From NCBI GenBank assembly GCA_037974665.1, contig CM075778.1, positions 23,006,001 through 23,070,000 of the forward strand: DNA of 64,000 bases, written 5' to 3'. Below the pieces are notes generated by a model that was not told where the DNA came from, did no database searches, and saw nothing but the letters and a program-made list of their open reading frames with translations. This document shows positions 1 to 64,000 of the stretch, piece by piece. This DNA is from Ehretia macrophylla. Taxonomy: Eukaryota > Streptophyta > Magnoliopsida > Boraginales > Ehretiaceae. The position numbers and the translations under genes were made by a program. Each line of letters starts with the position of its first letter. The stretch's first letter is position 1.

Positions 1-411
1 GACAATTTGAATCCCATGACCTCAGCTTTGGTGCGTTATAGGCCACGTGATATTGGAGCATGACAACATCTCATGATGATAGGTTTGCAAAATACTCATC
101 ATGAGAAGTGTCATTCTACCTTTGGGTAAGAAAGACACAGCCAATTGAGCACCTGTATTCCTACGACAGTGGAGGGTAATGACAAAACATTTTCACCGTT
201 TATAATCTAATATGTTTGCACATAGGAAGTCTCTAATCATTATTAGGTCTCACTTTGCACATTAATCCACTTAGCATGCATCACCATACAATACAACTAA
301 ATAAACATATATGCAACATATAAACTTGGTGGATCATGGACTTAGTGTTTGATCAAATTCGAGCCATAAGAATTTGATCAATCACAGAAACCTAAGCAAG
401 CACATCACTTG
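1..411 (-). mobile_element. Copia element leader, minus strand (part)
   Basis: Untranslated leader of a minus-strand Ty1/copia element whose 5' LTR lies at 3535-5442. Read on the minus strand it shares phrases with the leader of the plus-strand copia at 25744-27112, such as the string around 'CCATGATCCACCA' and 'CTTACCCAAAGGTAG'. The leader resumes at 2699 after the solo LTR. The gag and pol part would lie beyond the left window edge. No coding sequence is seen here. The element is a fossil of unknown completeness. Confidence 0.65.
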
Positions 412-2693
412 TGTCACACCCCGACCCGACCCCGCAAAAGGCCAAGCCCGGACCCGACAGACGGACGAAGTCTCTTCTGTACCGTGGACGATCCGAAAAC
501 CCTACATTCAACATATTACTCGCGAAAACCACAATAATCATTTGAAACAAGTCAACTTTCTTTTAGAAACATACATCTTCTCATTAACCAACTTTGCAAA
601 CCAAAATGTCATGCATACTACACAAGTATTCATGCCACTAAGCAGTTAAACCATTAGCATGTAGTTCTTTACTAGTCACGTGAGTATATCTTTACAACTT
701 TACAATCTTTAAACTTTTACAACATAAGACCATAGAGGCCTCAAAATAGAAACTACATACAAGGCTACAAGCCTCAAAATGAAGCGTCAACAAAGCAATA
801 TACATATCAAGCATGGCCCGCACAAAAGACCGGCAACCAACAACCAACTAAGCAAAGAAAGTGCCATCAAGGAAACACCTCCACTTGCCCCTTCTTCTCA
901 ATTACCTCAATAGGATCCGCTTCAACTACTCCTATAAAATATAGTATAGAAAGGAATGAGCAAAAACTATTGCTCAGCGAGGGTAATTGGTCTCAAGGAC
1001 GGAGGTGAGAGGAGAATGCAATACAAATAGTCAAGTAGATCAGTCAATTATCATATAGAGATACAAACAAAGCCAACAATAAATCAAGGCAAGCATTAAG
1101 GCTATAATCATTCAATTAAAGGATACATTTCACTTTCCACGAGCAACTCTCAATCACGAATCCGATGATGACGCGCCGGCCCAACCACCTTATAACTTCA
1201 GTTTGGAATACCCCGGAAGTATCCAATCAATTCTACGACCCAAATTTTCCTGGGAGGCAACCCAAACAAGAAAGGGAATAGGACACGGAGCTAGGGCAAC
1301 CAACCCTGGCAACCCAAGGCTACCCAGATAGGCCCATCATACCGCCCCTGACTCTATGAATGCAATACAATATTCAATGCAACAATCGAGCAATAGAGCC
1401 ACACGTGGGAGGATAACAAAGTAGGTTACTCTCGCACGCAAAAGCAACAGTTGATAAACATTTCAATCATAATCAACTTTAACAAGCATAATAAGTAACA
1501 ATAAGCATTCTACAGGCATAACACTATAAAAACCAACAAAATCACAAAACGACGCCAACTTTCAAAACGCTACTACTTCCAAACGAGCCACGAGTTTTGG
1601 AAACCGACTTCACTATTCCTCCTAGGTCACTATAAGGCACGTCTAAAGACCACGAAACCCTACTTTACCCTAGAATTTTCGCAAAGCCCCGATTTTCCCC
1701 TTTGCTCATTTGAACTATAGCTACCCTAACCAAACACCCAACCAATGCCATAACCACACTAAAAGTGCTTCCATGGCCTCCCGAGACAACACCATCACGC
1801 AAAACGAAAAAATGCTAAACTCGACCTAAACGACCCCAACATGTACCAAGCCATTTTTCTCCGTTTTTTCATTACACAATCCAAACAAATTATGCAGTTA
1901 GGCATTTTAACATATCTAGCATCTTTTCACATCAACAGAACGCAAACAGAACAACTTTTATGAAACGAGGATTTACTATTCATAATTTACTATTCCATTC
2001 GCATTTTAAATTACAATCGCTATATTTAACTGTAGAAAATGCTAAAAAGCTACAAATACATGTTCTACAATTGACAAGGAACATTCTTCAAGCATCAAAA
2101 CGGCGATTTACACAAAATTCCTAAAAACTAAAGTTTGTATATCATACATTCAAATGCACAAATAAAGATGCTTCCCTCACCTTAGACGCTCCTAGACGCT
2201 AGGAAAACTTCGTTGGAAGCCCCGGAAACAACCCCGTGCAAGCTCTCGCGAAGATTTGAAGATTTGAAAGTTGAAAATCTTTTTTTTCTCTCCCTTGAAG
2301 TTTCGGCCCTTGCTCCCTTATTTTTCAGCTTTTCTTGTTTTATTTCTTTGCTATATAAGCTTAAAAAAGATGACAAGCTAAGTCAATAGTCAAGGCTTTG
2401 GTCAAAGGTTACTTAAGTTGGTCAAATAAGCTTATTTCTTGCATTTTAAGGCTAAAACAACTAATACAATTCTAATTCTAGTTAACAACAACTAAAATAT
2501 TAAAATTAAAACACTAAATACTAGTTTTCACTATTTGCTGAGGACTAGAAAATGCTTTCTAACTATCGCTCTCGAAATGCAATGCACTTTGCGACAATAA
2601 AGGAATAACAATTAAAATTCAAAGAATTTAAGAAAAATATAGTTTTCAGAAAAATAAATAGGAAAATTTCACATTCCGGGCTTGGGTATTACA
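412..2693 (-). mobile_element. Solo LTR, gypsy type, family A, minus strand
   Basis: Both ends read TGT...ACA and the 5-bp target duplication ACTTG is perfect (407-411 and 2694-2698), so one LTR of 2,282 bp sits alone after LTR-LTR recombination. It is related along much of its length to the LTRs at 9872-12537 and 59485-62160. On the minus strand a TATA-like stretch lies near 2355, a GTGAGGG site near 2174-2180, a hairpin at 957-976 and an acceptor-like site at 932-939. It interrupts the leader of the minus-strand copia and is therefore younger than it. Confidence 0.9.
957..976 (-). promoter_or_regulatory. LTR hairpin, family A
   Basis: Perfect 7-bp stem TGAGCAA/TTGCTCA (957-963, 970-976) with a 6-nt loop, next to the GCGAGGG string shared by the other gypsy-type LTRs. 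Same relative place as the hairpins at 11924, 17068, 20833 and 43929. Confidence 0.7.
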
Positions 2694-2698
2694 ACTTG

Positions 2699-3534
2699 TC
2701 TTCAAAGGGTCTTGGCACCTTGAACTGTTCAACACCTCCAAGTCCATCAACTCCTTGATTGATCCTGAACTTTCTTGCAAACCATATTAAACAACTATTA
2801 CATAACATGCCTCAGTACAAATCACACTCATGCAAGAAATGTAAAACAAGACTTATGTCTTAATTACAAACCAAATGAATGAAATAATATCATTACAAAG
2901 CATTCATTCGACCATTTATCTATTAGTCCATCATTCATCCAATCATTCACAATGCCAAGATATAAATATGACAAGCATGAATCACATTTATCAAAATATC
3001 ATATTGTTTAACATGTTTCTAATGTTTAAACCTTTAACATAAAATGTTAACAACTAAAAGAAACTGTAATAAAATCAAATTTTATAGCAAAAAAGGAAAG
3101 AAAAGTTGTCACTGGTTGAGGTCAACATATGACCCCTCATCCGGTTGTAACCATGGCCACCAGATGAGTAGTCATCCAGTCATAGGCAAAGGCATCAGAT
3201 GACCCCTCATCCGGTCCTAGCCATGGCCACCGGATGAGTGGTCATCGGGTCCTAGCAAAGGCACCGGATGACCCCTCATCCGGTCATAGCTTAAGGACCA
3301 GGATAAGTGATCATTTGGTTCGGATAACCTCTCATTCGGTCCTAGTCTAAGACACCAGATGAGTGGTCATCCGATCCTAGCCAAAGCTACCGGATGACCA
3401 TCATCCGTTCACCTTGTCTAGCTAACAACTGCATCTTTTTATTTATTTATTTATCTTTTAGCATTTAAAACTCATTAGAAACACGCAAACTTAATGTAAT
3501 AACATGAATATCAAGACATGGCTCTAGTACCAAT
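2699..3534 (-). mobile_element. Copia leader with primer site, minus strand
   Basis: First 0.8 kb downstream of the minus-strand copia 5' LTR. A primer-binding site reading TGGTACTAGAGCC on the minus strand (3520-3532) resembles the plant tRNA-iMet site TGGTATCAGAGCC and directly abuts the LTR. The leader is non-coding and holds the palindromic tandem array at 3119-3415. It continues at 1-411 beyond the inserted solo LTR. Confidence 0.7.
3119..3415. repeat. 70-bp tandem repeat of CCGGATGA palindromes
   Basis: About five units with most spacings near 70 bp: the core GACCCCTCAT starts at 3131, 3201 and 3270, with degenerate cores near 3326 and 3396. Each unit holds two near-perfect palindromes of the type CCGGATGACCCCTCATCCGG and CCGGATGAGTGGTCATCCGG joined by TCCTAGCC(AAAGG). 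The block is GC- and CpG-rich in an AT-rich surrounding. Confidence 0.85.
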
Positions 3535-5442
3535 TGAAGTATCGATATCCGGGATTACAGAAAATGAATCAAAGTTACGCAGCTTAAGAAACTATGAAAT
3601 ACAATTTTTTTTCAAAGCATTCATAACAATCATGTCTCTTGATATCTATGCTATATACATTATAAACCAAAGGTAAAGCAAGATACAAGAATACCGCTTG
3701 AAGACCTAAGGTTGAATCTGCTCGGTGAAAACTTTGAGTAGATCTCTGTTCCATCCACAAATGTAGAAGCCGTAGATTGTCCACCTAGCAACAGAATAAG
3801 CCTTTCTTTTTCCTTTGAGTTGTAATGCTAGCAAACACCTTGGAAGAATCATGAACAAGAATACTTCTCTATTGGCTTAAAGATTACTTAACTACTTTAG
3901 TTTAGTTATCTTTAACTTAGTCTCAAAGGCCTCCAACATACAGAGCGAAAGAAGAACACTTCTAATTCTGTAACTATTACAAGCAGATCCACACAGTGTT
4001 TGTCCGTATGTTTATGTCTATTTCAATATAGAGAAGAAAGAAAAAATGCATTCTCTCTCTTGCTGTGGATAGACAGCTTTGCAAACCTTTTACAGATAAG
4101 ACATCTTCTTTTTTCTATTTGTCTTCTTAAGACAACGGGTGAGTTGGATGAAAACATAACCATTAAGTTTTCTTGTTACGTGTTCTAATAACACCCTTTG
4201 AATTGGCAAGATCCATGGCTAGGATTGATGCTGACATCCAATAAGATTAAATCATATTTTATCTATTTGTACCAAGCACCTCAAAACTTTGCCAATCTTA
4301 CAAATTTGTCCCATTAACTTTTAATGGTTGAGATTTCAATTATTAACTCTTAATAACTGTTTAGAGAATATGATTAAAGTCCAAGCAAGACTTAATCTCT
4401 TTGCTAATATGGTATGACTTTCTAGGTTTGTAGCCAAATAGCATTAAGAAAACATGAAACCCTTTTAATGTCAATCAACTTTTGATTTATTTCAAGAATT
4501 TCTCCTTCAATTCTTGAAATATTCTTAAGGTCTTGAGTGACATCTAGCAACATATCAAGACAATATATAAGGCAATAAAGTTATCATGTAATGAACCTAT
4601 TTAGTTATCGATTACCGTGCAATACAATCCTTCCATTAATTGTCCCGATTGAGTAAGAACCATGGTCCGATCAAGTTCACAGACTCAATTCTATGCCTAG
4701 ATTCAATGTGATGAAATGAGAAATGACAACAATGGAAAAATACATTTCCATCAATCACACATTGGCCAAGGATTTTCTCATTTACCAAATTGAATGGCAT
4801 AGGACATTGCCTCAATAACCAAGGTAATGGATTCTCTCTTGACAAGCATATGACACTCTCTAAATTGAAAGAATGATACTATGAGTGAATGTAACTTTCC
4901 TGTGCTCGGGAGAAGTATTATCCAAAAGTAAGTATCAAACCCTATTACATATGACAACCATGTTGTCTCAAGTCAAAAGATCACATGCACCATCATAACG
5001 AATAATAAATAATTAATCCATGCCACGTGATTTGTTATTCGCGTCACGTTCAGTGACTATTCAACTAATATTCACTCATACGTTTGTTATTAGCATCTCA
5101 TGCTTGTATGGTATACGACACACCATCCTTTATCATTAATATCTCATATTAATCAAAGGTAACAAACCGATGTGCTAACTCGTACTTGATTAATTGAAGT
5201 CCCTTTCAAATAATCTAAAGGCTACAAACATTTTAAGTATTTCTTGTGCCAAAGAAACGTGCTCACATATTTTTAAGTCCTTAAGAATATAATTCTTTAA
5301 CTGAAATACTAGAGACTCATTCATACGAGAAAGAAAGAGAATATGAGTGATTAAACATGCCAATTATATTAATGAAACACGTATACATCAAAATGCCCAA
5401 TTATAAGTCATCTAATCATAGCATTAGGTTATATCTCCAACA
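3535..5442 (-). mobile_element. Copia 5' LTR, minus strand
   Basis: Begins on the minus strand with TGTTGGAGATAT and ends ...ACTTCA just before the primer site. It aligns with the plus-strand copia LTRs at 23731-25743 and 31114-33115 in many blocks (for example the opening, the GATTAATATGAGATATTAATG block and the block around 4700-4850), but is much more diverged from both than they are from each other, so it is a separate subfamily. It was inserted into the gypsy fragment that begins at 5443. Length 1,908 bp. Confidence 0.8.
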
Positions 5443-5703
5443 ACTTATTCTTGATAGTCACTTGATTCAAACCCCGATAATCGATGCACATCCTCATAGA
5501 GCCATCTTTCTTCTTCACAAATAGCATATGTGCCTCCCCACGGTGATGTACTCGGCTGAACAAACCCTTTTCTCAACAATTCTTGTAACTAAAACTTTAA
5601 CTCCAGGAGCCCGGCTGGAGCCATCCGATATGGTGCTTTAGACACCAGTTAAGTCCCCGGTAGCACATTGATCACAAACTCCACATCTCTCTCCGGTGGT
5701 ACC
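5443..5703 (-). mobile_element. Gypsy reverse-transcriptase fragment, minus strand
   Basis: Minus-strand translation gives Ty3/gypsy polymerase phrases in order: a 'REVEFVINVLPGT' segment, 'APYRMAP', 'KGFVQPS' and 'SPWG', and a degraded '[15 protein letters not shown]'. The same phrases occur at 23160-23460 and 63060-63360. Only about 260 bp is present; the copia LTR cuts it on the left and an unrelated stretch follows on the right. A fossil with several breaks. Confidence 0.8.
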
Positions 5704-6239
5704 TGTAATACCTGAGCCTATTTATGCATTTACAAATATTTATTTATATTTAATTCTTTTATTATTCCTAGGAAAACGTGCCTTTGTCATTATTTTCTTG
5801 CATTTAACTTATAATTAATTGTCTTATTATTAATTTGTATTTTGATTAATAGAGCCTGTTAGGTGTTCTTAGTTCTCATAACATGAATTAAAATTCAGGA
5901 AATATAAAACCCTAGTATTTCAAGCTAAGCATTCTTTTCAATTAAAAAGAAAGATTAACTAGGTTAGAGTATTTGGATAATTTGAATGGTAAAAGTTAGA
6001 AATCTTAAATCTAGATCATCTTCTATTTATTAATTATCTTAGCTAGAATTTGTTAGAAAATGGTGTGAAATATAGAAAGGTAATAGTTATACAACGAGCA
6101 TAGCTTATGAAATAGGGAATTAGTATAGTAACTACGTAGTTAAATATGGTGGATATATTAGATAGATCACAAATTAAAAATAATTGACTTAGGTAATAAC
6201 CCATATGGCATTCCTAACAGTAACTAACTACCCTAGCTA
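5704..6239. other. AT-rich non-coding stretch, LTR-like start
   Basis: Starts with TGTAATACCTGAGCC, the way many gypsy LTRs begin, but no matching end, target duplication or primer site is visible before CACTA-related sequence begins near 6240. No credible coding frame. Either an LTR stub or unrelated AT-rich DNA. Confidence 0.3.
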
Positions 6240-8185
6240 AGATGACAATCATGACTCTTCATAAAGGACAACTTCATATCTTTATTGTCAACACACCTTG
6301 ATAAATTGGATGCATATCCATCAGGAAGTCATAAGCCCCTAACCCATTCTAGGATTATTTTTCTACTTGCAATGGGAAGTATGTAGACACCCAGCTTCAA
6401 CCTGCAACCATTGCGTTGGTCACCCTGGACACATAATTCAAAACGGTTACAAAGGTTGGATATATCAATTCTCGCTTTCAAATTGTCCTTTGTCTTACCC
6501 TTGGCGGCTATCACAGTGTTGAAAACATTATCAAATACATTTTTCTCAATATGCATCACATCCAAATTATGGCGTAAAAGATGTGATCGCCAATAAGATA
6601 GGTCTCAAAAACTGCTTTTTTGGTCCAATTATGCCATTCTCTGAAACCATCTATCTTTTTTCTAGACAATTCAGTGATTTTAGGGTAGTCCTTAATAGAT
6701 TCCTAGATCTGTTCACTGTCTAACCTAGGCGGAGGATCAGATCTTTCTTCTTTATTCTTGAAAAAATTCTTCTTGTCTTGCTGTAACAAACTATTCTGTG
6801 GTAAAAACTGGCGATGACAATCAAAGAAACAATTCTTCCTCCCTGCGGTCAATTGAACAGCCTTTGAAAATTCCATGCAATACGGGCACGACAACCTCCT
6901 ATGTGTATTCCAACCAGACAACATACCGTACGCTAGAAAGTCATTGATTGTCCATAGTAATGCTGCCCTTAATTGAAAATTTTCTTGTGTCGCCACATCA
7001 TATGAAAGTGTACCTTATTCCTATAGTTTGCTTAATTCTTCAATCAAAGGCTCTAAGTATATATCAATATTCTTACCGGGGTTCTTCGGACCAGGAATAA
7101 GAAGAGTCAAGAACATGACAACATTCTTCATACACATTGAAGGTGGTAGATTGTATGATGTGATTATAACCGGCCAACAAGAATAAGGTTGAGAATTTGA
7201 GCTATGAGGATTAAACCCATCTGAGCATAAACCAAGCCGAATATTTCTTGGTTCAGCTGCAAAATCTGGATAAACTCTGTCAAAATGTTTTCATGCCTCG
7301 CCGTCAGATGGATGACATATTTTTCCATCCTCAACTTGGTGTGTCTTATGCCACTGCATATGTTCAGCGGTAGCTTGTGACAGGTATAACCTTTTCAACC
7401 TTGGAGTCAGTGGAAAATAAGTCAACTTTTTTCGCAATAAGTTTACCCTGTCTTGATGGCTTGAAACGTGACTTATGACAAGCGGGACATGAATCCAGAT
7501 CTTTTCTATCATTGTAAAATAATGTGCATCCATTTATATATACGTCTCTCTTTTTGTATCCTAATCCCAAAGGTGAGATTTCATGCTTGAACCTATAAAA
7601 GGTTTCAGGTAAATTATGAGCATTTGGCAATGCTTCTCTCGTCGTCTCGATCATTCTATTGAAGCATTGTTCACTCATATTTTCTTCACATTTGATATTC
7701 ATAAAATGAGACACATTAGACAAATGAGTGAGGTTCTTACAACATTCCTATAATGGTCGATCAGTTGCATTCAACAGATCATAAAATTTTTGTGCTTCTA
7801 TATTAGGTGCATCACACGGGTCATAATGATGCATCTGAAATTCCAGACCAGCAATTTCATACATCATTGTCCTATAATTATTTTATTCGGCAAATTCATC
7901 ATAATTATTATTCACAAAATTATGCTCGGAAGTATTGGCATAGGACGAAAACTGCTCCCTATGTGAAGTCCATTCGTAGTAATAAGGCATAAAACCCCAC
8001 TTGTAAAGATGGATCTTCACAGAGTTAATATCTAAAAACTTACAATTTTTACATTTGGCACATGGACATCTTATATTATCACCATCCATGTAATGTTGTT
8101 GACTACTTGCAAATGCAACAAATTCATGTACACCGTCAATAAAAGAATCACTAAGTTGTCCATCAGGTTGCCAAGGGTCATCCAT
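6240..8185 (-). pseudogene. CACTA (En/Spm) TNP2-like transposase, decayed
   Basis: DDE-type transposase of the CACTA superfamily. Read on the minus strand: a transposase-associated N-terminal domain (7883-8185; 'MDDPWQPDG', zinc-binding-like 'IRCPCAKCKN', then 'HLYKWGF'); the linker with 'CPACHKSR' (about 7440-7480); the core with 'LGLCSDGFNP' (about 7205-7240; the D is the expected first acidic residue) and 'LIPGPKNPGKNIDIYLEPL' (7040-7110); 'CPYCMEF' (6703-6996); and 'MDVMHIEKNVFDNV' (6329-6565), ending with a trace of 'MKSHDCH' near 6250. The 7364-8185 part stays in one frame but has in-frame stops near 7880 and 7745; a frame change follows near 7380 and further stops or frame changes lie near 7290, 7020 and 6700. 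The C-terminal half is absent. No TIR pair was located for it. Confidence 0.85.
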
Positions 8186-8540
8186 CCATTCATGATTGTG
8201 GTCTATATTGGTAACTTCTATAGTACATCAAATATTTAAAATCTAATAAACACATCAAAAAAATATAACTTAAGTTGATATTGGAAGTTTGGATAATCAA
8301 GTGTACAATGAACATAGATAGTTTGATTGAAATCCTACCCGAATATATATCACTTCATTCATAAAAACTATGTGCCTGTGTAGTAACATCTGAATATAAA
8401 GCACATTAGTTTTTAGCAAAGTATAGATGAGAAAACACACATATTAAATTGGCAATGTGTCATTAATTATAAGTGTTTGATTTCATATCCTAAACTTGAT
8501 GTTAGTCATGACACTGAACTTGAAAATTATGTAAAGAATA
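8186..8540. other. Upstream flank of the transposase, non-coding
   Basis: AT-rich DNA upstream of the minus-strand transposase start. The frame can be read back a few codons beyond 8185 (HNHEW before MDDPW) to about 8200, so the true start may lie slightly upstream. No other feature seen. Confidence 0.35.
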
Positions 8541-8662
8541 AGAACCGGCCAACCCAGCCGGACGATTGGGTCGACCGGTTCCATCGATCGTCACAAACAA
8601 AATCTACCGGTCGATAGAAACGGTCGACCCCAACATCCGGCTGGGTTGGCCAGTTGTAGTTT
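8541..8662. repeat. Large GC-rich inverted repeat upstream of the CACTA gene
   Basis: The 16-nt arms GGCCAACCCAGCCGGA (8547-8562) and its exact complement (8636-8651) bracket inner arms with GGGTCGACCG and ATCGATCG/CCGGTCGAT that also pair with few mismatches, forming a potential hairpin of about 105 nt with a loop near 8592-8605. It is far richer in GC than its surroundings. Subterminal inverted motifs of this kind occur near CACTA ends, but no TIR was found beside it. Confidence 0.75.
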
Positions 8663-9750
8663 TTACACACAGTTTTGAAGTACTGTGTGGTTCTTACTGT
8701 AAAATCATTTGCCAAACATCATAAAATGTAATAAGAACTAAAATAGTATTGTAATATGTTGCAAATATCTCACTAAAAGATAAACCTGTAGTATTAAGTA
8801 GACGATAGTTGTCTGTGGCTTCCAAAATTGTCAAAATCCAAAGGCATCAACTCATAAATGCATCATACCTGATAAGAGAACAGAGTGGGTTGCAGTGAGT
8901 AAAGGTAAAAATAAGAGACCAACTTCATGATTTATGTCAAACATATGAGCAAGAAACATGAAAGAGATGAAGCAGTGCAAATGCTTACCTTCATATAGAG
9001 AAGTGGATAACTTTGGCACATCGAGAATTGGCTTGCAACGCCTGAAGAAAGTTCAACTTAAGCGGGAGAAGTGACTTTGGCATATGAAGGACTGACTTTG
9101 ATTTTATTTTTAGGTGGGTTTTGGGGTTAAACTTAAGAGGGAATTTGGTATTATTTTTCATTGTTGGGATAATAGAGGATGGGGTTAAAAGTGTCTACTT
9201 TGGTAAAATTATTGTTAGGAATAATTTGATAAATTCGTAGAAATATTATTTTATTATGATTAATTTATACTCAATATTTATAGAAATTTGACCTAGTTTT
9301 TAATAATATCTTAATTAAAAAAACAAAAATTCAATATTTATAGGAATTTGAACCAGTTTTTACTCTTGTATATTTTTATTAATACAAGAGTAAAAAGTAT
9401 TTAATGTTATATCAATAACAAAAATAAATTAAAATTAAAAATATAATACAACTCGGACCAACTTGTAGTTCTCCAATAATGATGAAATAATTCATGACAG
9501 TCATTTCTAAGAAATTTCTTGATTTCATATAACATCTAAGACAAGATAGCCATATATTTATTCTAGAATGAAATAACAAAATGAAAAAATGGTGATAATG
9601 GAAAGTACACCTAATGTCAACCTACTTATAAAGTAAACTGTCTAAAATTAAAATAATTTTTTTAATTTCATTTTATTTACTTTTATTTTCATTCTATTTT
9701 TCATTTTTTTTTCTATTTATTCTTATTTTATTTCATTATAATTCTTTTTA
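8663..9750. other. AT-rich non-coding DNA
   Basis: No credible coding frame. On the minus strand ATGAAG/GTAAGC near 8985 resembles an exon-donor junction and could belong to the untranslated leader of the CACTA transposase. The part from 9200 is low-complexity A/T with two similar strings (TCAATATTTATAG.AATTTGA, near 9269 and 9331). Confidence 0.3.
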
Positions 9751-9871
9751 CCTAAACCCTAAACCCTAAACCGACCCTTAAACCCTAACCCCTAAACCTT
9801 AAACCCTAAACCCTAAACCCTAAACCTTAAAGTTAAACCCTAACCCTTAAACCCTAAACTTAAACCCTAAC
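9751..9871. repeat. Interstitial telomere-like repeats, left part
   Basis: Degenerate array of CCCTAAA, the plant telomere C-rich unit, with variants CCCTTAAA, CCCCTAAA and CCTTAAA. Together with 12538-12650 it was one array of roughly 230 bp before the solo LTR entered. The impurity and the unrelated DNA on both sides make it internal and old, not a chromosome end. Confidence 0.9.
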
Positions 9872-12537
9872 TGTGATAACCCGAACCCGGCATGCATTTA
9901 ATGGCATTTAATTGCAATTAATTAAGTGACATCTTAAATGTTAGCATTGAATTTTGTGTTTATTTTTAAGTTAAACATTCATTTGTAGCATTATTTTCAT
10001 ATTTCTTTTAGAAGTAATTAAATAATACTTGAGTTAATTATTTTAAGGGAATATCAACTACTTTCATATTTATGTTAATCGGTTTTATTTTTCTTGCACC
10101 TTAATGCTCGGTTTTCAATTAAATGAAAAGTAGCTTCGAGCCGGAGTAAATTTTGAACTATGTTACTTTTCGAAAATTATAATTTCTTAAATTCTTTGAG
10201 ATTTAATTGTTATTCTTTTATTGTCGCAAAGTGCATAACATATCAAGAGCGATAGTTAGGAAATAATTTCTAGTCCTCAACAAATAGTGAAAACTAGTAT
10301 TTAGTGTTTTAATTTTAGTATCTTAGTTGTTGTTGATTAGAATTAATTTGTGTTGGTTGTTTTAGCTTTAAAATGCAAGAAATAAGCCTAATTGACCAAC
10401 TTAAGCAACCTTTGACCAAGGCTTGACCAATTGACTTGTTGTCATCTTTTAATATAGCATAAGATAACAAAGAAAATAAAACACAAAGCTGAAAATAAAA
10501 ACAAGGGCTGGCCGAAACTACAAGGAGAAGAAAAAAAAAGATTTCAACATTCCAAACTTCAAATCTTCACGAGGGCTTGCACGGGGTTATTTTCGAGGCT
10601 TCCAGCGTGGTTTTCCTAGCGTCTAGGAGCGTCTAAGGTGAGGGTTTCATCGTTATTTGTGCATTTGAAATAATTGTGTTTAAACTTTAATTTTTGGATT
10701 TTAGCCATAAATTGTTATTTTGATCGTTTTGATGCTTAAAGAATGTTCCTTGATGATTGTAGAACACGTATTTGTAGCTTTTTAGCATTTTCTACGGTTA
10801 AATATAGCAATTGTAATTTAAAATGCTAATGGAATAGTAAAATATGAATAGTAAACCCTCGTTTCGTTAAAGTTGCTTCGTTTTGCGTTCTATTGATGTA
10901 AGAAGGTGCTAGATATGCTAGAATGCCTAAATGTATGATTTAATTGGATTGTGTAATGGAAAAATGGAAAAAAATGGTTTGGTACAAGTTGGGGTCATTT
11001 CGGTCGAGTTTGGAAATTTCTCGATTTGCATGAAGGCATTGTCGAGGTACGTCATGGAAGCACTTTTGATGCAGTTATGACATTGGTTGGGTGATCGGTT
11101 GAGGTAGTTGTAGTTCAAACAAGCAAAGGGGGAAATCGGGGCTTTGCTGGAATTCTAGGGTAAAGTAGGGTTTCGTGGTCTTTAGACGTGCCTTATGGTG
11201 ACTTAGGAGGATTGGTGAAGTCGGTTTCCAAAACTCGCGGCTCGTTTGAAAGTAGTAGTGTTTTGAAAGTTGGGGTCATTTTGTGATTTTGTGTGTTTTC
11301 ATAGTGTAATGCCTATAGAATGCTTAATATTGCTTGTTATGCTTGTTAAAGTTGATTATGACTGAATTTGTGTATCAATTGTTGGTAATGCTTGTTAGTA
11401 TTATTCTTGTTACTTTATTGATTGTAATTGCTTATTGTATCGCATGTTGTTACTAACCTGCACTTCAGTGCCTTGCTCGATTATCGTTATATATCTCATA
11501 TTGCATTGCATAAGTGTCAGGCGCGTGAGTGATGGGCCTCTCTGGGTAGCCTCGGGTTGCCAATGTTGGTTGCTCTAGCTCCGTGTCCTATTCCCTTTCT
11601 CACTTGGGTTGCCGCTCAGGGAGTTTTGGGTCGTAGAATTGACAGAGTATGTCCGGAGTACTCTTACGGAAGTTATAAGGTGGGTGAGCAGGTGTGTCCT
11701 CGTTAAAGTCATCGAAGTCATGATCGGTACATTTCTCGCTCGAGTGAACCATAGCCTTCAGAGTGTGGTATAGCTTTGAATGGTTGTGTTAATGCTTTTA
11801 TTAATTGGTTATTGTATTGATTATTTATATTGAATGCTTGCTTGTCAATTATATTGCTTAGCTGTACCTATTTGCATTGCACGAACTTTTTTCTTTCCAC
11901 CTCGATATCTGTCTCGCCCTCACTGAGTATACATGTTGTGTATACTCACTCCTCACCACCACATTTCAGGAAATGCCATGTTAGCTGGAAAGTTCGTGAT
12001 TACGTGAAAGATCATGCTTGAAGAGTTGTCAAAGATGCAAAGATGTATGTTTCATGTGTTGTTTGTATTTAATGTTAAAAAAGAATGTAATTTAAGTTTT
12101 CTAGGTTATTGAAGTGATTTGGAAAAGCTAGTTTATGTATTCAGATAAAATAATTTAACTTTAATGTATATTTGTAATGTCCAAAGGAAAAGAGTTAGAA
12201 TGGTATGATAGTCTATTTTATGCAATGGGTTAGTATAGTTTAATTGCCTAGCATGAATGTTCTTGTCAAAGATGAAAAGAGATAGGTTAGCTTTTAAATT
12301 GGAAATGTATATTTGGTTGTGTTCGCTTGTTGAGAACCAAGGCTCGGATGGCCTTAAGGTGTTTGTATGGTTGGACACGGTGCTGGTCCACTTATATGCT
12401 ATTATAGGTTTTACATTTTGCCTAGAAACAGGGGAGACTCCGTCCGTCTTTCCCTAAAATTTTGCCCGGGTTTGGAATTGGGTTGTGATTAGATTGATAG
12501 ATTGAACTTCCGTCTCAAGAGAGATCGGGGTGTTACA
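9872..12537 (+). mobile_element. Solo LTR, gypsy type, family A, plus strand
   Basis: Starts TGTGATAACCC and ends GGGGTGTTACA. The 5-bp target duplication CTAAC is perfect (9867-9871, 12538-12542) and was copied from the telomere-like array it entered. Length 2,666 bp. It has a donor-like AAG/GTGAGGG at 10635-10644, a 10-bp hairpin at 11924-11948, an acceptor-like TTTCAG ending at 11969, and the string GGGGAGACTCCGTCCG near 12430 that recurs with changes near the end of related LTRs. Very similar to 59485-62160. Confidence 0.95.
11924..11948 (+). promoter_or_regulatory. LTR hairpin, family A
   Basis: Perfect 10-bp stem TGAGTATACA/TGTATACTCA (11924-11933 and 11939-11948), 5-nt loop, preceded by CCCTCAC and followed 21 nt later by CACATTTCAGG. 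The longest stem of the set. Confidence 0.75.
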
Positions 12538-12650
12538 CTAACCCTTAACCCTAACCCCTAAACCCTAAACCCTAAACCCTAAACCTTAAACTTAAACCCT
12601 AACCCCTAACCCCTAGCCCCTAGCCCCTAGCCCCTAAACCCTATACCTCA
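12538..12650. repeat. Interstitial telomere-like repeats, right part
   Basis: Continuation of the CCCTAAA array after the solo LTR. It drifts at the right end into a short run of CCCCTAG units (about 12610-12640), a local variant expansion. Confidence 0.9.
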
Positions 12651-13297
12651 CCACTGAATATTAATTTACGAAAGTATAAATTAAGAGAATTAAGATTAGT
12701 AGATAATTAATTTGAAATTGAAAGGTAAATATTAAAATTTTATTATTTAACTATAAAACATACAAGCATTGCATTTCCTATTAGCTACTGATATACTATA
12801 ATTATAATTTCACTTATCATACCACTCTAATCTTTTCTACTTATCTTTCTTATATATTAAGTTATCCAACCACCATAACTTAGCCCATACAAGCATGCAA
12901 ACTATATGTACTTTTTATAACAATGGAATACACCAAGTGGTTAAATATACTTCTTTAAAATAATACATATAGTTGTTCTACAAAATTTGTTTATCACGTA
13001 GTTGTTTCATAAAGGTTTACATAATTATTAATAAATTAATTCTATTTGTTATATGCTCAAGATAAGAGAAATTATACAAATTATAGGCTAATTTTGGAAA
13101 TGGTATTATATCTACCCTTGTCCAATATTTTATGCTTAAGATACTTCAATCTCTTTTTACAACTTATAAATTTTGGATTTTAAGCAATAGTTCGTGTATT
13201 GCTATAGGCTACATATTCTACTAACAATGAAAAGATATAGTTGTTAATTCTTATTTGTAATAATAAAGAATATCAATTTTTTTTATTAAATGCATTA
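12651..13297. other. AT-rich non-coding DNA
   Basis: No coding frame, no repeat boundary and no TIR recognised. Composition is strongly A/T. Confidence 0.3.
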
Positions 13298-13530
13298 GAG
13301 CCGGCCAACTAATTCGAACAATAAGGTCAACCAACACCATCTACCTGTAAAAAAATATTTAACCGGCCAACTCAGCCAGTCGAGCCCATTGACCGTTAAT
13401 ATCGACCGCCCCTAACATAAGGCACTGGTTGATGGAACCAGTCAACATAACTAGTCGATGCCATTGACCGGCAACTAGAAAGTCATGATGGGTTTTTACT
13501 TAAAACCGCTCGTTGGCCAGTTTTATTTAT
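13298..13530. repeat. GC-rich GGCCAAC / TTGACCG cluster
   Basis: Holds repeated, partly inverted motifs: CCGGCCAACT (twice), GTTGGCCAG, CCATTGACCG (twice), TCGACCG, and a short hairpin TGGTTGATGGAACCA. The motif vocabulary matches the palindrome at 8541-8662 and the cluster at 15525-15650. It lies 150 bp upstream of the PF20167-like gene. Confidence 0.6.
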
Positions 13531-13684
13531 TTTCAAACGCTATTTTCCAAAAACCTCTCTCAAACTCTGAAAATCCCTTTCGCCAAACATCAAATTTTAC
13601 CAATTAAACTTATTTGTAACTCCATAAACTCACTTCTTGCACATCAAAAACCTATTTTTCACTAATTTTTTAAAGACTTTCGAT

Positions 13685-15052
13685 ATGGTTCGCACAATGG
13701 GCAGAGATTCAGCATCTAAGCAGAATCAAGCACAGTCATCTTCAAGAGGGACTTCTACTCAAAGAATATGCGACAAATTCAAAAAGTGCAGTGTGATTGC
13801 TGGTAAACCAATTTTGGATTCATCTTTTGAAGATACTGATATTATTGAATACTTAGAATTTCAAGGTTGAAAAAATTTCATACATGTAGAATGTCCTGTG
13901 CATAATAAGTTAGTTAGAGAATTATATTGCTTGCTTAAAGAAAGTCTTAATCACAGTTTGATTTCAACTGTTAAAGGAAAAAAAATTCGTTTAACTGAAG
14001 ACTATTTATCAAATCTGTTTGATCTTCCTCTAACTGGTCGGAAGTATTATAATGCTAAAGGATGGCCAGAGATGCATGTAAATGATAATGCTATTATGAT
14101 GTCGATGGTATGGGAAGGGATTGATAAACCTTTGGACGATGATGATGATACCCCTTATGATCATGCTATGACTGGTCGAAATAGGCTATTGTTGCACATT
14201 GTCACTGACTTAATTATGCCTAGAGGTGCTAATGATGGTCGAGTACAGTTCTGTGATGCCTATACTATATATATGATCAATGCAAGAAAGAAAATTAATC
14301 TTCCATATATGATGCTATCTCACATGTGGCACATTAGGACCAGAATCATGAGTCTAGCATATGGAATGGTGCTAACTTGAATATTTGAGGACTATGAAGT
14401 TCCACTACCTACTATTGGGAGATTGTTTCCTAGCTGGAGGTTTAATAAGGCGGCTATGAAATGCATAGGCTTATTTATCTATGAAGGCAGAATATATAAG
14501 CTCAGTGAAGATGAGAAATTATCTAAAGCTCAACAAATTGCTATAATTGGGGAACCAGTAAAAAAAAAAGAGCAAAAATTGTTAAAGGAAAAGGAAAAAA
14601 ATAGCTGTCGAGGAAGAACCTAACACAAACAATGAATATGATCAGATGGATGACGATTTTGATGATGAAGAAAATGAAGAAGAAAGAGATGTTCGAGCAA
14701 CCCTAAGAGAATCTTTAAGAATCGAAGCAGTTGAGAGGGAACGAAAGAAATGTGTTGGGTCAAGTAACAGTGTTCTTCAATTAAACACCCAGTCACCATT
14801 TGACATGAATCTCCTAATCTCTGCCCTTGAAGATCGCATGACCCAAATGGAAAGGAGAGTCAAATACATCTTTCGTAAGGAATTAAAGCCTCTTAAACAA
14901 CAAGTGTCAAACATCAGTTCATGGGTGGATTCGTACAATCATTGGATTACTGGGAAATGATATGATCTTCCTCTGATGCCAAGCACATGGGAACATAATC
15001 AAAGAAGTCTTGAGCAAAATGAGGAGAGTTCTGATGAAGACACAGCTGCCTA
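13685..15052 (+). pseudogene. PF20167-like plant transposon protein, broken
   Basis: Matches what I know of the 'putative plant transposon protein' domain (PF20167): 'LVRELYCLL' followed by 'VKGKKIRLTEDYLSNLFDLP', a W at the end of the next helix ('MVWEGI'), 'RNRLLLHIVTDLIMPRG' and 'CDAYTIYMI..KKINLPYMM'. A basic tail, an acidic patch ('DDDFDDEENEEERD') and a probable coiled coil ('LISALEDRMTQMERRV') follow, ending 'ESSDEDTAA'. The chosen start MVRTMGRDS is the usual kind of opening; an upstream in-frame Met at 13637 is possible. It is not a single open frame and has at least two breaks. The host element type is not clear; it may belong to a CACTA element or to a retroelement. The function of the domain is not established. 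Confidence 0.7.
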
Positions 15053-15524
15053 GACCTCTTGCCAGTGCCAATCCTATTTTTAAATATGTATATTAACTTG
15101 TTGATTAATTAAGCTTTCAAAAATTCATGGATCCCAGTTTCTTACTTTGCAAAATATGACAATTGAATTGGTGATGACTTTTTATTTGTTATGTCCATGG
15201 TTAGTCCATAATTGCTTACTTTTGTCTCTTTTATGAGATTACATCATGACCTGTACTCGTACTAATACTACTATATGCTCAGTTATTCACTACTGCACTA
15301 ACTCAGGAAAAGCAATATATATCTCTTGATTGATACAAATGTCGAAAATACCTTGAGATGCTATTTTGGTGACCTCCCACTGTCATGCTACTCATTCTAA
15401 TAATGTCAATTTGAATCTATTCAACTGATATGTGAATCTCTTTGTATGCTATAAATTGTGCTATATGGAAATGTGTAATGAGACTTTGAATGCCTTAACC
15501 TCAATGCTTCACCCAACAAAGGAA
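15053..15524. other. Downstream flank, non-coding
   Basis: AT-rich; no credible coding frame. CACTACTGCACTA near 15291 was considered as a CACTA terminus but lacks a partner. Confidence 0.3.
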
Positions 15525-15650
15525 GAAGTTGCCAGTCGAGGTTGCCAGTTAATAGGGTCAACCGACAAAGTCGACCGGTTGTTTCACCTTTGTCACGTGA
15601 TACAACCAGCTAATAGGGTCGCCCAACAACGTCAACAGATCCGTTAACTA
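15525..15650. repeat. GC-rich GTCGACCGG cluster downstream of the PF20167-like gene
   Basis: Contains TTGCCAGTCGAGG, GTTGCCAGTTAATAGGGTC and the similar CAGCTAATAGGGTCGCCCAAC, plus GTCGACCGGTTG. The vocabulary resembles the clusters at 8541 and 13298. About 140 bp further on comes 'AATCTTGAGCTATAAAT', which also occurs (minus strand) in the Sirevirus-like LTR near 39945, so this block may instead be part of an old Sirevirus-like LTR. Confidence 0.5.
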
Positions 15651-16651
15651 GTCATTGCAGTAGTTTACATAATTTTGAGAATGTGAGAACGTGAAAATAG
15701 AAAAACATATCGCATCTGAGAAATTCAAAAATAGAGAAAAACATCTTGAAAGAGCTTGTGCTAACACTTTTGTACGTATGTTTAAATCTTGAGCTATAAA
15801 TCACTTATAAATCTTAAGCCGCATCACTTGCAAATCTTGAGCTTAAACTGAAAAACACCAACACATTAGTGACATTTAAACAAGATTATTGCCTTAAAGG
15901 AAATTTAAAATTTTAATTTAATAGTATATGTGATACCAAAAAGATATTCTAAACATTAGAATTGATAGAAACTAAATGAGAAGTTCGTTTGCAAAAGTTT
16001 GAACTTTTCTTTTGTTTTAGTTAATTAATCAAATAGAAAGATTTCATTTGACTCTAAATTCATAAAGGATATAATTAGAGTCAAAAGATCAAACTAATTA
16101 TAAACAAGAAGGTTCCCAACCTATCAACTAAGACATAAGATCCTTAATTATTTACAGTTACTTTATTGGGGATCAAATTCATTTTAGGATTTTCGTAAGC
16201 CAAACTGTGACTCTTGATTATTGTTAGCCTCAACAGAGTGTCTCTGCTCCTTACTTCCAACTCTAGTAATGATTTTCTGAATAGCTTTTTCTTCACTACA
16301 ACTTTAATAAGATAAATGAGCTTCAAAGCAACTGAATTATTGAATCAAATAAAAATTTGTGTATTACATCCCAAAATTTATGTATTATAAGTCCACTAAT
16401 GAATTAAACAACTTTAACATTTTTGTATTACATCTTAAATTCTTAATTCTTTTGGTAACTCTATTTTAGTTATTTATTTATTTTGACGACGAAAGAACCC
16501 AACTAGCGGAGCCTAACTTTTTAAATTATTTATTATAAATCACTTCTTTATTATTCACAAATTTAATTTTGAACATTTTAAAATTTGTTTATTTGGATTT
16601 TCATGTTGCTGTAAAGTCATTGTACATAATTTACTTCTTAAATACAGTCTT
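15651..16651. other. Possible Sirevirus-like LTR trace, then anonymous AT-rich DNA
   Basis: 15780-15860 has three strings of the form 'CAAATCTTGAGCT', reminiscent of the Sirevirus-like LTR at 39840-40814. The rest is AT-rich with no coding frame I trust. GTCTT at 16647-16651 is the left target duplication of the following solo LTR. Confidence 0.3.
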
Positions 16652-17067
16652 TGTAACGCCCCGAACCCTCATGAGACCGGAGTCCCGTTCCAATACCCGA
16701 AGTCACGAAAAACGAGGAGAAACGGACAGAGTCTCCCTTATTTATAGGGCTATTAGTTCACCTGCCAGCAGTAACTTATCCCCAAAACTATAATCCAACT
16801 CCAAGGTACAATCTCATTCACACAAGCATGCAAACTAACTAGGCAATCAAGTAAATCATTGAAGTTATTACAACTCATCTACAGTTATTAACTTATACAA
16901 GAATACAAGCTTTACTTTATATTACAACATTTTAGACAATAGAAACATATACAAGGTTTCATAATCTCAAAATAAAACACGTACATCCAACAACTGGCAT
17001 TTCCTGCGCATAGACCAGTACATAGCATCCAACCATAACTTTTCCTGAAACATGTTAAAACGAGGAA

Positions 17068-17087
17068 TGAGTAACTAAAGTTACTCA
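17068..17087 (-). promoter_or_regulatory. LTR hairpin, family E
   Basis: Perfect inverted repeat TGAGTAACT/AGTTACTCA (17068-17076, 17079-17087) next to GTGAGGG; on the minus strand followed by TTTCAGG about 20 nt on. Its stem bases differ from those of families A, C and D while pairing is kept. Confidence 0.75.
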
Positions 17088-18786
17088 GTGAGGGAGGTGA
17101 CGCAGTAAACCAGGGTGTGTTTTTGTGAGATGCAACAAGATAAAAACATTAATAACACAAATAAACAAGTTAATTAGACAAGTATTTAATCACGTATTTA
17201 AAGGATACAGTTCCACTTGTCTTCCATCACGAGCCACAAGCCAAGATCTTCAAGCAAGTGTCGGAAAACCACGCCTCTGGGGTAGTGGAGTATACTCAGC
17301 GAGAAAAAGGGAATAGGCACTATAGTAGTCGAGGGAGCATGGCAAGCCCGATGCCGCCCGTGTTTCTCGATGCTACCATGTTCGAAAAGGTTACGCAACC
17401 CTGAAACAAGTCCACGAGAACCAAGATCATCAAGTAACACAAAAGAGGGACGACGAAGTAGGCCTCCCTCACAATTAGTCACAATAACATGAAAAAACAC
17501 AAGATGACAAGTAAAATAATACATATAAACTTTAACAATTACTAAATAATTCAGTTTAGGAACAATAAATCAAGTTAAGATGCACAGAAGAGATGAAGAC
17601 TCCCTCACCTTGGGTCTGGCTAAATACGGAAGAAGATAGCTCCGATTTACTCCAAACTTTCTCAAATTAGCTCGAATATGTAATCCTAACGTGTTCATAT
17701 AAGTTTAGCACTTTAACAATTAACTATATCAATTCTAACTTAACTATAACTTAACTCAATTCACAACAATAGAAGTTATATGTAATCACCTTTATATCAT
17801 ATTGCCACATAGCCCAAGAAATCACACAAATGACTTTAAAGCATTTCTTTAGTCTTGCAAGGGCATTAGCTACGTTACCATCTAACAAGTTAAACTCCCT
17901 AACTAACTTAATTTCGTTTATACCACAAGGAACATCAAGTTAAACATCCAATCAAGACAACTACTTTAACACTTAAACATAATTCAACTATAATATGTTC
18001 TAAGAATCATTATCATGCTTATTCACCCAAATACAACATATATAACTCAATTAAAAATCAAGTATAGCAATTAAGTAGTCCAAATAACTAACCAAGCAAC
18101 AAGTTCAACCAATTCATATAAATTATAACAAAACTCTTTTCCAGTTGCTTATGAATTAGGTTCTAAACTTCACATATGATATGGAACCTCAAATCTAACT
18201 TTACTAATCCCATTAACCACATTATGATACACTTAAATGCCATGAAACCGCATTTCCCAACATGATTACACAAAACACCAAAAAAGCTCCTTAAGTGATT
18301 TGAACTACAGTTACCTAATTCGATTAACCGAACCACGTCATAAATACATTTTAGAGGTCTCCTAACACGTCTAAGATTATCTAGCCTTTCAAACATGAAA
18401 AATTCAAACTTTCGTTCCAAAGTCCCATTTTTCAACTAGGCAATTCTACTTCCATATGAAATTCAAAACTCCAATTCTATAAACCAACCATACTACATCC
18501 CTAAAGATACCAATATACACCTAACTAGGCCCTGAAACCCCGCTTTGGAGACAAAAGCTCGGGAAAGCCCCGAGTGAATTTTAACTACGCCTACCCTATC
18601 CGGACCCCAATTTCACGCAATGAAAGCACCAAAAGTACTTCTATGACCTTCTAAGACAAAGCCCTAAATAAAAATGAGCAAACAGACAACTCTTTTTTTC
18701 GGTCCCGACTTAAAATAGGTCTGTTTTCATGATTTTCTCAAAGAACACCTCAATTTTATTCAATCTAACATGCCAAGGACCTACAC

Positions 18787-21284
18787 TGTGAAACCCTAGT
18801 TTTTGTCTTTATCTCAATTTGCGTGTCTTTACCTCGTTTTGCATGAATTGACCTGTTTATGTGCTATATGACTTAGAATGTGTTAAATATGTGATTAATA
18901 CTCCTAATACATGCTAAGTGTGCATTCATGAAATTTTTATCAAAAACGGCATCAGAACTTTTATCGACAATTTTTGTGAATAGTATTTTGAACACCTGTC
19001 CGCTAAAATTTTTACAAGTGTGTTTTAAACGTCTTAAAACCTAGTCCTCTATTATTAATAGACCCATGTTTGATAAAAAATGATTCTGAAACGGAATAGT
19101 AATTTAATAGACTTTTCGGGTGAAAAATAGTATTTTTGAGCCAAATAGTGATTTATTCTAAACCCGATTCTTACATTGACTATTGTTGACCTAGTATATA
19201 TTAATATAAATGTATTTATATGTGGTATTAAATGATTTTAGATTAATTGTGCATTCAAAAGACATTTGAAAATAAATAATATGACTTTTCACATTCTTTT
19301 ACAAAAAATCGTGTTTTAAGCCGACTCGGGTGAAATTGTCTGAATGTAAAACTTCTTGTCACCTAAAAATAAACTACTTGAGATAGTTTAGGTGTTGCAT
19401 AATTAATTTGAGCAAGAGTAGTCAAGAAAATGAATTTAAAGACAAGAAAACACTAAAAATAATTGGTTTCCACTTTGACTTTCTTTTATTTATTTGACTA
19501 TTGCTTATTATATCGTCAACACACATTAAAAACAAAGCAAAACACCTCAAAAAACACACACAAAACCGTGGTTCCTTGTAGGAGAAAGATGAAGACATTT
19601 TTCAAAGGTTTTCAAGCATTTTTCACATAGATTTTGCAATTCAAGTCCAAATCACTTTATTCAAAGCTTGATTTCACTTGTTTGGCATCCATTCTACACA
19701 TTTCTTGCATCAAAACACATCAAAAGTGAGAGAAAAATTCTAGATCTCAAAACTCATATTTTGTGTTTATGCGTATAAATAATTATTGAACCGTTAAAAT
19801 ATTAATCTGATGTTAGATTATTTCTCCATGCATGCTAGGGATCATTTATATGTAATCCTACGAGATTTGAACCGTTGTAGCATAATTATTATTTTTTGGG
19901 TATTTAAAGTTGATTAATTTGCTAAATGTTGATTATTTTGAGTTGTGTTGATCGGAATCGATTGCCGTCAATTTTTAAAAGTTTGTTAATTACGTGGTAG
20001 CGCCGTTGTAATTCCGAATTTTTGATTGTGATGTTCGTGCCAAAATCCAAAATTTTCAGCCATGACACACTAGGGTTTTAGGGTTATTGAGCATGATTTA
20101 GATGTGTTTTGGTTGGTTTCCAAGGGGGATAATGTAGTTGATTGAATGGGTGAGTGTTTGAAACTGATTTGGAGTTGTTTGGATTAGTAGAATGTAAGAT
20201 ATGATTATTTGAAGTTTAGGTTGTCTTTCTTTAAAATGTTAGATTGAGCCTTAGTTGGTTGGGTGTGGGTTGAGTGATTGAATTGTGAGTTGTTGATGGG
20301 TAAATTAGGGTTTGATTGTGTGTTTAATGCATGTTCGGTTAGATGGCCTACTTTGTCATCTAACTTAGTTATATGTTGTTAAATTAGTTATTGATGTTAT
20401 TATCATGATAATATGATTATTGATGATTGATGCCGGGAGGTAGGCAGTTTTGCTAGACTATCCTCCTGTGAATGATTGATGTTTATTATTATTGCTGAGT
20501 CTTTGGTATGTGTGTGCCACCTCTCGGGCAGCATCGGGCTGTCGGGTTGATAACGACATGACTACCAGAGACTGCCTCCAGCTTGCATGACGGAGGTGTC
20601 ATGGAGGGAGCGGTTATTGAGGTACCTCGAGTGCGTGAGTTTATGGGAGTCACAAGAAGGCTGTTGTGATCGTGATGGCGTTTGGAGCTACACCAACTAG
20701 TGTATCCTTTATTGAATGGTCATTATAGATTATGTGATGATAATATTATTGATGTTATTGTGTGTTTACTTGCTCAAAGGATTATTTTCAAGGAGTATAG
20801 TGAATACTGTTAGAGATCTATCGGATCCTCGCTGAGCTTGTTTTATATAAGTTCACTCTCTATTATTGCATGCATGCAGGTGTTACTGATTTTGACTACG
20901 AGTATGTGCCTCCTGAAGAGGGAAATGTGCCGTATGTGGATGAGTCTTATGTGCAGGAGTCATTGCCATGAGATTATCTTAGTTGTTGTAAAACAATGTT
21001 TTGTATAATCTATTTTGAAATGTATGTATAGCCTATGTATTAAGTTGGAACGGAGGCGTATAACTATGATTGGAATGTTGAAGAATGATTATTGTATTAT
21101 ATGGATATGTTGTATGTTGTTAACTTAATTGAGGAGATGATTATTGGGATTGTTTATGGAGTTTGATGCATGATGTTCTAAAGAGGTTGGTTTAGAGCCT
21201 CAGTGTCTTAATTACTGTCGTTATACTGCCGAAATTTCGTTGCGTCCTGACTGATTGTAGGTGGGGTCGAGTTGGGGCATGACA
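18787..21284 (+). mobile_element. Solo LTR, gypsy type, family B, nested in family E LTR
   Basis: Starts TGTGAAACCC and ends GGGGCATGACA; perfect target duplication TACAC (18782-18786, 21285-21289). Length 2,498 bp. Aligns in reverse with 53438-55932 and, more distantly, with the LTRs of the element at 43413-51255. Contains AAAAGTGAGAG near 19722-19733, a hairpin with a G-T pair at 20833-20855, ATGCAG ending at 20879, and a 28-codon frame 20888-20971. Confidence 0.95.
20833..20855 (+). promoter_or_regulatory. LTR hairpin, family B
   Basis: Stem TGAGCTT/AAGTTCA (20833-20839, 20849-20855), six Watson-Crick pairs and one G-U pair in RNA, loop of 9 nt, preceded by CCTCGC and followed by CTCTC and an acceptor-like CATGCAGG. 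Confidence 0.65.
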
Positions 21285-22104
21285 TACACGAGCGAGGAAT
21301 TCGAAATCCGAGATAAAAATATTTTCTAGGTCATTTTCAAAGCAAAAGTACTATTCAATCATCTTCCCCAAGTGCCATTTTCATTTTCAAGCATTCAACA
21401 AACATTTTAAACCATCAAATATATTATGTGAAGTCATTAGAGCATATAAGAAGCAACGGAACAAGCATTAAACCACTACAATATTAGATCACAAAAATAA
21501 TAGCACAAACTTTAATTGAATTTAATACAAGAATGGAATGCACCCTCACCTCATTTGAAGATCAAAGAATGGTTTTAAGGTCCTAAGGATGAAGCACAAC
21601 CAATTTGGGAAGCAATGGAAGCAAGAATGAAGCAAGGAGCAATTTTTTTTTTTTTTTTTTGGAGAAGTTACTATTCTCGTAACTCTTTTTTGGCCATTTT
21701 TTTGACCCCTTTTTTTTTCTTGGCTTATAATGTTCTCATGAGATGGTCAAAGAGCGAGTCAAGTAAATAGGGCATTTTAGTAAGGGTGAATAGGTCACTT
21801 GGGTGATTAAATTTCAGCAAAACAAAATGCAAAAAATCTGAATATTTGGAAAAATCCCTCTAGTACTATTCATCAAACATTTTACGAATTTTTTTCCGTT
21901 GATCCCTATATGCAATACACGCACGGTCAGGGGCTATAGTCCTCTAAAAATATATAGTATTTTATAAAAATATAAAATGCATGAAAAGAAACAGTTGAAT
22001 TTATGAAAATATGAAAAAAATGAAGTAATTAGCTAAGTTACATCTAAGTTAACAATTTAATGAATGCAATTAATGAAGTGCTGGGTTCGGGGGGTCACAG
22101 TCTT

Positions 22105-23067
22105 CATATTTGGTTTACGTAAATTATAATTATTGAGAACTCACCAATCTAAAATGTTATTTTATTATGAGATGATGAATTTCAAATTTCATGAAAAGAT
22201 TCAACTTTTTGTCACTATGTTGTCTCTATTTGAAACCAATTAGTGATAAAATATGTTATTTTATTATGAGATGATGAATTTCAAATTTCATGAAAAGATT
22301 CAACTTTTTGTCACTATGTTGTCTCTATTTGAAACCAATTAGGGATGAAATTTTGACGAATATTTTTTTCTAAATCTAACTCGTTGCTATTTGAAACGTA
22401 TTAGAAACAAAATTAGCGATGAACTTTTGACAAATATTTATTTCTCAAACTTTGTCTCTAATTTTGTTGCTATTTGATAAGTATTAGCAACAAAATTCAG
22501 ATGGATGTTATTTTAAAATTTTTTGTCGCTAAAATTGTCTTTATTTGAAACCAATTAGGGACGACATTTTGACGAATATTTTTTTCTAAAACGAAGTCGC
22601 TAAATTTATTGCTATTTGATACGTATTAGCAACGAAATTAGTGACGCATGTTGTTTTGTATCAATTGTCGCTAAATTGCCTCTATTTGAAACCAACTAAG
22701 GACGACATTTCGACGAATATTTTTTTCTAAAACTTCGTCACTAACTGGTTACTATTTCAGATGCATTAGCGACAAAATTAGCGGCTCACGTTCATTTGAA
22801 ATCTTTTGTCGCTAAGTTATCTATATTTGAAACCAATTAGCGATGAACTTTCGATGAATATTTTTTTCTCAAACTTCGTCGCTAATGCGTAGCTATTTGA
22901 AACGTATTAGCGACGAAGTTTTGTCTGCGTTGCTAACTCGTAACAAATTCATCTCAAAGATTACACCAATTTACTTATGTCTCAAGTCGTCACACTATCG
23001 TCTCTATTGGCGAAAAATTTTTATCGTCGCAAAGTTTTCATTGCTAATGGCAGTTTTTCTTATAGTG
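22105..23067. mobile_element. End of a CACTA-type DNA transposon with subterminal repeats
   Basis: The right end reads, in reverse complement, CACTATAAGAAAAACTGCC (23049-23067), a typical CACTA terminus. Inward lie repeated strings built on ATTAGCGACGAA and TTTTGTCGCTAA in both orientations, a common subterminal vocabulary of plant CACTA elements. A unit with GACGAATATTTTTTT recurs at 22571, 22712 and 22853 (141-bp steps) and at 22355. At the left a 99-bp step gives a near-identical duplication (22155-22243 and 22254-22342). No transposase and no left terminus were found, so this is a one-ended remnant or a non-autonomous copy. The terminus abuts gypsy sequence at 23068. Confidence 0.7.
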
Positions 23068-23730
23068 GCTTCTAAATTGTTGAAAAAAGGTTGTAATGCA
23101 TATTTAGCTTATTTAATTAACCAACCCTCTGATAAATTAAAGTTGAGTGAGGTCCCGATTGTGATAGATTTTCCTAATATTTTTCCAGAAGAATTGTCTG
23201 GTTTGCCCCTAGGAAGGGAAATCGAATTTGGGATTGATTTAATGCCAGGGACTAATCATATTTCTCGACCACCATATAGAATGGCTCCGATTGAGTTGTA
23301 GGAACTAAAGGTTCAATTACAAGGTTTACTTGAAAAAGGGTTTGTACAGCCAAGTTCATCACCGTAGGGTGCGCCAGTGTTGTTTGTTAAAAAGAAATAC
23401 GGTACTCTTCGGTTGTGCATTGATTTCAAGGGACTCAATCAGGTAACTATTAAAAAATATACCTTTTACCGTTGATTGAAGAGTTTCTTGATCAATTACA
23501 GGGTGCAAAAGTATACTCAAAGTTTGATCAAAGGCAAGGGTACTATCAATTGAGAATCTGGAAAAAAAGGATGTACCTAAAACCGCATTCCAAAACAGGT
23601 ATGGTCACTATGAATTTGTTGTGTTACCATTCGGTTTGACTAATACTTCGGCTGCCTTTATAGATTTGATGCATCGGGTGTTTCGACTGTATTTGGATCA
23701 GTTTGTTGTTATCTTCATTGATAATATCTT
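23068..23730 (+). mobile_element. Gypsy polymerase, first surviving part (element F)
   Basis: Ty3/gypsy protease-RT linker and reverse transcriptase: 'KGCNAYLAYLINQ', 'FPEELSGLPLGREIEFGIDLMPGT', then RT phrases up to '[10 protein letters not shown]' where the copia element enters. The closest relative in the window is element G at 62990-63650. Gag, protease and the 5' LTR are not present to the left; CACTA sequence begins instead. A fossil with several breaks. ATCTT at 23726-23730 is the copia target site. Confidence 0.9.
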
Positions 23731-25743
23731 TGTTAGAAATATGCCCTAATGCTATATAGTTAGATGACCTATTAAGAGCATTTTGGTGTAAATCTAAATG
23801 GCATATTATATGGACATTCATATTCTCCGTTCTAAATATATGAGTGTGTCCCTAATGTTTTTCAGAGCAGAAATATATTCTTAAAGTGTTGAGAATACAA
23901 CGACATATTTCTTCAATATGATAAACATTTAAAAGGCATTCATAGCCCTTAGATTATTTGACTGGGACTAGAATAATCAAGTATGAGTTATCATATGTAG
24001 TTACCTTTGATTAACATAGGGATGTTAATGACAAAGGATGGCAAGCCTTGCGCTATAACAACATAGGGATGCGATTAACATATATATGAATGATCGTTAG
24101 TGGAACAGATCATTGAATGTGACTAGGCTAATAAACTACATGACTTAGGATTAATAGTTTATTATTAGTCGCAAATTGTGCAAATTAATCCTTCGACTTG
24201 AGAAATTACTGCTGTCAAATATATCGGGGGCTGAATTTAGCGTTTGGACAAAACTCGCCTTAATCCAGGTGGGCAGCGGCCTCTTGTAGTTTAGTCTTGT
24301 GATATAAAAATTGGCAGGTAATTGTCAAGATAGGATCTATTAACCTCTTACGTAAGGCGTTGTCTTATGCGATCTACAATTGGTTGTCTGAAATAAGAAA
24401 TCCTCGGCCGGGGTAATTGAATGATGGAAATGTGTTTTTCCAAAGGTGTCATCTCTCATTACACCAAGTTAGATTTATACATAGAATCGAATTAGTGGAC
24501 TTAATCGAATCATGGTCCTCATTCGGTCTGGACACTTTTACTGGAAGGATCGGACTGCACGTTCATTTGCGACTATAAATAGGTTCGTTAAAGTTGGACT
24601 TCATTACTGTATATTGTGTCATGATACGTTCGTTGTTAGCGTGTCACTCATGAACATAAGGGTATTTTGGTAAATGACAGAGGTATTTTTATAATAGATA
24701 AAAAATGTTTAATGATCCATCATCGCTATACGGTCGTGAACCTAAAAAGTCACACACTTAAGGGTATCATGAATTAAGAAAATTATGAGCTTGGTATTGA
24801 GTTGGAAATACATTAAGGTGTTAACGGTGTCATTTTGGACATTAATAGTTAAGTGGGCCCAAAGTATAATTTTGAAAAGTTTTGGGGCCAAAGTATAAAT
24901 AAGAAAAGTCCATGTTTACAATTAATTATTCTTATGTGGATTAAGAATAAATAATTGAAAGTTGTGCATGTTTGACACATGGTACAAACTTGGGAATTGC
25001 AAAAGGATGACACTTGGCAAAAGAAGAATATTATAAAGATAAGATTTTTCTCTCTCTTGCCACTTGTCACATATGCAAAAAGAAGAAGATAAGTCTTGCT
25101 CTTGCATGCCACTTGGACGCCCCATGCAAGAAGAAATAGGACACTTGGCATCATCTTTATAAGATAAGCTTTCATTTTTGCCACATGTCACATAATAGAT
25201 AAAGTCTTGCATTTATAAATAGAAGACTTCATTTCTTCTTCTTTCTTCTCTTTTGGATGCCACACACACACACACATACAAACATAAATTTTATCTTTCT
25301 TCTCTTGAAGTTTCGGCCAAGGCTAGAAAGAATAAAAGACTTTTGCTTCTTGCTTATCAACTCATATACATAAGTTCTAGATTACTAACTAAGGCTAGCA
25401 CTTTTATTGGTTTGTGATCATGTTGCATTTGGATACCCGTGGACCGACTAGGACCTTTGCACGTTTGGAGGAGGTTTGTCCGAGCCAAGATCTTCTTTTT
25501 GGTTCATTTTTATGCTCTCCATGTGAGGTACATCGAGTATACCTTTTGTATCATGTATGTCTATATATTTGTATATTCTTTTATATATAGTTTAAATGTA
25601 AAAGTTTATGGACTTGTTATCGAAAGATATGTAAATACAATTGTCTATTATGCCAAATTTTAAAAGTCTATAGCTTCCGTTGTGCATTCTGATATTGTTA
25701 TTTACACGTATCTCAAGACAATCCCATTGTGCTCCCACTTTGA
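23731..25743 (+). mobile_element. Copia 5' LTR
   Basis: LTR of 2,013 bp beginning TGTTAGAAATATGCCC. Partner of 31114-33115; over the first ~225 bases I count roughly 6% differences by eye, which at usual plant rates suggests an insertion some two to three million years ago (rough). A TATAAATA box at 25214-25221 followed by a CT-rich leader and a CA repeat (25262-25276) marks the likely promoter and start region. Confidence 0.95.
25214..25221 (+). promoter_or_regulatory. TATA box in copia 5' LTR
   Basis: TATAAATA, conserved at the same place in the 3' LTR (32595-32602). It is followed by a pyrimidine-rich stretch, as expected for a plant promoter. Confidence 0.65.
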
Positions 25744-27112
25744 AGTGGTATCAGAGCCACGGTTTCAAAAGTCCATAATATGTACATTTAAAGTTGGATC
25801 TAATCTTTAAATGGCTTTTGACACGTACTCATGAAAGATATGAGTTGATTTCATCCTATATGGAAATATTGACTTTGACTAGAACGAGCCAAACATTTTC
25901 TATGACATGGCCGAATGGTCCCTTTATAGAGATCTCGGTTTACGTGTTGTATCGAGATTATATGGCTTGTGAAGTCGGTTGGTCTTGGAATGCTTGGTTG
26001 ATGTATGGGTCAATTCTCTTTCATGCATGTTGTTAGAACATTGTTTACAGATTAGATGGACTTGATATATATTTATATATGTATATGGTATCTTTTGTAT
26101 ATGATGCGTAAAGATGATTGTTGGATGGTTTCTTTAAATTGGATTATTATGTGATATGTTTAATCTAGCTACTTGTTGCATAAATAGTGAATTTGATCAT
26201 GGACTAAGTGGATACTCGGTTTGTAATTGAGACATAAGTCTCATTTTATTTTTCTTGCCTTTGAGAGAAATTTTGTAGTGAAGACTATTTTGTAAATTCT
26301 CAAGAAGACGTGCAAGAAGGCTACCGGATCAATCCAAAGGAGTTGAAGATCTTGAAGATATTAGATGTGTTTTAAGAAAGTTTTTCCTTTCATTCTTATT
26401 CCAAGTCTATGATCCACCATCTATGCCTATGGCATGCATTATATTTTATATGCTTGTTACTTATATTCAGAAATGTACGCATGATGAGATCTCAAACAAA
26501 AACTCCCAATGTGCAAACCAATATTAGATCAGTAAAATATGTTTTACTATAGTCCTCCCCCATGCTAGGACTTAACGAACATAAAGCGATCATATCTGGT
26601 CTTACCCAAAGGTAGAGGTATATAATTCGTAATAAGTTTAATTAAGTCGCTAGTAGAACATAGTGATGTAGTTTTCTTCCAAAATCAAACGACCAACATA
26701 GCCACAAAGGTTTGAGGTCAATGGATTTAATTTGTTGGATAACTAAGAGATGACGGGTCTGATTAACTAGATCACTTAATCAACACAGCCACAAAGGTTT
26801 AAGACCAAAGTGATTTAGGGACTGCAAATGACCATAGCCTATTTTGTGAAATAGACAACAAAGTGTTGTAAACTCTTAATGTTTATATTCCAACATAGCC
26901 ACAAAGGTTTGAGGTATACAAATTATTAAGAGAATTTGGTCACCCACTAATGAATCTTAACAAATTCATATTTCTCATTCTGGGAGTATGAGACTCGATA
27001 AAGTTAGTGGGAGATACTATTTATGTAAAGACCATACTTAAATAGTTATGCATTTTTATATCAACTAGCAGTCTTACTTTATGTATTACTTATTTCTTGC
27101 AATCTATTTATA
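25744..27112 (+). mobile_element. Copia primer site and long leader
   Basis: The primer-binding site TGGTATCAGAGCC (25747-25759) fits plant tRNA-iMet. It is followed by a 1.35-kb untranslated leader. The leader holds three copies of CAACATAGCCACAAAGGTTT (26694, 26781 with two changes, 26891). Confidence 0.85.
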
Positions 27113-27910
27113 ATGGCATCTATTTTAAACCCCATTGCCCGTATTCTCGACAAAAATGCTTTTACTGGACCAAACTTCCTTGATTGGTTCTGTAATCTTA
27201 AAATTGTTTTAAGCTTAGAAAAGATAGAATATGTTCTGGACAAGGCCCCTCTTGCTTCCCATCCTGAAACTGCAATTGAGGCTGAGCAAGAGACTTATCA
27301 GCACTGGGTTGAACATGACTTGCGAGCAAAAGCTTATATTCTTGCTTCAATGTCAAATGAACTGCAAAAGCAACATGAGAAGATGTCTTATGCTGCTAGC
27401 ATGATTATGAACCTAAAAGAGTTGTATGGTGAACAAAATGATATTGCTAGGTATGAACTGTCCAAGGAGTTGTTTAGAGCTAGATTAGAAGAGGGTGGTG
27501 AAGTCAGCAAGCATGTTTTCAGGATGATTAAACTGATTACTCAACTTGAGATGCTTGAGTTTGACATGGACTGTAAGCTATACACAGATCCTATTCTGCA
27601 GTCCCTCCCACCTTCTTTCAACCAGTTCATTGTGAATTTTCAAATGAACAAACTCTCAGTTTCTTTGCCTGAGCTAGCCAATATGTTGACCACTACGCAG
27701 TCATAATTCAAAGGAAAATGAAAGGAAACTATCCTCGTTGCTGCCTCTTCTTCTGGGTCTAAACCCAAGAATAGAAGAAATAGAAAAAAAAGAAGGACAC
27801 TGTTCCCAAGCCCACAAGAGGTATAAAAAAGAAGAATGAAGCCGTCCCAAAATGGCAGTGTTATCAATGCAAGGTTGATAGCCACTGGAAGAGAAATTGT
27901 CCCCTGTACC
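27113..27910 (+). mobile_element. Copia gag region
   Basis: Starts MASILNPIARILDKN and runs 197 codons open to 27706. It is a UBN2/gag-polypeptide-of-LTR-copia type capsid domain ('FTGPNFLDWFCNLKIVLS', 'AYILASMSNELQKQHE', 'LYGEQNDIARYELSKELF'). A zinc knuckle CX2CX4HX4C ('CYQCKVDSHWKRNC') follows at about 27857-27900. Part of a fossil element with several breaks; no functional claim is made. Confidence 0.9.
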
Positions 27911-30900
27911 TTCAAGAGTTGAAAGAGAAACAGGCTGCTGCCGCTGCGCAAGGTACAATTTCTTTCAAATTTGTGAGCGAGGCTAATTTTTCAATTAGTC
28001 CGATGTATACATCTTTGATTTTAGATTTTGGTGCTACAACTTATGTTTGTATGTCCTTACAAAGTCTAAATGACAAGATAGTGCTTCGGAAGCGTGAGGT
28101 TGTTTTGAAGGTTGGTAATGGAGCAAGTGTTGCAACCCTAGCCAAAAGAAGTATTGATGTTTGTCTGCCTACTAGTCATGTTTTATGTCTTTCAGATATT
28201 CTGTTTGTTCCGAGTGCTGTTAGGAATATTGTTTCTATTCCTAAACTTGTTTGTGAAAATTATGAATTTTCTTTTGTGAACAAGAGCTATAATATTTATT
28301 CTAGTAATGAATATATCAACTCAGCTACTTTGTTGAACGAACTTTACCATTTGGATCTGAATGAATGTATGCATGTCACCTCAACTTTAACTTCAAAAGG
28401 AAAACAACCTAGAGATATTGAAACTAATGCGAAACAATTATGGCACTTAAGACTTGGTCATATTAACGAGAAAAGACTAACATGGATGGCTCAAAATAAA
28501 CTTATTGATTCATTGGGATGTGAACTCGGCCCTACATGTGAGTCTTGTATTCTCGAGAAAATGACCAAGTCACCATTTGTTAGAAAATGATTAAGGGCCA
28601 CTGAATTGTTAGCATTAATACACAGTGATGGATGCGGACCCTTTAGAGAAATGGCTCGTGGTGGTTATATTTACTTCATAACCTTCACTTATGACTATTC
28701 TCGGTATGGCTATGTGTACTTGATGAAGTACAAATCTGAGGCTTTTGATAAATTCAAAGAATTTAAGCTGAAGTAGAAAACCAAATGGGAAAGAGAATTA
28801 AGACTCTGCAATCTAATCGTGAAGAAGAATACTTGAGTACTGAATTTCTAGAATATCTCAAACAAGCTAGAATAACTTCACAGACTACTCCACCTACTAC
28901 ACCATAATTAAATGGAGTATCTGAACATAGGAATCATACATTGATAGATATGGTACGATCTATGATCAGTTACACCAATCTACTAATTTCATTGTGGGGT
29001 TATACACTTCTTACGGCTATTTATTTGTTGAACAGGGTTCTAACTAAAGTTGTTCTTACTACAACGTATGAGTTATGGTTTGGTAGGAAACCAAGGCTTA
29101 ATCATATTAGGATTTGGGGCTGTCCCACTTATGTAAAGAAACTTAAGATGGACAAGTTGGAAGCTAGATTAGACAAAGAAAGATTTGTGGGATATCCTAA
29201 GAAGACTAAAATATATTATTTTTATTTTCCCGATGATCAAAGAATAACGATCAGTCGAGATGCTATCTTTCTTGAAAAGAAATTCATTCAAGAAGGAGGC
29301 AGTGGGAGGAAAATAAGAATTGAAGAAGAGTCTTATGAACCACAAACTAACCTAAATCATGATCCTAAACGAATTCAACAAAATCCAGAACCACTGATCA
29401 CACAAGGACCTCGTAAATCTAGTAGGGTATCATGTCCTCCAGAAAGATATGATTTTCTTCTTGAGGAGACACAAAGTTTGTTTGTAATAGGGGATAATGA
29501 TCAAGTGGATGATCCTACTAGTTATGAGGAAGCAATACGAGATATTGATTCTGAGAAATGGAGGCTAGCCATGCAAGCAAAAATAGATTCCATGTATTCA
29601 AATGATGTTTAGACCTTAATTGCCCTACCTGAAGATATTGTACCTATAGGTTGCAAATAGGTCTTCAAAAGGAAACTTGGAAATGATGGAAATGTAGAGA
29701 CATATAAGGCAAGGCTGGTTACGAAAGGTTATCATCAAAAACAAAGTATTGATTATGACGAAACTTTTTCACCAGTTGCCATGCTTAAATCCATCAGAAT
29801 CATGCTTGCTATTGCCGCACACTATGATTATGAGATCTGGCAAATGGATGTTAAAATTGCGTTCCTAAATGGCTATCTTGAGGAAGATATCTATATGGAA
29901 CAACCCGAAGGTTTTAAATCCAATGATAATCAACCGTGTAAGCTTAAAAGATCTATATATGGTTTAAAGCAAGCCTTTCGTTCTTGGAACATCAGATTTA
30001 ATAGTAAGATCAAGGAAATTGGTTTTATTAGAAATGATGATGAACCTTGTGTATACAAGAAGATCAGTGGGAGTACGACCACTTTTCTGATTCTGTATGT
30101 TGATGACATTTTGATCATGGGAAATGATGTTGGACATATGATGTCCACTAAAATCTGGTTAAATGGCAAGTTCTCCATGAAAGACTTGGGAGAAGCCTCT
30201 TATATCTTAGGGATTCGTGTCTATAGAGATAGAATGAAAATATTAATTGGCTTGTCTCAAAGCCTGTACATAGATCGAATCTTGAAGAAATTTAAGATGG
30301 AGAATTTTAAGGACTCCTGCCTGTTAGGTATGGAATACATCTTTCAAAGAATATGTCTCCCAAATCCGAAGAAGAAAGGTAACGTATAATCGTATGCCTT
30401 ATGCTTCAGCTGTTGGCAATCTCATGTATGCCATGTTATGTACACGACTTGATATAGCATATGTTGTAAGTCATGTAAGCAGATATCAGTCTAATCCAGG
30501 AGAAGAGCACTAGATGGCAGTAAAACATATCCTTAAGTACTTGTAAAAGACTAAGGATCTTGCACTGATTTATGGAGGAGGAGAATTCCGAGTAGATAGA
30601 TACACTGACTCAAATTTTCAATCTGATATGGATGATAGAAAGTTTACATCCAGATTTGTGTTTGATTGTAATGGATGAACAATAAGTTGGAAAAGTTCCA
30701 AACAGCCAGTAACTATAGACTCTACCGCAAAAGCCGAGTATATTGATGCATTTGATGCAATAAAGGAAATAGTTTGGATAAGGAAATTCTTATTAGAGCT
30801 AGAAATGGTTCCATCCATCGAGTTGTCGATATCGTTGTATTACGACAACAATGGGGCTATTGTACAAGTTAAGAACCTAGATCTCATCAAAAATCCAAAC

Positions 30901-31113
30901 ACATTGAAATGTGTTTTCATAACATTCGAGAAATAGTTGCGCGAAAGGATATAAGCCTGCAGAAAATTACTATATTAGAAAATGTAGCTGACCCATTTAC
31001 CAAACCCATAAGTCAATCGCAGCTGGAACGTCATCTTGAAAAGATAGGGATGCGATATCATGTAATGATGCGCTAAAAGGCTATATTCCATAACATTAGT
31101 GCAAGTAGGAGAC
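27911..31113 (+). mobile_element. Copia polymerase region
   Basis: Copia order PR-INT-RT-RNaseH is clear. Aspartic protease-like segment 'LILDFGATTYVCMS' near 28018-28060; GAG-pre-integrase with 'LWHLRLGHINEKRL' and CX2C at about 28438-28560; integrase core and C-terminus (about 28600-29300; 'NRVLTKVVLTTTYELWFGRKP'); RT with 'WQMDVKIAFLNGYLEEDIYM' and YVDD at 30096-30107; RNase H traces to about 31060; a purine-rich tract AGTAGGAGAC just before 31114. Broken in several places. Confidence 0.92.
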
Positions 31114-33115
31114 TGTTAGAGATATGCCCTAATGTTATATAGTTAGATGACCTATGAAGGGCATTTTGGTGTAAATCTAAATGACATATTATATGGACAT
31201 TCATATTCTCTGTTCTAAATATATAAGTGTGTCCTTAATGCTTTTCAGAGAAGAAATATATTCTTAAAGTGTTGAGAATACAATGGCATATTTCTTCGAT
31301 ATGATAAAATTTAAAAGGCATTCATAGCCCTTAGATTATTTGACCGGGACTAAAATAATCAAGTATGGGTTATCATATGTAGTTACATTTGATTAACATA
31401 GGGATGTTAATGATAAAGGATGGCAAGCCTTGTGCTATAACAGCATAGGGATGCAATTAATTTACATAAGAATGATCGTTAGTGGAACAGATTAATGAAT
31501 GTGACCTACATAATAAACTACATGACTTAAGATTAATAGTTTATTATCAGTTGCAAATTGTGCTAATTAATCATTTGACTTGAGCAATTACGATTGTCGG
31601 ATATATCAAGGGCTGAATATAACGTTTGGACAAAACTCGCCTTAATCCAAGTGGGGAGCGGCCTCTCACAGTTTAGTCTTGTGATATAGAGATCGGCAAG
31701 TAATTGTCAAGATATGATCTGTTAACCTCCGACGTGAGGTGTTGTCCTATGCGATCTGGCATTGGTTGTCTGAAAAGAGAAATTCTTGGCCGGGGTAGTT
31801 GAATGATGAAAATGTATTTTTCCACAGGTGTCATTTCTCATTCCACCGAGTTAGATTTATGCATAGAATCGAATTAATGGACTTAATCAAATCATGGTCC
31901 TCATTCGGTCAGGACACTTTTAACAGAAGGATTGGACTACGAGTTAATTTACGGCTATTAATAGGTTCGTTAGAGTTGGACTTCATTACTATATATATTG
32001 TCATGATACGTTCGTTGCTAGCACGTCACTCATGAACATGATGGTATTACGGTAAATGACGGGACATTTTCAGAATAGATTAAAAGTGTTTAATGATCCC
32101 TCATCACTATACGATCGTGAACCTAGAAAGTCACACACTTAAGGGTATCATGAATTAAGTAAATTAGTAGCTTGGTATTAAGTTAGAAATACGTTAAAAT
32201 GTTAACGGTGTTATTTTGAACATTAATAGTTAAGTGGGCCAAAAGTATAATTTTGGAAAGTTTTTGGGCCAAAGTACAAATAAGAAAAGTCTATATTTGT
32301 AATTAATTATTTTTATGGGGATTAAGAATAAATAATTGAAAGTTGTGCATGTTTGACACATGACACAAACTTGGGAATTGCAAAAGGATGACACTTGGCA
32401 AAAGAAGAATATTATAAAGATAAGATTATTCTCTTTCTTGCCACTTGTCACACATGCAAAAAGAAGAAGATAAATCTTGCTCTTGCATGCCACTTGGACG
32501 CCCCATGCAAGGAGAAATAGAACACTTGGCATCATATTTATAAGATAAGCTTTCATTTTTGCCACTTTTCACATAATAGATGAAGTCTTGCATCTATAAA
32601 TAGAAGACTTCATCTCTTCTTCTTTCTTCTCTCTTGGACGCTATACATACAAACAAAAAATTTCTCTTTCTTCTCTTGAAGTTTCGGCCAAGGCTAGAAA
32701 GAATAGAAGACTTCTGCTTCTTGTTTATCAACTCATATACATAAGTTATAGATTACTAACTAAGACTAGCACTTTTATTAGTTTGTGATCTTGTTGCTTT
32801 TGGATACCCGTGGACCGACTAGGAGCTTTGCATGTGTGGAGGAGGTTTATTCGAGCCAAGATCTTCTTTTTGGTGCATTTTTGTGCTCTTCATGTGAGGT
32901 ACATCGAGTATACCTTTTGTATCATGTATGTGTATATATTTGTATATACTTTTATATATAGTTTAAAATATACAAGTTTATGGACTTGTCATCGAAAGAT
33001 ATATAAATACAATTGTCTATTGTGCAAAATTTTAAAAGTCTATAGCTTCCATTGCTCATTTTGATATTATTATTTATACGTTTCTCGAGACAATCCCATT
33101 GTGCTCCTACTTTCA
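31114..33115 (+). mobile_element. Copia 3' LTR
   Basis: Begins TGTTAGAGATATGCCC and ends CTACTTTCA. Length 2,002 bp. The target duplication ATCTT at 33116-33120 matches 23726-23730 exactly, so the whole copia (23731-33115, 9,385 bp) is one insertion and has not recombined to a solo LTR. Confidence 0.95.
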
Positions 33116-33120
33116 ATCTT

Positions 33121-35479
33121 AGTATATTCTAAGTCTGAAGCTGAACATGAAGAACATTTGAAGATAGTCTTGCAAACACTTTAGAGTCATCAATTATATG
33201 TTAAGTTTAGCAAGTGCGAGTTTTGGTTGTATCAAGTTGCATTCTTGGGTTACATTATTTCTCAACAAGGGATTTATGTAGATCCAGCTAAGATTGAGGT
33301 TGTGTTATCATGGAAGAAACCAAAAAATGTAACCGAGGTATGTAGTTTTCTGGGCTTAGCTAGTTATTATCGCAGGTTTGTCAAGGATTTCTCTAAGCTT
33401 GCAAGTCCTTTGACTCAACTGACCCAAAAGAAGGTGAGTTTTAACTGGGATGATAAATGCAAGAGTAGTTTCCAAGAATTGAAAACAAGATTAACCATAG
33501 CTCTTATTTTAACTTTGTCGGAGGGAAATGAAAATTTCGTGATCTATAATGATACCTCAAAAGAGGGATTAGGTTGTGTATTGATGCAAAACGGTAAAGT
33601 GATTGCCTATGCTTCCAGAAAATTGAAACCCTACGAAGGTAACTACCCTACCCATGACTTAGAATTAACAGCAGTTGTCTTTGCATTAAAGAAATGGTGA
33701 CATTACTTGTGTGGTAACAGGTTTAAGATTTTCAGAGATCATAAGAGTTTGAAATACATGTTTTCTCACAAAGAACTAAACCTGAGATAGCGGCGTTGGC
33801 TTGAAATGCTGGATGATTATAATTGCTCTATTAATTACTTGTCAGGTAAAGCTAATGTAGTAGTCGATGCTTTGAGCCAAAAGAAGAGTGTTGCTAGCCT
33901 AATCATCAAGAATTGGGAGTATATGGAATAAATGAGTTTGTGGAAATCGGAGACTACTCAGTCAGGTATTCGATTCACAAGACTACAAATTCAATCTTTA
34001 TTATTGTCCCAAATTAGGGAAGCACAAAAGAATGATCGTCAAATTTTAAAGATCCAAGAGAGAACTAATAGGGAAGAGTCCGAGTTTAAGCTACATAATG
34101 ATGGTATATTCAAGTATAAGAAGAGGGTTTATGTTCCCAGTGATCCAAATTTGAAGAAGGAGATTCTATCAGAGGCACATAACACCAAGTATACAATTTA
34201 TCCGAGTAGTACAAAAATGTACCATGACTTGAAGCAATACTTCTGGTGGAATAATATGAAAATAGAAATTGTGGAGTTTGTGTCTAACTGTTTGACCAAC
34301 CAGAGAGTTAAAGTAGAGCACCAGCGTCCGAATGAATTGTTGTTACCGTTGGCTATTCCGAGATATAAAGGGGAGCATATTATGATGGATTTCATTATGG
34401 ATTTGCTGAGATCTCCGAAGGATTTCGATGTCGTATGGGTTGTTGTTGATAGATTGACTAAAACGGCACACTTTATTCCTATGACTAAATCGGATGACAT
34501 TGGGAAATTAGTTGAATTGTATATTACAAACATTGTACGATTACATAGGACTCCAGCAAGTATTGTTTCCAACAGAGATCCTCACTTCACTTCCCAACTT
34601 TGGCAGAAATTGCAATTGGCTATGGGGACTAAGTTGAGCTTTAGTACTACCTATCATCCACAAACAAATGGTCAGTCTTAAAGAACAATTAGAATTCTGG
34701 AAGATATGTTTCGTGCATGTGTTCTAGACTTTGGGAGAAGTTGGGAGAAACATCTGCCTTTAGTAGAGTTTGCCTATAATAACAGTTATCAGGCTACTAT
34801 AGGTATGGCACCTTATGAGGCATTATATGGCCGTATATGTCAATCTCCTCAATACTGGGATGAGGTAGGTGAGAGGAAGACTATAGATCCAACCATGTTA
34901 CCTGAGCTAGTAGAGAAAATTGAGAATATTCATTTGATTTGTAAAAGAATGCTTACGGCAAAGAGCAGGCATAAAAGCTACGCTGACAAGTGCAGGCGGG
35001 ATCTAGAATTTCTTGTAGGTGATCAAGTCTTTCTAAAAATCTTTCCTCGAAAAGGGTTAATTCAGCATGGTAAGAGTGGGAAGCTTAGCCCAAGATTCAT
35101 AGGTCTTTTTGAAATTGATGAGAGGGTTGGGATTCTGGCATACCGATTAGCTCTACCACCGAGCCTGGCGAGGTTGCATGATGTATTCCATGTTTTTATG
35201 CTGCGAAAATACCATCCGGATCCGTCACATGTGTTAGAGTCGGAACCTTTGCAGATTGATGAAAAATTAACCTATGAGGAAAACCTGATTCGGGTTCTGG
35301 ACAGAAAAGTACAAGAATTGCAAACCAAGAGCATTCTGATGGTTAAGATATTGTGGAACCATCATGGAATTGAGGAAGCCACTTGGGAAAGGAAAGATCA
35401 AATGAAACAATAGTATCTAGAATTATTTCCTCCATCAAGTAAGAATTGGAAGGGCGCAATTTGTTTAAGGGGGAGAGAG
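33121..35479 (+). mobile_element. Gypsy polymerase, second part (element F)
   Basis: Resumes immediately after the copia target site with '[17 protein letters not shown]', then RNase H ('[17 protein letters not shown]', '[20 protein letters not shown]', '[20 protein letters not shown]'), integrase ('DFIMDLLRSPKDFDVVWVVV', 'TTYHPQTNGQS') and a C-terminal chromodomain-like segment (after 'HDVFHVFMLRKYHPDPSHVL'; 'ILWNHHGIEEATWE', about 34706-35413). The chromodomain places it among chromoviruses, best fitting the Tekay/Del group. A polypurine tract AAGGGGGAGAGAG precedes the LTR. Broken in several places. Confidence 0.92.
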
Positions 35480-37788
35480 TGTGACGCTCGAGTTGGAGAG
35501 ACTTTTATTTTGATTTATTTAATTTATCTATTTGTATATTTACTTTAATTGACTTACATCTTGCATTTATTCCTTGGAAATTTATGTGCAATGTATGTCC
35601 GGAGTGAATTTTTAACTATTTTATTTTCTAAATTTTATATTTTTCCCTCAGTATACATCATATTAAATGTATTCGTTCATTTGAATTATGTGCATTGCGT
35701 GCTTAGAGTGCGAGATATAAAATAGTTAGTGTCCCTAGTGAATAGTAGCAAATAAGTTGTCTTTGGGCCATTAGAATTTTTAGTTAGCTTTAATTTATTT
35801 CTAACAAGCCCATACTTAGTTAAATAAGCCCAACCCACAATATATACATACATATACCTATTATATACATACATATATTATAGATTAGCAAACAAAAGAG
35901 CACAAAAAGAAAAAAAAAAGGAAGAACCCGTCGGGTTCATAGAAGGGAAAAAAAGGAAAAAAGCAAGGGTTTTGTGATTTGAGCTCCAAACAAGGTGTTT
36001 GCAAGACATTTTGGCCAATTCCTAGTGTGTCTAAGCTTGTACATGGTGAGGGAAGCATAAATTTGTGCATTTTTGCTTGATTTTTAGTTGTAGAGAAATG
36101 TTATTATTGTTGTTAAATGATGATTTATAGTTTCTAATACATGAAATGCTAGCTAGAGATGTTGTAGAGTAGATTTCTGAACTTTTTACACATGTGTAGC
36201 TAGAGCTTTGTATGTATATGCAATGTTGAAGATGATGAATAATACTATTACTTAAAGAGTTATGTTTAAGTGCAAATGGTGTGTTCTAGTAACTAATTGA
36301 AGTTAGATACATGTTTGTATTGCTATAAACATTCCTAAAATGGTTAGATTAGGTTTGGAACTAGTGTGTGTATGTTTGTGCTTTTTGGGTCGTGTAGGAG
36401 TAGGGTTCAACCCAATAGGCCTTATGGCTTGGCAGTCCATTGCCATGTAGCTCTTGACCCTTCCCCGTGTCTCGAGTACGCTAAAAATTATATATACTTA
36501 GTGTTAAGTGAAATGCATATTTTTCTATAGGTTTTATTATGTTCTAGTTGTGTTGTTTTAAGTGTTTTGAATGTTTTAACTTAGCATTCAAGTGTAGTTA
36601 AGGTGTTTAATGAATTTAGATGTATTAGGACCTCGTACATGCCAAGTAGAATATTCGTGAATGAATGCAAGTTAGTGAATAAAAGTGTATCATAATATCA
36701 TGACTTGTAATTTTAAGTAGTTTAATGCATGTTTAATGATTCTAGAGCATGAAAATGATAATGTGCATGAGAGTGGCGTCTTTTGTCACTTCTCACTTAC
36801 GTGCATTTATTATTTCTCAAATGTCTAAGTACTTCAACGTGGCAACGTGTTATGTAATATAAAGTGTCTCAAGCGAGCTAACAGTGCTAACAAGTATTTA
36901 GCGTAACGAAGGTTACAACATTAAGCGTCGGCTCGGATGTGGTGATCATTCCCTGAAATGTGAAGTGACAAGTAGAAGAGAAATGTAGCGGAAGCAAAGT
37001 GAGCCCGCATAGACAGAGCATTCCATGGGGTTAGCGATATCATTTTTAAAGTGTTTATTAAGTGTTTTAATGCTTTAATGCCTATCATGATAGTTACTTT
37101 TCTGCATAGCTTTTAATGTTTAGCTAAATGTTATCTAAATGTCTTATATGTATTGCACAAAAAGGTTTTTGAAAAGTTCCCCGTTTATCCCTCCCTCGCT
37201 GAGCATAGTGTTTGGTCACCTTTTTCTACCACATTTCAGGTGTTGCTGAGCTAGATCCACAGGTCCCTTTGGTTGTTATGGCTGAGGAGGAGGAGAATGC
37301 TGAGTTTCCATTATTTGAGTGCTAGCTTGTTTGAGGTTGGATGCCATGTGAATACGTGTGAAGCAATGCCTGTGAACTTACGTCTATTTTAAGGCCTTAG
37401 TTGCCTTGTATGTATTGATGTGTATTGGATGTACAAAGTTAAAGTTTGTTGGTTAGATTGGCTTGTAATATGTCTTATTACTGTGATAGCTAAGTAGAGA
37501 TATTAGAGTGGTATGATAATATGGATTGTGATCTTGGCATGCTAAAAGTTAATGAAAATGATGCATGAATTGTCTTGTTTTGCTTTGGTAGAAAGGCTTG
37601 GAAGGCCATAAGAACTTGGAAAGATATGTTAAAAGTAGGTTGTGTATGATCTATGAGTATTGTATTGCTATTTGTGGTCCATTTCTTCTGAGTGCAGGTA
37701 TGTGGATAGTCCGCGGTACAGAGGAGACTCTGTCCGTTTTTCGGGTTCAAACTTGACCTTTAGCGTGAGGTTGGGTCGAGGCGTGACA
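35480..37788 (+). mobile_element. Gypsy 3' LTR (element F)
   Basis: Starts TGTGACGCTCGAG, ends GAGGCGTGACA, 2,309 bp. Same family as the 5' LTR of element G (55974-58301). ATG/GTGAGGG at 36043-36050, the weakened hairpin region at 37200-37219, CACATTTCAG ending at 37239 and a 28-codon acidic frame 37242-37325 reproduce the module described in the findings. GGAGACTCTGTCCG lies near 37725. Confidence 0.92.
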
Positions 37789-38782
37789 TAAACCATTGTA
37801 TCTTGAGAAACTTGCGCCATGAGACCGTAAGCACTGTAGCGAGACAAGAAAGTCTTAAGGAGATTGGATCAAATCTAGGCCTCGGTCTTATCATATTAAT
37901 TTTGCATTTTTCTTGTACTCTGTTTCAAGTAAATTTTCTTTCCGAGTTTAATTTATTATAAATAATAATAGCATGAAATTCTGATTGTGCAATATAAAAA
38001 TAATCAGTAGAAATATCTACTTTATACAAACAAACAAGTTATATATACAAATTTACCAACAAAAAAGGCAATCTTCGTTTTCATAGTTAACTCACGATGG
38101 ATATACTCATAATGTTACGATGTTATGAGCCAAACTCAATAGTTCTGAATTGATTATACAATTATGATGAAATAATATAAATAATTTATAATTATTTGAT
38201 TTCACTAATAATATATGATATTACGAAAGTATCCGCTTATGTGCCTTCTCTCTACTAATCAATAAAGTTAAAACTTATTAAACATCACTAAAGATACATC
38301 AAAGGACTCACATCAGGAATATTACTTCCTAGTTCACAGCAATGGTGCAAATTCCATCCACTTTATGGTAGATTTTAGTGACAATTGACAAATACTCCGA
38401 AAGTTCCACAAAGAAAAGACAACAAGAATTGGGAAGATGTGAAAATGAATTATTATTCCTACTTATTAACTTAGATTACTCCCCTTCTTGATCTTAATGC
38501 TTTCATGGGAGCCTATATTTAATATTCTTAAGAAAAATATTCTATGGCCCTCCTAATATTTTTCAATTTTTTTATTTTCCTAATTTCTCATTTCCTTATT
38601 CAAATTCCTCTATTTTTCTTTTTTTCTTTTTTCTTAAATAATTTTTGACCCCCTCAATATGAAATTTCTGGCTCCACCCCTATGCAGCATCTAGCCTTCC
38701 CAAAATTAATTATTTAACTCAGTAGTTTATGACGTAATCTACCAAAATCACATTTTTTTTAAAATCAAAATCAAACTCTACA
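37789..38782. other. Anonymous AT-rich DNA
   Basis: No coding frame or element recognised apart from TGGCTCCACCCCTATG near 38671-38686, which resembles one end of a non-autonomous hAT-like element. Confidence 0.3.
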
Positions 38783-38985
38783 TCAGGGGCGGATTTACAT
38801 TGTGGACATAGGGGTTGCAGTCCCCTTAGACCTCTAAATGTTTTTTAAATATACGGGTATTGTCAGGGAATTTTTAGTTTGGAAAACCAATTAGCCCTCA
38901 CTGACAAACTACAAAAATTATATACAAGTATTAAATCATATATTATAGTACCCACTAAAATGATTTTTTGGATTCATCCTTGACG
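38783..38985. mobile_element. Possible short hAT-like element
   Basis: CAGGGGCGGATTTACA near 38784 followed by GGGGTTGCAGTCCCC is the typical opening of plant hAT-type short elements. A degraded partner (GGATTCATCCTTG) lies near 38972. No clean 8-bp target duplication. Confidence 0.35.
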
Positions 38986-39839
38986 TGAATACCAAATATT
39001 CAACATTTGTCGAATCAAATAGTACCCCTCAAAATAATATGGAATAATTGAGTATGCGATTGATCACAAAACACATAATATGCAATAAAGGAAGTATTGA
39101 AAGAAAAAGAAAAAAAAAGAAAGGAAAATAAGATTATTCTAATAAATTTTTTTTGCCTATTTTTACATTAAATGCAAAAGAAAAATTAAATGGGGAATTA
39201 TTGGAACACCATAGAGATGAATTGAATTCATTTTGTACTTTTCTTTTGGTGAAATAAGTAAAAGGTATCCATGTGATTCAACATTTTCACTAAGAATCAT
39301 CCCTAAAAAATAAACATGTAATAACATTCAAAGAATATGCATGTAACTAATGTATTCTATATACCATGCAAATAATTGAGTACAAAACTCATAATATTGA
39401 GAAGTATTGGTATAAGAATGCGTGTTATACTCCTATGATCATGTTGAAATTTAAAAGATAAAGGCTTCTACCATGGAAATAGTAAAAAGAAATAAAAATT
39501 TAATTATCATCCCTTTTATGAGGGTTGAAGAAAAGGCAAGTATTGCATGCAACTTCGGCATAAAATAATTTTTCACAATAGAGATATTGAATGACATAGG
39601 TCTTAAGAGCACTGGTACATAGAAATCATGCCCAAATTTTCCTATTATTAATGATTGAGAAATTAAAGAATAATACCAGTATACATTTTGAACTTTCTTT
39701 TTACACTTTTTTCTGGGGAGGGAAGGCGACACTTAATGAAATCAATATATAAGAGTTGAGATTTGGGGTAGGCTGCTTTAAAAATCAAGAGGTGGGAGAA
39801 AGAAAAGGAAAGAAGAATGTAAAATTAGAGAAGTTTTTA
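38986..39839. other. Anonymous AT-rich DNA
   Basis: No convincing frame. A 93-codon open frame on the minus strand (39451-39732) is Leu/Ile/Phe-rich by composition and has no recognised domain. Confidence 0.3.
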
Positions 39840-40814
39840 ATGTTTAGCTCTAGAAGGTTTACAAGTGAACAATGAGAATAACAAATGTGGGTATAATGAA
39901 TATCTCCTTTTGAGATAGAAGAATACAATTAAAGAACAATTTATAGCTCAAGGATTTGCAATTAAAAGCTCAATAAATGTTTTCAAATGATTTAAGAAGA
40001 TCTTAGCTCAAGCTCATAAATACTCTCAAGTGAAAAATTAGATTCTCAAAGTTGATGTATTATGAAAACATTGTTTGCTTAAAGAGACCAATTTGCAACA
40101 GATAGTCAAATGGCTAGATTTTTTTATTACATATCGAGCTGTCGAATGAATGCCTTGTCCAGCAGAATCGTTCGTATCTTACTACCTCTACCGGGCGAGA
40201 TTTGTCGAATAAGTAGCTCATCCGGCAAACTCATCCGAATCTAACTCGAACTGTCGAATGAGTCTTGACAGACGAGTCATTAGTTCAGAAGACTCATCCG
40301 GCTATTCCTACCTTAGCCGGTTGAGTTTGTCGATTGAGTGCTTTAACCGACAAACTCAACTAAGCTTAGACAAGATTAGCCCGATAAGTTTTAAAAGCCA
40401 TTTTTTAAAAAACATTTGAAAGAAAGGAGTTTTGAATAACAGTATTGAACAATCAAGAGTGGATCCAAGGCATACCACATAACTAAGGCTGCTACCCTTT
40501 ATGTCGCCATGTTTCCTTCATTGTAATCCCCTTTTTAGTCTTCACATACAAGATCTTGACATAGGTATCAACAACTCGAGTCTTCATGATCTTGAACGGA
40601 AGATGTTGAGCTAGTCTTCATGGATCTTTTAATTCTTGAGTATATTGAGCTTTTGATGAGATTGACTTGTTTTACTCTTGAATTAAGAGCAAAGTAGATT
40701 CCACAAGCTTGATATCTGAATCTATGAAACATTCTCAAACATTAAAACATTTGTATAAACCATTATTAGATTTAGTTATCATCAAAATACAAGATTAAAA
40801 CCCTCAGGCTAACA
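39840..40814 (-). mobile_element. Sirevirus-like copia LTR, minus strand
   Basis: On the minus strand the right boundary reads TTTTGTCATCATCAAAAAA-GGGGAGAT then TGTTAGCC: the polypurine tract and LTR start characteristic of the Sirevirus lineage. The inner LTR holds a CpG-rich, partly palindromic block (40130-40390). The left boundary is not visible and 39840 is only the point to which LTR-like wording is recognised. 3' LTR by orientation. Confidence 0.65.
40130..40390. repeat. CpG-rich palindromic block in Sirevirus-like LTR
   Basis: Mixed direct and inverted copies of CTCATCCGG, TGTCGAATGAGT, AGCCGGTTGAGTTTGTCGA and its near-complement CCGACAAACTCAACT. CpG-rich palindrome-containing non-coding motifs are reported for Sireviruses; the wording here differs from the arrays at 3119 and 8541. 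Confidence 0.65.
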
Positions 40815-41246
40815 ATCTCCCCTTTTTTGATGATGACAAAATCTTATACAATTAAGCACAATAACGGTTGATGCATAAGTAAGATAAATGATAAGCAAAT
40901 AAGATTGAGATGGTTCCCCTTTACTTAATGCATCTCTCAAATGTTCATCTTTGTTTGCCTACTAGTTTTTTCACCTTTCCACATCATCAAACGAAACAAG
41001 TTAGGGATATGGATAGAGAAGATACTACTACAGTGAGAGCTTATATGAAATATCACTACAGTAGGAGTTCATTTCTAATAACAATATAGGGCATATATTT
41101 CCCCCAAAATAGTTGTAAGAACACATCCAAGCTCTAGCTATACATGCACAACAAATTTTCTTACTAAGCATTGTGTTTTGTTCACCATTTTTATCTAATA
41201 ACAAGAGGGCATATATTTCCCCCAAATGGATATATGCCTTATACAA
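40815..41246 (-). mobile_element. Internal stub of Sirevirus-like element
   Basis: Starts with the polypurine tract (40815-40830) and runs about 430 bp without a coding frame until it meets the truncated LTR of element C. The part after about 41075 shows two interlocked duplications (see findings). Confidence 0.45.
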
Positions 41247-41799
41247 TGTCTTACTAAGCATTGTGTTTTGTTCACGCTTTTTATCTAAAATGTTTCAGGA
41301 TGCGGAGACTTTGCCACAAATTGTAAAGGAATGAGAAGTTGAAGCATTGTATTAATTGCTTGTGTTGGATACTTGTGTATGTGATTGGAAATGATGTAAA
41401 GTATAATGTTATTTGATCTTATGACTTGTATTTATTTTGTAGTTAAGCAATATTATTTGTAATTCATAGTTGTAAAGGCTTGTAATTAAGTTAGATAACT
41501 AATAAATAGCTTGTAATAAGTTTATTTAATTATTTTAGATAGTAGATGTTAGTTTAGGATGCTTGAGTATCACTTGCCTTGGCATGAAGTTAGAACTATT
41601 TTATGAACTTGAAATGGAACCCACTTGAGGTCTTGGGATTTTGTATGTTGTTGTTGTTGTGAAAATCTTATGTGTGCAGGTTTTGGTTTGGCCTAGGTAC
41701 AGGAAAAACTCTATCCATTTTTTCTCATTTTTCGTGCCTTGGATTTGGGACTGGTTGCTATAAATTGGTCCTGATTCAATGAGGGATTGGGGCATTACA
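41247..41799 (+). mobile_element. Element C: truncated 5' LTR
   Basis: Aligns closely with 52558-53107, the last 550 bp of the 3' LTR of the same element; the first ~1.9 kb of the LTR is absent. Ends GGGGCATTACA. Contains TTTCAGG (near 41294-41300) and the frame DAETLPQIVKE-stop directly after. Confidence 0.88.
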
Positions 41800-42813
41800 G
41801 GTGGTATTAGAGCTTAGATAGCTCTCAGCCGGGATAGAGTCCTCGGTCTGTCGGGTAGTAACCCTTGAGTGTGTGCATGTGAAGTATGCTTTGAATAGGT
41901 GTGTGTGGCTGCATATGAGACTTGTGTGTCTTTGACTAAATGTGTGTACCTATGTGTTATAATTCCGTGATATATGATAAATGTATGATATGTACATATA
42001 TGGGACCATGTATGCATCTAAGTGATTTCATGAGTGAATATTTACTTTAGCTATTGGTAGTATTGTGTGCACTTAAATTCTATGAGCTAAGTTATTATTT
42101 GTTCTAGTATATCTTGCTAATAAACTAGGTGTTATTGAACTTTACATGGTTAAAGGTTGCATACTAGTTTAAATATTAATTGTGCCTATTAATAGTTGCA
42201 TAGTATGTGAAAGTTTTATCAAATATGTTATGTGTATTATGAGGGTTCTACTTTACGTAGTAACAATTGTATACATGTATAACCCATTGTAATGGTAAGT
42301 AAACTCTCCCCTTGTAAAGAGATGGCTAGTGGCAGACCTTCCAAGGATTGAGACCAATAGGAAGGAAGGCAATTGATCAGATTTCTATTGGGGAGTTGGT
42401 GTTCATATTCGGTACTCGGCTATTGGGATTCTTATTGGGTATTCTTTCGAAATTCTTATTTGATATTATTTGTGGTATTCACACCTAGATCTTTCATTGG
42501 TATTTTCTCGGCATTTTAACCTGGACTCCTATATGGACATCTTATTCAGGAATTCTAAACTGGTGTTGTCAATCGGAGCCTTTATTTGGCATCCTTATTT
42601 CGAGATTTTCATTTGGTATTTTCTTGGTATTCTTATTAGAGATCCTTATTGGTATTCTTGAGCGGTACTCCTACTTGGTAATCGATAATGGATAATCAGA
42701 GTTGGGATTTGGTATTTTCTTCTTGGATACCTGAACCAGAGATGTTGCAACTCAGTGAGGAATCGATTTATGAAGAAGAATTGCGGTGACGCAATTATTT
42801 TAAAGGGGAAGAG
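41800..42813 (+). mobile_element. Element C: short internal region, non-coding
   Basis: Primer site TGGTATTAGAGCT (41802-41814) at the left and polypurine tract TAAAGGGGAAGAG (42801-42813) at the right bracket only 1 kb. No gag or pol homology. The stretch 42390-42720 is a T-rich degenerate array of TTGGTATTCTTATT-like units. This fits a non-autonomous LTR element, small for the class. Confidence 0.8.
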
Positions 42814-43412
42814 TATGACACCCCAACCCGAGCATATAATCAATATAATTTTTTGCATATGTTTATAAATGATTATTTCAAGTGTTTATAAATGATTATG
42901 TGCTTACTTTAATTAATTGCATAAATTGTTAGCTTTAATTTTCATATTTTTTCAAAAATATGCAAATATTATTTAATCAATTTATATGAAATGAATATTG
43001 ACTATTTTATTATTTGTAATATTTGAATTTATTTTCTTGCATTCAATAGTTTGGTTTTCATTCTTTAAAATATGAGTTCCAAGCCCGGAGTGAATTTTTA
43101 ACTATTTTATTTTTTTAATTTTACATTTTTTTCTCAATACTTGACATATTTTAAGTATTCGTTCATCGAAATTAGGTGCATAGCATATCGGAAACAAGAG
43201 ATATAAAAAGATTAGTTACCTGCATGAATAGTAGAACCTGTAAGTGTTTTTGGGCCAATTGAAGTCTAGCATTGTTTTGGGCCTTGTTTTAGTTAGTCTA
43301 CCTTTTATTTAGAAGCCCAAACCATACCCAACCCATAGCCCAAGCCCACAATTACATTTATATCACATAATAACATTAAAAAATGAACCAATTTTTTTTT
43401 TAAAAAAAGTGC
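42814..43412 (+). mobile_element. Element C: 3' LTR, first part
   Basis: Begins TATGACACCCCAACCCG after the polypurine tract (first bases eroded from TGTGAC). It resumes at 51256 after the inserted element D; together about 2.45 kb. The internal phrase GCCCGGAGTGAATTTTTAACTATT also occurs in the LTR of element F near 35600. Confidence 0.85.
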
Positions 43413-45967
43413 TCAGTCAGGACGCAACGTAATTTTGATAATATAACGTCTGTAATATAGATATCAGGGTTCTAAACCAACCCTTTCTAACATCAAACAA
43501 CCAACTCCAAAATTTCAACAACAACCCCACAACCATTCATCAACATTCAACATAACACATTAAACAACCATATACCATACCAACCACAAGTCATAAGCCT
43601 CTGTTTCAACAACATACCGCAAGCTATACTATACATATGCATACTTGATATAAAACTAGCCTAGCAACCTACTCATAATCCAAAGTAAGACAACTAAACT
43701 AGCATTATACTTTTCACTATCTTTATAACATCTTATACAATACAAACTTCAAAGCGAATACGATACAACTTGTTCTAATATACAAGACAACAAAAAAAAG
43801 AACTTCAGCCAAGACATCATGGATAAGACTCTTACACAATTGACTCGTCCACATAAGGCTTATACACAGTCTCTTGAGGCACGTACCCTAACTTTGGCTT
43901 GGTAACACCTAAAAGTCAGCAAAGAGGGTGAGCTTTTACAACACAAAGCTCAGCGAGGGGTCAAAAGATGTTTTGAAAATATTTATTTTATCCCTTGGAA
44001 AATCATCCTATGAACAATAACACACAATAAATTTCATTAACATCAACATTTCAATTCAAGCCACATAAATAACCATTCAATTTAGAAAGGATACACTAGT
44101 TGGTGTAGCTTCATACGCCATTACAATCTCAACCAACTTCTTGTAAATCCCATTAATACATACCAGAGGTAACTCATCTAGCTCCTCCCACCATGACATC
44201 TCTGCACATGTGAGGTAGGGGTAGTAAATAATAGTCATGCCGTTATCAACCCGACAGCCCAATGCTGCTCAAGAAGTGACACACACTATCAAGACTCATG
44301 ACAATAATAATAAATATTTCATATTCTGATAAGACAACAAAGTAGGTTGTCCTCCAGAGCAACATCAATCATCAATCAGTTATCAATACCTCAATCAACA
44401 TAACATCAATTAAACAACTAAGACAACTAAGTTAGATGACAAAGTAGGCCACCCAACTTATCACACATTCAACATGCATTCAATCCCGAACCTACTCAAC
44501 AACAATCCAAGAAACAATTACACAAACACTACCAAACAACTAAAGACAATATTTAAGCATTTTAAAGAAAGACTACACAAACTTCTAAAATTCATAACTT
44601 ACAATCTACTAATCGAACAACCCCCGAACCTTTTCCTATCACTCAACCACATATGCAACTGCATTAACCCCCTCGGAAACCAACCAAAAGCCACTCAAAA
44701 TAAGCCCAACAAGCTAAAAATGGAAATGCATACATGGCTGGTTTTTTTAGACTTTTGCTATGGAATTCAAATTGAAACTTTGGCATTACAACATTACTAC
44801 ACAATAATTAACAAACCTATAGAAGCAACTACAACTCAATTCCAACCACTACAACAACAATTATTCAAATATAAGCCAAATAATCAATTTAAATACCCAA
44901 AAAATAAAAATAGATGTTGATGCCGTTTAAAATGGCTACAAAATATATATAATTGGTCATTAGCATCTACTCAGCAATAATCTAACATCAATTTAACAAA
45001 ATAGCAACTACAAATGCATCAACCAAAAATCCAACTCAACATTAAAATAATGAACTATATTTTTCCCTCACCTTTGATGCCAAGCAATGCTATAAATGTG
45101 TAGAATGGATGGCCAACAAGCAATTTCAAGCTTTGAATGAAGTGATTTGGACTTGAAATGAGTTTTTTCTTCAAAAATTAGCTTTGAAACCCTTTGAAAA
45201 ATATTTTTTTCTTCTCCCATGGAAGCTCACGGTTTTGTGTGTTTGTGGTGTCTTTTGTGTGTTATTTGGGCTGAAATGTTTGTTAAATAAGTTAAAATGC
45301 AAGCTCAAAGTTGGCAATTTTTGCTATTTTAGTTCATTTTTGCTTAAAATAGACTAGTTAAACTATCTAACTTATATAATATATTTAGTAGGACTATTTT
45401 AGTTGACAACATTTATATATAAGCATATATATACATACAATTATTTTACAATACATATTTTTGCAAAAGAAGATGAAAAGTCATATTAATTGTTTTTCAA
45501 ATGTCTTTTAAATTCATTTTTCAATTGTGCCATTCTAGAAATATTTAAGATGATATATAATTTATATGTAATATATACTAGGTCAACAAAAGTCAACGCA
45601 AGAGTTAAATTTAGCAAAAATCACTATTTTTGCTTGAAAACGTTACTTTTCGCCCAAAAAGTCTATTTTAAATTCCCAACTTGTTTCAGAAATAATTTTT
45701 ATTAAATCACGGGTCTTTTAATAATGGAGAACTAGTTTTTAAAACGTTTAGAAGACCAGTTTCAAAATTCTAGCGGACGTGTCTTAAAATACTATTCACA
45801 AAACTCAACGATAAAATTTTCAATGCAGATTTTTATAAAAAATTCATGAATACTCACTTATCATGTAATAGAAGTAATAATCACATAATTATCACAATTT
45901 AATTCAAATAACATATAAACAGGTCAAAACATGTAATGGCAAATAAAAGCAAATTCGGGGTCTCACA
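43413..45967 (-). mobile_element. Element D: 3' LTR (terminus missing)
   Basis: Minus-strand LTR that matches 48712-51255 throughout; differences are around 6% in the first 250 bases by eye. The terminal ~28 bp present in the partner are absent here, replaced by a T/A run (43390-43410). Contains the 8-bp hairpin at 43929-43952, TTTTAG (43909-43914), GGTGAGGG (about 45066-45074) and a short frame 43832-43908. Confidence 0.9.
43929..43952 (-). promoter_or_regulatory. LTR hairpin, family D
   Basis: Perfect 8-bp stem TGAGCTTT/AAAGCTCA (43929-43936, 43945-43952) flanked by CAGCGAGGG. The partner LTR has the same hairpin at 49255-49278 with one unpaired position, at a site where a CpG has become TpG. 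Confidence 0.72.
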
Positions 45968-48711
45968 TCTCCCTCCTTAAAATAATTGTGTCCGCGTAAT
46001 TCTTGAACTGATAGACAACTAAGTCCTCAATCATTACACTTTAACAATACTTCTCTTAGTTCCCATTTATCTCATAGGATGACACCTAAACAAATACCTC
46101 AAAGGAAATAAACTCAGTTGACTGCAAGATGATTATCATAATTCCAAAACAATCCTCAATTCATAATTCCCTCCCACCTAATATCATATTGCATATGAAA
46201 GAAATCGCAACTCCAAGGTCTTAACATGACACCACTACTTATCAATCATCCCCTACTACACAAAATGGCTCTATGAACACCCCGAAGGTTTAAAAACTCA
46301 TTCACGATAACATGAATGATTACTGATCAAAGGAATATCTCAAAAGTGACATTGGTCAGAATATGGCTATTATGAAATTTACAAGGAAATAAAGATATGG
46401 AAAGTCATATTCGAGCCAACAATCAAGTGAACAAGACATCAAATAAGTTAGAGAATCAAGAGGCTAATAGTTTAATAAGAAAACATGATAACTAAGATAA
46501 GGAATGTCTCAGCACCTATCAGTTAAATAAGTACGAACAAAGGATGATGACGAGTCAAAACAGTGTTGAGTATGTTGAACAAACATTCCTGAACAAGTAA
46601 ACATTTCAATTCTCGATGATTGTTCAAGGAACCAACAAGTAAGTTGTACTTGAGGCGAAATGAAATTAAGAAATAAGAGATGATTAATTCAATAGAAAAC
46701 ATGAGTGGCAATATAATGAGTATCTTAGCACGCAATAACCAAAGAAGTAAGAAAGGACAATGCTGAGTATATTGAATGAGAAATTACAAGCAAAGTAATG
46801 GCCCAACATTTAATAATAATACAATAGGATTAACAAGAATTAGCAAGAATGACAATGATGTACTTAGGTAGGGAGTACATCAAGCAAGCGAAGTTCGAAT
46901 AAGTAAAATGGTATACCAAATGAGGAACTTACCCTCAAAGGAATAGTAATAAGATGAAAGGGAATACGGAAACTAATGACTTAAGATATAGAACGAATAT
47001 AGATATCTCAAACCTTAACTTCAATAAGTGACATTGCTATAAGAAACAAATATGAATGTTAAGACTAGAAACAATGTCAAATGAGTATAGATCCATTAAT
47101 CCAATAAGCAAAACTTTCAAGAAACAATTGATATGCTATAAAAGTATAACTCTCTCTCAAATAAGTGAGAATAGAGTAGAAAAGAACAATAAGACCAATA
47201 GAATTAGGAAGCACAAAAGGGGTGTCCTACTTACATACTTAAACACCATTAAATCAAATCCTACAATCTATCTCTCTCCAAAACAAGACACTAAGGAGAT
47301 TTAGAGAACCTGAGGAGTCATACAATCACTCCAAAATTTACATTCTACACCAGACCAATCACTAATCAAGATAAATCACAGATTACCCAACAAGATTCAC
47401 TAATGAAGACTCCAAAATCTGATAACACAATACAGATTCATACTAACAAAACACAAAAGAATTCCCAATCAACAATTTAGAAAGTCATACCACCTAGAAC
47501 TCAAAAGCTCGATGTAGGCAAGTAAATGTTCAGTCACCAAAATGCATTCTTATTTTCTCAATTAACTCTACCTCCCAACAATTACATATTCGAATAAAGT
47601 AACTTTAGTCAGGAATTATTCCAATTGGGTCCAAGGTTTAACGATCAAAACTCCAATTTATCCCTTAATAATATAACAATCCCAAATAGTAGAAATATTC
47701 ACATGTTACCCCCATAATATATTTCATTCACAAATATACAACACTAATTCCTCAAATAAATTTTACTCTAAAATAATCTCAAGAAAGTATAATTTGAGTT
47801 GAGACTCCAAAAGTGCATGATCATATCTTCAAGGGAATTTCTACTTATGACTCAACTCCAAGTAATAATAAGTTAAATAGGGCAAGAAAAGTAATTCTAA
47901 TCATCAAAACACATTGTTATTTCCTCGAACAACTTCACTCTCACTAAAAGAACATCAAGATCAATCCATTAAGCTGAGACTAAAATCCGTATACATAATA
48001 ATTAAAATCTCACTCATAAACTACTAGAATAATAATAATAATTCAAAATCACGGTCTACCTCTATTTTCGAGAGCTCTTGCAGCCATCCTTACTTCACCC
48101 AAAAGAGTCACCCATGGTTATAGCATATATACAATTATATCACACGAAAACAGGTACAACATAATGCATGATTATCATATAATAAACATAATCACATAAC
48201 GCACAATTCAGCACATAGGAAGCCAATATCACGTAAGCAAGTTATAAACAATTAAAGTCACATAAGCAACATACTGCACATAAGGCAAGTTGATCACGCA
48301 ATTCACATTGGTCACTTAAAGTGCATTGAGCACCTAAAGCATGTTGTTTCACATAAGCAAGTCATAAACAATTAAAACAACATAAACAACTAATTTCACA
48401 CAAGACACTTCGATCACATAAAATACAATTGTCATATAATACACATTAATCACATAATGCATATTGGCTGCATACAACACATTCAGTACATAAGGCACGT
48501 TGTCACATAAAACATATTGACCACATTAGTTCACTTAACACCTAAAGCATATTGATCACATAGAAAGTTAGTCACACAAGTAAATTAATCACATAAACAT
48601 ATAAACATATAATTCTCTTTATACTTAGTACATACATTCATGTCAAGACCATTACCCATATTCCGAGGATAACCCGGCTGACAGCTAAACATGCGTTTTG
48701 ATACCATTTAA
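45968..48711 (-). mobile_element. Element D: internal region, non-coding
   Basis: On the minus strand it opens with TGGTATCAAAACGC (tRNA-iMet-like primer site, about 48694-48707) and closes with the polypurine tract AATTATTTTAAGGAGGGAGA (45968-45987). The 2.7 kb between has no gag or pol similarity: a large non-autonomous LTR element (LARD type). It is very A-rich on the plus strand. The last 500 bp before the primer site form a degenerate CACATAA repeat. Confidence 0.85.
48120..48610. repeat. Degenerate CACATAA(N)GCA array beside the primer site
   Basis: Roughly 25 loosely spaced (about 15-25 nt) copies of CACATAA or CACATAT with neighbours such as GCATATTGATCACATAA; one longer block (CATAAGCAAGT-ATAAACAATTAAA) occurs twice near 48230 and 48352. 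It lies in the first 600 nt of the element's RNA leader. Confidence 0.7.
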
Positions 48712-51255
48712 TGTCACGCCCTAACTCGACCCCACTTATGATCAGTCAGGATGCAACAAAATTTTGACAATATAACATCTGTAATATGGACATCAGGGCT
48801 CTAAACCAACCCTTTATAACATCACACAACCAACTCCAAAATTTTAACAACCCCACAACCATTCATCAACATTCAACACAACACATTAAACAACCATATA
48901 CCATACCAACCACAAGTCATAAGCCTCCATTTCAACAACATACCGCAAGCTATACTATACATATGCATACTTGATATAAAACTAGACTAGCAACCTACTC
49001 ATAATCCAAAGTAAGACAACAAAACTAGCATTATACTTTTCACTATCTTTATAAAATCTTATACAATACAAACTTCAAAGCAAATACGATACAACTTGTT
49101 CTAATATACAAGACAAAAAAAAAAAGAACTTCAGCCAAGACATCATGGATAAGACTCTTGCACAATTGACTAATCCACATAAGGCTCATACACAGTCTCC
49201 TAAGGCACGTACCCTAACTATGGCTTGGTAACACCTAAAAGTCAGCAAAGAGGGTGAGCTTATACAACACAAAGCTTAGCGAGGGTTCAAAAGATGTTTT
49301 GAAAACATTTACTTTACCCCTTGGGAAATCATCCTATGAACAATAACACATAATAAATTTCATTAACATCAACATTTCAATTCAAGCCACATAAATAACC
49401 ATCCAATTTAGAAATGATACACTAGTTGGTGTAGCTCCATATGCCATCATGATCTCAACCAACTTCTTGTAAATCCCATTAATACATACCGAATGTACCT
49501 CATCTAGCCCCTCCCTCTATGGCATCTCCACCCATGCGAGCTGGGGTAGTACACAATAGTCATGCCGTTATCAACCCGAAGCCCGATGTTCCCCGAGAGG
49601 TGGTACACACTATCAAGACTCATGACAATAATAATAAACATTTCATATTCTGAGAAGACAACAAAGTAGGTTTTCCTCCAGAGCAACATCAATCATCAAT
49701 TAGTTATCAATACCTTAATCAACATAACATCAATTAAATAACTAAGACAACTAAGTTAGATGACAAAGTAGGTCACCCAACTTATCACACATTTCAACAT
49801 GCATTCAATCCCGAATCTACTCAACAACAATCCAAGAAACAACTACACAAACACTACCAAACAACTAAAGACAACATTTAACTATTTTAAAGAAAGACTA
49901 CACAAACTTCTAAAATTTATAACTTACAATCTACTAATCGAACAACCCCCGAACCTTTCCCTATCACTCAACAACACATGCAACTACATTAACCCCCTCG
50001 GAAACCAACCAAAATAAGCCCAACAAGCTAAAAATGGCAATGCATACATGGCTGATTTTTTTGGACTTTTGCTATGGCATTCAAATTGAAAATTTGGCAT
50101 TACAACATTACTACACAATAATTAACAAACCTATAGAAGCAACTACAACTCAATTCCAAATAATCAATTTAAAAACCCGAAAAATAAAAATACATGTTGC
50201 TACCGTTTAAAATGGCTACAAATGCATGTAATTGGACCTTATCATCTACTAAACAATAATCTAACATCAATTTAACAAAATAGCAACTACAAATGCATCA
50301 ACCAAAAATCCAACTCAACTTTAAAATAATGAACTATATTTTTCCCTCACCTTTGATGTCAATAAATGCTAGAAATGTGTAGAATGGATGGCCAAAAAGC
50401 AATTTCAAGCTTTGAATGAAGTGATTTCGACTTGAAATGAGTTTTTTCTTCAAAAATTAGCTTTGAAAAATATTTTCTTCTTCTCCCATCGAAGCTCATG
50501 GTTTTGTGTGTTTGTGGTGTCTTTTGTGTGTTATTTGGGCTGAAATTTTTGTTAAATAAGTTAAAATGCAAGGTCAAAGTAATAAGTCATGCTCAAAGTT
50601 GGCAATTTTTGCTATTTTAGTTCATTTTTGCTTAAAATAGACTAGTTAAACTATCTAACTTAAATAATATATTTAGTAGGACTATTTTAGTTGACAACAT
50701 TTATATATAAGCATATATATACATACAATTATTTTACAATGCATATTTTTACAAAAGAAGATGAAAAGTCATATTAATTATTTTTCAAATGTCTTTTAAA
50801 TTCATTTTTCAATTGTGCCATTCTAGAAATATTTAAGATGATATATAATTTATATATAATATATACTAGGTCAACAAAAGCCAACACAAGAGTTAAATTT
50901 AGCATAAATCACTATTTTTGCTTTAAAACGTTACTTTTTGCCCAAAAAGTCTATTTTAAATTCCCTACTTGTTTCAGAAATAATTTTTATTAAATCACGG
51001 GTCTTTTAATAATGTGGAACTAGTTTTTAAAACGTTTAGAAGACCAGTTTCAAAATTCTAGCAGACATGTCTTAAAATACTATTCACAAAACTCAATGAT
51101 AAAATTTTCAATGCAGATTTTTATGAAAATTTCATGAATACTCACTTATCATGTAATAGAAGTAAAAATCACATAATTATCACATTTTAATTCAAATAAC
51201 ACATAAACAGGTCAAAACACGTAATGGCAAATAAGAACAAAATTGGGGTCTCACA
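48712..51255 (-). mobile_element. Element D: 5' LTR
   Basis: Complete LTR of 2,544 bp, left end TGTCACGCCC, right end GGGTCTCACA. The expected 5-bp target TTGAT follows at 51256-51260; the matching copy on the left was lost with the end of the other LTR. It has the same module as its partner: ctaaaa acceptor complement at 49235-49240, hairpin 49255-49278, GTGAGGG complement near 50344. Confidence 0.92.
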
Positions 51256-53107
51256 TTGATCCATTGTGCAAATCCAAGCTTGTTCTGAGGTGATCAAAGC
51301 CATCCATATCTTCTACCTTGCTCATCCTACTTGTATTTGGTAAGTGATTCATCTTATTTGACATTTTAAGTGTTTTCTTGTTTTATGTAAATATTGATAT
51401 TGTGTATATTGTTAGTATTGAAGCAAGAAATGCAAGAAATGCTAGCTTAAAGAGTGTAGAATAGACTTTTAAACTTGTGCATGTATAGCTAGAGCTTGTA
51501 TGTGTTCTTGCAAATGGATGATTGGAGAAGAAGATGAATAGTATTATTTATGCAAAGTTCAATGTTAATGGATAAATGCTTGTTCCAATGCTCCAAATAA
51601 GTGCCATAAGTGTTCTTATAGCTAGATTAATGCCTAAATTTGCTAGAATGTGATTAGAACTTGGTGTTAATGGTGTGAACATAAAGGGTCATGTGTGTGT
51701 GTCTTGGTCGTGTGTGTGTGTGCTAAATAGAGCTTATTTAAGGTTAGTTAGTGATTGTAGAGTTTCTAATGTACTCGTAGTGTAACTTCATTGATGGTTA
51801 GCTTGTATAGTAGTTAGAAAGTAAAAAGGGCTAGTTTAAAGAATGTTGAATTATTTGTCGTTAATTGGAGTAATGTTGAATTGTTTGTCGTTAATCGGAG
51901 TTTATTGACTAGTTAAGGGTGATTAAGTGAGCATGAATAGAACTTATTTAAATGCGACTCATATGTTTTTAATCGGAGGAATAGGATGGATTGAAATGCA
52001 TATGTACTTGATATGAATTGAGTGAATATATATGATATATCGTTTATATTGATTGTTATTGATTATGTGTGAGGACAGCCTCTTTTGTTGTTTCTCAATT
52101 GCGTGTTCATCGAATTGCATGAATGTTATGTATTTCATGATATGTCATGTTATCGAATCGATGGTTGCGCAACCTTATCGTTAGGGACAGATATGATGAG
52201 CCTCTCTGGGTAGCATCGGGCTTACCAGGATTGGTCGCTCTAGCTCCGCGCCCTATTCCCTCACTTGCTTAGTCTAGAGATTTCCAGGGGTGTTGGGTCG
52301 TAGGTATTGGGTACATCCGGAGTATCCACTGGAGTTTGGGATGCCGGTATATCGTTATCGGATCGTGTTCGTGATTGTGATCGAGATCGTGATCGGCAGT
52401 GAAATAAAGTGATAAGGATTATCGTATCGTGTCCTTCTTAATGTGTGATCTAGTTTATTGTCTTAATTGATTGCTTTCTATTGCTATCGATTATATGGCT
52501 CATATTTGCATTGCACAAAAATGATTTCTAAAGCTCCCCGGATATATTCTTCTCTCCCTCACTGAGCATTGTGTTTTGCTCACCCTTTTTATCTAAAATG
52601 TTTTAGGATGCAGAGACTTTGCCTCAAATTGTGAAGAAATGAAAAGTTGAAGCATTTCATTAATTGCTTGTGTTGGATACTTGTGTATGTGATTGGAAAT
52701 GATGTAAAGTATAACGTTATTTGATATTATGACTTGTATTTATTTTGTAGTTAAGCAATCTTATTTGTAATTCATAGTTGTAAAGACCTGTAATTAAGTT
52801 AGATAACTAATAAATAGCCTGTAATAAGTTTATTTAACTACTTTAGTTAGTAGATGTTAGTTTAGGATGCTTGAGTGTCATTTGCCTTGGCATGAAGTTT
52901 GAACTATTTTATGAACTTGAAATGGAACCTACTTGAGGTCTTGGGATTTTGTATGCTGCTATTATTGTGGAAATCTTCTGTGTACAGGTTTTGGTTTGGC
53001 CTAGGTATAAGGAAAACTCCATTCGTTTTGCCTCATTTTTCGTGTCTTGGGTTTGGGACGGGTTACTATAAATTGGTCTTGATTCCATGAGGGATCGGGG
53101 CATTACA
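51256..53107 (+). mobile_element. Element C: 3' LTR, second part
   Basis: Continues the LTR split by element D. Contains TTTG/GTAAGT near 51336-51346, the block GAGCCTCTCTGGGTAGC shared with family A LTRs, a 6-bp hairpin at 52563-52582, TTTTAG ending at 52606 with the frame DAETLPQIVKK-stop, and the end GGGGCATTACA. Confidence 0.88.
52563..52582 (+). promoter_or_regulatory. LTR hairpin, family C
   Basis: Perfect 6-bp stem TGAGCA/TGCTCA, 8-nt loop, after CCCTCAC. The truncated 5' LTR has the changed form TAAGCA/TGTTCA near 41255. Confidence 0.6.
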
Positions 53108-53437
53108 CAGATAGGACTCATGGAAGCAGAAGGAAAAAAAAAATATAAGCATTAAAGTGAATCTAGCAAAAGTTGGTCACGAATTGAGATTAAGAAACAT
53201 GCAAATGAAAAGAGTTTTGAAAAGAAGGACAAATGACACAAAATCTAGCGAAAAAGAAAAAAGAAACACAATGGCCTAGCTAGATCCATCTTCGTCATCT
53301 CTGTCACCTTCATCATTCCTTTTACCATCCTCATCGCCTTCATTTTCTTCATTACCTTCATCTTATTCCTTGCTTTCATCTTCATTATCACCTAGTAGTT
53401 TACCATCTTTTCATAGACGCGGAGGTGCAAGTTGGTC
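53108..53437 (-). other. Remnant with acidic coding-like stretch
   Basis: On the minus strand 53285-53400 reads as a Glu/Asp/Gly/Asn-rich run (for example DEGNEENEGDEDGKRNDEG), interrupted by a stop. The composition resembles the acidic patch of the PF20167-like gene near 14650, but similarity of such low-complexity runs proves little. The rest is A-rich with no feature. Confidence 0.3.
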
Positions 53438-55932
53438 TGTCACGCCCCAACTCAACCCTTCCTATAATCAGTCAAGACTTAACAGAATTTCGACAGTATA
53501 ACGACAGTAATTAGGACACCGAGGCTCTAAACCAACCTCTTCGCAACTCATACAACCAACTCCACAAACAATTCAACAATTAAACAACACAGCCACAATA
53601 TACATTAAACATTCTTTTACCATTGCATCCATAAGTTATACGCCTCCGTTCCAACATCATACATTTACTATATAACATACATTTCCTAAAATAGATTATA
53701 ACCAATCTAGCAACCTAATCATATTCCAAAACAAGACTACTAAACTAGCAACATTTAATCCATTATCTTTACAACATCTTATACATCATAAACTTCTAAG
53801 TAAATACAAACCAACTAGTTTTAATATACAAGATAACAAAAGAGTACAACATCAGATATCAAGGACAAGACTCTGGCACATAGGACTCGTCCACATATGG
53901 CACATTCTCAGCTTCCTGAGGCACATACTCGTAATCTTGTTCAATATCACTTGTATGCATGCAATAATTGAGAGTGAGCTTATATAAAACAAGCCCAGTG
54001 AGGATTTGATAGATCTCTAACAGTATTTACTATACTCCTTGGAAGTCATCCTTTGAGCAGTAAACACATAATAATCATTAATAACAATATAAACACATTA
54101 ATTATAATAACCAATCAATAAAGGATACTCTAGTTGGTGTAGCTCCAAACGTCATCATGATCTCAACCATTCTTCTTATAACTCCCCATTACTCACACAC
54201 CTGAGGTATCTCGCTAGCCCCTCCCTCCATGGCATCTCTGCCCAGGAGAGCTGGGGGTAGCCTATGATAGCCATGTCATTATCAACCCGACAGCCCAACG
54301 CTGCCCGAGAGGTGGCACACACATACCAAGACTCAAGACAATAATAATAATCATTCATATCTCAGGAGGACAACATATCAAGTTGACTATATCCCGGCTC
54401 ATCAATAATCAATTATCACAAGAGGACAACAAAGTAGGTTGCCTATCTCCCGGCTCACAATATCAATCAATAATTATCATTTCAACAACATAACAACAAC
54501 TAGTCGAATAAGCAATAAACAACTAAGTTAGATGACAAAGTAGGCACCCAACTTAACATGCATTAACCACATAACCAAACCCTAGTCTAACCATCAACAA
54601 CTCACAATTCAATCACTCAAACATCACCCAAACATCCAAAGACATATTTCAAGATTTTAAAGAAAGACAACCCAATCTTCTAAAAGTCATAACTTACATT
54701 TTACTAATCCAAACACTTCCAAACCAGTTTCTATCATTCACCCATTCAATCAACTACATTAGGCCCCTTGGAAACCAACCATAATCCATCCAAATCAAGC
54801 CCAACAACCTTAAAACCCTAATGCATCATGGCTGAAATTTCTGGACTTTCACAACGACATCACAATCAAAATTTTTGCATTACAACATTACTACCACGTA
54901 TTTAACAAACTTTTAGAAACTAACAACAAGCAATTCCAACAACCACAACAGCATTTATTCAACAAATAGCCAAATTCTTAATTTTAATACCCGAAAAATA
55001 GAATTCTATACTACAATCGTTCAAAATAGCTATAAACCCATATAATCAATCTTTAGCATCTACTGAGCAATAATATAACGTCAATTTAACATTTCAACAT
55101 CTAAAAATTTGATTATATGAATTAACATAAAAATGACATTTTGAGATCTAGAATTTTTCTCTCACCTTTGATGTTTTATGAAGCTAGAAAAATTTGCAAA
55201 GGATACCAAACAAGTGGAATCAAACCTTGGATGAAGATGTTTGGACTTCAAATGAGTTTTCTATTAAAAATTTGCTTTAAAAAAATGTTGAAAAAGCTCA
55301 CAAAGATGGCTATGGAGTTTCGGCCCTTTGTGTGTGTGCATGAGTGTGTTTGCTTTGTTTTTAATGTGTGTTGATAGTTAAATAGGCTAAGTCAACAAAA
55401 TTGCAAAAGTCAAAGTTAGTATTTAGTCTTTTAATTTAGTATTTTTAGTCTTTTAATACTATTTTCTTGACTATTTTTGCTCAAAACATTTATGCAACAC
55501 TTAGACTATTTTAAGGAGTTTATTTTTAGGTGACAAGAATTTTCTCATGCAAAGACTTTCACCCAACTCGGCTAAAAACGCGATTTTTGCAAAAGAAAGT
55601 GTAAAACTCTTTAAAATTCCAAAGCCGATTTGAAATTCATTTTAATCACACACAGGTCTATTAATATCCGAGGACTAGGTTTTAAGACACCTAAAACACC
55701 TGCATAAAAATTTTAGCGGACGTGCGTCCAAAATACTATTCACAAAAACCGTGGATAAAATTTCTGATTTCGTTTTTTATGAAAATTTCATGAATGCACA
55801 CATAGCATGTAATAGGATTATACATAACATATTTAGCGTATTCGACTTCATATAACACATAAATAGGTCATATCATGCAAATCGAGACAAAGACACGCAA
55901 ATCGAGGTAAAGACAAAAACTGGAGTTTCATA
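53438..55932 (-). mobile_element. Solo LTR, gypsy type, family B, minus strand
   Basis: Reverse-oriented relative of 18787-21284, about 2,495 bp, left end TGTCACGCCCC, right end GGAGTTTCATA (expected CACA eroded). No primer site or polypurine tract adjoins it. The flanks TGGTC and GGATC agree at 3 of 5 places, so the target duplication is unproven. Carries the hairpin at 53976-53998, GTGAGAG complement near 55160 and a frame ending at 53859. Confidence 0.82.
53976..53998 (-). promoter_or_regulatory. LTR hairpin, family B
   Basis: In RNA orientation TGGGCTT/AAGCTCA: six Watson-Crick pairs and one G-U pair. The wobble lies at a different stem strand from that in the plus-strand copy at 20833, so the two copies changed independently while keeping pairing. 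Confidence 0.62.
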
Positions 55933-55973
55933 GGATCATATCTTTTTTTTCTGTAAGCCAATCTGTGACGCTC

Positions 55974-58301
55974 GAGAACTTTACCGTACACCTATTAACT
56001 GTTGCATTCACTATATGTGCATTTTCACTGTGCATTACTTGTTATTTTCTGTGATTACTATTCATTACGTATTTCAACTACTTATTTACTTTGAATTAGC
56101 ATTTTTCTTAAATCATATTAACTATTTTAGGAATGAGAAAAATAAGCATTTGAGTAATATGTATTAGGAAGGCTCGTTTAGAAAATGTTTTGGTGGTTTG
56201 TATGAATAGTATTACGTAGACTAACATTATATTTGAACTAGCTAACACTTATTTACACCATTAGATTTGCTTTTTAACTAGTTTGACTCACTTAAGTTAG
56301 CATTACACTCACATAAAAACAATACATATACTACTTATATACATTATAAACATATACATACTACACAACATAGAAAAAAAATAAAAGAGGGCCCCAAATA
56401 GTGCCAAACCCGACAGCCCTTTGGAGGCAAATGGGGGATTTTTGGCTCTTCAATTCTCTATTTCAAGCCAAGCCAAGCTAGGTACAAGTGATTTAGAGTG
56501 TTTGCTAGCATCCTTCAAGCTCCTATGTACTTGTGGTGAGGGATTTTGCATTCTCTTGTGTATATAAAGTTTGTATCAAAATGTTGAATTTCTAGATTTG
56601 TTGTTATTGGCTTATGATATGCACAAATCTTGTTATATATGATGCAAACATGTTGTAGAGACCACATTTATGCTATTGTTTTACTTTTTAAACGGTTAAA
56701 TTCATTGGTTGATTATAGGAAGTGAATAGTGACCTTTTTTTTTAGGGTTTGTGAAATTGTGCCTCTTAGCTTGATTTATTGCTCCAATTAGGTGCCTTAG
56801 ATGTTAATAAACGTAGATTAATAACCCCGTGAAGTTTAATTGCTCAAAACTTGGCTAAATCATGAAATAGGCGACTTTTAGAACTGGGTTTCGGGGTTAA
56901 TGCAAATCCGGGTAAATTTGACCATCATATTTAGTGTTCTTAGGCTATATAGGTGCTAGATAGGCTTTGTTAAACCTCGGTTGGGTTCCGGTTAGGGTAC
57001 ATGTAGTACAAACTCATAAAGGGTCAATCGGGGCTTTTGGTGCTAACACGGGTAATTGGGTAACTTCGAGGGTCCTAGGGGTGCCATAAGGGATATTTAG
57101 AAGTATGGTATATCCCCTCATGAAATTGGAAAATCAACTTTAGTTTGGAGGAAAACTGGCTTAAGATACAGAGGGGGAAATCAGTTATTTTGCACATCTA
57201 TGACTTTGTGAATACTTATTAGTTGTTTAAATGTGCTTTTAGATTGTTTATGAGCTTTCAGTTAAGTTTTATGAAAGACTGTTAATAACCCCGTTGTGTT
57301 CATTTAGTTGATTACATGTTAAATGTCTATATTTTTACTATTATTGAGGGCAACCTACTTTGTTCTCCCTTCTAAGTATTATTGCCTTTCAATGTTATTG
57401 TATTACCAATTGTTAAAGTGCATTGCATAGTGGTTGTGCAACCATAGTATCAGGGGCGGATGTATTGAATATCGACTGGGCGGCAGCGGGCTTACCAGTG
57501 GGTATTCGATCTCCGTGCTCTAGTCCCTCACTCGCCTGGTCCAGAGATTGCCATAGGGTGTTGGGTTATAGGATTCTCGGGGTAGCTTGTCATTCACATT
57601 GCCTTTGTTGTTCAATTGTTTTATTTGTATTAACTGTTGCATTGCACACCCTGGTAGACTTTATCCCTCACTGGGAAATTGTGGTTGCTCATACATCGCT
57701 AATATGTTTCAGGAGGTGCTGAGGTTGAACCCCACCTTGATTTAGTTGAGGGTGAGGAGCAAGAGGTGCATACAGAGCAGTTACCTTAGTTGTTGTGTGC
57801 TTTGTGCTTGAGGTGGCTATGTTTCTTGCTGTTTATATAGAGACTTTGCTTGTATTACCTTTGGGCTCATGTATATATTTGTGTAATTGTAAGCTTCAAA
57901 GTTGGATAGAGGTAGCATGAGAGATGAAAGCTATGGTATGTAATAACTTATATTTCTGCTTATAGTTGTGTTGCATGCTTAGGTGTGATTCAATGGTTAA
58001 ATGGTTGGCTTAGGTTCTTAAGAATGTTTAATTGCTAACATGGATTGGTATGATAAGTGAACGAAAGACAAAGATTCTATGATTGTTGCTTGCATGCTTG
58101 TATGTAATTATGTTGTCTTGTATTGCTTAAGGCTCGGATGGCCTTGAAGCTGGGATTTAGTTAGAATTGGAGTTCTAGTTTGTTTTTGTGGCTTTATTGA
58201 ATGTTTTCAAGTTCCCAGAATGTCCACGGTACAGAGGAGACTCTCTCCGTTTGTCGGGTCCAGATTTAACCTTTAGTGTGGGGTTGGGTCGGGGCGTGAC
58301 A
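55974..58301 (+). mobile_element. Gypsy 5' LTR (element G)
   Basis: Starts TGTGACGCTCGAG and ends GGGGCGTGACA, 2,328 bp, same family as 35480-37788 but clearly diverged from it, so the two belong to different insertions. Module: GTG/GTGAGGG at 56533-56542, imperfect hairpin at 57672-57691, TTTCAG ending at 57712, acidic frame 57718-57789, and GGAGACTCTCTCCG near 58237. Confidence 0.92.
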
Positions 58302-59484
58302 TTTAGGTAGTATCAGAGCTTATCGAATGCATGAGCTGGGATAGGTTTCTCGGTCTGTGGGGTAGAGGTCTATTATGTGAAAGTATAATTGTTTGAATAA
58401 GTGTTTCTTTTGATTGAATAAGTGAAAGATTGAATTGGTAAAGGACATGCTAGCATGAAAATGAGAATATGAAATGTCTTTTAAGAGTATTTGCATGAAA
58501 GTGAAAAGTTTAGAATGGAACGTATGATTAAGTGTTTTATTTGTATCTTTTATCTATAAAATGCTTGTGTGATCTTATATGTAATTTTACGTGGACTTAT
58601 TTGAACTTCTCCTTATGTGTTTTACTTGCAAATTATATATATGCTTGTCATAATACTTTGCATTCTAGTCATTCGGAATGGGGCCCCGCTATCAGACCAG
58701 AAATTAGAATACCAGGGAAGAAGAAGTAGATCAACAGACTCTCAATACACAGTTAACTGCTGCAATAGGCCAGATTGCACAAGTATTGCAGAGGCAGGGA
58801 GGATTTGTACCCGCAGGTAATCCAGGTCAGGGTCAAGGTAGAGCAGAGGGTGGTAATGGTAACTACCTTGATAAATTCTTACATCGTGGTCCGTCTAGCT
58901 TCTTCGGAGAACCCGATGATATGTTGGTTGAGCAATGGCTGAATAAAATGGAGAAAATTCTTACTGGCCTCAAGTACAATGACGCGAGGAGGGTTGCTTG
59001 CGCTGAGTTTCTGCTCGAGGGAGATGCCGAGTAGTGGTGGCACACCGTGAAGTCCAGATGGGAGGCTGAGGCAGTACCACGGACTTGGGATGAGTTTGTC
59101 AAAGAGTTTCGGGAGAAATTCATTACTGAGATAGCTATTGAAAGACGAGAACAAGAGTTCATTAATCTGAAACAGGGCAACATGATAGTTGATCAGTATG
59201 ACGCTGCTTTCACCCGCTTGTCCCGTTATATGCCAGCCTTAGTGCAGCCGGAGAGTAAGAGGATCCAGAAGTTTATTATGGGGCTGAGGCCCGATATTTC
59301 GTTGAATTTGTCTACCCAGGATTACCCCACTTACGCTACAGTAATCAGGATAGCTACTAGATATGAGAAACACAAAGCAGATCTGTTTAGGGACCCGAGT
59401 CAGCCGAGTAAACGACCACATCAAACACAGAGTCAGGAGTTTCAGAGGAAGACTATTTTACTTGGCCAGAGTCAACAGTCGAGG
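58302..59484 (+). mobile_element. Gypsy primer site and gag (element G), first part
   Basis: Primer site TAGTATCAGAGCTTA at about 58308-58322. Retrotransposon gag domain (PF03732 type): 'FFGEPDDMLVEQWLNKMEKI', 'KSRWEAEAVPRTWDEFVKEF', 'EFINLKQGNMIVDQYDAAFT', 'FIMGLRPDISL' (about 58860-59400), ending in a Gln/Ser-rich linker at the solo LTR insertion. Fossil with some breaks. Confidence 0.9.
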
Positions 59485-62160
59485 TGTGATAACCCGAACC
59501 CGACATGCATTTAATAGCATTTAATTACATTTGATTAAATGCCATCTTAAATGTTAATATTTAATTGCACTTGATTACATGTTTATATTTACTTGTTTAT
59601 TTGTATTTTGGCATTAACTCCCTAATTCTTTAAAATATTCTAGAAATAGTTAAATTAATTATTTTTAAATTAATATTGATTATTTTGATTGATTTGATTA
59701 TTTTAATAATCGGTTTTAATTGTCTTGCATTAAAATCACTCAGTTTTCAAATAAATGAGAAAAGTAACTCCGAGCCAGAGTGAATTTTAAACTATTCTAC
59801 TATTCTACTTATCAAAAATTATAGTTTTCTATTAGTGCTCATCATTTGATTAGCGATCGTTTATTGACCGCTCGATCGTAGCATTTCAAAAATGAGAGTT
59901 AGAGAAATATTTCCCGAATTTCGTAAAAAAATGTTTTTAGCTTAATTTAGCTAGTTTTAGTTGGTTTTCATTAAAATTGCATTGTTTTAACTTGAATTCG
60001 GTTAAATGGCATCAAAATAAACTTATTTGACCAATTTTCACTTAAGTTTGATTTTGCAAATGACCAAAATGCCCTTGTCACCTTTTAAATAATAAAACAA
60101 GGCAAAAATCAATAAAAACAATTTGCATAATGACCATTTTGTCCTTGCCATGGCCGAAGCTCTCAAGGAGGGAAAAGAAATAATTTTTCTTGCATTTTCT
60201 TCTACAATCATGCGTGGAATTGCTCGGGGGTCGTGGCTCGGGTACTTGCGGGTCTTGGTCTTCAATCTCTGTGAGGGTTTTCATGCTTTTGTGCATTTAA
60301 ATTCGAATTTGAATTTTGTGTCAAATTTTTAGATTTGATATATAATGTGTTATAATGCCTGTAAATGCTTGATAGAGCTTCTTTTGAGTTCGTAGAGCAT
60401 TGTTTGATAGTTATTTAGCAATTTTTACGGTTGAAACTGCGTATTTGAAATTGGGGAAAAATAATGAATAGTGAATTATGAATAGTAAACCCTAGAATTT
60501 CGGATTTTGGTCCGAATTACGATTGCTTGATTTGGATAGGTGCCATTAGTGATAGAAAGATAAAATGTGCAATAAAAATGGACCGGCCTTTGATAAAATT
60601 AGAAATTAGACAAAGAAACGTAAAGGGGCCGTTTGACCAAGTGTTGACCATACTCGAATTGAGTTGGGGGTTTTGCTATTAAGGGCATGGAAGCACTTTT
60701 GGCGCTGTTGTGGCGTTGATTGAATGACCGGTTAACATAGCTGTAGTTCAAATGCAGTAGGTGGACTTTCAGACTTCGGTTGGGAAAATGAAGTTTAGTG
60801 ACATAGAAACGTGCCTTGTAGTGCCTAAGTGAATGTAGTGAAATCGGTTTCTTAATCCCGTAGCTCGTTTGCTCGTAATTGCCTTTGGAAGTTAGAGATT
60901 GAATAGTGATATTTGTTATTTTCATGTTTGAACTGCCATTACCTATTTGATTGATGTTATTGTTAGTATTCATGATAATCATGCTTGAAAAGTTAATTGA
61001 TTGCTATTATTGATTGTAAATGCTTGTTATCTCATTTATCGCCATTAATCTGTACTTTCGTGTTATTGCTCGTTTATTGCTTGTATCTCATATTGCATTG
61101 CATAAGTGTTAGGCGCGTGAGTGATGGACCTCTCTGGGTAGTCTCGGGCTGCTAGGGTTAGTTGCTCTAGCTCCGTGTCCTATTCCCTTTCTCGCTTGGG
61201 TTGTCGCCCAGGGAGTTTTAGGTCGTAGAATTGACAGAGTATGTCCGGAGTACTCTAAACGGAAGTTATAAGGTGGGTGAACGAGCGCGTCATCGTTAAA
61301 GTCATCGAAGTCATGATCAGTACATTACTCGCTCGAGTGAACCATAGCCTTCAGAGTATGGTATAACTTTGAATGGTTGTGTTAATGCTTTCTTTAATTG
61401 TTTATTGTGTTTTCGTTTATATTGAATGCTTTCTTATTGATTATATTGCTTAACTGTACCTATTTGCATTGCACGATCTTCTTTCTCTCCACCTCGATAT
61501 CTGTCTCACCCTCACTAAGTATATGTGTTGAGTATACTCACTCCTCACCACCACATTTCAGGAAATGCCATGTTAGCTAGAAAGTTCGTGATTATGTGAA
61601 AGTTCGTGCTTGAAGAGTTGTCTTGCGTGCCTATGTGGCTTGAGTTGTCGAAGTTGCAAAGATGTATGCTTTCATGTATTGTATGTATTTAATGTTAAAA
61701 GGAATGTAATTTAAATTTAACTAGGTAATTGAGGTAGAATGATAAGCTAGTTTATGTAATCAGTTAGTATAGTTTAACTTCATTTCATGTTTGTAATGTC
61801 CAAAGGAAAAGAGTTAGAATGGTATGATAGTCTATTTTATGCAATAGGTTAGTATGGTTTAATTGTCAAGCTTGATTGTACTTGTCAAAGATGAGAAGAG
61901 ATAGGTTAGCTTTTAAATTGGAAATATATATATAATTTTTGTGTTTATTTGTTGAGAAACAAGGCTCGGATGGCCTTGAGGTGTTTGTATGGTTGGACAC
62001 GGTGCTAGTCTACTTATATGCTATTGCAGGTTTTGCATTTTTCCTAGAAACAGGGGAGACTCCGTCCGTCTTTCCCTAAAATTTTGCCCGGGTTTGGAAT
62101 TGGGTTGTGATTAGATTAATTGATAGAACTGCCAGTCTCGAGAGGGATCGGGGTGTTACA
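59485..62160 (+). mobile_element. Solo LTR, gypsy type, family A, in gag of element G
   Basis: Begins TGTGATAACCC and ends GGGGTGTTACA, 2,676 bp, closely matching 9872-12537. Flanks CGAGG and CAAGA agree at 3 of 5 places; both differences are G to A, and one lies in a CpG. TCT/GTGAGGG at 60268-60277, hairpin 61516-61540 with one mismatch, TTTCAG ending at 61561. Younger than element G, which it splits. Confidence 0.93.
61516..61540 (+). promoter_or_regulatory. LTR hairpin, family A
   Basis: Stem TAAGTATA/TATACTCA (61516-61523, 61533-61540) with one mismatch relative to the perfect stem at 11924-11948. Confidence 0.55.
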
Positions 62161-64000
62161 CAAGACAGACTCAGAGTTATACCGGGCCTACTCAAACTCT
62201 GGTACGACCAGTTTATAGTCAAAATCAGGGCAAGTCTCGTCTAGCTATAGCACGATCTCAGCAGGGTAGTTCAGCTACCTCTTCTTACAGAGCTCATACG
62301 GAAGGCACTGTTGCAAGACGTCACCAGTAGTACAGCTTCTGTCAGCGTCAGAGCCATACTGAAGAAAATTGCTGGAGGAAATTGAACAGATGTACAAGTT
62401 GCAGGAGTGACCAGCACAGGGTTAAATGACTGCTTAAAATTCAAGAACATTAGGGGTCAGACATCTGGGCAGGGTACTCAGACCAGGACACCAGCTACAA
62501 CACCAGCACCAGGGGGACAGGCCTGAGTATTTACTTTAGATGCAGATGAGCTTCCTGATACGACTGCAGTTGTTGAAGGTACTTTTCTTCTCAATAATAA
62601 ATCAGTTACAGTTTTAATTGATTCTGGGGCTACATACTCATTCATCATACCGATGTGTGCACAATTTTCTGCTTTAAAAATTGATAAATTACCTTATAAG
62701 ATTGAGGTAGGTTCACCTATAGGCACTAAAATTTTCACTGAATCTGTGTGTAAAGCCTGTGAATTGTGTATTGGGGGTCGAGTCCTTCCTGGTGATTTGA
62801 TTATCTTGCATTTTAAGGACTTTGAAATAATTATGGGTATGGACTGGTTGGGTGAATCTTATGCTTATCTAGATTGTAGAAGAAAAATTGTGAAACTAGA
62901 AATGCCTAATCAACTCGTAATTGAGATTGTCGATAGTCGTAAGTCTACGGGTACTCGTATAATTTCTTCTATTAAGGCGACTAAAATGCTGAGTAAAGGT
63001 TGTGATGCTTATTTGGCCTATTTGATTAATCAATCTACGGATAAACTAAAACAAAACGAGGTGCCAATTGTGAATGAGTTTCTGGGTATTTTTCCTGAAG
63101 AGTTACCTGGGTTGCTGCCCGATAGAGAGATAGAGTTTGTGATTGACTTATTGCCAGGGACTACACCTATCTCTAGAACTCCGTATAGAATGGCTCTGCC
63201 TGAGTTGCAGGAATTGAAAGTTCAGTTGCAGGGTTTACTTGAGAAGAGATTCATTCAGCCGAGTTCTTAACCTTGGGGTACACCAGTCTTATTTGTTAAA
63301 AGAAGGACAGATCTCTCTGCTTGTGCATTGATTATCGGGGCCTCAATCAGGTGACTATTAAAAAAAATATCCATTGCCTTTAATTGAGGAGTTGTTTGAT
63401 CAGTTGCAGGGTGCCAGGGTATTTTCTAAATTTGATTTGAGGCAGGGTTATTATCAGTTGAGGATCAAGAAAGATGATGTGCCTAAAACTGCTTTTAGAA
63501 CTCGTTATGACCATTATGAGTTTGTTGTTCTGCCGTTTGGCTTGACTAATGCTCCCGCCGCATTTATGGATTTAATACAAAGGGTATTCCTTCCGTATCT
63601 GGACCAATTTGTGGTTATTTTTATTGATGATATTCTTGTGTATTCTAAATCTGAAGCTGAGCACGAATAATATCTCAGGATTGTATTACAAATTTTTGAA
63701 GAGCATAAATTGTTTGCAAAATTCAGCAAATGTGAGTTCTGGTTAAAGCATGTTGCTTTTCTCGGTCATATTATCTTGCAGGATGGTATTTCTGTTGATT
63801 CGGCAAAGATTGAGGTTGTATTAGCTTGGAAACGACTTGAGACTGTTATAGAGATCCGCAGTTTTCTGGGTTTAGCAGGTTATTATAGAAGATTTCTCAA
63901 GGATTTCTCTAAAATTGCCGGACCTTTGACTCAGCTTACTCTAAAGAAAACTGTGTTTGATTGGAATCAAAAATGTGAGGCTAGCTTCCAGGAATTGAAG
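62161..64000 (+). mobile_element. Gypsy gag end, protease, RT (element G), runs off window
   Basis: After the solo LTR the element resumes with a gag zinc knuckle ('YSFCQRQSHTEENCW', about 62330-62390), aspartic protease ('VLIDSGATYSFI', about 62610-62645; 'IIMGMDWLG'), the RT linker ('FPEELPGLL', 'LLPGTTPISRTPYRMA') and RT ('[15 protein letters not shown]', '[13 protein letters not shown]', FIDD at about 63620-63635), then the start of RNase H ('FLGLAGYYRRFLKDFSKIAG'). It is cut by the window end. Fossil with some breaks. Confidence 0.92.

Follow-up and report, generated by a model that had tools for sequence, protein, structure and literature searches.

According to a 2025 review, plant LTR retrotransposons are generally without introns, Ogre and EVADE being among the exceptions it names (PMC12786077). 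Excerpted descriptions of the intron of Ogre (Tat lineage; pea and Medicago) mention no hairpin at its branch point. In the Ty1/copia elements BARE1 and EVADE, splicing yields a subgenomic Gag mRNA and is associated with a division between RNAs that are translated and RNAs that are replicated (PMC3735527, PMC12786077), a likeness to the present case; however, these are copia elements whose spliced product is a gag-only RNA, whereas the elements described here have an intron internal to the LTR. In chromoviruses of CRM group A, the coding sequence for the polyprotein's C terminus, the CR motif, lies in the 3' LTR (PMC3059260, from excerpts). There, the coding region runs on into the LTR, whereas the LTR exon considered here would be reached by splicing and its peptide is short and acidic; words beginning with "splic" or "intron" are absent from the main text of that paper. 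Finally, in an engineered theophylline switch, splicing is inhibited when the branch point is confined within structured RNA (PMC2275289), but the switch is synthetic and ligand-dependent, while the present hairpin is natural, conserved and found in thousands of copies. No earlier report of such a hairpin was found in a literature search with subscription journals mostly outside its scope.

If the reading developed below is right, an LTR-internal intron in thousands of copies would add a class to the intron-bearing plant LTR retrotransposons, and raise the question of how an element retains in its genomic RNA an intron whose splicing would delete part of its own LTR. One concrete answer, testable with reporters, would be a covarying stem that locks up the branch point. 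Such LTRs would also bring a splice acceptor to every insertion site, which bears on their effects on host genes.

The carriers appear to be Ty3/gypsy elements and to form a large group of Tekay/Del-like chromoviruses. RNase H, H2C2, rve and SH3_Tf2-1 domains follow one another in this order at 33185-35413 (rve scoring under its cut-off there), and H2C2, rve and SH3 were also found in L080; integrase thus follows RT-RNase H, as in gypsy pol. Chromo (PF00385) matches in lineage A (E 4e-4, 20.7 bits) and element C (E 0.011, 16.1 bits) both lie under the cut-off of 25.1. In lineage A the reading frame that contains pol stays open over as many as 1,541 aa, enough for an unbroken gag-pol, and the intron sits in the LTR rather than between gag-prot and RT ORFs as in Ogre. 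The clade name Tekay/Del is presumed from general features, namely the long LTR, TGTAACACCC-type ends and an initiator-Met primer site. A search of IMG/VR for relatives gave three pattern matches, none similar to the studied loci.

The hairpin in the window and in the genome

The window is the whole stretch of 64,000 nucleotides of Ehretia macrophylla that was analysed. All 11 hairpin sites of the initial annotation were recovered at their positions:

957..976 (-): hairpin TGAGCAA..TTGCTCA, LTR A; predicted branch point CTCAT in the 3' arm
11924..11948 (+): hairpin TGAGTATACA..TGTATACTCA, LTR B; predicted branch point CTCAC
17068..17087 (-): hairpin TGAGTAACT..AGTTACTCA; acceptor TTTCAG, end 17045; donor at ~0.5 kb doubtful
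20833..20855 (+): hairpin TGAGCTT..AAGTTCA (G.U); acceptor GCATGCAG, end 20879
37200..37218 (+): weaker hairpin TGAGCA..TTTGGTCA, element C; acceptor TTTCAG, end 37239
43929..43952 (-): hairpin TGAGCTTT..AAAGCTCA, D-like; acceptor TTTTAG, end 43909; donor TCAAAG^GTGAGGG (the caret marks the junction), predicted intron from 45071
49255..49278 (-): hairpin of the same family as 43929, one A.C mismatch; donor TCAAAG^GTGAGGG, predicted intron from 50350
52563..52582 (+): hairpin TGAGCA..TGCTCA; acceptor TTTTAG, end 52606; no good donor
53975..53997 (-): hairpin TGGGCTT..AAGCTCA (G.U); acceptor altered to ACAAG
57672..57691 (+): weak hairpin TGGGAAAT..GTTGCTCA; acceptor TTTCAG, end 57712; donor CTTGTG^GTGAGGG, predicted intron from 56536
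61516..61540 (+): hairpin of second LTR B, one A.C mismatch; acceptor TTTCAG, end 61561; donor-like site mutated

Counted from the outside inward with a loop of at least 3, unbroken pairs numbered 7 at 957, 11 at 11924 (the last a G.U), 8 at 17068, 9 at 20833 (two G.U), 8 at 43929, 6 at 52563 and 9 at 53976 (two G.U). Stems of at least 7 and at least 8 pairs occur in the window at 2.9% and 1.2%, respectively, of 4,000 random starts. The single lost pair that had been noted at 49255 and 61516 is an A.C mismatch at pair 2 (TAAG opposite CTCA), and the copies at 37200 and 57672 are indeed weaker.

The hairpin is real and genome-wide. With the 3' arm left free, the pattern of anchor and acceptor had 17,650 matches in the 1.58-Gb genome, and the hairpin-acceptor unit was present in 18 of 20 LTRs reached via their pol gene. 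The inner stem pairs covary: among 45 representatives (85% clustering), hand-chosen from the matches listed, 144 of 180 inner stem pairs were paired, against 103.5±5.8 for shuffled arms, and none of 5,000 shuffles reached as high. Covariation stood far above both shuffled arms and slid registers in this set and again with 12 representatives (75% clustering); with just three clusters (65%) it was not significant. Sequences with a purine after TGAG were excluded from this count since such a pattern selects mutants, and one sequence devoid of the branch-point motif was dropped. The outer TGAG/CTCA pairs are nearly invariant, and the search patterns themselves fixed TGAG on the 5' side, hence these pairs are uninformative on pairing. 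A complete listing with TGAGCT fixed agrees: AG precedes the branch-point motif in 89 of 100 rows, and at the following pair these have A-T (51 rows), T-A (30), T-G (one) or no pairing (seven). The predicted folds are modestly stable, with a median z of -1.30 across 115 strings, 27 of which lie at or below -2. The asymmetry between G.U and A.C was not used as proof of a sense RNA, because the patterns fixed TGAG on the 5' side, one search restricted pair 6 to G or C, and several of the listed strings have C.A at pair 5.

The initial annotation had left a choice between a selected RNA stem and a palindromic protein site, and the inner-pair covariation favours the former. A DNA site for a dimeric protein, having nothing to do with splicing, would account for inverted repeats with conserved outer halves TGAG and CTCA. 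It was nevertheless set aside as very improbable, because the arms are separated by anything from 8 to 18 nt, the inner bases covary instead of being fixed, and lineage E has a fixed G.U pair in TGGGCAAC/GTTGCTCA; it would moreover leave unexplained the constant placement of the hairpin with respect to the first AG and the intronless copy, both described below.

Branch point and acceptor

The 3' arm of the hairpin terminates in CTCAY, a plant branch-point sequence, followed by a tract with a mean pyrimidine fraction of 0.80 and then by the first AG. Of 113 distinct zones, 110 place this AG 19-28 nt beyond CTCAY and none contains an earlier one, against 12.9 expected under mononucleotide shuffling. 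The site thus shows the layout of a U2-type 3' splice site, with a branch-point sequence, then a pyrimidine tract and the first AG beyond it; this identification is well supported. The acceptor described in the initial annotation is real, but not as a constant TTTCAGG: TTTCAG, TTTTAG, TTACAG, GCATGCAG and TATAG all occur, and the constant feature is CTCAY followed by the first AG rather than the acceptor letters. Three points had been missed: the 3' arm is itself the predicted branch point, the LTR holds an entire intron, and in several families the exon that follows codes for protein.

The same anatomy bears on a reading in which the RNA stem serves replication or packaging of the genomic RNA, its closeness to the acceptor being inherited by chance. 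Lying inside the intron, such a stem would be lost from spliced RNA, which could stay unpackaged, in keeping with the rarity of intronless copies. This is improbable, however, given that the 3' arm matches a branch-point-like motif in 135 of 137 strings, the two misses each being one base off.

LTR-internal introns

A donor G^GTGAGGG, mostly AAG^GTGAGGG, lies 1.1-1.9 kb upstream of the acceptor in the same LTR in six groups (A, B, C, the D-like LTRs 43958 and 49284, L017/L024, and the 57666 LTR). Together with the branch-point and acceptor anatomy, this indicates that the LTR contains an intron:

932..2180 (-): predicted intron of LTR A, TCTAAG^GTGAGGG to TATAG^G, 1,249 nt
10638..11969 (+): intron of LTR B, TCTAAG^GTGAGGG to TTTCAG^G, 1,332 nt; missing as a unit in relative L092
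36046..37239 (+): predicted intron of element C, ACATG^GTGAGGG to TTTCAG, 1,194 nt

In the 20827 LTR, L014 and L020, no GTGAGG-type donor could be located upstream; the donor is weak in the 52557 LTR and mutated in the 61510 LTR, and candidates at about -520 to -546 in the 17093 LTR and L002-L004 are doubtful. The transcription start is putative: a TATA-like box at a fitting distance was found in the window copies of A and C but not in B or in the three other A copies examined. The leader exon of families A, B and C contains hardly any ATG.

One solo LTR, flanked by the 5-bp target-site duplication ATGGG, is collinear with LTR B minus exactly the 1,332-nt intron. Such a structure is what reverse transcription of a spliced RNA should leave behind, and it directly supports the intron; with its exact junction and target-site duplication, it is indirect evidence for use of the GT donor in vivo. 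It is the only intronless copy found, and it belongs to family B; the same kind of search gave none for family A.

A putative brake on splicing

Taken jointly with the classification of the carriers, our preferred reading, which we judge somewhat better than even, is that the LTR holds a spliceosomal 3' splice site whose branch-point region is this hairpin, and that the stem holds splicing back, which lets unspliced genomic RNA persist. Splicing would run from G^GTGAGGG at the end of the leader exon to the AG behind the hairpin, and a second conserved donor, GTAAGAATT, past the putative pol chromodomain, probably shares this acceptor, in the 3' LTR. The stem may compete with U2 snRNA for CTCAY, because this motif is the 3' arm and its A the closing pair, and would thereby keep splicing inefficient; the unspliced genomic RNA left over would suffice for reverse transcription, a step that depends on copying an intact LTR. 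Published observations are in line with such a role, single-strandedness of the branch site going with splicing in Arabidopsis (PMC7784297) and branch-point sequestration inhibiting it (PMC2275289).

It is also conceivable, though rather unlikely, that at this same 3' splice site the stem promotes splicing, by folding away upstream sequence that bears AG and presenting the branch point at the base of the helix beside the pyrimidine tract. An AG is indeed present in 79 of 113 hairpin interiors and never between branch point and acceptor, and the branch A, as the terminal pair, is less surely paired than the preceding base (median predicted probabilities 0.79 vs 0.99). A median of 0.79 nevertheless means that the branch A is still predicted to be paired in most strings, and the Arabidopsis association, as excerpted, links splicing with accessible sites (PMC7784297).

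The restraining stem can be extended, tentatively and with less than even confidence, to a self-encoded splicing brake, in which the covarying branch-point hairpin would determine, across thousands of plant chromovirus copies, how much RNA is spliced and how much is not. One acceptor would serve two introns, one in the 5' LTR leader and one from the pol tail ending in the 3' LTR, so that a single small RNA element would govern translation as well as replication.

The exon behind the acceptor

Use of the second donor is predicted from element C:

35439..37239 (+): predicted alternative 3' intron, donor TCAA^GTAAGAATT just past the putative chromodomain to the 3' LTR acceptor; no copy with this junction found
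37240..37325 (+): LTR exon, VAELDPQVPLVVMAEEEENAEFPLFEC followed by a stop codon; its phase matches that of the pol donor

Donors similar to that of element C were present in 20 other elements; for lineages A and E, the frame encoding the peptide either does not match the phase of the pol donor or is stopped there. Searches for copies with a pol-LTR junction yielded two matches in lineage A, both unspliced acceptors, and no matches in lineage E.

Other sources of the peptide were considered and rejected. Translation from the leader exon meets an in-frame TAA directly before the junction (A, B, L017, L024). A donor at the start of gag, CAAG^GTATAG, occurs in L062 and L063 and is not conserved in L071, L072 and L074. 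Further phase-1 GTAAG sites in gag-pol come after Gly-Lys or Ser-Lys codons and constitute no proof.

The downstream exon itself is predicted to encode a short, acidic, conserved peptide, and its shared variants fall mostly at codon position 3, the counts at positions 1/2/3 being 2/1/9 in A (12 sequences) and 5/7/26 in E (10 sequences). As a separate observation, pol in the element C copy has a TAG a few codons ahead of the pol donor.

Host elements and orientation of the hairpin

Within the 1.58-Gb genome (20 contigs), the window (C15:23006001-23070000) contained copia pol, gypsy pol and CCCTAAA-type arrays, a content that marks it as plant DNA, and the LTRs flagged in the initial annotation were found to be part of Ty3/gypsy elements. 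In one of these, element C, the RNase H, integrase and SH3 domains were followed by a polypurine stretch (AAGGGGGAGAGAG) and then by a 2.3-kb LTR, and a profile search gave a weak Chromo match at the C-terminus. The reading direction of the LTRs was derived from two primer-binding sites, and the order on the sense strand was CCTCRC, TGAG stem, CTCAY and acceptor.

Features of the window
33185-35413 (+): RNase H, integrase and SH3 domains of element C
41802 and 58308: primer-binding sites
23731-33116 (+): copia element nested in pol of gypsy element C, its two LTRs being 90% alike
22151-22920 and 3116-3411: tandem arrays with copies spaced about 71-141 and 35-69 nt apart
11537 (+), 52201 (+) and 61129 (+): second conserved LTR-internal block, CTGGGTAGCCTCGGGTTGCCA..GTTGCTCTAGCTCCGTG..CTATTCCC, common to several families (in loci L002-L004 it precedes the hairpin by 316 nt)

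Conservation and covariation of the stem

All 11 hairpin sites of the window were recovered. The genome was searched with a pattern that combined CCTCRCTGAG with a TTTCAGG 22-52 nt downstream, the 3' arm being left free so as to avoid selecting for pairing; this pattern gave 17,650 matches versus one for its reversed version, and four narrower versions gave 1,405, 122, 884 and 174. A set of 137 distinct strings, from which most near-identical copies were excluded, was hand-picked among the matches listed (the first 100 of each search in genome order) and completed with window and locus sites, and is thus not a random sample. Removal of 21 mutants selected through a purine-after-TGAG pattern, and of one string without branch-point motif, left 115 strings for covariation analysis.

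The compensating changes proposed earlier for the inner stem exceeded chance at two clustering levels. At 85%, the inner pairs (positions 5-8) of 45 representatives were formed in 144 of 180 cases, versus 103.5 (sd 5.8) expected when 3' arms were re-dealt (0/5,000 shuffles reached 144), and sliding the register by one or two bases left 46-77 pairs. At 75%, 12 representatives gave 40/48 pairs versus 27.3 (sd 3.2), again with none of 5,000 shuffles as high; their pair types were C-G and T-A at position 5, A-T, T-A and T-G at position 6, and T-A, A-T and C-G, plus two T-T, at position 7. Clustering at 65% left only three representatives, among which covariation was not significant. As a choice-free check, all 100 matches listed for a TGAGCT-fixed pattern were used: AG preceded the branch-point motif in 89, and the next pair among these was A-T in 51, T-A in 30, T-G in one and unpaired in seven. 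In lineage E (L082, L083, L087, L088) the stems were of the TGGGCAAC/GTTGCTCA type, their third pair being G.U. The predicted folds were of moderate stability only, with a median energy of -8.4 and a median z of -1.30 (z <= -1 in 68/115 strings).

The hairpin-acceptor unit was present in 18 of 20 LTRs fetched via the pol gene (13 from 20 pol ends and seven among 100 places listed), one of which, L053, had a hairpin known beforehand. In the two others, L050 kept branch point, acceptor and exon with the 5' arm absent, and no part of the unit was found in L085.

A predicted intron within the LTR

In most strings the 3' arm had CTCAC or CTCAT at its end, a predicted branch point in keeping with the yUnAy rule. 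Among 113 distinct zones, which include those of the selected mutants and of related, non-independent copies, AG never occurred between branch A and acceptor (12.9 expected from mononucleotide shuffling); it occurred inside the hairpin in 79. Mean pyrimidine fraction of the zones was 0.80, and the acceptor, noted earlier as an acceptor-like site downstream of the stem, lay 19-28 nt from branch A in 110/113.

A candidate donor, G|GTGAGGG (mostly AAG|GTGAGGG), was located 1.1-1.9 kb upstream, inside the LTR itself, in families A, B, C and D-like (window LTRs 43958 and 49284), in L017/L024 and in window LTR 57666. The sole match in L002-L004 and 17093, about 0.5 kb upstream, is doubtful; 52557 had a weak donor only, that of 61510 was mutated, and none was found in 20827, L014 and L020. 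In A, B and C the final 130-150 nt before the donor were A-rich and devoid of ATG, apart from a single ATG right at the C junction, and were taken as a putative leader exon. Window A and C had a suitably spaced TATA-like box, which was not reported for B or other A copies.

A genome search for the predicted exon-exon junction of LTR B, with a 28-nt query and at most three mismatches, yielded one match with a single mismatch and none for the control. This copy, L092, is a solo LTR beginning with TGTGATAACCC and finishing with GTGTTACA; its flanking sequence shows ATGGG on either side as a target-site duplication, and the locus was searched for a primer-binding site with a negative result. Its identity to LTR B was 84% on the donor side and 80% on the acceptor side, and exactly the 1,332 nt between donor and acceptor were missing. 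Such a copy would be the expected product of reverse transcription of spliced RNA. A search of this kind revealed no intronless copy of family A, nor were pol-LTR junction copies found for A and E, within searches blind to copies differing by more than three bases at the junction. Spliced RNA therefore seems rarely to be the template, which suits an element obliged to keep its intron.

Possible role of the stem and known systems

A paired branch point would compete with U2 snRNA. Since a spliced template could delete the LTR-internal intron from descendants, such a brake would be selected. Splicing is inhibited when a branch point is placed in a ligand-held RNA structure (PMC2275289), and accessible branch sites accompany splicing in Arabidopsis (PMC7784297). 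It may also be that the stem presents the branch point, i.e. the opposite of a brake.

Introns are known in the plant LTR retrotransposons Ogre and EVADE (PMC6317226, PMC12786077), and BARE1 splices a Gag RNA (PMC3735527). In sunflower, nanopore reads show some expressed elements to be spliced, the expressed set being without Tekay (PMC7730604). The consulted part of a report on the active chromovirus LORE1 does not mention element splicing (PMC2832683), and that of a study of LTR profiles mentions stem-loops in long R regions without the word splice (PMC3601003). In the portions of the literature on LTR introns and structures that were consulted, neither an LTR-internal intron in Tekay-like elements nor a branch-point hairpin in any LTR was seen. 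For comparison, the pol end of CRM group A is encoded in the 3' LTR (PMC3059260).

The exon behind the acceptor and the pol donor

In five groups, the exon 3' of the acceptor opened with a short acidic reading frame and a stop, in constant phase.

Acidic peptides encoded behind the acceptor
A: VVEADPIEVIEEEEQVEVFP
E: SAEGEPQLVEVLVEEEEVQAEPLP
C: VAELDPQVPLVVMAEEEENAEF.. (LTR exon, e.g. 37240-37325 (+))
D-like: ITEPDFGYVPQEVENVPYVDEFYVPESYP
L024: EEDQEQVPEDNVPNDDSLE

Shared variants at codon positions 1, 2 and 3 numbered 2, 1 and 9 in A and 5, 7 and 26 in E; this predominance of position 3 indicates that the frame has experienced coding selection. The frame was absent from 17093 and from family B, taken as non-autonomous because its hairpins recur about 4.3-4.9 kb apart in the genome.

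A predicted donor just after the chromodomain region (GTAAG in 19, GTAGG in one) was present in 20/20 elements examined, and in all of them AATT and a short inverted repeat came next. In C elements, pol frame and LTR exon would join in phase (window C, L037+L064, L038+L050, L040+L052); window C pol had a TAG a few codons before this donor, and the acceptor of L039+L051 was mutated. The lineage A join reads CAG GAG TAG, and in lineage E the join itself creates a stop (TCA TGA) in L082-L084, the three with an intact acceptor, that of L086-L088 being mutated. Thus, in two of the three lineages, A and E, no upstream exon could be assigned to the conserved peptide among the joins examined.

The inverted repeat, AATTGCG..CGCAATT, lies directly after the pol donor and before the polypurine tract (35439-35475 (+) and L029-L048). 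All seven pairs were formed in 11/20, pairing was kept via G.U in 3/20 and one mismatch was seen in 6/20; its letters were conserved although lineages differ in reading frame. Lastly, an acceptor-like ATGTTGCCAG|CTAyTrTrAG was conserved 18 nt upstream of the gag ATG in L062, L063, L071, L072 and L074, to which the putative leader exon could be spliced.
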